Below are positions 1-37,178 of a stretch of DNA of 37,178 bases, one piece after another (positions within the stretch are counted from its first letter, which is position 1; each line of letters starts with the position of its first letter). The notes under the pieces are model-generated. The model was given only the letters and a program-made list of their open reading frames with translations. It ran no database searches and was not told the origin of the DNA. Origin of the DNA: an uncultured Clostridia bacterium (GTDB taxonomy: Bacteria; Bacillota; Clostridia; Oscillospirales; Ruminococcaceae); assembly GCA_947625125.1 (NCBI GenBank), contig CANQNF010000026.1:1-37178 (forward strand), read 5' to 3'. Both the position numbers and the translations under genes were made by a program.

Positions 1-48
1 CCCTCCCCAACAGTCCCCTTTTTTGGACTCATTCCCGTGCTTTCATAT

Positions 49-66
49 CAAAAGTCCGTACTTTTG
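49..66. promoter_or_regulatory. Inverted repeat upstream of the small ORF, possible operator
   Basis: CAAAAGT at 49-55 and ACTTTTG at 60-66 form a 7-bp perfect inverted repeat with a 4-base spacer. The right half overlaps the second copy of a 12-base direct repeat, TTTTGGACTCAT, present at 21-32 and 62-73. The dyad overlaps the proposed -35 box of the small gene at 132, so a repressor site is possible. This is inferred from sequence only. Confidence 0.3.
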
Positions 67-91
67 GACTCATAATGCCGTAAAATATACT
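64..91 (+). promoter_or_regulatory. Candidate promoter of the 37-residue ORF
   Basis: TTGGAC (64-69) and TATACT (86-91) are separated by 16 bases and lie about 40 bases upstream of the ATG at 132. Four of six -35 bases and five of six -10 bases match the housekeeping consensus. No other gene lies downstream in this direction before the terminator at 248. Confidence 0.4.
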
Positions 92-131
92 TAAAGAAGC
101 AAACCGGCACTATCCCAAAAGGAGGATTTTT

Positions 132-245
132 ATGAAAGGCTACGACACTCAGAACGGCTATATGGGCTACGTCGACGGAAAATATATGCTCTTTGCGAGC
201 GAGGAGGAGTACCGCGAGTACGTCCTTGAGCGGGCGGAGCAATAA
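132..245 (+). CDS. Small 37-residue protein of unknown function
   Basis: An ATG at 132 follows a strong AAAAGGAGG site (117-126) at good spacing and opens a 37-codon frame ending in TAA. The product is acidic and tyrosine-rich, with seven Tyr, starting MKGYDTQNGYMGYVDG and continuing KYMLFASEEEYREY. It has no signal peptide or membrane segment and no cysteine. I do not know a function. The Gly/Tyr-rich first half followed by an acidic amphipathic stretch suggests a small folded or partner-binding protein. It has its own candidate promoter and ends directly before a hairpin terminator, so it is a complete monocistronic unit rather than a fragment. The facing gene on the other strand ends 33 bases away. 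Confidence 0.7.
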   Translation: MKGYDTQNGYMGYVDGKYMLFASEEEYREYVLERAEQ

Positions 246-247
246 AA

Positions 248-273
248 AAGGCCCGTCTTTTATGACGAGCCTT
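248..273. terminator. Bidirectional intrinsic terminator
   Basis: A 10-bp stem with one C-A mismatch (248-257 pairs with 264-273, loop of six) sits between the converging small ORF and EAL genes. It is followed by GATTTTAT on the plus strand and by TTTTATT on the minus strand, so it can serve both. Confidence 0.6.
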
Positions 274-277
274 GATT

Positions 278-3007
278 TTATGCGTTTATTCTTATGCTGT
301 CCTCGGGGCTTTCGTTCATCATGACCACCTTGCCTTTGCGGGAGCAGTACGCTTCGCCCTCGCCGGTCCTCATGTCGAAATCGAAAACGTTTCCGTCGAG
401 GGTCACGTCGCCCTCGCCGTACATATCGCCGACGCCGCAGACCGAACCGCCCTCGCTGTAGAATTTGAGGCGGTTTTCCTTGAGGTGGACGTTGCACTTA
501 CCCTCGCGGGTGCCGATGAGATTGACGTTGCGGCCCTTGATGAGCGCGTCTACGGTGTTTTTCATCATGATTATCTTGCCGCTTCCGTTTTCGATGGAGC
601 CTATTCCGGCAATATTTATTCCGGCAAGTTCCATGCTTACTTCGGAATTCTTCAGCTCAATATCCGTAAGCTCTTTTATCGAGCCGACGGCGATTGCCTG
701 GGGAGCGGTGGCCGTGACCTTGAGCTTTGAATCGTGGACGTCGATAATGGCGTTTCCGTCGCGGGTCCCCACGCCTACGCAGGACCCTCCCGAAATATGG
801 ATATCCACAAGGCCGCTTAAGATCTGTATCGGCCGGGATTCCTCATTCTTGCCGCCGCCTATTCCGACGGCCTTGTCGCCGTTGGCGGTGACGTAAAGCG
901 CGCCATTTTCGCCCATGTCGATAACTATCTGCCCGTGGGAGTTGTCCTCGGGACAGCCTATCGCGTAGCAGTCCTCGGAATTCGAGATGACCGTCAGCCC
1001 GCAGGACGACCCGTCGTCGGCGCCCTTAATAGTGAGCGACGATTTTCTCGGCACGAATACCCCGTGGCCGTCGAGCGTGTTCTCGCAATAGCACTTAAGA
1101 GTCACGTTAGCGTCGTCCCGGACCTCGATGAGCTGGCCCTCGGCCTCGCTCCTTAAGCGGACGTTTTCTATATTTATCACTACGTCGGCGTCCTGCTCTA
1201 TTTTGACGTTCATCTCATACACCTTATCCGGGCGGCCGACAACTTTGACCTCGCGGACGGATTTTTCGATGAACAGCGCCTTATAGTTCTCCTTGCTGAG
1301 CGTTTCAAGCTCGACCCTTTCGCCCTCCTTGGGATGGTAGAACGAAAGCGTTGAATCGGAAATATCGATGGAGCTTATATGAGCCTTGACCTCGTCGGAG
1401 ACGTGCTCCAAGAATATCGGCTTCGGTCTTGCGGTATAGTAGCCCTGAATGAGGTCGGAGCCGAGCTGTATCATCGTCTTGAGTTCCTCAAAGGTCTCGA
1501 CGCCCTCGGCAAGGGCCTGATAGCCGTTTTCATGGATAAACTGTATCATCCCGGCGACAAGCTTTCTTAGGGACGGCTTTGTATGTATGCCGGTGATGAG
1601 AGAGCGGTCGATTTTTACGACGTTAGGGGCATATCTTATAAGGTTCGAGGTGTTCGAGTAGCCTGTGCCGTAGTCGTCGATGGCAATTTTGATGTTAGAC
1701 GCTCCGAGTCTTCGTTTGAAGCGTTCAAAATCAGCGTCCCCGAGTTCGGTCTGCTCGGTGAATTCGATGACCATTCTCTCCATCAGTTCGCCGTAACGGT
1801 CTACAAGAGACTGCCAGTCTATATCGCTCAGCATGTGCGAAGTGATGGCGTTGACAAAGAGCTTTTTCTCTTTAAAGAGCGCCTGGTTTTTCGAGATTAT
1901 GCTCAAAGCGTTCGAGATGGTCGCCTTTTCGATGTCGTAAAGCCTGTCGGTCTTTTCCGCGCAGTCCAAAATATCGAGCGGGAACATCCCTATCTCCTCG
2001 GTCGAGCGCATCAGCATCTCGTAAGCGATTATCTCGCCGTCCTTGGCCGAGACTATCGGCTGGAAATGATATATAAACAAATTTTCTCTTATAAGCTTGT
2101 AGAATTTGGCAAGCTTCTCGTACTCTTCCTTATTATAACGGAAGCTTTCCTCGGAATAGTCCTTTATAACGCCGTCGCCGTTCATTTTGCTGCCGGCCAT
2201 AAGCGCCTCGTATAAAGCGTACTCCGCGCTCGCCATTCTGTCGGCTGCGCGCCCCGTGGACAGGCCTATTCCGGCGTGGATGGTGACATATCTCTGCTCG
2301 CTGCCGCCCAAAACGGCGCCGTGGCCGCTTTCCCGGACGTTTTTGCGGAATTTATACAAAAGTTCCTCGGCGGTCTCCTTGCAATCCGGGACGTATACCC
2401 AGTAGCACATCGGATAGCTCGCCGCGACGTATATATCCTCGGCGACCGATTCGTTTAAGACCGCAAGCACGCCGAAGACCTGGGCTTCCTTTAAAGCCTT
2501 GCTTCGGTCGCTCATGACGAATTCGACGAGCGCCAAAACGCCCTTGTCGGGGTCCTTGTTCATCATCGACTCTATCTGCTGAATCTCGTATATCGGCACC
2601 TTGTCCTTGGCCTGTGCGCCCGAGAAGTCGTAGTGCCAGCGAAGAATGCCGGCTATAAATCTATCGTCCTCCGAACAGGCGACCGGCGCGAGCATCGCAA
2701 ATTTCTTGGTCTCGCTGTTTAAGATGTCGAGATAGCTTATCATCGAGTCATAGTCCGGCAGCTCGTCTATTTCGGCAAGCTTCATGGCGTTTTGGTCAAG
2801 CCGGACCTGCCTGGTCTTTTTATCGATGAGGAATCCGCCGAGCTCGGGGCTTTCGCGCAATACGCCGTCCCACATGGTCCCGAAAAGCTCGTTCCACTTC
2901 TTTTCAAATATTTCAAGGCTCTCCTCGGGCAGTTCTACGCTCGGCATGTCATTCATCTCTTTTCTTAAGGGCGATATATCAAAAACGTTAAAATAGTTAA
3001 AGAACAT
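278..3007 (-). CDS. EAL-domain c-di-GMP phosphodiesterase with degenerate GGDEF and beta-helix-like tail
   Basis: Likely hydrolyses cyclic di-GMP. The protein (909 aa from the ATG at 3007) has an N-terminal region of unknown fold, a GGDEF-like domain (about residues 150-290) that keeps the late VTIHAGIGLS and ADRMASAEYALYEA pieces but has no GGDEF signature, and an EAL domain (about 305-535). The EAL domain keeps its catalytic features: YEMLMR in place of EALLR, the Asn in LFVNAI, VIEFTE, IAIDDYGTGYS, VKIDRS, AEGVET and QGYYTARPKP. The last ~350 residues are a repetitive beta-rich region with recurring GIG/GVG turns (AIGCPE, AVGIGGG, CVGVGTRDG, IAGIGSIENG, VCGVGDMYG), resembling a parallel beta-helix. 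No transmembrane segment is seen. The start at 3007 is chosen because a strong promoter lies just upstream (-10 at 3032-3037); an open frame continues 56 codons further but would include that promoter. Met at 2956 is an alternative start. Confidence 0.85.
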   Translation of the reverse strand: MFFNYFNVFDISPLRKEMNDMPSVELPEESLEIFEKKWNELFGTMWDGVLRESPELGGFLIDKKTRQVRLDQNAMKLAEIDELPDYDSMISYLDILNSETKKFAMLAPVACSEDDRFIAGILRWHYDFSGAQAKDKVPIYEIQQIESMMNKDPDKGVLALVEFVMSDRSKALKEAQVFGVLAVLNESVAEDIYVAASYPMCYWVYVPDCKETAEELLYKFRKNVRESGHGAVLGGSEQRYVTIHAGIGLSTGRAADRMASAEYALYEALMAGSKMNGDGVIKDYSEESFRYNKEEYEKLAKFYKLIRENLFIYHFQPIVSAKDGEIIAYEMLMRSTEEIGMFPLDILDCAEKTDRLYDIEKATISNALSIISKNQALFKEKKLFVNAITSHMLSDIDWQSLVDRYGELMERMVIEFTEQTELGDADFERFKRRLGASNIKIAIDDYGTGYSNTSNLIRYAPNVVKIDRSLITGIHTKPSLRKLVAGMIQFIHENGYQALAEGVETFEELKTMIQLGSDLIQGYYTARPKPIFLEHVSDEVKAHISSIDISDSTLSFYHPKEGERVELETLSKENYKALFIEKSVREVKVVGRPDKVYEMNVKIEQDADVVINIENVRLRSEAEGQLIEVRDDANVTLKCYCENTLDGHGVFVPRKSSLTIKGADDGSSCGLTVISNSEDCYAIGCPEDNSHGQIVIDMGENGALYVTANGDKAVGIGGGKNEESRPIQILSGLVDIHISGGSCVGVGTRDGNAIIDVHDSKLKVTATAPQAIAVGSIKELTDIELKNSEVSMELAGINIAGIGSIENGSGKIIMMKNTVDALIKGRNVNLIGTREGKCNVHLKENRLKFYSEGGSVCGVGDMYGEGDVTLDGNVFDFDMRTGEGEAYCSRKGKVVMMNESPEDSIRINA

Positions 3008-3031
3008 ATTCCGCCACTTGCGCTTATAATA

Positions 3032-3060
3032 AATATACAATATTTTGAGGAAAAAGTCAA
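3032..3060 (-). promoter_or_regulatory. Sigma-A promoter of the EAL gene
   Basis: On the minus strand TTGACT (3055-3060) and TATATT (3032-3037) are spaced by exactly 17 bases, about 20 bases before the ATG at 3007 once the start point is allowed for. The -35 lies inside an 8-bp inverted repeat, AAAGTCAA (3053-3060) and TTGACTTT (3070-3077), which could be an operator. Confidence 0.65.
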
Positions 3061-3075
3061 CACTTTTTATTGACT

Positions 3076-3104
3076 TTGAAAATAGCGGATTTTTAACATA
3101 TAAT
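3076..3104 (+). promoter_or_regulatory. Plus-strand promoter facing a short terminator hairpin
   Basis: TTGAAA (3076-3081), a 17-base spacer, then TATAAT (3099-3104). It diverges from the EAL promoter and shares the intervening inverted repeat. No plus-strand gene starts before maf at 3867, which has its own promoter. Confidence 0.5.
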
Positions 3105-3110
3105 GGCACG

Positions 3111-3157
3111 GCAAAGTCCCGCAAAAGCCCTATAATAAAGGCTTTGCGGGATTTTTT
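3111..3157 (+). ncRNA. Candidate very short RNA ending in an intrinsic terminator
   Basis: Immediately after the TATAAT at 3099-3104 comes a stem, TCCCGCAAA-GCC (3117-3129, one bulged A) pairing with GGCTTTGCGGGA (3140-3151), then six T (3152-3157). This is a textbook plus-strand terminator with no upstream gene to terminate, so the transcript would be about 45 nt. The promoter and terminator are seen; that the RNA exists is inferred. Confidence 0.35.
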
Positions 3158-3806
3158 GAAGCGGTTTCGGGGCAATTTTTCCTAAATCCGCATATTCAAC
3201 AGACTTTTTATAGCAGTTTTTTGCATTTTGAACAAATTACCTATAATTCGACGTTTTCCGAGATATTTTCCGTTAAAAAGTCAGAAATTTCATATACGTC
3301 TGATTTTGGATAATACGCCGTCTGTCGGAAGTATCCGGTCCGCGCTCATTATTCTCTTTTTTAAAAACTGTCGCCGCAGGCGAGCCTTGTAGTTCTGACA
3401 TCTGACATCTGACTTCTGTAGGGAGTGTCCAAACCGACCACATTATAATAATTCATAATAATTCATGGTTAGATGATTAAAGGTTCGCAGCTCCTGTCGG
3501 AGCTGCGTATCATAAGGGGACGCCCTCACTTGCAGGGCGTCCCCTCTTGAAAAAACAACCCACCGGGCTGTTTTTTCAATTCACCCCTTGCGGAGCGCCT
3601 TCGAGTAAAGAATTTCGCAGCCTGCGGGCTGCGACAAGGTGCTGACTTGCGATTAAAACTCTTTGAAAGGCTTCAGCGAAGCCTTGAAAAGCAAGTTTTA
3701 ACGCAATCGTCATTTGCCCTTGACCCTGCAAGCCCTTTGAAAAGGGCTTGATCCTAAATTTTTATATTATGTGGTCGAAATGGCCACTTCCTGTCGAAAT
3801 TTCAAT
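3158..3806. repeat. Gene-free stretch with a series of palindromes and a heptamer tract
   Basis: No credible ORF. It holds a degenerate heptamer tract (3392-3420, TCTGACA/TCTGACT units) and several perfect or near-perfect hairpins: CGCAGCTCC/GGAGCTGCG (3486-3507), GGGGACGCCCT/AGGGCGTCCCC (3516-3544), and TTGAAAAAACAACCC with GGGCTGTTTTTTCAA (3547-3579). These are followed by GGCTTC/GAAGCC and AAGCCC/GGGCTT hairpins. Such clusters are typical of dispersed palindromic repeats, but I see no complete mobile element. Confidence 0.55.
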
Positions 3807-3807
3807 G

Positions 3808-3836
3808 TTGATTTTCCCAAAAAAATGTGCTATACT
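3808..3836 (+). promoter_or_regulatory. Promoter of maf
   Basis: TTGATT (3808-3813), 17-base spacer, TATACT (3831-3836), with an extended -10 TGC directly before it. The ATG of maf is about 30 bases downstream. Confidence 0.65.
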
Positions 3837-3866
3837 TTTCTAAATACTGTTTTCGGAGGGGTTCTG

Positions 3867-4448
3867 ATGTTTGACGGAAGAAAAATCATTCTCGCTTCGC
3901 AGTCGGCAAGACGGCGGGAGCTGATGAAATATTTGTTTGACGATTTCGAGGTCAGGCCCTCCGACGCCGACGAGACTGCCCCCGTGGGCGTTTCCGCCGA
4001 GGAAATACCCGAAATACTCTCGGTGAGAAAGGCTCTGGCAGTCGCAAAGGACTGTCCCGAGGCGCTTGTCATAGGCTGCGACACCGTCGTCGTCTTGGAC
4101 GGCGTGATCTTCGGCAAGCCCGAGGACGAGGCCGAGGCGTTTTTGATGCTGAAAACCCTCTCCGGCAGGACTCACCGGGTCGTGAGCGGGGTCTGCATGA
4201 GCTGCGAGGGAAAGACCATGTCCTTTTCGCAAGTCACCGAAGTCAGCTTCTACAGCCTTTCGGACGGGGATATTTTAAAGTACATCGCCGACTGCCCGCC
4301 GCTTGACAAGGCCGGCTCATACGGCATCCAGGACAAGGGCGGGCTGTTCGTCAGAGAGATAAGAGGGGACCACTACAACGTCATCGGCTTCCCGGTGGCG
4401 AGGCTCAAGGTCGAGCTTGAGCGCTTTGAGAAGATACTGAAAAGTTAG
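3867..4448 (+). CDS. maf: Maf-family nucleotide pyrophosphatase
   Basis: Predicted house-cleaning nucleoside triphosphate pyrophosphatase (Maf/YhdE family; dTTP/UTP or modified nucleotides), cytoplasmic. The 193-aa product starts with the family signature IILASQSARRRELM and carries VIGCDTVVVLDGVIFGKP, then LSGRTHRVVSGV and the DKAGSYGIQDKGGLFV motif near residues 145-160. Family proteins are about 190-200 aa, so it is full length. ATG 3867 is chosen because CGGAGGGG (3854-3861) lies 5 bases upstream and the N-terminal motif begins at residue 7; the open frame reaches 3771, but that extension lies on the promoter. It is followed by a GC-rich palindrome and not by a cotranscribed gene. Confidence 0.93.
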   Translation: MFDGRKIILASQSARRRELMKYLFDDFEVRPSDADETAPVGVSAEEIPEILSVRKALAVAKDCPEALVIGCDTVVVLDGVIFGKPEDEAEAFLMLKTLSGRTHRVVSGVCMSCEGKTMSFSQVTEVSFYSLSDGDILKYIADCPPLDKAGSYGIQDKGGLFVREIRGDHYNVIGFPVARLKVELERFEKILKS

Positions 4449-4474
4449 TGCCGCAGGCCTTTTATGCGCCTGCG

Positions 4475-4614
4475 TTCGGCGCCCCCGCAGGCTCCTGCTG
4501 AGCGAAGCCCTCGTCAGCTTCGCTGACTCGCTCCGTCCCCCCTTGGGGGAGACGGAGCCGCCGCCGGAGGCGGCGGAGGGCTTCGCCCGCCCGCGAGGTA
4601 TGGGGGCGCCGAAC
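4475..4614. repeat. GC-rich nested palindrome with 13-bp terminal inverted repeats (E1)
   Basis: Terminal arms GTTCGGCGCCCCC (4475-4487) and GGGGGCGCCGAAC (4602-4614) are perfect reverse complements. Inside are a second arm pair GCGAAGCCCTC/GAGGGCTTCGC, a hairpin GCTCCGTC...GACGGAGC and CCGCC...GGCGG. The 140-bp unit lies between maf and the Nudix gene and has no coding potential. No target-site duplication is evident. It resembles a non-autonomous MITE-like or multi-stem RNA-forming element. Confidence 0.65.
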
Positions 4615-4727
4615 TTTGAACGGCGGGCCGGGCAGTTGTCGGCGGGACCGCGGCAGTTTTTGCATATTCATAAGCGTCCGGCTGCGCGGCAGTTAAAAAA
4701 GCGTGCGGCAACCGAAAGGAGAAAATC

Positions 4728-5171
4728 ATGAGAACCGAGCCCGTGGAGCTTACTAATCTTTGCCTTGTGCATAGGGGCGACGAGTATCTTTTGCAAAACC
4801 GAGTCGACAAAAGCTGGCAGGGCTATGCGCTTCCCGGCGGGCATGTAGAGCCGGGGGAATCGGTAGTGCTGTCGGTAATTCGGGAGATGAAAGAGGAAAC
4901 GGGGCTTGATATAAAAAGCCCTCGGCTTTGCGGCATAAAGCAGTTTCAGTCGGACGGCGGCCGCTACATCGTGTTTTTGTTTGAGACTGAGGAATTTTCG
5001 GGAGAGCTTGTTTCGTCCGACGAGGGGGAAATGAAGTGGGTGAAGCGGGATGAACTGAAAAATCTGCCGACCGTGTCCGACCTTGAGACGCTCATAGATA
5101 TGATGCTCGACAAAAATCTGAGCGAATTTATGTATGTAAGAGAGGACGACTGGCGGATAGAGCTGAGATAG
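4728..5171 (+). CDS. Nudix hydrolase
   Basis: Predicted nucleoside diphosphate-X hydrolase, possibly of the 8-oxo-dGTP diphosphatase (MutT) type. The 147-aa protein carries a complete Nudix box around residues 38-60: GHVEPGE, seven residues, then REMKEETGL, which fits GX5EX7REUXEEXGU. It also has the usual LPGG just before. Length is normal for a single-domain Nudix protein. ATG 4728 follows AAAGGAGAAAATC. Its stop is 8 bases before the next small gene, so the two form an operon. Substrate cannot be read from sequence. Confidence 0.9.
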   Translation: MRTEPVELTNLCLVHRGDEYLLQNRVDKSWQGYALPGGHVEPGESVVLSVIREMKEETGLDIKSPRLCGIKQFQSDGGRYIVFLFETEEFSGELVSSDEGEMKWVKRDELKNLPTVSDLETLIDMMLDKNLSEFMYVREDDWRIELR

Positions 5172-5179
5172 GAGGGCGC

Positions 5180-5497
5180 ATGGGACTGTTTAAGAAAAAG
5201 GACAAATATCAGCCGACAAAAAAGGAGCTTGAGCGCTTTAACGGCAAGGCCATACAGTATGCGGCCGAACGGGTAAACGGCGTTGAACAGGTCCTCGGCA
5301 AGGACGGCGGCATTATCGTTTTGGACAACGTCATTGTGGTCATGTGCGAGGCGCACGAGGTCTTTCGCTGCCGCATAAAGGGCGCTACCGTGGCAGAGCT
5401 TTTAAGCGGCAACGGCGTGGAAATTTCCGGCATAGACGACGAGACCGGGGAGAAAAGATATATTGTCGCACACTATTCATACTACAGGAAAGTGTAA
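5180..5497 (+). CDS. Hypothetical protein, 105 aa, co-operonic with the Nudix gene
   Basis: ATG 5180 follows GGAGGGCGC, whose GGAGG touches the Nudix stop, so translation is probably linked. The product starts with a basic patch (MGLFKKKDKYQPTKKELERF) and continues with two hydrophobic beta-like stretches (GGIIVLDNVIVVMCEAHEVFRC and a C-terminal RYIVAHYSYYRKV). No signal peptide or membrane helix. The motif FRCRIKGATVAELLSGNGVEISG suggests a small alpha/beta fold. I do not recognise the family. Cytoplasmic location is inferred. Confidence 0.75.
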   Translation: MGLFKKKDKYQPTKKELERFNGKAIQYAAERVNGVEQVLGKDGGIIVLDNVIVVMCEAHEVFRCRIKGATVAELLSGNGVEISGIDDETGEKRYIVAHYSYYRKV

Positions 5498-5499
5498 TT

Positions 5500-5556
5500 A
5501 GAAAACAGATAACAGAAATCAGAAATCAGAATTTCAATGTGTCATCTTCGATGACA
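5500..5556. repeat. Heptamer tract followed by a small hairpin
   Basis: 5500-5533 is built of AACAGAT/AACAGAAATCAGA-like units belonging to the same degenerate heptamer family seen elsewhere in the window. It is followed by TGTCATC/GATGACA (5540-5556), a 7-bp stem with a TTC loop. The hairpin could act as a weak terminator for the preceding operon, although it lacks a good T-run. Confidence 0.45.
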
Positions 5557-5637
5557 TATTAAATCGTGCACGGGAGGATAATTGGGGAATGCCCCGGCAG
5601 AAAAACAGATTATATCGCAAAATTTGCAGGAGGGTTT

Positions 5638-6168
5638 ATGACAAATCAACATATGACCGAAAAGATAACCGTCCGGGAGATGAGGGCAGAGGACGTTGAA
5701 ATTTTCGTGCGCGGGGAAACGGCGCAGGGCTGGGACGCAACGCCCGATAAGCTCGAAATGAGGCTTCGGGACAGGACCGAAAAGGGCGCCGTGCCCATCG
5801 TCGCGGAATATGACGGCGAGCCTGCGGGGTACTTAACGGTCTATCCGAACAGCATTTGGGGCGCTTTGGGCGGCAGGGGTCTGCCCGAGATCGTCGATTT
5901 TAACGTGCTTGAAAAATTCCGCCGTCACGGGGTCGGGTCACGGCTCATGGATGAGGCGGAAAAAATAGCCGGGGAATATGCCGACCGGGTATATCTCGGC
6001 GTGGGGCTGATGTCATCCTACGGGTCGGCTCAGAGGCTCTATGTCAAGCGGGGATATGTCCCCGACGGCTCGGGAATTTGGCACGGCAACGAGCCCTGCC
6101 CGGAATATGCCGAAACGGTCAACGACGACGATCTGGCCTTGTACTTATATAAAGATTTGAGGAAGTAA
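5638..6168 (+). CDS. GNAT-family N-acetyltransferase
   Basis: Predicted acetyl-CoA-dependent acetyltransferase of about 176 aa. The acetyl-CoA-binding motif A is FNVLEKFRRHGVGSRLMDEAE (R/Q-x-x-G-x-G/A pattern, about residues 95-115), preceded by the beta-strand IVAEYDGEPAGYLTVY. The C-terminal half has VYLGVGL and a YVKRGYVPDG segment, as in many GNATs. ATG 5638 is chosen because AGGAGGG lies just upstream and the next in-frame sequence starts a normal GNAT fold; an upstream ATG at 5566 has a poorly placed site. The stop is two bases before the next gene. Substrate unknown. Confidence 0.88.
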   Translation: MTNQHMTEKITVREMRAEDVEIFVRGETAQGWDATPDKLEMRLRDRTEKGAVPIVAEYDGEPAGYLTVYPNSIWGALGGRGLPEIVDFNVLEKFRRHGVGSRLMDEAEKIAGEYADRVYLGVGLMSSYGSAQRLYVKRGYVPDGSGIWHGNEPCPEYAETVNDDDLALYLYKDLRK

Positions 6169-6170
6169 AC

Positions 6171-6470
6171 ATGAATTTTTCGACTGTAACGGCCTGCGGC
6201 GAGGACTGCACGGGCTGCAAAAAGAAAGCGGACGGCCTTTGTCCCGGCTGCATTGAAGCCGACGGCTATGTTCCGGAATGGGCAGAGTCGGGCAGGTGCA
6301 GGATACACGCCTGCGCAAAAGAACACGGCGCACGGTTCTGCGGCGTCTGTCCGGAATTTCCCTGCCAAGACCTGCCGCAGTTCATACATTGGGAGCCGAG
6401 CATTGCGGAAAAGATGGCGGGACTGCGGGACCGATACCTTTTGTGGCTCGCGGCCCCCACAGGGCTTTGA
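6171..6470 (+). CDS. Cysteine-rich DUF3795-like protein
   Basis: 99-aa product with ten cysteines in the spacing typical of DUF3795-type proteins: CGEDCTGC, then LCPGC, CRIHAC, and FCGVCPEFPC. Such spacing suggests metal or disulfide clusters; function is not established. ATG 6171 lies two bases after the GNAT stop, so the two are probably translationally coupled. The last dozen codons run into the GC-rich palindromic element, which supplies the stop codon; the C-terminus after RDRYLLW may therefore be altered relative to the ancestral protein. No signal peptide. Confidence 0.8.
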   Translation: MNFSTVTACGEDCTGCKKKADGLCPGCIEADGYVPEWAESGRCRIHACAKEHGARFCGVCPEFPCQDLPQFIHWEPSIAEKMAGLRDRYLLWLAAPTGL

Positions 6471-6590
6471 GCGAGCCGGGGGTGCCCGGGGCGAAGCCCC
6501 CGCCGGCTTCGCCGGCGGGGCCGCGCGAAGCGCGGCCGGCGCGCCCGAAGGGCGCGCTAATGGCTTCGCCCGGGCGAGCGCACTCCCCCT
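6458..6590. repeat. GC-rich nested palindromes between the DUF3795-like gene and fumC (E2)
   Basis: A run of hairpins with 3-base loops: GGGGC-GAA-GCCCC, CCGGC-TTC-GCCGG, CCGCGC-GAA-GCGCGG and GCGCGCCC-GAA-GGGCGCGC, bounded by GGCTTTGAGCG and GGCTTCGCCC motifs. Same architecture as E1, E3 and E4, although the outer arms are not identical. No coding potential. Confidence 0.6.
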
Positions 6591-6641
6591 TTTTACGCAC
6601 ACGCCAAGCCGCACTGAATTTTACATACCAAGGAGCGAATT

Positions 6642-8015
6642 ATGGACAAATTCCGAATCGAACACGACTCTATGGGCGAGGTAAAAGTCCCCGCCGAACA
6701 CCTCTGGGGCGCTCAGACCCAGCGCAGTTTTGAAAATTTCCGGATAGGCGTCGAGAAGATGCCGGAGGGCATAATCCGGGCGTTCGCGGTCCTGAAAAAA
6801 GCCTGCGCGGAGGCTAACCGCGAGCTTCTGCCCGAAAAAATGACCGAGGAAAAGTTAAAAGCGATCTGCGCCGCCTGCGACGAGATCTTGGCGGGACAGC
6901 TCCCCGGCGAGTTTCCGCTTTCGGTCTGGCAGACCGGCTCCGGCACCCAGTCGAACATGAATTTAAACGAGGTCGTCGCGAACCGCGGCAACCAAATCGC
7001 CGGGAAAAAGCTGCTCCATCCGAACGACGACGTCAACATGTCCCAGTCCTCGAACGACACGTTCCCCGCCGCCATCCACATCGCCGCAGTCTGCGAGATA
7101 AAAAGCCGACTGCTGCCGGCGCTTTCGGGGCTTATCGACGAATTTGACCGCCTCGAAAAGGAAAACGAGGGCGTGCTGAAGTGCGGCAGAACGCATTTGC
7201 AGGACGCCGTTCCGATTCGTTTTTCCCAGGAAATAAGCGGCTGGAAAGCGCTTTTGGAGCGCTCGCGCGAGCAGATAATCTCGTCGCTGTCCTCCCTTTC
7301 AAATCTTTCTTTGGGCGGCACAGCCGTCGGCACCGGGCTAAATGCTCCCGAGCGTTTTGACATTTTGGCGGCAGAAAAAATCTCGGCGGCGACGGGGCAT
7401 GCCTTTAAAACCGACCCGAACAAATTCCACAGCTTAAGCTCACAGGATGAGGCGGTTTTCGGGCATGGCGCGCTCAAGGCCTTGGCGGCGGACCTGATGA
7501 AGATATCAAACGACGTGCGATGGCTCGCCTCGGGCCCGAGGACGGGTCTCGGGGAAATCACCATTCCCGCAAACGAGCCGGGCAGTTCAATCATGCCGGG
7601 AAAAGTAAACCCGACCCAGTGCGAGGCGGTCACGATGGTCGCGGTCCAGGTCATGGGCAACGACACGGCCATAGGTTTTGCGGCCTCTCAGGGCAATTTC
7701 CAGCTGAATGTGTTCCTGCCGGTCATCGCCTACAACTACCTGCAATCGGTGCGGCTTTTGGCGGACGCGATGGAAAGCTTCCGCAAAAACTGCGTGTCGG
7801 GGATAAAGCCGAACGTTGAAAAGATGACCGAAAACGTCAACAAGTCGCTGATGCTGGCGGCGGCGCTCAACCCCTCCATCGGCTACGAGAATGCCGCAAA
7901 GGCCGTAAAACTGGCGTTTGAGAAAAACATCACCTTAAAAGAGGCGGTGGTCGAGCTGGGGCTCCTCAGTTCGGATGAGTTTGACCGGGTATTTCGGCCG
8001 GAGGACATGACCTGA
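6642..8015 (+). CDS. fumC: Class II fumarate hydratase
   Basis: Iron-independent fumarase that interconverts fumarate and L-malate. The 457-aa length fits the FumC family. Signatures seen: WQTGSGTQSNMNLNEV (near residue 100), the conserved SSNDTFP region, KCGRTHLQDAVP with the catalytic His, and the superfamily signature GSSIMPGKVNP (about residue 310) carrying the catalytic Ser. ATG 6642 follows AAGGAGCGAAT. The malic enzyme gene lies 270 bases downstream, so the pair can connect fumarate, malate and pyruvate, though a palindromic element separates them and cotranscription is not certain. Confidence 0.96.
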   Translation: MDKFRIEHDSMGEVKVPAEHLWGAQTQRSFENFRIGVEKMPEGIIRAFAVLKKACAEANRELLPEKMTEEKLKAICAACDEILAGQLPGEFPLSVWQTGSGTQSNMNLNEVVANRGNQIAGKKLLHPNDDVNMSQSSNDTFPAAIHIAAVCEIKSRLLPALSGLIDEFDRLEKENEGVLKCGRTHLQDAVPIRFSQEISGWKALLERSREQIISSLSSLSNLSLGGTAVGTGLNAPERFDILAAEKISAATGHAFKTDPNKFHSLSSQDEAVFGHGALKALAADLMKISNDVRWLASGPRTGLGEITIPANEPGSSIMPGKVNPTQCEAVTMVAVQVMGNDTAIGFAASQGNFQLNVFLPVIAYNYLQSVRLLADAMESFRKNCVSGIKPNVEKMTENVNKSLMLAAALNPSIGYENAAKAVKLAFEKNITLKEAVVELGLLSSDEFDRVFRPEDMT

Positions 8016-8194
8016 CAGGGGATAGAGGGCAGATGAATAGAGGGCAGAGGATGGAAGCTGCTGCGCAGCCGCCGCCTGCGGGCAAAGCCCCGGGCCCGGC
8101 CCGCAGGGCCGGGCCGGCCTCACGGCCCCCAAAGGGGGCCGTGAGGCGCCTCCCCCGTCGGGGGAGGCTGGGCTTTGCCCAAGCCGGCGGCGGC
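8014..8194. repeat. Heptamer tract plus GC-rich nested palindrome (E3)
   Basis: 8014-8055 is a degenerate heptamer tract (GATAGAG, GGCAGAT, GAATAGA, GGGCAGA). It is followed by a nested palindrome: GGGCAAAGCCC (8080-8090) pairs with GGGCTTTGCCC (8170-8180), enclosing CCCGGCCC/GGGCCGGG, a perfect 14-bp GCCTCACGGCCCCC-AAA-GGGGGCCGTGAGGC stem, and CCTCCCCC-GTC-GGGGGAGG. The tract begins at the fumC stop codon. No coding potential on either strand. Confidence 0.65.
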
Positions 8195-8284
8195 GAGCAC
8201 AGCGGTCGATATACGCACAAGGGTCGGGCACGGCTTTCCGGCAAGCCCGTGGAGAAATAAAAATGAAGAAAAGGAAGATACTGT

Positions 8285-9457
8285 ATGACAATCAGCGAAG
8301 AATCGCTACAGAAGCACTACGATTGGCAGGGAAAAATAGAAGTCGTCCCGCGCTGTAAAATCGAGGATAAGCACGATCTCTCGGTCGCCTATACCCCCGG
8401 GGTCGCTCAGCCCTGCCTTGAGATACAAAAGGACTACTCGAAGTCGTTCGAGCTGACCCGACGGGGCAATCTCATAGCGGTCGTCACCGACGGGACCGCC
8501 GTTTTGGGTCTCGGGGACATCGGGCCCGAGGCGGGCATGCCGGTGATGGAGGGGAAATGCGCGCTCTTCAAGACGTTCGCCGACGTCGACGCGTTCCCCA
8601 TCTGCGTGCGCTCGAAAGACGTGGACGAAATAGTAAGGACCGTCTATCTTATTTCGGGCAGCTTCGGCGGCATAAATTTAGAGGACATCTCGGCGCCGAG
8701 ATGCTTCGAGATCGAAAGAAGATTAAAGGAAATTTGCGACATTCCCGTATTTCACGACGACCAGCACGGCACCGCGATAGTGGTTGCGGCGGCGCTGATA
8801 AACGCGCTAAAGGTCGTCGGCAAGGACATGGCGGCGGCTAAGGTTACGATTTGCGGCGCAGGTTCGGCGGGATGCTCTATTGCCAAACATCTTTTAAACA
8901 TCGGCTTTAAAAACGTCACGCTCGTAGATAAGTTTGGCATTGTCTGCAAGGGCGAGAGCTGGCTCAACAGCGAGACCGAGAAAATGGCGGAGATCACGAA
9001 TCTGTCCCGTCTTCGCGGCAGTCTCGCCGACGCAATGAGAGGCGCCGACATCTTCATCGGCGTATCCGCCCCCGGCATAGTTTCGGAGGAGATGATAGCC
9101 TCGATGGCGCCGAGAGCAATAGCGTTTCCGATGGCGAACCCGGTGCCCGAGATAATGCCGGACCTTGCGCTCAAAGCGGGCGCCGAGGTCGTCGGCACCG
9201 GCCGCTCGGACTTCATGAACCAAATAAACAACGTCCTTGCTTTCCCGGGCATCTTCCGGGGAGCGCTCGACTGCCGGGCCTCGCAGATAAACGACGAGAT
9301 GAAAGTTGCGGCTTCGTATGCTCTTGCCTCGCTTGTATCGGAAGATGAACTTCGTGCGGACTACATCATCCCTCCCGCGACGGATAAGCGGGTTGCCGAA
9401 GCTGTAGCCGCCGCCACCGTGGAAGCCGCCAGAAAAACCGGGGTCGCGAGGCTCTGA
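8285..9457 (+). CDS. NAD(P)-dependent malic enzyme
   Basis: Oxidatively decarboxylates malate to pyruvate. The 390-aa product is of the short bacterial type, without a phosphotransacetylase domain. Features: SVAYTPGVAQPC with the catalytic Tyr (about residue 36), VMEGKCALFK with the catalytic Lys (about 91), INLEDISAPRCF and FHDDQHGTAIV metal ligands (about 132-165), and a Rossmann site ICGAGSAGCSIAK. The GAGSAG loop does not settle NAD against NADP. ATG 8285 follows AAAAGGAAG at 8-base spacing; an ATG at 8263 is in another frame. It lies downstream of fumC, which supplies its substrate. Confidence 0.95.
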   Translation: MTISEESLQKHYDWQGKIEVVPRCKIEDKHDLSVAYTPGVAQPCLEIQKDYSKSFELTRRGNLIAVVTDGTAVLGLGDIGPEAGMPVMEGKCALFKTFADVDAFPICVRSKDVDEIVRTVYLISGSFGGINLEDISAPRCFEIERRLKEICDIPVFHDDQHGTAIVVAAALINALKVVGKDMAAAKVTICGAGSAGCSIAKHLLNIGFKNVTLVDKFGIVCKGESWLNSETEKMAEITNLSRLRGSLADAMRGADIFIGVSAPGIVSEEMIASMAPRAIAFPMANPVPEIMPDLALKAGAEVVGTGRSDFMNQINNVLAFPGIFRGALDCRASQINDEMKVAASYALASLVSEDELRADYIIPPATDKRVAEAVAAATVEAARKTGVARL

Positions 9458-9483
9458 CCCCGCGCCCGAACACCTACTGCCCC

Positions 9484-9567
9484 GGCGGAGCCCCCACCGG
9501 CTCCGCCGGCGGGCCCGCGCTTTGCGCGGGCTGCGCGCCCCCAAAGGGGCGCGCAGGGGGCTCCGCC
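9484..9567. repeat. GC-rich nested palindrome with 12-bp terminal inverted repeats (E4)
   Basis: GGCGGAGCCCCC (9484-9495) pairs perfectly with GGGGGCTCCGCC (9556-9567). Internal hairpins are CCGG-CTCC-GCCGG, CCCGCGC-TTT-GCGCGGG and TGCGCGCCCC-CAAA-GGGGCGCGCA. It sits between the malic enzyme and the lipid kinase and has the same three-stem-inside-one-stem plan as E1 and E3. Confidence 0.65.
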
Positions 9568-9648
9568 CGCAAGCTCACGGCGCCCGCCATGCCCGCTGCC
9601 CGAAAAGCACTTCAGGCGCGGGGTCTATGGGCGCAGAAAGGAGAGGCC

Positions 9649-10542
9649 ATGCCGTCAATTCTCTTTGTTTATAACCCCCGCTCGGGCATGCAGACCGTCT
9701 CGCGAAAACTGAGCGAGATAGTCTCGATATGGACTGCCGCGGGCTGGGACGTGACCGTCCACCCGACGCAGGCCCAAGGCGACTGCCGAAACACCGTCGC
9801 GCGCCTTGCAAACGGGTTTGACCGGGTCGTCGCGGCAGGCGGCGACGGCACCCATAACGAAGCCGTGAACGGGCTGCTGGACGCGGGATATGCCCGCCCC
9901 TACGGCTATATCCCCTGCGGGTCGACGAACGATTTTTCACATTCCATCGGCATTCCCGTGCAGATCTTGGCCGCTGCAAGAAACTGTCTTGAGGGCGAGC
10001 CGTTTGCATATGACATCGGGAAGATGAACGGCCGTGCGTTTACCTATGTGGCAGGTTTCGGCGCATTCACCGAGATAACCTACTCTACCCCTCAGCAGCA
10101 AAAAAACACCCTCGGATATGCCGCCTACGTCATAGCGGCGCTGTCATCCATACAAAATATCGTGCCCTATAAGGTGGGATTTTCCTCTAAGGAGCGCTCC
10201 GGCTCGGGCGAGTACGTCCTCGGGCTTGTGACGAACACTTTGCAGGTCGGAGGCATGAAAAATCTTTTGCCCCAAAACATCGCCCTTAACGACGGCTTTT
10301 TCGAGGTGCTTCTTGTAAAAAATCCCAAAAACCCGCTTGATCTGAATAAAATAATAATGTCGGCCATGAAGCACGATTTCACCGCCGACTGCTTTGAATA
10401 TTTCAGGACCGAGGAGATAAACTTCACAAGCGAAACGCCCCTCGCCTGGACCCTCGACGGCGAAAACGGCGGGAGCCGCACGGAGACGAACATTTTCTGC
10501 ATGAAAGAAGCTCTGAGCATAATACGCAAAAAAAGAGGATAG
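9649..10542 (+). CDS. Diacylglycerol kinase family lipid kinase (DgkB/YegS-like)
   Basis: Predicted lipid kinase that phosphorylates diacylglycerol or a related lipid with ATP at the membrane face; in Firmicutes such enzymes recycle diacylglycerol from lipoteichoic acid synthesis. The 297-aa product has the N-terminal VYNPRSG, the nucleotide loop VVAAGGDGTHNEAVNGL (about residues 62-78), and PCGSTNDFSHSIGIP (about 93-107). Length is normal for the family. ATG 9649 follows AAAGGAGAGGCC; an ATG further upstream (9589) lies beside the palindrome and has no site. Substrate is inferred from family only. Confidence 0.9.
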   Translation: MPSILFVYNPRSGMQTVSRKLSEIVSIWTAAGWDVTVHPTQAQGDCRNTVARLANGFDRVVAAGGDGTHNEAVNGLLDAGYARPYGYIPCGSTNDFSHSIGIPVQILAAARNCLEGEPFAYDIGKMNGRAFTYVAGFGAFTEITYSTPQQQKNTLGYAAYVIAALSSIQNIVPYKVGFSSKERSGSGEYVLGLVTNTLQVGGMKNLLPQNIALNDGFFEVLLVKNPKNPLDLNKIIMSAMKHDFTADCFEYFRTEEINFTSETPLAWTLDGENGGSRTETNIFCMKEALSIIRKKRG

Positions 10543-10689
10543 ACGAATAGAGGTTAGAGGATAGATGAATAGATGATTAGAAGATAGAACTCTAACTTCT
10601 AATCATCTTTTTTCGCACTATTTTCAATTCGGAGCAAAAGCCCTCTCCCCAAATTCTATCTTCTATTCATCTAACTTCTAATCATCTAA
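10541..10689. repeat. Longest heptamer tract, partly inverted to make a hairpin
   Basis: 10541-10583 is a run of 7- or 8-base units (TAGAGGA, TAGACGA, ATAGAGG, TTAGAGG, ATAGATG, ATAGATG, ATTAGAAG). An inverted copy forms a perfect 13-bp stem, AGATGATTAGAAG (10571-10583) with CTTCTAATCATCT (10596-10608), followed by six T; it should work as a terminator for the lipid kinase. A further inverted block lies at 10655-10689. Confidence 0.65.
10571..10613 (+). terminator. Terminator formed by the heptamer repeat
   Basis: A 13-bp perfect stem with a 12-base loop and a T-run at 10608-10613 lies 29 bases after the lipid kinase stop. Confidence 0.55.
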
Positions 10690-10692
10690 AAC

Positions 10693-10725
10693 GCCCCGCG
10701 CTTTGCAGACAGCCCGGGGCATTTT
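10693..10725. terminator. Bidirectional terminator between converging genes
   Basis: GCCCCG (10693-10698) pairs with CGGGGC (10715-10720), followed by ATTTTAATAT on the plus strand and GTTTTAGATG on the minus strand. It lies just beyond the stop of the minus-strand beta-propeller gene. Confidence 0.5.
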
Positions 10726-10752
10726 AATATAGTTAAGTTTTTAAGCCGATGA

Positions 10753-12921
10753 TCAGTTGTGGCCGCTGTAGGCCGACTGTATGAGGTTCGCGGTGCCGCT
10801 CAGGCTCAGGCCGTCCTTGGTGGCTGCGCAGTAAACTCTGCCCTCGGAGAGGATATAGAGATACCCGCCGTTTAAATACGCCTTGCCGAACTCGAACGCC
10901 TCGTCGACCTCGTGAATCTCGATCTCACCCGCCGGTTCAAAGCCGTTGCTGCCGGCCCTGTAAAGCGCGTAACGGAAGGTGTAATCGAGCCCGTCGAAGA
11001 ACCCGTAGGGCACTCCCACGACCGAGCCGCTGACAAAGAGAAGCCCGTTATTTTCAAGCGCTTTCGAGCGCCCGCCGCTCTCGCATAATACCGTCGAATA
11101 ATTTAACATCAGCGAGCCGCCCGGGTCTTTTGAGAGCTTTGAAAGAATAAGCTCGCCGCCGTCGTCAAGCGTCAGGGTCACATACCCGCCGTCGAACTCT
11201 ACAAGCCCCTCGGCAGGGTCGTTTACCGGCGCAGTCCCGTCCATTCGCATGGGATGCTCCGGGTCGGACAGATCTATCGCGTAGTTTTCGCCCTGGCCGC
11301 TGAAGTAAAGGCTGTCGCCGACTCTTTTGACGGTCGTGAGCGCGACTCCCTGGAAGTATGCCCAGGATACCTTTTCGAGAGTGCTGTCGTATATAGTCAG
11401 CGTGGTGACGTATCCGCTGCCGTCGGGCGAATCGGACACGCTCGTCACGGCTATGGCATTGCCGAAGAGGGAGATCCCGTCGCCCGAGAGGGCCACGCCG
11501 TCGATGTCCTTATAGCCGGCATATACCACCTGTCCGTCGACAAGCCAGAACACCTTTGCCGACGTCACGTCGCCGGCGGGGGTGGAATCATATCCGAAGA
11601 GATAGACCGCTCCGTTTGTCAGGACCACTCTGCCCTCATAGCCGAGGACCGCCTGCACAGAGACAGCGCCATCGGAGGTTACTCCCGAAATGACGGTGTA
11701 GTCGGTGGTGGAGATGTAGTCGGGTATCATGATGTTCTGAGGCTCGATATAGTTTCTCACGCCGTTTACCGTGTAGCCCGGAACGTAGCTTTGCAGATCC
11801 TCAACGCCGACTATGGGGGCGTTTCGGTAGTCGTTATAGGCGGTCACGGTGTAGAGATTTCCGTTTGAATATGTCATGTCGACAAGGCTGCCGTCCTGTG
11901 TGAAGTCGTTTTCGAGCATGGGCCGCCCGCCGAACACGTTATATACGCACACCTCGACAGAGTAGCCGCTCGCGCTCGGCTGTACGCCGTACAAAGAATC
12001 GAGCATGCCGTTGACCGTCGGGTCGTAGGGGTAATTTGAAGAAGTTGCCACGGAATAAACGACCGTAAGCTTTGAACCCGACGCATAGAATCCCGCCAGA
12101 GTCTTTTCAGCGCCCGGAACTATCGCCGGGATGATGCTCTCGGTGAGCTCAACGTTTCCGCCGCCGGTGGAGTAAATTCTTAAAACGCCGTCGTTTTGCT
12201 CGGCCATGAACCCGTCGCCGAATACGACCTCGCCGTCAATGCTCTTGGCCTTGGTCTCGGGGAGCTTTATCTCCTCTCTTGCCGGGTCGGAGGCGCCAAG
12301 GTCCGGGGTCTCTATCTCCTCGACCTCGGGGGTCGGGTCCTCGGCGGGAGCGGGCGCGACGTGCTCGGGTATGCCGGCCTCGGCGGGTTCGGTGACGCTT
12401 TGGGCGGGAGCTTCCTTTTCGGGCTCCGGCTTAGAGGTCACGGCCGCGGAATCGGGTCCGGTCTCGTTTTCGTTTTCGTTGTCGTTATAGGAATGCTCTA
12501 TATCGGCAATAGCGGAATCAAGGGTCTTCTTGTCCTCGCTGCCGACGTAGTATTCCTCGAAAGTCTTATGCAGATCGTCGTAATTTTCGGCATACTGCGC
12601 TCCGACCTTGGGAGGCTCGGAGGGGAGCTCTTTGTCGAATACTCCCATATACCCCGCCACCCCGAAGGCAAGCGCCGCACATGCGGCAAAGCTTGCGATC
12701 GTACGGAAGGCGGTAGATGTCAAACGTTTATTGGAGGTTACGGTGATATTTCTTGAGATCTTTTCGTCCGACGTCTTAACGACCTCGGCGGGAGCCTTTC
12801 CCGAGGAGACGGCCGCGGTCTTTTCCGCAAGCATGGCGGCAATGTTCTCGGGCTCTAAGCGCTCGGGAATTTTCAGATTCTCAAACAGCTCAACATAGAT
12901 GTTGTCGACGTTTCTTGCCAC
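10753..12921 (-). CDS. Membrane-anchored beta-propeller protein, probable anti-sigma partner
   Basis: 722-aa protein with a cytoplasmic N-terminal segment (IPERLEPENIAAML near residues 18-31, as in Clostridia proteins encoded next to ECF sigma genes), one transmembrane helix (about 72-95), an acidic Pro/Glu-rich linker (about 100-215), and a C-terminal region of about 500 residues with repeated beta-blade patterns (DGVLRIYSTGGG, LTVVYSVAT, VSVQAVLGYEGRVVLTNG, ALYRAGSNGFEPAGEIEI). This fits the Beta_propel (pfam09826-type) extracellular propeller. The start is a GTG 8 bases after GGAGG; no ATG fits as well. It begins 36 bases after the sigma factor gene. I infer that the cytoplasmic tail restrains the sigma factor and the propeller senses an extracellular signal. 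Confidence 0.8.
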   Translation of the reverse strand: MARNVDNIYVELFENLKIPERLEPENIAAMLAEKTAAVSSGKAPAEVVKTSDEKISRNITVTSNKRLTSTAFRTIASFAACAALAFGVAGYMGVFDKELPSEPPKVGAQYAENYDDLHKTFEEYYVGSEDKKTLDSAIADIEHSYNDNENENETGPDSAAVTSKPEPEKEAPAQSVTEPAEAGIPEHVAPAPAEDPTPEVEEIETPDLGASDPAREEIKLPETKAKSIDGEVVFGDGFMAEQNDGVLRIYSTGGGNVELTESIIPAIVPGAEKTLAGFYASGSKLTVVYSVATSSNYPYDPTVNGMLDSLYGVQPSASGYSVEVCVYNVFGGRPMLENDFTQDGSLVDMTYSNGNLYTVTAYNDYRNAPIVGVEDLQSYVPGYTVNGVRNYIEPQNIMIPDYISTTDYTVISGVTSDGAVSVQAVLGYEGRVVLTNGAVYLFGYDSTPAGDVTSAKVFWLVDGQVVYAGYKDIDGVALSGDGISLFGNAIAVTSVSDSPDGSGYVTTLTIYDSTLEKVSWAYFQGVALTTVKRVGDSLYFSGQGENYAIDLSDPEHPMRMDGTAPVNDPAEGLVEFDGGYVTLTLDDGGELILSKLSKDPGGSLMLNYSTVLCESGGRSKALENNGLLFVSGSVVGVPYGFFDGLDYTFRYALYRAGSNGFEPAGEIEIHEVDEAFEFGKAYLNGGYLYILSEGRVYCAATKDGLSLSGTANLIQSAYSGHN

Positions 12922-12957
12922 CTTGTACTCCTCCTTTTTTAAAAATTTTTATATCGT

Positions 12958-13509
12958 TTAACCGTCTTCCAAAAGCTTTCGCAGCTTGTTCTTACCTCGT
13001 GCGAGGTGAGTTCGGACGGTTGCGGAATTTATCCCGGTGATTTTTGAGATCTCGTCGCTCGTGTAGCCGTAGATGGCGTTGAGCGAGAAGCAGAGCTTTT
13101 CGTTGGCGCTCAGGCTTTCGATATGCTCCAAAAGCTCTATGCCCTCATATTTTGATTCATTATAAGGTATCTCGACGGCGCGGTTGTCGTCCTCGTCCGA
13201 GCCGAAGCTCGAATCGAGGTATCGGAGGTTATCGCGGTCCTGAATGTACTCCATCTGTTTCCGCTTTATCTTGGCGGTCAGGATTTTCAGGAGCCAGCCC
13301 TTGAAAGCCTCTTCGTTCTTGAGGGTCTTTATCCCCACGAACGCGTCCAAAACGGCGTCCTGAACGGCGTCGGCGGCGTCGTCGGGGGAGTTGAGGTTAG
13401 TCAGAGCATAGTAGTAGAGCTCCTTATATACGGCGGAATAGAGCTCGGCAAAAGCGGAGCTGTCGCCCTTTGACGCTTTTTTAACGAGCTCGGAAAATCC
13501 ATCCGGCAT
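12958..13509 (-). CDS. ECF-type RNA polymerase sigma factor
   Basis: 183-aa sigma-70 family member with only regions 2 and 4. Region 2 spans about residues 10-80 (FAELYSAVYKELYYYALTNL, DAADAVQDAVLDAFVGI, FKGWLLKILT); region 4 spans about 125-180 (LSANEKLCFSLNAIYGYTSDEISKI then SATVRTHLARGKNKLRKLL, a helix-turn-helix). ATG 13509 follows GAGGTGATGAGGTT. It is first in a two-gene operon with the membrane beta-propeller protein. Targets unknown; no clear second copy of an ECF promoter was recognised in the window. Confidence 0.92.
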   Translation of the reverse strand: MPDGFSELVKKASKGDSSAFAELYSAVYKELYYYALTNLNSPDDAADAVQDAVLDAFVGIKTLKNEEAFKGWLLKILTAKIKRKQMEYIQDRDNLRYLDSSFGSDEDDNRAVEIPYNESKYEGIELLEHIESLSANEKLCFSLNAIYGYTSDEISKITGINSATVRTHLARGKNKLRKLLEDG

Positions 13510-13754
13510 AACCTCATCACCTCAATTCAGCTACACAGAGCCGCGCACTGAGGTCTCTGTATAGATAGTGTCAAAAATCCGCGTTTTTGTTGCACCGCAA
13601 AAAAATTTTTTTCGCAAAATTTCCGCCACGGCATAAAACCCGGGGCTTTTGCGGCTGCCGCCGAAAAAATAAAGGCGAAAGCGGCGCGAACGAGCCGAAA
13701 ATCAAGGGAATTTTTTCCAAAGGCTCGTTGCCGCATACTGCGATACAATAAACT
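13510..13754 (-). other. Long 5' leader of the sigma operon
   Basis: About 240 bases separate the predicted start point from the sigma factor ATG. The leader contains A/T runs and a G/C-rich middle but no convincing ORF; the 89-codon open frame across it has no ribosome site and overlaps the promoter. A TTGACACTATCTATACA motif near 13561-13577 (minus strand) may be a remnant or a second promoter. No known riboswitch was recognised. Confidence 0.35.
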
Positions 13755-13783
13755 ATTATACACTATTGTTCGGGGGATTACAA
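13755..13783 (-). promoter_or_regulatory. Promoter of the ECF sigma operon
   Basis: On the minus strand TTGTAA (13778-13783), 17-base spacer, TATAAT (13755-13760). The A/T-rich sequence further upstream (13800-13850) may act as an UP-type element. Confidence 0.55.
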
Positions 13784-13958
13784 GACTTTCGGGCAAAAAA
13801 CTTGCTTTAAATTATTAAAATTTGATTACATTTTACATAATATGGGAGAAAAACAGCTTTAGTAAGAGGGGAGTTTTGGGCAGGAAAAGAGGGGACTCGG
13901 GCCGATAAATCAACTTCGTCACAAAATCTTTATCGAAAAAACATGCGATAAAAATCCT

Positions 13959-14819
13959 CTACGTATCCTCGTATTCCCCGTCGCCGAATCCCTCAGTTTT
14001 CAGTCTTTCCACGAATCTGTTGAGAATTTTTTGCCAGAATGCTCCGAACCACTTCGCCCTGCCGAACAGCTTTACCAAAGTAGGGCTCGTCGCATAATAA
14101 AGCCTAATAAAAGCCCTCCCAAAGGCGGTCGAGCTGAGCTTTTGGTCGCGATATCTGCGCAGCACTCTCACCTCCGGGCAATCGTATGAGCCGTACACCG
14201 CCGTAGCGATATAGCAGCCTTTCTTTGGCTTTTCGGACACGGGAACGTTCTCGGCCCGGACTTCGGAGGCAGGAGATTCTTTTGACGGATTAAAGTGATG
14301 AATTCTTTTTACAGGGAGGACTGCGATCTGCTCGGAAATCCTCTTTTGAATATAGTCGGACTGAACGCCATAGCTCGTCCAAAGCCTTATTACAGGGATC
14401 CCCGCTTCCTCGCAAATTTTTGAGACCTTTTCGTCTCGCTCGCGCCGGTCATGCTCCAAATGCGTCTGGTCGTTGATTTCGACGACGATTTTTGGAGCAA
14501 ATTCGCTGTCGGTTATAAGAAAATCTACATTGCGAAAAAGCTCGTTTCGGTATCTGAAATTGTCCGTGCGGTCAATAAAGGACGCGAGATTTACCTGCGG
14601 AAAAACCCTGAAACCCTCGGGAACGGCGGGCTGTATCGCTTCAAAAAACTGCCTTTCGGTCTTTGAAATCAGCCTGTCCCGCAGGGCATAGAGATATTCT
14701 TCATTGTTGATATCCGAAAGCGTTTTGCAAGGAGCGTCCTTATAATGCCATTGACCGCAGAGGTCGCATTTTATGACATCCCCCGTTTCGCGCTTTTGAT
14801 TGCAAACGCGGCAAGCCAA
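13959..14819 (-). CDS. Zinc-ribbon / DUF2726 nuclease-like / CFI-box fusion protein
   Basis: 286-aa protein in three parts. Residues 1-31 carry a Cys4 knuckle (C3, C6, C18, C21, plus H25 and C31). Residues 45-170 match DUF2726, a PD-(D/E)XK-like domain, with VDFLITDSEFAPKIVVEINDQTH (Asp and Glu-x-Asn-Asp as the likely catalytic pattern) and IPVIRLW. Residues 200-255 match the CFI-box C-terminal domain (GCYIATAVYGSYDCPEVRVLRRYRD, GRAFIRLYYATSP), short and weakly hydrophobic. The start is TTG with no clear ribosome site, and a dispersed palindromic repeat ends about 20 bases upstream; the open frame continues into that repeat, so the true start is uncertain. Role unknown; DNA binding or cleavage is an inference. 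Confidence 0.78.
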   Translation of the reverse strand: MACRVCNQKRETGDVIKCDLCGQWHYKDAPCKTLSDINNEEYLYALRDRLISKTERQFFEAIQPAVPEGFRVFPQVNLASFIDRTDNFRYRNELFRNVDFLITDSEFAPKIVVEINDQTHLEHDRRERDEKVSKICEEAGIPVIRLWTSYGVQSDYIQKRISEQIAVLPVKRIHHFNPSKESPASEVRAENVPVSEKPKKGCYIATAVYGSYDCPEVRVLRRYRDQKLSSTAFGRAFIRLYYATSPTLVKLFGRAKWFGAFWQKILNRFVERLKTEGFGDGEYEDT

Positions 14820-14838
14820 AAGGGCTCGCCATTTATAT

Positions 14839-14946
14839 GGGGTCCCGCAAACGCTTGCGTTTGTGGGGTAAAGGCGGAGCAGCGGCGTGAGCGGCGATGC
14901 CCGAATTTCAAGTATAAAAAGGGCATCGCAAGCGATATGGAGCTTG
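14839..14946. repeat. Dispersed palindromic repeat, copy A
   Basis: 108 bp nearly identical to the segment 15196-15304. It contains two stems: CCCGCAAACG-CTTG-CGTTTGTGGG and GCGATGCCC with GGGCATCGC around a 17-base A/T-rich loop. The copy borders the start of the DUF2726 gene. Confidence 0.7.
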
Positions 14947-14951
14947 TAAAA

Positions 14952-15016
14952 GGGACCCCCGAAAATGCTTGCATTTTTGGGGTAAAAGCCGGAACGACGG
15001 AGTGAGCGAGAGGCGG
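14952..15016. repeat. Dispersed palindromic repeat, partial copy C with changed stem
   Basis: Shares the frame GGACCCCCGAAAATG-CTTG-CATTTTTGGGGTAAAAG then CGACGGAGTGAGCG with copies A and B, but two stem pairs are changed on both sides at once (C-G to A-T and C-G to T-A). Only the first stem is present. Confidence 0.6.
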
Positions 15017-15195
15017 CATTAACATATTATAAAAAAGCCGCCGCGAACGATACGGAGTCCGCGACGGCGTGCGACGCCGTGGCGGCTGATATTGCGTTAT
15101 TTCTTGCCGTTCGCTCTCGCTTTCGCGGAGCTCACGGAGAAATAATCTTATATAGTTCCGCCAAAAACAAAAAAGCCGCTTGCGCGGATTAAATA
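15017..15195. repeat. Non-coding spacer with further G/C stems
   Basis: No gene seen. Contains GCCGCCGCGAACG and a CGCCACGGCGTCGC-type stem, ending in GCGACGCCGTGGCGG (15071-15085), a 15-base word repeated exactly at 15304-15318 where it covers the tRNA 3' end. AAAAAGCCGC occurs twice (15031 and 15171). Confidence 0.4.
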
Positions 15196-15304
15196 GGGGT
15201 CCCCGCAAACGCTTGCGTTTGTGGGGTAAAGGCGGAGCAGCGGCGTGAGCAGCGATGCCCGAATTTCAAGTATAAAAAGGGCATCGCAAGCGATACAAAG
15301 CTTG
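15196..15304. repeat. Dispersed palindromic repeat, copy B
   Basis: Near-identical direct copy of 14839-14946 (differences such as AGCAGCG for AGCGGCG and an extra C in the first arm). It ends 9 bases before the tRNA gene CCA end. Confidence 0.7.
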
Positions 15305-15312
15305 CGACGCCG

Positions 15313-15400
15313 TGGCGGAGAGGATGGGATTCGAACCCATGTGGCTTTTGACCAAACGGTTTTCAAGACCGCCTCGTTATGACCGCTTCGATACCTCTCC
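15313..15400 (-). tRNA. tRNA-Ser (anticodon TGA)
   Basis: On the minus strand a complete class II tRNA: acceptor arms GGAGAGG and CCTCTCC, discriminator G and an encoded CCA (15313-15315), anticodon loop CTTGAAA giving TGA, a long variable arm (TTGGTCAAAAGCCA) as expected for serine, and T-arm ATGGG-TTCGAAT-CCCAT. Reads UCN codons, mainly UCA. Without CCA it spans 15316-15400. Confidence 0.96.
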
Positions 15401-15435
15401 GTGTTCGGGCCCGCGTGGGGCCCGCAGTATCAATG

Positions 15436-15464
15436 ATTATAGCACATGGGCCCGGAATTGTCAA
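15436..15464 (-). promoter_or_regulatory. Consensus promoter of tRNA-Ser
   Basis: Minus strand TTGACA (15459-15464), 17-base spacer, TATAAT (15436-15441), with TGC before the -10. It is a perfect match to the housekeeping consensus, with the tRNA 5' end about 30 bases downstream. A GGGCCC-rich stem lies in the short leader. Confidence 0.85.
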
Positions 15465-15475
15465 GACCCGCGCCC

Positions 15476-15843
15476 ATCAGAAATCAGAGGCCAGAAGTCA
15501 GAGGTCAGAATTTTAAAGCACCGCCTGCAACGATACGCACCCCCCGCCGCAAAACTGCACTCGGCGGGACCCGGGGCCGGCCGGGACGGCCGGCTCGAAA
15601 CGACGGCGAAGCCGGCGGTTCGGCCCTGCGAAGCAGGGACGGGGGCCGACGGTGTAGTTTTCACGGCGGGGAGGGTAGGAGCAGAGAGGGGCGGCTACGT
15701 CGTTCGCGGTTCGCAGGAGGTTCTGCATGCGACGTGGGCAGGGCTTGGCTCGCCGGGATAAAAATAAGGCGGCGGGCATGCAGCCAAAATCCTGCCGAAG
15801 CCGCCGGCCGCAATGCCGATCGCAATTATTTAATGTTATTAAC
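15476..15843. repeat. Heptamer tract and GC-rich palindromes, no gene
   Basis: 15476-15514 is a heptamer tract (AATCAGAGGCCAGAAGTCAGAGGTCAGAA). It is followed by GC-rich stems: GCCGGCC-GGGAC-GGCCGGC, CCCTGC-GAA-GCAGGG and GGCGAAGCC, similar in loops to E1-E4. Open frames here are compositional artefacts without ribosome sites. Confidence 0.5.
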
Positions 15844-15844
15844 A

Positions 15845-15953
15845 TTTGCCATGCTCAGACTTTAGGCAAACATTGCCCCGTAAAATCCGCAGATTTAATG
15901 CACAAATGCCGAAAAACGGCGGCAGAGTAGGATCTTGCGGGTTTTTTATTTTA
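15845..15953 (+). ncRNA. Possible structured RNA ending in a plus-strand terminator
   Basis: TTTGCC/GGCAAA (15845-15870), then an 11-base long-range stem CCGTAAAATCC (15878-15888) with GGATCTTGCGG (15930-15940; one G-U, one mismatch) enclosing GCCG-AAAAA-CGGC, followed by TTTTTTATTTT. No plus-strand gene precedes it. Could be a small RNA or only a repeat-derived terminator; no known family recognised. Confidence 0.3.
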
Positions 15954-15961
15954 GGCCATTT

Positions 15962-16201
15962 TCACGCTTTCTCAAGCTTTTCGTCACAAACGCCCTCGGA
16001 CTTTCTGAATTCCCGCAAAAGATATGCATACCTCTTTAACAGCGACGAGCGCTCATATATCTCCGCCTCAATGAGATCGCCGTCCGAGACCTCGTTGAAG
16101 ATCTGCTCGGAAATTTCGATTTTGCCGGCAAGCTCGCGAAGCTCCTCTTCAACGCTCGCAAGCTTTCGGGCGCGCTGCCGATGCTCAAAAAATTTTAACA
16201 T
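15962..16201 (-). CDS. YaaL-like DUF2508 family protein
   Basis: 79-aa, mostly helical, charged cytoplasmic protein. The segment FNEVSDGDLIEAEIYERSSLLKRYAYLLREFRK (about residues 35-67) fits the YaaL/DUF2508 pattern of FN-V-D-LI-Y and YLL-E. Family members are around 70-90 aa, so it is full length. The function of the family is unknown; in many Firmicutes the gene lies near recombination genes (recR), but not here. ATG 16201 follows AAAAAAGGGGGATTTTAA. Transcribed away from the small Cys-rich gene at 16315. Confidence 0.8.
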   Translation of the reverse strand: MLKFFEHRQRARKLASVEEELRELAGKIEISEQIFNEVSDGDLIEAEIYERSSLLKRYAYLLREFRKSEGVCDEKLEKA

Positions 16202-16266
16202 TTAAAATCCCCCTTTTTTACAGTTTATGCCGCAGATCCGGGCTTAAGAATCGCCGGGACAATTTT

Positions 16267-16293
16267 TATAATAGGTGCCCGCCGGCATATAAT
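16267..16293 (+). promoter_or_regulatory. Candidate promoter region with two TATAAT boxes
   Basis: TATAAT occurs at 16267-16272 and 16288-16293, 21 bases apart, upstream of the 63-residue gene. Neither has a good -35 box (TTAAGA at 16244 for the first), so this is only a likely -10 region. Confidence 0.3.
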
Positions 16294-16314
16294 AAGAAAA
16301 AGGAGGAGATCGAT

Positions 16315-16506
16315 TTGATTGTAAGAACACCGTCGCCGAGTGTGCGCTATTGCACGCAGCTTTTAAAGAATGTTGTCATTCAGCAGCCTGCGGGAGGATT
16401 TATATGTCTCAACAGCCACGAGTGCGGCTTTGCCGACTGCGGCTGCCGAAATCTTCTGATATGTCCTGAGCAGAGGGACAAAAGGGAAGCGACCGATACG
16501 GCGTGA
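16315..16506 (+). CDS. Small cysteine-rich protein, 63 aa
   Basis: Starts with TTG at good spacing from AGGAGGAG (16301-16308), a strong site that argues for real translation. The product has six cysteines (C13, C31, C37, C42, C44, C50), the last five inside FICLNSHECGFADCGCRNLLIC, which suggests a metal-binding or disulfide cluster. No signal peptide or membrane helix. Function unknown and no family recognised. It is a single gene between the divergent YaaL-like gene and the repeat island. Confidence 0.5.
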   Translation: MIVRTPSPSVRYCTQLLKNVVIQQPAGGFICLNSHECGFADCGCRNLLICPEQRDKREATDTA

Positions 16507-17361
16507 AAAAAGTGAAGCCGACCCCGGCATGCCCGAAAAGTCAGGGGAAAAATCCACGAGAGCAATGAGGGGGGCAGTGTAGGCACAGGGGGGATGAAAG
16601 GAGAGGGACTGTCAGAGGGCAGGGGGCAGATGGGCAGAAGTCAGAAGAACGTTGCAATGAGATTGTGCGGAAAATCCCCATCTAATTTTCTGCAAAATTG
16701 GATGGGGATTTTCTATGCTCCCTGCGGTACTCGACCCACCGGGGATAAGGTATTTGCCTGTGACGTAAAAATAAAAAAGCCCGACCCTCCGCTGCCCTGA
16801 TAAAAGGTATTCGCCACTTCGTGACTCATGCTATTTTAAGTCACCTCCCCCTGACCCCCTCCTCGAGGAGGGGGGACGTCCTGACCAAACTTTGGTTAAA
16901 ATCCCCACCAGAATTTTTTGCAAATTCTGATGGGGATTCGTGCAAGGCTTGGTCGAAGCACTCCCCTCCCTTGGGGGAGGGGAGTGGGGGTAGAGGAACA
17001 AGTCAGAGGACAGATGACAGATAGTCAGAAGTCAAAAAAGCACGGCAAAAAGTTTGTGCGGAAAATCCCCATCAAATCCTTGCGGATTTTGATGGGGATT
17101 TTCTATAACCCTCCTGCGCTGCCTAAGTTAAAAAGGTATTCGCTTCGCGAATGCTATTTGAAGTACCCCCTCCCCCGACTGGGCTTGCAGAAACCCCGGG
17201 TATAGCGCCGCCCCCTCCCCAAGGGGAGGGGTGTTCCCCACACTTAAAGACCTGCCACTATTCCCGCGCTTACATTACATCAAAAATCGGCTCTTGCCCC
17301 TAAAAACTGGTAAGAGTCAATTCACTGTCACAATATATGTCTAAAATCAGCGCATAAATAC
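16507..17361. repeat. Repeat island of small palindromes, no gene
   Basis: Contains two heptamer tracts (16611-16649, 16998-17035), three related hairpins built on AATCCCCA/TGGGGATT (16671-16712, 16900-16938, 17062-17102), three C-rich palindromes (16855-16874, 16959-16986, 17212-17231) and two or three copies of AGGTATTCGC followed by an inverted stem and GCTATTT (16805, 17131; a weak one at 16747). Small ORFs here have no ribosome site and run through the repeats. Confidence 0.65.
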
Positions 17362-17395
17362 CCCCGGCGAAGACATGAAGTCTTCGCCGGGGTTT
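17362..17395. terminator. Strong hairpin terminator
   Basis: Perfect 13-bp stem CCCCGGCGAAGAC (17362-17374) and GTCTTCGCCGGGG (17380-17392), loop ATGAA, then TTT; on the minus side GTATTTATG follows. It lies beyond the end of the AP2-type remnant and probably ends the minus-strand operon that includes srtB. Confidence 0.6.
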
Positions 17396-17473
17396 AAACA
17401 ATAATTTGTAGTGCAGAAATAAGCCCGTATTTTACAAAGTTTTAATCCCATTCTCATTTTCCGTTCTGCATTC

Positions 17474-17929
17474 CTACGCGTTAGTGCTTATTAAAAACCT
17501 CTTATCCGCCCTTGTTACGTCGTAGAAGAACGGATTATCCTCTGCCCGCTGCGGGTCGGCATCCGCCTTTTCCTTCCAGCGGTTATAGGTCTCGACGAAG
17601 CCCGCGGAAGCCGTTTGTGTTGTTCTTGAAGTTCATCTGAGCACGGATCAGACTCTCGACACAGGTGTTGTCGATTTGATGCAGGTGGGTATGTAACAGT
17701 GCGCCGTTTTCTCTTGTCAGACAGCCGCAGCTATGTATGTTCCCATTCAGAAGGCCGTAGGAGGCGGCGTCGACCTCCTGCCCGCGGTGAGCCGGTTTGT
17801 CGGAACGAGTATCTCGTTTCCGCAGCCGCACCGGCAGCGCCGGAGAATATATCCGTTCTTCCTCTGGCCCGAATCGGCAATAACTTCCGGTTTTCCCACT
17901 CTCATACCAATAAGATTCTTACTGTTCAT
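17474..17929 (-). pseudogene. Broken AP2/HNH-type DNA-binding gene
   Basis: Fragments in shifting frames match the common phage-type AP2 domain protein layout. First piece: MNSKNLIGMRVGKPEVIADS and YILRRCRCGCGNEILVPTNRL (17929 down to about 17770). After a frame change come IHSCGCLTREN and FKNNTNGFRG, the start of an AP2 domain. At about 17610 another change of frame jumps straight to GFVETYNRWKEKADADP and a tail ending at the TAG at 17474-17476. Most of the AP2 core (the WRAYI/LG-FDT-EEA part) is missing. The breakpoint lies in a short near-repeat, GGCTTCCGC/GGGCTTCGT, consistent with a microhomology deletion. It sits 42 bases after srtB. Confidence 0.65.
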
Positions 17930-17971
17930 CTGTTATACTTTCAGCAGTCCTTGAAGTTTAAACTTCCTTTT

Positions 17972-18820
17972 TTAGTTCACCCTTTTGGCTGCCACGACAT
18001 ATCTGTCGACGCTGTCCTTGCCGCAGGTAGAGAGTGTGATTAACTGGTCTCCGAACTCAGCTGTAACTCCTGTGTCATAGAGCTTTTCATCGTTCAGCCC
18101 GGCGATGTATTCGTTGAATACTTCTTCGTCGGTCAGGTCGGTGTAGTTGTACCAGCGAAAGACTCCTGTGTCGGTGGTCTTGTAGACACGGGTGTGAAGC
18201 ACCGCAATAACTTCGTAAACCCCGTGGTCTTCTACGGTGTCGAAGATGATGGTTTTATGCTCCTGCCAGAACTCCTCTTTGCGGTATTGAGTCAGCGCTG
18301 CAAACATCGTTCCGTTGCGCATGTGGTGGCCGTAGAGAAGATAGTTCCCGCAGCCCTCATAGCAGTCGGAATCCATGAAAGGCACTCCGCTTGAGGAATA
18401 TTTCTTTTCAAAGGAGCGGTGGAGGTAGTATTCCGGATCGTTTGGGGTATACATTACCGGATAGTCTATCTTTGTTCCCTCAATTGTTACCCAGCCGAAG
18501 AGATCGGGATTCTCTGCATACAGCTCGTCATATCTTCCGTTGGTGCTGCGGCTGTTTAAGGATTCTCCGTCAGCGCTTCCGAATATGCTCTCGGGGGCGA
18601 TGTATTCGGTCCATTCACTGTCTTCATCGCCGTAGCTCTCTTCTTCGCTTTGTTCCTCTTTCGGTCTTTCTTCAAGCCTTCCCTTGAGGTCGCTGAAAGC
18701 TTGGTTTTCTCTTGTTTTCCTTACGGTCTGAACAACGGTTACCGTTCCGGATATACAGAACACTGCGCAGAGTATTACAAGAGAAGTTATCATTATCGGC
18801 TTTCTGATGCTCTTTTTCAT
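17972..18820 (-). CDS. srtB: Class B sortase
   Basis: Membrane transpeptidase that cleaves a sorting motif after Thr and links the protein to peptidoglycan or to another protein. 282 aa with an N-terminal membrane anchor (about residues 8-30), an acidic linker, and a sortase B domain: FGWVTIEGTKIDYPVMYTPND, the catalytic His in NYLLYGHHMRNGTMF (about 163), the catalytic Cys266 in ITLSTCGKD, and Arg273 in VDRYVVAAKRV. YGHHM is typical of SrtB. ATG 18820 follows GGAGGCGGAG, 11 bases after the PilT-like stop, so it is the last gene of the pilus-like operon. The likely substrate is the FPATG protein encoded 6 kb upstream. Confidence 0.94.
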   Translation of the reverse strand: MKKSIRKPIMITSLVILCAVFCISGTVTVVQTVRKTRENQAFSDLKGRLEERPKEEQSEEESYGDEDSEWTEYIAPESIFGSADGESLNSRSTNGRYDELYAENPDLFGWVTIEGTKIDYPVMYTPNDPEYYLHRSFEKKYSSSGVPFMDSDCYEGCGNYLLYGHHMRNGTMFAALTQYRKEEFWQEHKTIIFDTVEDHGVYEVIAVLHTRVYKTTDTGVFRWYNYTDLTDEEVFNEYIAGLNDEKLYDTGVTAEFGDQLITLSTCGKDSVDRYVVAAKRVN

Positions 18821-18831
18821 CTCCGCCTCCG

Positions 18832-19887
18832 TTATCCTATCAGCCGCTTCATCTGTTCCGCGTTCACCGCATATCCCATTGCGGTGCTCTTGTCTATCAG
18901 ATTCTGGCGGTAGAGGTTAAGTACCGACTGATCCATCGTTATCATTCCGGAGGAGCCGCCTGTTGAGATCGCGTTGTCTATCTGGTGGCTCTTGCTGTCT
19001 CTTATCAGGCTTCTTATCCCCGCGGTCATATGCATTATCTCGTATGCCGGAACCATTCCGCCGTCCTTAGCCGGGACAAGCTGCTGAGATACGACGGTAT
19101 GAAGAACAGAACTTAACTGTATCCTTATCTGCGCCTGTTGTGCGGGAGGGAAGGAGTCTATTATTCTGTCTATCGTGTTTACAGCACCGCTTGTGTGAAG
19201 CGTAGCTATTACTAAGTGGCCGGTCTCTGCCGCGGTCATAGCGGTTCTTATCGTCTCGTGGTCTCTCATCTCTCCGAGAAGGATCACATCGGGCGCCTGT
19301 CTTAAACAGGCCCTTAATGCTGTCAGATAGTTTTCGGTGTCTATCGCTATTTCTCTCTGGCTGACTATGCTCTTCTGGTCCCGGTGGAGATATTCTATCG
19401 GGTCCTCGAGGGTTATTATGTGGCAGCTTCGGGTGCGATTTATCCTGTCGATGATGCAGGCCTGGGTGGTGGACTTTCCGCTTCCCGCAGTTCCGGTGAC
19501 GAGTATCATTCCCCTGTCTATCTTTGCAAGGCTTATCACCTGTTCGGGAATATGCAGCTCCTTGTAGTCGGGAATATTGAATGCAACCACTCTGACCACT
19601 GCGGCCATAGAGCCGCGCTGGCGGTAGGCGTTTACTCTGAACCTCGCGAGCCCTACGATTGCGAACGAGAAGTCGTCGTCTCCGGTTTCAAGATAGCGGC
19701 TTATGCCCCTCCCGGCTTCGATATACAGGTTTCGTATAAGCCTCTCTGTCTCTGCCGGAAATACCTTTTCCTCGCTTATCGCTGCAATTCTTCCCTTTAT
19801 CTTGCAGCTCACCATTCCGCCCGCAATCACAAACAGGTCGGAAGCTCCGCTTTCAACCGCTATGCGAAGGTAATCTGTTATTTCCAT
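18832..19887 (-). CDS. pilT: PilT-like type IV pilus/secretion ATPase
   Basis: Cytoplasmic hexameric ATPase, 351 aa from ATG 19887 (after AAAGGAGAGC). N-terminal PAS-like domain (DYLRIAVESGASDLFVIAGG). Walker A GTAGSGKST (about residues 130-138), Asp box LEDPIEYLHRDQKS, Walker B VILLGEMRD (about 200-208), His box ATLHTSGAVNTIDRIIDSFP, then the PilT-type YEIM motif, which here reads VPAYEIMHMT. In known systems PilT retracts pili. No PilB extension ATPase lies in the window, so this one may power both directions or work with a distant PilB. It begins two bases after the preceding stop. The open frame reaches 19962 but overlaps the previous gene. Confidence 0.92.
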   Translation of the reverse strand: MEITDYLRIAVESGASDLFVIAGGMVSCKIKGRIAAISEEKVFPAETERLIRNLYIEAGRGISRYLETGDDDFSFAIVGLARFRVNAYRQRGSMAAVVRVVAFNIPDYKELHIPEQVISLAKIDRGMILVTGTAGSGKSTTQACIIDRINRTRSCHIITLEDPIEYLHRDQKSIVSQREIAIDTENYLTALRACLRQAPDVILLGEMRDHETIRTAMTAAETGHLVIATLHTSGAVNTIDRIIDSFPPAQQAQIRIQLSSVLHTVVSQQLVPAKDGGMVPAYEIMHMTAGIRSLIRDSKSHQIDNAISTGGSSGMITMDQSVLNLYRQNLIDKSTAMGYAVNAEQMKRLIG

Positions 19888-19889
19888 TC

Positions 19890-20297
19890 TCAGCTCTCCT
19901 TTCCGGTCCAGACATTTAAGCTGTCGTCCGGAACCCAGTCTGCGGAATATACCGCCTGCCAACGGGTTACTTTGTAATCCTTTCCGTCGAGAATGACTTC
20001 AACTTCGAGATTCTGCGTGTCGGATATTTTGCAGCGGTATGCTGCGGTGTTATTCAGTATCTCCACTCCGTCGGGGACATAGCCCTCTCTTAGCTGCGAG
20101 AGTATTCTCTCCGCTTCAACATCTGCTTTGTAATAATCGGTTATCGCTTCACAAGATGCGCTCCTGAGCCGGTCCTCGGCCTGAACAGTGGACATTGAGA
20201 GCATCGCGAATACAGTCAGACACAAAACCGCGAAGATAACCAGCAGCGAGCTTCCTCCTACTGCCGGAGGCGAAAGGCGGCGCTTTTCTTCGTTCAT
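19890..20297 (-). CDS. Small single-TM pilin-like protein (135 aa)
   Basis: N-terminal hydrophobic helix (about residues 17-38, SLLVIFAVLCLTVFAMLSM) after a basic/Pro patch, then a Glu-rich alpha segment (CEAITDYYKADVEAERIL) and a C-terminal beta-rich part (YRCKISDTQNLEVEVILDG) with a final WVPDDSLNVW. The layout is like a pseudopilin, but there is no G-xxxxE prepilin site (VGGSSLLV lacks Glu at +5). Its ATG overlaps the previous stop as ATGA. I do not recognise a named family. Confidence 0.75.
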   Translation of the reverse strand: MNEEKRRLSPPAVGGSSLLVIFAVLCLTVFAMLSMSTVQAEDRLRSASCEAITDYYKADVEAERILSQLREGYVPDGVEILNNTAAYRCKISDTQNLEVEVILDGKDYKVTRWQAVYSADWVPDDSLNVWTGKES

Positions 20298-20713
20298 CTC
20301 CCCGCCCCCTTCTGCCAGCCAACGCTGAGTTCAAACAGTATTTTCCCGTCTGACTCCTTTACCTGTATATCCGCAAGACCTAAAAGCTCCTCGCCGGAGT
20401 CTTTTTTGGCTGCGGTCAATATGTATCTCGGGTTGTCCTTCGTTCTTTCCCAGTCACCGTCATAATTAACCGTAATTATGCCGTCCTCGTATTCCCCGCC
20501 GAGAAGGTCTGCGGATTCCTGATCCGGTCCTCCCTCGTGTTTTAATATCTCCGCTGCGGACTGAGCTGCTTCCGCCGCTCTGTCCCTTGCCGCTCCGTTT
20601 TTTGAATCGATATCTGACCAAACGAATACCCGTAAACACAGTACAGCCGCGAGGGCGAACACCAGAACCATTACCGCCTGTTCCATCAGGGCGAGAGGGG
20701 CTTTGCTTCTCAT
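20294..20713 (-). CDS. Small single-TM pilin-like protein (139 aa)
   Basis: Short basic N-terminus followed by LALMEQAVMVLVFALAAVLCLRVFVW (about residues 7-32). If cleaved before L7 it would carry Glu at +5 as in type IV prepilins, but the -1 residue would be Pro6, not Gly/Ala. Then an Ala-rich helix (RDRAAEAAQSAAEIL) and a beta-rich end (GIITVNYDGDW, GLADIQVKESDG). ATGA overlaps both the upstream and downstream genes, so expression is tightly coupled. Probable minor pilin. Confidence 0.75.
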   Translation of the reverse strand: MRSKAPLALMEQAVMVLVFALAAVLCLRVFVWSDIDSKNGAARDRAAEAAQSAAEILKHEGGPDQESADLLGGEYEDGIITVNYDGDWERTKDNPRYILTAAKKDSGEELLGLADIQVKESDGKILFELSVGWQKGAGR

Positions 20714-21198
20714 ACGTTCTCCCCCTCTCCTCTGAGAGACAGAACAAGACTTCCCGCGTTTCCTTCGCCGTCAGTCAGTTCTATCCTCAGAAGTCCGTCT
20801 TCGAGGGACATATTCAGCTCTTCGGCTCCGAGTATTCTCTCACCGTCTTCGGGCTTGCAGTCCATTGATGAAGACGCGAATATCTCTCTCAGCCAGCCGT
20901 CATAGCAATATACCCTTGTTACGAACTCCCTCTCTCCTATCTTTTCGGAGATGCAGAGCGCGTCGGTTCCTCCGAAGTCCGAAACGCTTATCTCTCCGCC
21001 GGACTTCGCCTGTCTGACCTTTGTCGCGACATACTGAAGGCAGGTTCTTTCCCCGAACGCTTCGCGGTCTCTTTCGGTCAGCCGGCGGTAGGCGTCGGCT
21101 CCGGTCAAAAGTACCGAAAGTATGCAGGCGGCGAATACTCCGAACAGAACCGGCGCGATCAGTCCGTCGATCCGGTGCTTCCGGCTTTTCAGAACCAT
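20710..21198 (-). CDS. Pilin-like DUF4860-type protein (162 aa)
   Basis: TM helix at about residues 15-33 (APVLFGVFAACILSVLLTG) after a basic start, then a helical stretch with YRRLTERDREAFGERTCLQYVATKVRQAKSGG and a beta-rich globular part (ISVSDFGGTDALCISEK, YCYDGWLREIF). The layout resembles DUF4860 proteins found with pilus genes in Clostridia; assignment is from pattern only. No canonical prepilin site (DGLIAPV lacks Glu). ATG is 4 bases after the previous stop. Confidence 0.75.
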   Translation of the reverse strand: MVLKSRKHRIDGLIAPVLFGVFAACILSVLLTGADAYRRLTERDREAFGERTCLQYVATKVRQAKSGGEISVSDFGGTDALCISEKIGEREFVTRVYCYDGWLREIFASSSMDCKPEDGERILGAEELNMSLEDGLLRIELTDGEGNAGSLVLSLRGEGENV

Positions 21199-21202
21199 CT
21201 TC

Positions 21203-21541
21203 TTACCGCCTTTCCGCCTCTTGCCTCTCGAGAACCGTGAAGTCCGGCATCAGATTAGAGGCAAAGGCCTTGTAATCTACATAGTATCGGCTTTCATCTA
21301 TCTGAAGGCCGTATTTTTCTTTCATGTATTCCACCGTTGGGGGATATATCCCCTCAGACGCGTAGCACGCAGCCGCAGTTCTTCTTATTGACTCTTCGAG
21401 CTGTTTTTTGTCCTCGTCTCCGCTCCCGTTCCGGATATTTGAAATGCCGGTAAAGAAGCAAATGAGGACCGCAACGGCAATAAGCGGCGTCATTATCGCG
21501 CCGAGCTCGCCGGCTATGCGGCTTTTAGGCTTTCTTATCAT
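21203..21541 (-). CDS. Pilin-like protein (112 aa)
   Basis: N-terminal basic patch MIRKPKSRIAGELGAIMTPLIAVAVLICFFTG, with the TM helix at about residues 16-32. The soluble part begins with an alpha segment (DEDKKQLEESIRRTAAACYASEGIYPPTVEYMKEKYGL), a pattern like major pilins or type II secretion GspG in which an alpha-1 spine is followed by ASEGIYP, and ends in a short beta/loop tail. This is the best candidate for the major pilin. It lacks an obvious G-xxxxE cleavage signal. It starts 4 bases after the pilC stop (GGTGAGAGAATG). Confidence 0.72.
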   Translation of the reverse strand: MIRKPKSRIAGELGAIMTPLIAVAVLICFFTGISNIRNGSGDEDKKQLEESIRRTAAACYASEGIYPPTVEYMKEKYGLQIDESRYYVDYKAFASNLMPDFTVLERQEAERR

Positions 21542-21545
21542 TCTC

Positions 21546-22592
21546 TCACCCGATCGCAGTCATTATGTTCATCAGAGGAAGCATTACGGCCAAAAGTATT
21601 ATCCCGACCAGAACGGATGTTACCATTACCAGCGCGGGCTCTACTCTTGCGACCGATTCCTCAAGCGCGGCGTCGCTTTCCTCGGAAAGTCTTCTCGCGA
21701 TCTGTTCCATCGCGGTGTCTCCTGTCCCGCTTCTCAGACCTATCTCAAGTATTCTGCACTCGGCATTAGGAAGCGTGCCGGATTCCTTCATCGCCGCCGA
21801 AAGGGATTCGCCGTCTTCGAGCCTTTTTCGGCAGTCGTCGCATCTCGCCTTTGCCGCCGGTACGCCGTCTAAAAGCGACCCTGCAAGCTCCAGCGCTTCA
21901 TCAACAGGCAGGCCGCTGCTCAGACCCATCGAGAGCGACTGAGCGAAGCAGGCGGTGTTTATCTTTCCCGAAACTCCCCTGTCGCCCATATATCTGCGCC
22001 AAATGCCGGTGAGCTTCTCGCGGAACGACGGCACCGCCGCAAACAGGATAAGAAACAGAACGACAAGTCCGAGAAGTACACATAGAAAAGGCATTGCGGT
22101 ATCAAGAGCTTTTCCGAGCGACAGAAGTCCTCCCGCAATTCCGCTGAGACTTGCGCCGAGATAGGAATACACTTCATTGAACACGGGGAGAACCTTAATA
22201 AGCAGAACGCCTATGACTGCGAGCATTATGACCAGAAGAACAGAGGGATACATCAGCGCGGACCTGACCTGGCGGTCCAGCCTTGCCCTGTCCTCGTAAT
22301 ATCTTGAAAGCGCGGTCAGAGCCTCCTCGGTCCTTCCGGACTTCTCTCCGACTTCCAAAAGTCCGCAGACATAGTCGGGGAATCTTCCGCACTCCCTGAC
22401 CGAATCAGCGAGGTTTATTCCTCTGTCGGCGCTCTCCGAAAGCTGCTTGCAGAGCTCACGCTGCGAAGCGTCGCTCTCCTCTTCGGCGAGAAGCGCAAGC
22501 CCGTCGCCGATCCCTACTCCCGAGTGTATCAGCAGCGAAAGCTCCAGGCAGAAGCCGCTTATCTCCCGGTTGTTAAGCTTTTTTTCGTTCAT
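21546..22592 (-). CDS. pilC: PilC/GspF-like inner membrane platform protein
   Basis: 348-aa polytopic protein with two T2SSF repeats: N-terminal EISGFCLELSLLIHSGVGIGDGL...GLLEVGEKSGRTEEAL and a second CFAQSLSMGLSSGLPVDEAL...ILEIGLRSGTGDTAMEQ. Hydrophobic helices lie at about 113-137, 163-190 and 318-343. In type IV pilus and type II secretion systems this protein links the ATPase to pilin insertion. ATG 22592 follows GGAGG (22600-22604). First gene of the pilus-like operon. Confidence 0.9.
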   Translation of the reverse strand: MNEKKLNNREISGFCLELSLLIHSGVGIGDGLALLAEEESDASQRELCKQLSESADRGINLADSVRECGRFPDYVCGLLEVGEKSGRTEEALTALSRYYEDRARLDRQVRSALMYPSVLLVIMLAVIGVLLIKVLPVFNEVYSYLGASLSGIAGGLLSLGKALDTAMPFLCVLLGLVVLFLILFAAVPSFREKLTGIWRRYMGDRGVSGKINTACFAQSLSMGLSSGLPVDEALELAGSLLDGVPAAKARCDDCRKRLEDGESLSAAMKESGTLPNAECRILEIGLRSGTGDTAMEQIARRLSEESDAALEESVARVEPALVMVTSVLVGIILLAVMLPLMNIMTAIG

Positions 22593-22604
22593 CTTTATTC
22601 CTCC

Positions 22605-22927
22605 GGAATCAAATCTTGCAATCTATGTAAAGCTGTGAATTTTCAAATTTAAAAATTTAATTTAAAAGTTTTCGATACAACCTTTTTAAAAGGTTGGCGA
22701 GAGACCGGAGGCGAGAAGCCTCCGGTCGCAGCCCGCAGGCTGCGAAGCCCCTTTCCTAGAACAAAATCAGGAGGGGAGCGAAAACAATCCGGTGAATTGT
22801 TTTCGCACGGGGGAACCCTATTAAGGGGTTCCCCGAACAAAACTGCTCGGTTTAACGCCGCTTCTTATCAAATCATTTAGAAACGACCTTACAGGAGGGC
22901 AGGTTTTGCCCTCCTGTAAATGAATAA
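22605..22927. repeat. Hairpin-rich gap between the lipoprotein gene and pilC
   Basis: No gene. A/T-rich part (22640-22680) probably holds the pilC operon promoter, though I cannot fix a -10/-35 pair. It is followed by hairpins GACCGGAGGC/GCCTCCGGTC, CGCAGCC/GGCTGCG, GCGAAAACAAT/ATTGTTTTCGC, GGGGAACCC/GGGTTCCCC and TTACAGGAGGGCA/TGCCCTCCTGTAA (22890-22920). The last may end transcription of the lipoprotein gene. Confidence 0.5.
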
Positions 22928-24028
22928 TCAGTAGAAGTATTTGGCGACATAGTTCTTTCCGTCGCCTATGTATTCCATTGTCTTGTCGCTCTTATTGCCG
23001 GTAGATGCGAACGTCGGGTCCATTCTCTGCCACGACTCTCCGTCGAAGTAGATGACGTCCTGGATCCAGCCGGTTTCGTCTGCCCAGACGTTTATCCATG
23101 CGTGGTAAGCGGTTCCGGTGTAGCCTACGACCAGTTTGCAGGGAACGCTCTGGCTCCTCAGCATTCCGGCCATCAGCCCCGCGTAATCTAAGCAGATTCC
23201 TGTTCCTTTATCCAGAACATCGTCGAGATCCGGTACATATCCGCTCTTGATGTTTGCGGCCTTGTCATAGTCGTATTCTGTGTTTTCGACGACGTAGTCG
23301 TAGATAACTCCGACCTTTTCAAGAGCGTCGTCTATTCCCTTGCAGAGCTCCGCCGCCTTTATTATCGTCTCGGGTGCGCTCTCGAAGTTTACATACTGGT
23401 TAGAGCGCAAAAACGGCGCAAACTCGTCGCTTATTCTCGCGTTGAAGCTCGCCGACGCAGACTGGGCGTAGGAGGTTCCTCTGACGTTCTCGTAAACTCC
23501 GACCTGGTAGGTTCCGTCTCCCTCCGAAAGCGGAAGCGCGGCCCATTCTCCGGGCTGGATGTCATACTGGTACTGCGTCGTCGGAGCCTGAACCAAAGCC
23601 TTTATTCTGTTCGAGGTCGAGGCGGTGAATTTGACCATTACATAGCCGTCGCTTGTGTTCGAATAGTCGATGACCGCGTCGCTTGTGCGGACCTCTGAGG
23701 TTCCGGGTGCGCTTGTGGGGGCGTAGGTCGGGATCTCGGGAAGGTCGCCGGACATTGCAACCTTAGCGTCTTCGATCGTTTCGAGCACCTCTTCGGGCTC
23801 GGGTTCTTCTTCGCTGCTCTCCGAAACATCGGGCTCCGTTTCGGCTGTTGTTGCGGATTCCGAGGTCAAGACGCTTGTCCGGGTTTCCTCGGTGACTGTA
23901 ACGCTTCCCTCGGACTCGGGAATCTTGCTCGCCGAATCCTGCTTGACGGTTGCCTGCGAACAGGCAGTCGTCAAGATCAGTACGGAAACCACAGTCAGAG
24001 TCAGTACAATTCTAAGTATCTTCTGCAC
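22928..24028 (-). CDS. Transglutaminase-fold lipoprotein
   Basis: 366 aa from a GTG at 24028. Signal peptide with a lipobox ending LILTTAC (Cys about residue 23), so a lipoprotein anchored outside the membrane. An acidic Ser/Thr/Glu linker (about 30-110) leads to a transglutaminase-core domain with a visible triad: Cys279 in GTGICLDYAGLM, His309 in AYHAWINVW, Asp337 in RMDPTFAS. Proteins of this fold act as transglutaminases, deamidases or cysteine proteases; which is unknown here. An in-frame GTG three codons upstream (24037) overlaps GGAG, so 24028, 8 bases after AAGGAG, is preferred. It begins 43 bases after the giant wall-protein stop, implying one transcript. Confidence 0.85.
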   Translation of the reverse strand: MQKILRIVLTLTVVSVLILTTACSQATVKQDSASKIPESEGSVTVTEETRTSVLTSESATTAETEPDVSESSEEEPEPEEVLETIEDAKVAMSGDLPEIPTYAPTSAPGTSEVRTSDAVIDYSNTSDGYVMVKFTASTSNRIKALVQAPTTQYQYDIQPGEWAALPLSEGDGTYQVGVYENVRGTSYAQSASASFNARISDEFAPFLRSNQYVNFESAPETIIKAAELCKGIDDALEKVGVIYDYVVENTEYDYDKAANIKSGYVPDLDDVLDKGTGICLDYAGLMAGMLRSQSVPCKLVVGYTGTAYHAWINVWADETGWIQDVIYFDGESWQRMDPTFASTGNKSDKTMEYIGDGKNYVAKYFY

Positions 24029-24071
24029 TGATTTCACTCCTTCGGTTGGGGTTTCGTTTGTTTGGTTTTAA

Positions 24072-27000
24072 TTACTCTGCGCTCTCGGAGTTTTCCTTGG
24101 ACTTTCTTCCCTCGGCGATCAGCATAGCGATCAGGACGATTATTCCGAGGCCGGAGAAGAGCATTACTGCAGCCCAGAGGTAGGTTCTGCTCTCGTCGCC
24201 CGTTGCCGGAAATGCGTCGAGCGGGGCGTCGAGATCCGGGATATCCGTAAGAGGTGCTTCAGCGTAGAGAATGTCGGAAAGCGGTGTGTCAAAGTCCGGA
24301 ATGTCGAATGTGTTATTCGGGAAGTAAGGCACATCGGGATTCTCGGGAGTCGTAGGAGGTGTGTAAGGATTGTCGGGGACATTCGGAATATTCGGTATCT
24401 CGGGAGTGGCGGTGTAGTTTGTGATCACAAATCCTGCGTCTGCCGATCCGGATACGCTCGACGTCCAGCCTGCGTAGTAGACCTCCGCTACGGTGTAGAC
24501 GATCTCGTGCCCGTCCTCAGCGTTTACAAGCAGTCCGGTGAACGCTCCGCTCCAGTTGTTCGCCTCGCTCAGTGTGAGCCGGTCTCCTGTCGCTTCGCCG
24601 TCAGCCAGAAGCACTACGGTGATCTGTGCTCCGTAAGGTGCGCTTGTGCGGCTGCCGTTTACATACCATTCCTTGCAGACGTTGATGTCGCGGAGCCCGT
24701 CATAGGTGTTGGTGACCGTGAGCTGAACTCCCTCGCCACCTATTACCGTTACCGCTCCTTCGCCGCTTACATTCCATCTGTAACCGCTGATCTCTGCGTT
24801 CTGTTCGGTTACGACGTATTCGCCGGGTATGAGGTCGGTGAGCGTTACGCTTCCCGAACCGATGATGTTTACGGTGTTGGAATATCCCTCGGGACCGGTA
24901 ACTACGAAGGTGTAGATCCTGTTTGCCGCTCCTTCTCCGCCGCCGGCGATCGCCTTGGTCAGCGTCAACGAGCCGAGGAGAAGCTCGTAGTTGTTGGTGA
25001 TTGTTGTGTCAATGTTCTGATCGGCGATCACGGTTACCGTTCCTTCGCCGTCGACCGTAAGGCTGTATCCTTCAATCTCCGCGTTCTGCTCGGTTACGGT
25101 GTATTCGCCGGGGACAAGTCCCTCGAGCGTCGCGCTGTCGTTGCCGGTTACCGTTACGGTTGCCGCATATCCGTCAGGTCCGGTGACCAAGAATGTGTAT
25201 TCTCTGCTCGCCGCGTCCTCAGGTCCGCCGACGACGCTCTTTGTAATGGTCAGCGAGCCGACGATCAGGTCATAACTGTTGGTGATTGTTACATCGACGT
25301 TCTCGTCTGCAGCCACTGTTGCGGTCTCGGTTCCGTCGACTGTGAGTCTGTAACCCTCGATCTCCGCATTCTGCTCGGTTACGGTGTATTCGCCGGGAAC
25401 AAGTCCCTCGACGGTTACGCTGCCGGAGCCTATTACGGTTACGGTATTAGAGTAATCATTCGGGCCGGTGATCACAAAGGTGTAGATCTTATTCGCTGCT
25501 TCGTCTCCGCCGCCTACTACGCTCTTTGTGATTGTCAAAGAACCGACTATCTGCTCGTAGGTGTTGGTGATCGTAACGGCTGCGTTCTCATTGGCTATGA
25601 CTTCGGTCTCGCCTTCGCCGGCGACTTCAAGGGTGTAGCCCTCGATCGCGGCGTCCTTTTCGCTTACGGTGTAGATTCCGGGTTCAAGGTTGTTGAGCGT
25701 TGCGCTGCCGTTGCCGATGACCGTTACCTCTGCGCTGTATCCGTTCGGGCCGGTGACTTCAAACGTGTAGGTCTTCTCAGACGCTTCGCTTCCTCCGCCG
25801 ACTACTTCCTTACTGATCACGAGCGAACCCTTTGGCGTCTCGGTGTAGGTGTTGGTGACGGTAATCTCGGCGTTTTCGTTTCCTTTGACGGTGACCGTTC
25901 CGCTGCCGGTAACTTCAAGGGTACAGCCCTCGATCTCGGCATTCTGCTCGGTGATCGTGTATTCGCCGAGTGTAAGATCGGTGAGGACCGCGCTGCCGTT
26001 GCCGGTGACCGTTACGGTGGTGCTGTAACCCTCGGGACCGGTGACGTCGAACGTGTAGGTCTTATTGGCCGCTTCCTCTCCGCCGCCGACTACTTCCTTG
26101 TTGATCACGAGCGAGCCCTTGAGGATCTCGGTGTAGTTGTTTACGATCTCTATGCTGATCTCTTCCGCTCCGACGGTGTAATCGCCTTCGCCGGTCACTT
26201 CAAGGGTGTAGCCCTCGATCTCGCCGCTCTGCTCGGTAACTGTGTAGGTGCCGGGTTCAAGATCGGCGATCGTTACACTCTCGCCTGCCGCGACGGTTAC
26301 GGCGTCGGTGTAGCCGTCAGGTCCTGCGATGTCGAAGATGAAGACCTTTCCTTCAGCCGCTTCGGTATCGCCTGTGACCGTCTTGGTGACTGTCAGCGAG
26401 CCCTTCGGAATCTCGGTGTAGTTGTTATTGATTGCAGCCTCGACCTCTTCGGTTCCGACGGGGTAATCGCCTTCGCCGGTGACTTCAAGGGTATAGCCCT
26501 CGATTTCGCCGCTCCGCTCGGTCACTGTGTAGGTGCCGGGCTTGAGGTCGGAAACGGTGACGCTTCCTCCTGCCGCAACGGTTACGGTGTTGGTGTAGCC
26601 CTCAGGTCCTGCGATGTCGAAGATGAAGACCTTTCCTTCAGCCGCTTCGGTATCGCCGGTGACCGTCTTGGTGATTCTGAGTGAGCCCTTCGGGTTCTCG
26701 GTGTAGTTGTTGGTTATGTTTACATCGGATGCAGTGCCGTATCCCACTACCGCGGTTCCGCCGTCGGTAACGCTCAGAGTGTAGCCTTCGATCTCGGCCC
26801 CTTCTCTTACCTCGGTGACGGTGTAGGTTCCGGGCTCAAGATCGGTAATGGTTACGCTGCCGGTGCCGGTGACCGTTACGGTGTTAGAGTAGCCGTTCGG
26901 GCCGGTGACGTTGAAGGTGTAAACCTTGTTCTGGGCCTCTTCGCCGCCGCCGATGACCGTCTTGTTGACCGTAAGCGATCCCTTGGGAAGCTCGGTGTAG

Positions 27001-30000
27001 CTGTTGGTGACGGTTACCTCTGCGGTTCCGCCGACCGTTACATTGCCTTCGCCGCTTACGCTTACAGACCATGTGTATCCTTCGATGTCCGCATTCCGCT
27101 CTGTTACGGTGTAGACTGCGGGTTCAAGATCGGTGAGTACCGCGCTGCCCGCGCCGGTGACCGTTACGGTGTTAGTGTAGCCGTTCGATCCGGTTACATC
27201 GAATACGAATGTCTTATTGAGCGCCTTTTCTTCCGCGCCGAAGATCGCCTTGCTGATGATGAGTGTGCCGACCTCGGGAGAAGGAACCGTGTAGTTGTTG
27301 GTGATTGTGACCTCAGCGCCGCTGCCGCCGACGACGGTGACATCTCCGCTGCCGGTTGCGCTCCAGGCGAGTCCGGGAACTCCGGCGTCAACTTCGGACA
27401 CGGTGTAAAGTCCGGGAACAAGCCCTTCAATTGTGATGCTGCCGTTTGCGGGAACGGTGTGAACGACGTCATATCCTCCGGTGTTGTCGTCTGCGCCGGC
27501 TACTCTTACGTTGAAGTATGCCGGTACGGCGGGAATGACGGCGTCTGCCGCGATTTCATCGGGAGCGATTGCGGGATCGGGAGTGGGCTCAGTAACGGGC
27601 GCGTTGACCACCTTGCGGATCGTCAGGCTGCCGAGCATAGGCTCATAGGTGTTGACTACCGTGACTGTTGCCGTCTTATCGGATTCGACGGTCACTCCGT
27701 TATCGCCGCTTACTGCCCATGTGTAGCCTGTGATTCCTGCGTCATTCTCGGTTACGGTATAAGCCCCGGGAACGAGGTTATCAAGTGTTGCGGCGCCGTT
27801 TCCGGTGATCGTTACGGTGCCGGAGTAGCCGTTCGGGCCGCTGACGGTGAAGGTGTAAGCCTTGTTTGCGGCTTCTTTTCCGCCGCCGACTACTACCTTA
27901 GTGATAGTCAGGCTGCCGAGCTCGGGTTTATAGGTGTTGACTACTGCGACCGCTGCGGTCTTCTCGGCTTCGACGGTTGCGTTTCCTCCGCCGGTGACTT
28001 CAAGGCTGTAACCCTCGATCGCCGCGTTCTCTTCGCTTACGGTGTAAACTCCGGGAACGAGATCCTCGAGCGTTGCGGTTCCGCTGCCGGTGACGGTTAC
28101 GGTGTTAGAGTAGCCGTTCGGGCCGGTTACGGTGAAGGTGTAGGTCTTAGCCTTTGCTTCGTCTCCGCCGCCAACAAGCGACTTGACTACCGTCAGCTTG
28201 CCGAGCTTCTGAGTATAGGTGTTGGTGATTGTTATCTCTGCGGTCTTCTCGGCTTCGACGGTTACGTCGTTTTCACCGGTGACAGCGAGGTCATATCCGT
28301 TGACTTCGGTTCCGTCTCTTACTTCGGTTACCGTGTAGGTCCCCGGAACGAGATTCTCAAGCGTTGCGCTGCCGTTGCCGGTAATGTTTACGGTTTCTTT
28401 GTATCTGTTCGGACCGGCGACCTTGAAGGTGTAGGTCTTAGCGGCAGCTTCCTCTCCGCCGCCGACGACAGTTTTTGTGAGCTTCAGGCCGCCGAGCTTC
28501 TGTGTATAGGTATTGGTGACATCTATCTCGGTGACCTTATCCGCGGTGATCTCGGCTTCTCCGCCGCCGGTGACTTCGAGATCGTAGCCCTTGACGTCTC
28601 CGCCTTTCTCGGTTACCGTGTATGTGCCGGGTATGAGGCTTGCAAGTGCTGCGGTTCCCGAACCGGTGATCGTTACGTCATGTCCATCGGGATAGCTCGG
28701 ACCGGTCACTGTGAAGGTAAAGGTCTTGTTCGCTGCCTCAGCTCCGCCGCCTTCGACCGTCTTTTTGATCGTCAGGCTGCCGAGTGCGCTGGTGTAGGTG
28801 TTGGTGAAGATTACTTCCGCTTTAGCAGTCTCATCTGCAGATACCTCAACGGTAACTGAAGATCCTTCAACTGCTGCTTCACCTTCGCCGGTGGTGACTT
28901 TGAGAGTATAGTTTTCTATGTCGGCGCTTGCTTCGGTAATCGTGTATGTGCCGGGGACAAGTCCCTTGAGTTCCTGTTTGCCGTTGCCGGTGACGGTCAC
29001 GGTATTCTTGTAGTTCTCGGGGCCGGTTACCTCGAAGCTGTAATCCTGTTTAGCTCCGGCATCTCCGCCGCCGACTACCTTCTTCTCGATGGAAAGCTTT
29101 CCTTCGGGTCTGTGGTTCCTGACCTCTACATTTGAAACCTGTTCGGTCTCTATGGTCCCGGCTGCATTCTTTGCTCCGGCAACTCCGTTGTAGCTTGTTA
29201 CATAGTCTCCGGTGTTGGCTTCGGTCTCAACAACGGTGTAATTAGTTCCGGCGGGAAGATTGCTTGCTGCCTTGCTCTCGCCGTTCTTCAGAGTGAAGGT
29301 CGCTACGCCGTTCTTAAATGTCATTTCTCCGCGATCGCCGTTTACAGAGGCGTCGCTCAGGGTTACGGTGAAGTTAAACTCGGCATCGGGATTTCCGCTG
29401 CCGGTGACCGTCTTCTTGACAACCAGGGTTCCTGGATTCGGTTCGTAGCTGTTGACGATCTCAACGGCTGCATCTCCGCCGACTCCTACGGTGACGGTTT
29501 CGTGTGTCTTACTTTCGACAGAAAGTCTGTATCCGGAAACTGCGGCAGTAGATGTATCTTCCTCAACGGTGTATGTTCCGGTGGGAACTCCGATTGCGGT
29601 CTTTTTATCGCCGTTCTTCAGAGTGAAGGTCGCTGCGCCGTCAACGAATGTCATGTCGCCGTAGGTTCCGCTGAGTGCAGAGTTTCCGACTGCGGTAACT
29701 TTGATGGAGAAGCTTGCGTCGGTCTCTACGCCCTTGACGGCCTTTGTGACCGAGAAGCTGCCGACAGGAACATACTTGTTCACAAACTCGGCATAAGCGT
29801 CGGATGTTGTGCTGCCCTTGGTGTACTTGGCAGCAGCTTCAAGCTCGCCGGTATCTGCATTCCTTGTAACGGTTACGGTCAGCGTCCATTCGCTGCTGTC
29901 ATACTCGTAGTAATCTACAAGCTGATCATTTTCCGCGTGAGGATCGACTTCGGTGATGGTGTAGACGTAGGCGCCTTCCTTGTCGTACGAAATGCTGCCG

Positions 30001-33000
30001 AAAGAAACGGTCTGTGAACCGGTCGCTTCAACGGTGTCTATAACCGCTCCGCTTGCGTCCTTAAGCTCGAATTTGAAAACTTTCTTTTCTTCGGGCTCGT
30101 TCTCAACAGTCTTCTTTACACCGGGTACATATCTCGTAGACTTGGTGTACTTGTTGACGATCTCTACAGTTGTTTCGCCCCTGTTCACTACTTCCGCTTC
30201 AGCAGTGCCGCCCTCGGGAGAAACCTCAAGCTTCCATTCGGCTATGTTTCTTTCTTCCCTGTTCTCGGTGACTTTATATGTGCCGATCGGAAGACCCTTG
30301 GCAGTAGCGGTTCCGTTGCCTGTGATTGTGACAGCAGCGCTCCCGTTTTTGAATTCAATGTCGCCATACTTGCCGTCAGGTACATTTACTCCATCAGCTG
30401 TAACGGTGAAGGTAAATGTCTTCTTAGCTGCTTCCTCTCCGCCGCCGTCGACTGTCTTCTTGACGGTCAGATCACCGGTCGCTTTGACGTTGGTGACTGT
30501 CAGCTTATCCGGCTTCTTGTCGGTGTTATGACTTATAACTCCGGAAATTTTGCCGGATTCACGGTAACCGCTGTTGGAATCCTCGGCAAGGGTGTATCCG
30601 GTGCCGCTGGGGATTCCGTCGATCTTAACGGTCTCGCCCTGTTTCAGCGTGAAGCTTGCAACGCCGTTTTCAAACTTAACATCGCCGTACTCGCCGCTGA
30701 TCTCGCTGTTGTCAAGAGTCAGAGTGAAGCCGAATTCGGTCTTATCCGATTCGTCCTTTTTGCCGTTCAAGGCGACGACCTTCTCGATCTCCAACCCGCC
30801 GGTCTTTCTGACGTTGGTGACTGTCAAGGTCTCTATTCTGCCGTCTGCGCAGCAGCGGATAGTTCCGGTCGTCGCAGATGTCTCAAGATAATTCGGGTTG
30901 TTGACTTCCGTAAGGGTATATACGGTTCCGTCGGGAAGATCGGAGAAGATAACGCTCTGCCCATGCTTCAGGGTGAATGTTGCTTCGCCGTTTGTAAAGG
31001 CTATTTTCTTGTGCTCGGCAGATTCATCATCTGTGTATTCGCCATATTCACCGTTGATCTTTTCGTTGTCAAGCTTCAAAGTGAAGGTGAACTCGGTTTC
31101 ATCATACGGATCTTCTTCACCGTTCAGGGTGACAACTTTCTCAATCTCTAATCCGCCGGTCTTAAAGGTGTTAGTGACGGTGACCTTAGCGGAATCGTCT
31201 TCAGCGATAACGCCGCTGCTCACGCCGGTCAGCGTAACTTCTCTTTCAAAGACCATGCCGGTGCCGTAATCGTCCTTGACAACGGTGGTCAATGTATAGA
31301 CCGTTACATAGTTGTCCTGATTCTCTTCACTTTCCTTAACGGTGTAGCCGAGACCGGTAGGAAGACCGGCCGCAGTCTTGCTCTCTCCGCTCTTCAGAGT
31401 GAAGGCGGCTGCGCCGTTCTCGAACTCCATCTCGCCGTAAGTCCCGTTGACGGTCTTGTTTTCAAGTGTTACGGTGAAGTGGAATTCCTTGTTAAGGTCT
31501 CCGCCCTTGCCCTCAACAACCTTGGTGACGGTCAGACCGCCGGTCTTGCGGGTGTTGGTGAAAGCTGCGGTTGCTGTCTTGTCATACTCAATTTCTCCGA
31601 TCTCATCGGTGAAGGTCGAGCTGTATTCGCCGTCTCTGTCTTCAATGACGGTGTACTTGACTCCGACAGGAAGATCGGTCGCCGTTGCTGTCCCGTTATT
31701 ATTGGAAAGATACAGATCTGCAACGCCGTTTGTGAAGTGCATATCGCCATAGTCGCCGTTTATTGTTGTATCACTGAGGCTGACGGTGAAGTGGAAGAGC
31801 TTTTCTAAGTCGGCTCCGTTGCCGGTTACGGTCTTTGTGACTGTAAGTCCGCCGGTCTTGAAAGTGTTCGTGACAGTGACTACAACAGTTTTGTTTTCTT
31901 CAATAGTACCCTCGTGAACATTCTCATCGCCGTCTTCGGTTGTAGTAGAATAAGCGGTGACATACTTATCATAATTCTTCTCGGTGACCTCGTAGGTAAT
32001 GCCGGTCGGGAGGCCGGATGCTGTCTTGCTCTCGCCGTCCTTCAAAGTGAAAGTAGCAACGCCGTTTTCAAAATGCATCCGGCCATAATCTCCGGTAAGA
32101 GCCTTGCCGAGTTTTACGGTGAATTCAAACGATGCATTCTCATCGCGGTTATTGTCTGACGCGGATACGGTCTTGGTGACTGTAAGCCCGCCGGTCTTGC
32201 GAGTGTTGGTGAAGGCTGCGGTTGCAGTCTCTTTGTATTCGATCTTTCCGGTTTCGCCGGTGGATGTAACGATGTATTCGCCGGTTACTTCCTCCTCACT
32301 GACGGTATACGAGAGCCCGGCAGGGAGATCGGTTGCTGTCTTGATGTCTCCATCCTTCAAAACAAGATCCTTAGAAACACCGCGCTCAAAATAAATGTCG
32401 CCATAAGTTCCGGTGATATCTGCAACTTCTTCGTCTTTGAACAGCGTAACTGTGAATTTAAACGACGCTTCAGGATCGCGATTGGCTTCGGAAACTACAA
32501 CATTCTTAGTGACTCTCAAATCACCGGTTTTATACTTGTTGGTGACAGTGACAACAGAAGTCTTGCCAACGTTGATCATTCCGGTCTTAGAAATAAGCTT
32601 CGAGACGTAATCCTTATTGTTCTCGGATATGCTGCTAGTGGTTATCTCATAAGTCGTCTCATAGTTGTCCTTATTGGCCTCTGCTTCGGTAACGGTGTAA
32701 GTGATTCCGGCAGGAAGACCGGTAGCAGTTGCGCTCTCGCCGCCCTTAAGGGTGAACTCTGCAACGCCGTTGGTGAAGGTCATCTCGCCGTAAGTACCGT
32801 TAAGGGGTTCGTCTAAGGTTACAGTGAAATTGAAACCCTTGGTAGTGTCTGCTCCGACACCGACTACAGTCTTCTTGACTTCGAGATCGCCGCTCTTGCG
32901 GGTGTTGGTGACTTCAACCTCAGCAGTATTGTCGGCTTCAATCTTTCCGATTTCGCCGGAATATTTGGCTGAATAATCACTGCCTATTGACTTTTCAAGC

Positions 33001-36000
33001 ACGGAGTATCCAATTCCTTCGGGCAGATCGGTGGCTTTCTTAACCTCTCCGTTTGTAAGCGTAAAGTTTGCAACACCGTTGGTGAAGGTCATCTCGCCGT
33101 AAGTACCGTTAAGGGGTTCGTCTAAGGTTACAGTGAAATTGAAGCCCTTGGTAGTATCTGCTCCGACGCCGACTACTGTCTTCTTAACTTCGAGATCGCC
33201 GGCGCCGCGGGTGTTGGTGAATGTCGCCTGAGCAGTACCCTCTTCGGGAATTGTGCCGGTCGAACCGGTAGATTCCGTTGTATAGTGACCCTGATTCGCT
33301 TCAGTTTCGGTTACGGTGTAGCCAATTCCGGCAGGAAGTCCGAGCGCAGTCTTGCTCTCGCTATGCTTAAGAGTGAACTCCGCAACGCCGTTTTCAAAGG
33401 CCATGTCGCCGTATGTGCCGGTGATGGTCTTGTCATCAAGAGTTACAGTGAAGTTAAAGGCCTTATTCTTGTCTCCGCCATCGCCTTTAACAATCTTTTC
33501 AACTTTCAGATCGCCGGTCTTTCGGGTGTTGGTGACAGTGACTGTAGAGGAATCATCAATATTGATTATTCCAGAACCGCAGGAATTATCAGATACCGCT
33601 GTGCCAAAGGTCTTGTCGCCGACAGGTACTTTGCTGCCATCGTTGGTAGTCGAATAAGAAGTCAGATAGTCAGGATCTTCGGCTTCGGTAACTTTATAAC
33701 TTACGCCTGCAGGGAGGCCCTTGATTGTATAGTGCTCGCCGTTTTTGAGTATAATACCCTCAATTTTACCGCTTTCCGGAACATTAACCTCAGTGACCGG
33801 AGCTTCTTCACCATCAATGAGATATTTATGATTGGTTTCTACTTTGAAAGTCTTGCCCCTGACAAGTTCAACATTCTCGCCGGAGAACTCAACAGCGAAT
33901 GTGAAGTCCTTTTCTGCGTCTCCGCCATCGCCGGCAACAACTTTTTCAACAGTCAGGCCGCCAAGCGCAGGAGTATTAGTAACTTCAAGCGTCCCGTAAG
34001 GGTTAACTACAATGTATTCCTTGCCGATAGTATCATCACGCAATCCGTAATAATACCTGATCGGTTTGTCTAACTTCTCATATCCCCCCGGGGCCTTTGT
34101 CTCTACTAAGAAGTACCAGTTGTCTGGGCCTAATTTGTCGCTCTCGAAATACACAGTTCCGTCTTCGCCGGTTGTGTAATCGCCGATGTAGCTAACACTA
34201 TAACCTTGTATAGGTTTAGATGGGTCTTCCTTAAGCACCGAGCCTTCTTTGCGTTCAATATAGAGCTTAAATGTCGCTCCTGCGAGAGGAGTTTTAGTAT
34301 CGGCGTCGACCTTTTTAACAGTCATACCAAAGGCGCTGCCGCTGCCCGATTGGTTGATATGATCGACGTTCAGCAAGCTGCTGTACCCGTCATCGGATTG
34401 GGCGACTCCCTCAATGCCGGCTGAATTTGAAACCTGTATGCCTACTCCTTTCTTGGGGATTCTGGCCTCATAGGTTATATCCAGCGGAACGCCGTCGGGA
34501 ACAACTATTGTAAGCTGAAGCTTTTCGCCGCTGCCATCTGCCGCTTTAACCGTTTCGGTTTTAACTGTAACGTCAACCGGCTTCGCTGTCTTCGTATTGG
34601 TTACTTTAACAGAACTTTTAACGATTTCAAGATTTTCACTCTTGTCTACTACATTTAAAGTCTCGCTATTGGGATCAAGATCGGCGCCTTCCGGGTTGAT
34701 AGCCAGGGTGAACTTAAGCAGATCGCTGTTGCCGTCTACTTGTTCCGCCTTCTTAGTCAGCTTGGCAGGGTAGTACTCGATCGTCTTATCCGCAGACCAG
34801 TGTGTTGTGGTTTTGTCTTTAATCTCAGCGTGGTTTTTCACCGGGACCGGCTCGTTGGCTGTGGCGTTATTCTTCTTCCAATCATCAGAGGCTTTCAGTT
34901 GGTAGTGGAACTCGAGCGACGTCATTTCACTGCCTATGAACCAGTTGTCCAGTTCTTTGTTTCCATTAACACCAATATCGTCTTGGAAAACAGCCAAAGG
35001 TACGCAGATAATATTATTTTCTTTATCATACAACCGGCTATCATAGTTGATTTTATGAAATTCCTGCTTATTATTCTGTCCGCATGCGACGGCGTACAGG
35101 CTTCCATCTACATACTCCCAACCTTCGGGCAGCTTGTCGTAAAACACCGCCTGCATACTACCGGAAAACATTGTGTCGACGTTCCACCCATTTGGTTCTC
35201 CCAGACCATACCACTCTGTCGCCACATCGTGAAAATACGTCTTGACGGTGCTGTCGGTGGTGTTGATGGTGACGGTGTAGTCGATGGTGCCATCGGCCTT
35301 GTTCAGCTCGCCGGTCTTGATCATGTCGTCGGCGTTGTTGAAGAACACCGAGTAGCCGGGGAAATAGCCGCCGTAGCGGAGGGCGACGTTGTTGGTGATT
35401 CCGGCCCTCAGGACTTCCTCCGGGGTCAGCTGCAGTTCTTCCCTACTGCTCCCATCATCGTTTAAATCGTAAAGCGTCATAGGCTCGGTTGAGGACATAT
35501 CCAGGTCGTACTCGGTGATGATGAGACGGTCCTTGTCGTAGTCCCAACTGCCCCATTCGCCCCACACTTCGCCTGCTTTGCCGAAGATGATGTACAGACT
35601 CTTGTCAGCAAAGTAATAGAGGTAATTATTGCGGCTGGCATTGTTGTATCCGTCCGGAACATTCCAACCATCGTACGAATAGCCGGTCAGCTCTTCCGCG
35701 TTTTCTGCAAGCTCACTAAATGACCTGATCTTATCAGGAGCCGGAGTATTGTCGGCCCAATCATCGCCGCCAAACCACTCATTCACGTCCACGGCTTTTA
35801 CTGTAAGGTTCTTGACCTTGCCGTTAGGCGTAAACTCCTTAAGATACCACTTCTTGCCGTTATACTGCACATACATATCGTCGTAGATTTGGAGGGGGGT
35901 CCACTTACCGGCAGGCACCACCGTGTACAGGGTGTAGTGCAGGGTTTTGGTCGCCTCGCTGTAGCTCTGGTCCTTGCAAATCACGCCGTGTCCGTCGGGG

Positions 36001-37130
36001 GACATAAAGACCTCGCAGCTGTCGGCCGCTTCCTGCGTCACGTGTATGTTTTCCACCTTGCTGGGGTCACCGGGGTCTTCGACCGGCATGTTGCCGGTGA
36101 AGGTGGCCTTGTTCTCCATGTTGGCCCAAAGATGGAGGTTGGGGTTGCTCACATTTACATCGTAGGTGTAGGTGAAGCGGAGCTCGTCGCCCTCTTTAAG
36201 GGGATAGTAGTCGCTTCCTTCTTTGATCTTCACCTGGAATTCCTTGCCCAGGGGATTCTCAGGGCCGCCTTTCGTCTCTGTCAGTTCGTAGTCATCATCT
36301 GTAAGGGTATAGGTATGCTCTTCGGAGCCATCATTCCGCTTGAGCGTAACGGTAACACCGCCAGACGGTCCCTCCAGACTGAACGCGCTGTTCTGAGGAA
36401 GGGTGAGAACGTCATTGAGCGTCGCGTCGTTAAGCTCACCGTGCTCCACGGTTACCTTCACGGTGTAGGAAAGGGTGCCGCCCGTTCTTTTGTCCGCGTT
36501 CTCCGTATAAACGCCGTCCTTCTCAATCTTGACCCGGGGCTGATCGGTAATCTCGAAGGTAAAGTCCTCGCCGACGCCGCCGAAATCCACCGACCCGCTG
36601 CTGCTGCCATGAGTAACATCTGCAGTTGCATCCATGTCAAAGGACAGCTTTACATTTGACGCCGTTTCGAGAGCCGCCTTGCCCTCGGGGCTAAGCGTCA
36701 GGGTCAGCAGCCCGTTTTCATCGACAGAATACTGACCTACATTCACTTCATGGGTGACTTGCTTCCCGTCCTCGTTTTCGGTGATGGTTATCACAAGGTC
36801 CTTCGGGGAATGGTCAGTGACCTTGAACTGCGTGGGCATCTGATAGGTCAGGGCCCCGTCGGTCGAGAATTGGAGTCCCTGAACGCCGCCCTCGGAAAAT
36901 TCGAGGTGGATACTGTAGCTGTCGCCGTTGGTAAGCGTCCCGTCGATGGGTTTACCCTCGGCGTCGGTTATCGAGACCGCGCTCAGAAAATCTTTCAGAT
37001 CTTTGCTTTCGCTTTTGCTGTTATCGGCCGCTTCCGCGATTGCAGACATTCCGGGCATACTGAACATAAACGTCAGCGCCAGAACAACTGCCAAAATCCT
37101 GTTAAGCAGTGTCATCTTTTTCATGCTCAT
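24072..37130 (-). CDS. Giant FPATG-anchored multi-Cna_B surface protein (4352 aa)
   Basis: Secreted wall-anchored fibre protein. Signal peptide at residues 1-34 (hydrophobic 12-24, MSAIAEA end). A ~900-residue N-terminal region of Ig-like/adhesin beta domains (34332-37030) is followed by one SpaA-like Cna_B domain (33966-34331), 14 DUF5979-like repeats (29106-33965), one of them an FctA/Spy0128-like pilin domain, and 15 shorter DUF7601-like repeats (24696-29105). Then come a last Cna_B domain, a Pro/Asn/Asp-rich stretch, FPATG (24198-24212), a TM helix and a charged tail (RKSKENSESAE). By eye every repeat keeps a Lys near its start, a Glu in a YTVTE-like strand and an Asn near its end (VTNTY), the residues that make isopeptide bonds in Cna_B domains. 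ATG 37130 follows AAGGAGCAA. SrtB of the same locus is the likely anchor enzyme. Confidence 0.93.
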   Translation of the reverse strand: MSMKKMTLLNRILAVVLALTFMFSMPGMSAIAEAADNSKSESKDLKDFLSAVSITDAEGKPIDGTLTNGDSYSIHLEFSEGGVQGLQFSTDGALTYQMPTQFKVTDHSPKDLVITITENEDGKQVTHEVNVGQYSVDENGLLTLTLSPEGKAALETASNVKLSFDMDATADVTHGSSSGSVDFGGVGEDFTFEITDQPRVKIEKDGVYTENADKRTGGTLSYTVKVTVEHGELNDATLNDVLTLPQNSAFSLEGPSGGVTVTLKRNDGSEEHTYTLTDDDYELTETKGGPENPLGKEFQVKIKEGSDYYPLKEGDELRFTYTYDVNVSNPNLHLWANMENKATFTGNMPVEDPGDPSKVENIHVTQEAADSCEVFMSPDGHGVICKDQSYSEATKTLHYTLYTVVPAGKWTPLQIYDDMYVQYNGKKWYLKEFTPNGKVKNLTVKAVDVNEWFGGDDWADNTPAPDKIRSFSELAENAEELTGYSYDGWNVPDGYNNASRNNYLYYFADKSLYIIFGKAGEVWGEWGSWDYDKDRLIITEYDLDMSSTEPMTLYDLNDDGSSREELQLTPEEVLRAGITNNVALRYGGYFPGYSVFFNNADDMIKTGELNKADGTIDYTVTINTTDSTVKTYFHDVATEWYGLGEPNGWNVDTMFSGSMQAVFYDKLPEGWEYVDGSLYAVACGQNNKQEFHKINYDSRLYDKENNIICVPLAVFQDDIGVNGNKELDNWFIGSEMTSLEFHYQLKASDDWKKNNATANEPVPVKNHAEIKDKTTTHWSADKTIEYYPAKLTKKAEQVDGNSDLLKFTLAINPEGADLDPNSETLNVVDKSENLEIVKSSVKVTNTKTAKPVDVTVKTETVKAADGSGEKLQLTIVVPDGVPLDITYEARIPKKGVGIQVSNSAGIEGVAQSDDGYSSLLNVDHINQSGSGSAFGMTVKKVDADTKTPLAGATFKLYIERKEGSVLKEDPSKPIQGYSVSYIGDYTTGEDGTVYFESDKLGPDNWYFLVETKAPGGYEKLDKPIRYYYGLRDDTIGKEYIVVNPYGTLEVTNTPALGGLTVEKVVAGDGGDAEKDFTFAVEFSGENVELVRGKTFKVETNHKYLIDGEEAPVTEVNVPESGKIEGIILKNGEHYTIKGLPAGVSYKVTEAEDPDYLTSYSTTNDGSKVPVGDKTFGTAVSDNSCGSGIINIDDSSTVTVTNTRKTGDLKVEKIVKGDGGDKNKAFNFTVTLDDKTITGTYGDMAFENGVAEFTLKHSESKTALGLPAGIGYTVTETEANQGHYTTESTGSTGTIPEEGTAQATFTNTRGAGDLEVKKTVVGVGADTTKGFNFTVTLDEPLNGTYGEMTFTNGVANFTLTNGEVKKATDLPEGIGYSVLEKSIGSDYSAKYSGEIGKIEADNTAEVEVTNTRKSGDLEVKKTVVGVGADTTKGFNFTVTLDEPLNGTYGEMTFTNGVAEFTLKGGESATATGLPAGITYTVTEAEANKDNYETTYEITTSSISENNKDYVSKLISKTGMINVGKTSVVTVTNKYKTGDLRVTKNVVVSEANRDPEASFKFTVTLFKDEEVADITGTYGDIYFERGVSKDLVLKDGDIKTATDLPAGLSYTVSEEEVTGEYIVTSTGETGKIEYKETATAAFTNTRKTGGLTVTKTVSASDNNRDENASFEFTVKLGKALTGDYGRMHFENGVATFTLKDGESKTASGLPTGITYEVTEKNYDKYVTAYSTTTEDGDENVHEGTIEENKTVVVTVTNTFKTGGLTVTKTVTGNGADLEKLFHFTVSLSDTTINGDYGDMHFTNGVADLYLSNNNGTATATDLPVGVKYTVIEDRDGEYSSTFTDEIGEIEYDKTATAAFTNTRKTGGLTVTKVVEGKGGDLNKEFHFTVTLENKTVNGTYGEMEFENGAAAFTLKSGESKTAAGLPTGLGYTVKESEENQDNYVTVYTLTTVVKDDYGTGMVFEREVTLTGVSSGVIAEDDSAKVTVTNTFKTGGLEIEKVVTLNGEEDPYDETEFTFTLKLDNEKINGEYGEYTDDESAEHKKIAFTNGEATFTLKHGQSVIFSDLPDGTVYTLTEVNNPNYLETSATTGTIRCCADGRIETLTVTNVRKTGGLEIEKVVALNGKKDESDKTEFGFTLTLDNSEISGEYGDVKFENGVASFTLKQGETVKIDGIPSGTGYTLAEDSNSGYRESGKISGVISHNTDKKPDKLTVTNVKATGDLTVKKTVDGGGEEAAKKTFTFTVTADGVNVPDGKYGDIEFKNGSAAVTITGNGTATAKGLPIGTYKVTENREERNIAEWKLEVSPEGGTAEAEVVNRGETTVEIVNKYTKSTRYVPGVKKTVENEPEEKKVFKFELKDASGAVIDTVEATGSQTVSFGSISYDKEGAYVYTITEVDPHAENDQLVDYYEYDSSEWTLTVTVTRNADTGELEAAAKYTKGSTTSDAYAEFVNKYVPVGSFSVTKAVKGVETDASFSIKVTAVGNSALSGTYGDMTFVDGAATFTLKNGDKKTAIGVPTGTYTVEEDTSTAAVSGYRLSVESKTHETVTVGVGGDAAVEIVNSYEPNPGTLVVKKTVTGSGNPDAEFNFTVTLSDASVNGDRGEMTFKNGVATFTLKNGESKAASNLPAGTNYTVVETEANTGDYVTSYNGVAGAKNAAGTIETEQVSNVEVRNHRPEGKLSIEKKVVGGGDAGAKQDYSFEVTGPENYKNTVTVTGNGKQELKGLVPGTYTITEASADIENYTLKVTTGEGEAAVEGSSVTVEVSADETAKAEVIFTNTYTSALGSLTIKKTVEGGGAEAANKTFTFTVTGPSYPDGHDVTITGSGTAALASLIPGTYTVTEKGGDVKGYDLEVTGGGEAEITADKVTEIDVTNTYTQKLGGLKLTKTVVGGGEEAAAKTYTFKVAGPNRYKETVNITGNGSATLENLVPGTYTVTEVRDGTEVNGYDLAVTGENDVTVEAEKTAEITITNTYTQKLGKLTVVKSLVGGGDEAKAKTYTFTVTGPNGYSNTVTVTGSGTATLEDLVPGVYTVSEENAAIEGYSLEVTGGGNATVEAEKTAAVAVVNTYKPELGSLTITKVVVGGGKEAANKAYTFTVSGPNGYSGTVTITGNGAATLDNLVPGAYTVTENDAGITGYTWAVSGDNGVTVESDKTATVTVVNTYEPMLGSLTIRKVVNAPVTEPTPDPAIAPDEIAADAVIPAVPAYFNVRVAGADDNTGGYDVVHTVPANGSITIEGLVPGLYTVSEVDAGVPGLAWSATGSGDVTVVGGSGAEVTITNNYTVPSPEVGTLIISKAIFGAEEKALNKTFVFDVTGSNGYTNTVTVTGAGSAVLTDLEPAVYTVTERNADIEGYTWSVSVSGEGNVTVGGTAEVTVTNSYTELPKGSLTVNKTVIGGGEEAQNKVYTFNVTGPNGYSNTVTVTGTGSVTITDLEPGTYTVTEVREGAEIEGYTLSVTDGGTAVVGYGTASDVNITNNYTENPKGSLRITKTVTGDTEAAEGKVFIFDIAGPEGYTNTVTVAAGGSVTVSDLKPGTYTVTERSGEIEGYTLEVTGEGDYPVGTEEVEAAINNNYTEIPKGSLTVTKTVTGDTEAAEGKVFIFDIAGPDGYTDAVTVAAGESVTIADLEPGTYTVTEQSGEIEGYTLEVTGEGDYTVGAEEISIEIVNNYTEILKGSLVINKEVVGGGEEAANKTYTFDVTGPEGYSTTVTVTGNGSAVLTDLTLGEYTITEQNAEIEGCTLEVTGSGTVTVKGNENAEITVTNTYTETPKGSLVISKEVVGGGSEASEKTYTFEVTGPNGYSAEVTVIGNGSATLNNLEPGIYTVSEKDAAIEGYTLEVAGEGETEVIANENAAVTITNTYEQIVGSLTITKSVVGGGDEAANKIYTFVITGPNDYSNTVTVIGSGSVTVEGLVPGEYTVTEQNAEIEGYRLTVDGTETATVAADENVDVTITNSYDLIVGSLTITKSVVGGPEDAASREYTFLVTGPDGYAATVTVTGNDSATLEGLVPGEYTVTEQNAEIEGYSLTVDGEGTVTVIADQNIDTTITNNYELLLGSLTLTKAIAGGGEGAANRIYTFVVTGPEGYSNTVNIIGSGSVTLTDLIPGEYVVTEQNAEISGYRWNVSGEGAVTVIGGEGVQLTVTNTYDGLRDINVCKEWYVNGSRTSAPYGAQITVVLLADGEATGDRLTLSEANNWSGAFTGLLVNAEDGHEIVYTVAEVYYAGWTSSVSGSADAGFVITNYTATPEIPNIPNVPDNPYTPPTTPENPDVPYFPNNTFDIPDFDTPLSDILYAEAPLTDIPDLDAPLDAFPATGDESRTYLWAAVMLFSGLGIIVLIAMLIAEGRKSKENSESAE
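24198..24212 (-). other. Cell-wall sorting signal FPATG
   Basis: Codons for F-P-A-T-G are followed by a spacer (DESRT), a TM helix (YLWAAVMLFSGLGIIVLIAMLIA) and a basic/acidic tail of 13 residues. It is an LPXTG variant with Phe at position 1; FPXTG motifs are known on some sortase-assembled pilins. Confidence 0.88.
24696..29105 (-). repeat. 15 tandem DUF7601/Cna_B-like repeats
   Basis: About 98 residues each, starting (K)GSLTITKxVVGGG and running through YTFxVTGPNGYS, VPGTYTVTEQNAEIEGY and ending ITNTYT. Nucleotide similarity is high but not identical, so no recent wholesale expansion is seen. One unit (27,290-27,640) carries a Pro/Ala insertion (TEPTPDPAIAPDEIAADAV). Confidence 0.85.
29106..33965 (-). 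repeat. 14 tandem DUF5979-like repeats
   Basis: Longer repeats (100-150 residues) of the form TGGLTVTKxV, FxFTVTLDN..GTYGDMxFENGVAxFTLKxGES, LPAGIxYTVTE, and TNTRK. This block differs from the downstream block by its GTYGEM/FENG strand pair. The FctA-like unit is 29769-30140. Confidence 0.85.
29769..30140 (-). repeat. FctA/Spy0128-like pilin domain embedded in the repeat array
   Basis: Runs from STRYVPGVKKTV to FVNKYV. It differs from its neighbours by a central GAYVYTITEVD and a SEWTLTVTVTRNADTGEL strand, as in streptococcal backbone pilins with isopeptide linkage. Sequence pattern only. Confidence 0.55.
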
Positions 37131-37158
37131 TTGCTCCTTACATACTTTAGCGGCTTAC

Positions 37159-37178
37159 GACATTATCAGTATAATGTC
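37159..37178. promoter_or_regulatory. Perfect dyad upstream of the giant gene, possible operator
   Basis: GACATTAT-CAGT-ATAATGTC is an 8-bp perfect inverted repeat at the window end, about 30 bases before the ATG. Its minus strand includes TATACT, a possible -10 box. The rest of the promoter lies outside the window. Confidence 0.4.

Follow-up and report, generated by a model that had tools for sequence, protein, structure and literature searches.

A transglutaminase-fold lipoprotein is encoded with a type IV pilus-derived PilC-PilT operon in Clostridia, to which sortases were probably added in some lineages

A gene unit encoding a transglutaminase-fold lipoprotein, a PilC-type platform, four pilin-like proteins and a PilT-family ATPase was identified in Clostridia. 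Judged from gene order across genomes, this unit is what is conserved, rather than a combination of sortase and pilus. We consider, with a probability of about 0.5, that it encodes a machine descended from type IV pili and widespread among Clostridia, in which an uncleaved pilin-like complex on PilC would be driven by PilT and would serve a surface transglutaminase.

The window, i.e. the whole analyzed stretch of 37,178 nucleotides, is the entire contig C26 of a source genome of 3.17 Mb in 101 contigs. From position 37,130 down to 17,972, nine genes were located on the minus strand, in the orientation and order described by an earlier reading of the sequence alone. The gap of 11 bases which that reading had given between pilT and the sortase gene is exact. 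The features are:

24072..37130, minus strand: giant surface protein of 4352 aa with an FPATG signal near the C-terminus; accessory part
22928..24037, minus strand: transglutaminase-fold lipoprotein of 369 aa, read from GTG 24037, matching PF01841 with 70 bits; core part
21546..22592, minus strand: PilC/GspF-type membrane platform, matching PF00482 with 155.6 bits in two stretches; core part
21203..21541, minus strand: psp1, a single-TM protein resembling a major pilin, with no cleavage motif recognised; core part
20710..21198, minus strand: psp2, a pilin-like DUF4860 protein, matching PF16152 with 83.7 bits; core part and marker of the system
20294..20713, minus strand: psp3, pilin-like, with PLALMEQ replacing the GFTLIE of canonical-like loci, so that Glu remains and Gly/Ala at -1 is gone; core part
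19890..20297, minus strand: psp4, pilin-like, without E5, the Gly before the TM helix being kept in the window; core part
18832..19887, minus strand: PilT-family ATPase of 351 aa, read from ATG 19887, matching TIGR01420 with 413.5 bits; core part
17972..18820, minus strand: class B-like sortase, 11 bases past pilT, matching PF04203 with 50.6 bits; accessory part

The genes of the four single-TM proteins together span positions 19890-21541, and the giant-protein gene starts 48 bases from the contig end. For the transglutaminase gene, GTG 24028 is also a possible start because of its spacing to AAGGAG. The start of pilT is more likely ATG 19887 than TTG 19962, since the alignment with most PilT relatives begins only at about residue 19-31 if the longer reading is used. 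The transglutaminase gene and pilC are separated by 335 bases, so the locus in the window may give rise to two transcripts. Part of this gap recurs elsewhere in the same genome (88% over 59 bases; the search covered the window and five stretches of its genome). By eye, the intergenic regions 22640-22910 and 16900-17250 of the window look repeat-like.

Two samples of loci were compared. Set A consists of the nearest PilT relatives, namely the best 80 of 556 confirmed among the first 588 pattern matches; it was drawn from one-genome-per-species contigs and leans to close kin. At least 1.5 kb of downstream flank was available in 68 of these 80 loci, and some flanks are short. Set B consists of 46 DUF4860 (psp2) loci selected without regard to PilT from an even draw of 393 genomes of the class, that is 46 of the 47 class-wide matches, the 47th being the window, and includes three weak matches (30, 22 and 20 bits). 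At an E-value of 0.001, DUF4860 was found in 44 of the 393 class genomes, that of the window included, 42 of which lie over the curated cut-off. In a phylum-wide draw it was found in 13 of 398 genomes.

Within set A (best 80 of 556), PilC could be identified in 78 loci, the other two (L022 and L084) being cut off upstream, and the transglutaminase gene in 75. In 73 of the 80 it precedes pilC by no more than 500 bp in the same orientation, and the prevailing order is transglutaminase-PilC-psp1-psp2-psp3-psp4-PilT. PilC was also present in all 46 loci of set B, 29 of which contain the transglutaminase gene, upstream on the same strand in 25. PilT adjoins the psp genes in 37 of the 46 loci, and at least two of the nine misses are situated at contig ends. 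This order in both sets argues that the transglutaminase belongs to the pilus-like machine. The sequence-only reading had placed these genes together, which agrees with the counts, and had also tied the transglutaminase to the giant fibre, where the conserved order assigns it to the pilus-like machine instead.

Judged by its sequence, the transglutaminase itself is an intact enzyme. Its Cys282/His312/Asp340 triad is invariant in 105 of 105 sequences, that of the window included, which together with the PF01841 match places the core domain in the transglutaminase-like superfamily. At least 90% of 51 sequences have the lipobox Cys26. The predicted model (mean pLDDT 81.4) shows a beta-sandwich at residues 115-200 followed by a papain-like core. 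The solved relatives found by profile, 3isr, 6g49 and 4xz7, are bacterial transglutaminase-like enzymes matched over this core; in contrast to these, the operon protein is a lipoprotein, has a beta-sandwich in front of the core and is encoded with a type 4 filament platform. The fold may also mean a protease or another activity.

The machine parts of the operon are well preserved. The PilT of the window exceeds the TIGR01420 cut-off of 319.1 bits and is assigned to the PilT retraction ATPases, its motif residues, Walker A included, being conserved in at least 95% of 118 sequences. The PF00482 score assigns PilC to the PilC/GspF platform family. PilT is the only ATPase of the operon, which encodes none of the PilB/GspE/ComGA extension type.

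Among the four small proteins of the window, only psp2 has a Pfam match (DUF4860). No N_methyl match was obtained for any of the four with Pfam, and none matched a model in NCBIfam. The psp2 model (mean pLDDT 86.9) has a lollipop pilin fold, with a long helix at residues 10-63 and a head of antiparallel strands; the fold assignment covers psp2 and was judged from secondary structure, and comparison of the psp2 profile with solved structures gave chance-level matches only (E 0.3 and 0.68). The psp1 protein has a conserved position and a YP motif in its head in 101 of 104 transglutaminase loci.

Several loci connect these proteins with ordinary prepilins. In L180, the counterpart of psp1 is a GFTLIE pilin matching N_methyl, and a single protein beside PilB-PilT-PilC matches both DUF4860 and N_methyl. 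L181 is alike, with DUF4860 below its cut-off, and psp3 of L153 matches N_methyl with 32.7 bits. In the PilC tree, 19 canonical-like rows are split from the rest with an SH-aLRT of 99. A sister form without the transglutaminase keeps GFTLIE-type motifs (L153, L156, L157, L160-L162, L164, L166-L172).

Judged by these sequences, the pilin-like proteins descend from ordinary prepilins and have mostly lost the cleavage site. Gly or Ala at position -1 of psp3 was found in 14 of 105 transglutaminase loci, compared with 15 of 20 loci without the transglutaminase, and Glu5 was kept in 101 of the 105. Where the psp3 motif could be parsed (95 of 105 sequences, ten being dropped), the -1 residue was Pro in 49 and Gly/Ala in 14. 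A recognisable cleavage site is absent from psp1 and psp2 in nearly all transglutaminase loci. No type III signal, with a leader ending in Gly or Ala, was recognized in the pilin-like proteins of the window, psp4 keeping the Gly. This Gly before the helix was also found in 67 of 105 transglutaminase loci by a narrow pattern, and since it is kept where a cleavage site would lie, psp4 may be processed. In lacking Glu5, psp4, the last pilin-like protein, resembles GspK.

The distribution of the processing and extension functions was determined across genomes. The prepilin peptidase domain PF01478 was matched in 36 of the 44 DUF4860 genomes and three times in the genome of the window, where PilB is encoded elsewhere, in a canonical locus with PilB, PilT, PilC and pilins that lies at the edge of its contig (L012; C16, 213-4677). 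This genome also contains a Tad-like locus (L013; C2, about 8-17 kb of locus). Loci L177, L179 and L181 were excluded from the class-wide counts over 25 genomes; their transglutaminases reach only 159-207 bits and are placed elsewhere relative to the operon, and canonical pilin motifs are kept. PF01478 was not found in three of the 25 class-wide genomes with the operon (G134, G213 and G304) or in three of 12 strain-named genomes with it (G396, G401 and G402). The second peptidase model, PF06750, gave no match in these six or in G106 and was found in the genome of the window. A prepilin peptidase was thus detected in the window's own genome and in none of these seven.

Extension ATPases of PilB type were counted as PF00437 matches above 300 bits, a threshold set for this analysis. 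None was found in 13 of the 25 class-wide genomes carrying the operon and in nine of the 12 strain-named ones. In G134, a single contig listed as 100% complete, PF00437 matched the operon PilT and nothing else (34 of 39 first-look candidates scored); the same holds for Flintibacter muris DSM 110149 (G396) and Pseudoflavonifractor phocaeensis An858 (G402), for both of which every candidate was scored. P. phocaeensis An901 (G401) contains the operon PilT and one further PF00437 match below the cut-off.

The argument from absence is based on G134 and the three named strains, the latter having no completeness figures, and assembly gaps can mimic the absence of a peptidase or ATPase. Four genomes with the sister form that keeps GFTLIE (G067, G187, G312 and G395) have no PF01478 match either, so the absence from a draft may reflect a gap in detection or assembly. 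As far as these genomes indicate, the operon persists where neither a peptidase nor an extension ATPase is detected, and the system does not require a prepilin peptidase.

These data bear on whether the operon encodes an ordinary type IV pilus, with a peptidase for its prepilins and a PilB for extension both encoded elsewhere in the genome. Such supply from outside would fit the 36 genomes with PF01478, the equipment of the window's genome and the description of MSH loci without a peptidase gene that may borrow the one of another system, as given in passages of PMC6668835. However, it is at odds with the genomes that lack both peptidase models, with Pro as the commonest residue counted before the psp3 cleavage position, and with psp1 and psp2, which rarely show the motif in transglutaminase loci. 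We regard an ordinary type IV pilus as unlikely, and the label 'type IV pilus' is too strong for an operon with mostly lost cleavage sites and several host genomes without a detected peptidase or extension ATPase. The same 36 genomes and the complete PilB-PilT-PilC locus of the window's genome count against the proposed peptidase-free machine; in that genome, which has peptidases and PilB-PilT-PilC, a sharing of parts is possible. Compared with type IVa pili, which work with PilB and PilT and are represented by the C16 locus, the operon has homologous PilC, PilT and pilins, and the DUF4860-type proteins of L180 and L181 stand beside PilB-PilT-PilC. It differs in having no PilB, in the loss of the N_methyl motif and in the absence, from 13 of 25 class-wide genomes, of any PF00437 match above 300 bits.

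The composition of the operon can vary further. In five genomes of one family (L138-L140, L142 and L144) it lacks pilT, and in a sixth, G361 (L137), the contig ends 303 bases past psp4. All six contain a lone PilT elsewhere (L183-L188) that groups with canonical PilTs; in three genomes of the family it is located about 40 kb from the operon. In G106 (L182; listed as 100% complete), PilC and four pilin-like genes are present, with psp2 below the DUF4860 cut-off; no PF00437 and no prepilin peptidase match was found in this genome, and no transglutaminase adjoins the operon.

Cleavage motifs were lost, one clade lacks pilT and G106 has no PF00437 ATPase at all, as could be expected of a decaying type IV pilus relic kept by chance. 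Against decay, the gene order is conserved over many families, the triad is invariant, the ATPase motifs are conserved and dN/dS is low. Across the five pairs whose dS is under about 1.1 (L046/L039, L038/L045, L154/L163, L173/L174 and L034/L036), 33 of 35 gene values did not exceed 0.25. Both exceptions are from L046/L039, with 0.27 for psp3 and 0.49 for psp4. The closest pair, the window and L017, gave 0.09-0.63 on few substitutions. Based on these ratios, the operon is taken to be under purifying selection, the relic explanation was rejected on the low dN/dS, and we hold it to be highly improbable.

The main functional rival is a Com-like competence pilus of Clostridia for DNA uptake with a single motor. 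The Com pilus of Streptococcus sanguinis and Bacillus subtilis also has one ATPase, one platform with two T2SSF stretches and few pilins, and ComEC (PF03772) was found in all eight genomes examined for it, including seven in which no peptidase was detected. However, ComEC occurred in every genome tried and is therefore non-discriminating. Com pili need the peptidase ComC, according to passages of PMC10790768, whereas several operon genomes show no peptidase. The operon motor is of the PilT family, its pilin-like proteins are mostly without a cleavage site, and the transglutaminase it includes would be left unexplained. Membership in the Com system was rejected, since PilT reached 125 of the 300 bits required for ComGA and PilC 106 of the 240 required for ComGB. 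A competence pilus is accordingly judged rather unlikely.

The type II secretion pseudopilus (GspE, F, G-K) resembles the operon in its one major-like and several minor-like pilins, but the operon has no GspE-type ATPase, peptidase, secretin or GspLM. In passages of PMC10191384, every type 4 filament system is described as having a pilin, a prepilin peptidase, an extension ATPase and a platform, and the pilin leaders as invariably ending in Gly or Ala. The same four proteins are given as the minimal machinery for assembly in the part of an experimental study consulted here (PMC10790768). As it is present in genomes without a detected peptidase and extension ATPase, the operon system appears to fall below this published minimum. 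The occurrence of pilT in Gram-positive pil operons has been reported, in passages that do not contain the word transglutaminase (PMC3244431). Among PubMed Central texts under CC0, CC BY or CC BY-SA, no paper was found for 'DUF4860' and none combining transglutaminase, sortase, type IV pil and Clostridia.

As to how the preferred transglutaminase-serving machine moves, what state its pilin homologues are in and what it acts on, we infer the following. PilC would hold the four pilin homologues, one major-like and three minor-like, uncleaved in the membrane, where they would form a short, non-filamentous or piston-like complex. ATP hydrolysis by PilT, acting alone, would move or remodel this complex, which in turn would deliver, gate or position substrates for the transglutaminase outside the membrane. 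The enzyme would then act on surface proteins, making (or breaking) cross-links of amide or isopeptide type. In the lineage of the window, the machine has recruited a class B-like sortase and a giant protein with a sortase signal, the latter being the likeliest local client; the sortase would fix it to the wall and the transglutaminase would modify it. The more specific proposal, that a filament-free PilT-driven device operates the transglutaminase with neither prepilin processing nor an extension motor, and that sortases and adhesins were attached to it repeatedly, is put forward tentatively.

The sortase of the window scored 141.6 bits with the class B model TIGR03064, below the cut-off of 153.75, and is therefore not assigned to class B; its nearest solved chains are sortase B. 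Within the available stretch, a sortase was found in 18 of the 80 set A loci (best 80 of 556), compared with 1.35 expected from a background of 124 PF04203 matches in about 127 Mb (44 genomes). The two detectors differ, as the observed count was obtained with a profile trained on operon-side sortases and the background with PF04203; moreover, the loci are not independent, and the Poisson value for the excess is a guide only. Ten of the 18 sortases in these best 80 of 556 are located past pilT within 100 bp and four before the transglutaminase gene within 60 bp; the remaining four lie further off or are inverted. No sortase was present in the available stretches of the other 62 of the 80 loci (some with short flanks) and of 45 of the 46 set B loci. 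A sortase was observed on the same contig at about 14-28 kb from the operon in the set B genomes G147, G245, G273, G348 and G351.

In the sortase tree, in which long branches meet at the 100/99 join, the sortases encoded past pilT fall on both sides of this 100/99 branch. Of the three further sortases of the window's genome, two group on the side of the window and one on the opposite side. Mapped onto the PilC tree, the sortase label requires 11 changes (at least eight by starred branches). Operon-side sortases belong to at least two sortase lineages and were thus probably recruited more than once, which argues for a joint use in the operon lineages that have them.

The giant protein contains 19 stretches matching DUF7601, 28 matching DUF5979, 13 matching SpaA and one matching Cna_B (the models overlap), so its earlier description as a giant Cna_B fibre is loosely right. 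Large sorting-signal proteins were found near the operon in 13 of the 80 set A loci (best 80 of 556) and in none of the 46 set B loci. Their domains vary, with Cna_B in L021 and L027 and VWA together with a GBS104-like domain in L037. A giant protein directly upstream of the transglutaminase gene was observed only in the window, L017, L018 and L021 (Cna_B type) among the best 80 of 556. The likeness to sortase-assembled pili and SpaA/Cna_B adhesins, i.e. a sortase together with sorting-signal proteins carrying SpaA/Cna_B-type repeats, is restricted to some lineages; in contrast to those systems, the sortase is class B-like and in most genomes is not tied to the operon.

The sequence-only reading had suggested joint use of the two systems, in its strong form as a dedicated apparatus in which a pilus-like machine moves or presents a sortase-anchored giant fibre, and had named separation of these genes in related genomes as evidence against it. 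What stands is the recurrence of operon-side sortases, of two sortase lineages, and of large sorting-signal proteins nearby. On the other hand, neither the sortase nor the giant protein is a core part: both are usually separated from the operon in relatives, and where surface proteins are encoded nearby at all, their domains vary. The strong form is thereby contradicted, and we consider a dedicated joint apparatus decidedly improbable. The sortase was likewise ruled out as a core part by its presence in only 18 of 80 set A loci (best 80 of 556) and one of 46 set B loci. Joint use as a lineage-specific addition, and not as the nature of the machine, is partly supported by this distribution of genes.

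The persistence of a conserved operon under purifying selection in genomes with two of the four parts undetected would either lower the minimum for type 4 filament assembly or point to a role of PilC, PilT and pilins other than pilus building. The system could also explain how clostridial surfaces are covalently remodelled. As F. muris DSM 110149 and P. phocaeensis are named strains, these possibilities are directly testable.

Among 126 loci examined, the commonest neighbour of the operon, found in 24, is a protein about 400 residues long (e.g. L029:4800-6083 and L163:6594-7832); L084, which holds only PilT, was excluded from the neighbour count. A BTAD domain was identified in five of six scanned members of this cluster, the sixth being short and without a Pfam match. 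The adjoining BTAD (SARP-like) regulator is often divergent to the operon, and its position as a neighbour suggests that use of the operon is regulated.

Two further regions of the window were noted, both on the minus strand. Positions 278-3175 encode an EAL-domain protein of 965 aa, with the EAL domain at residues 360-584 and a long C-terminal part that has no Pfam match and appears repetitive and beta-helix-like by eye. At positions 10753-13509, an ECF-type sigma factor is followed by a large protein with the beta-propeller domain PF09826, and the two are a possible sigma/anti-sigma pair.
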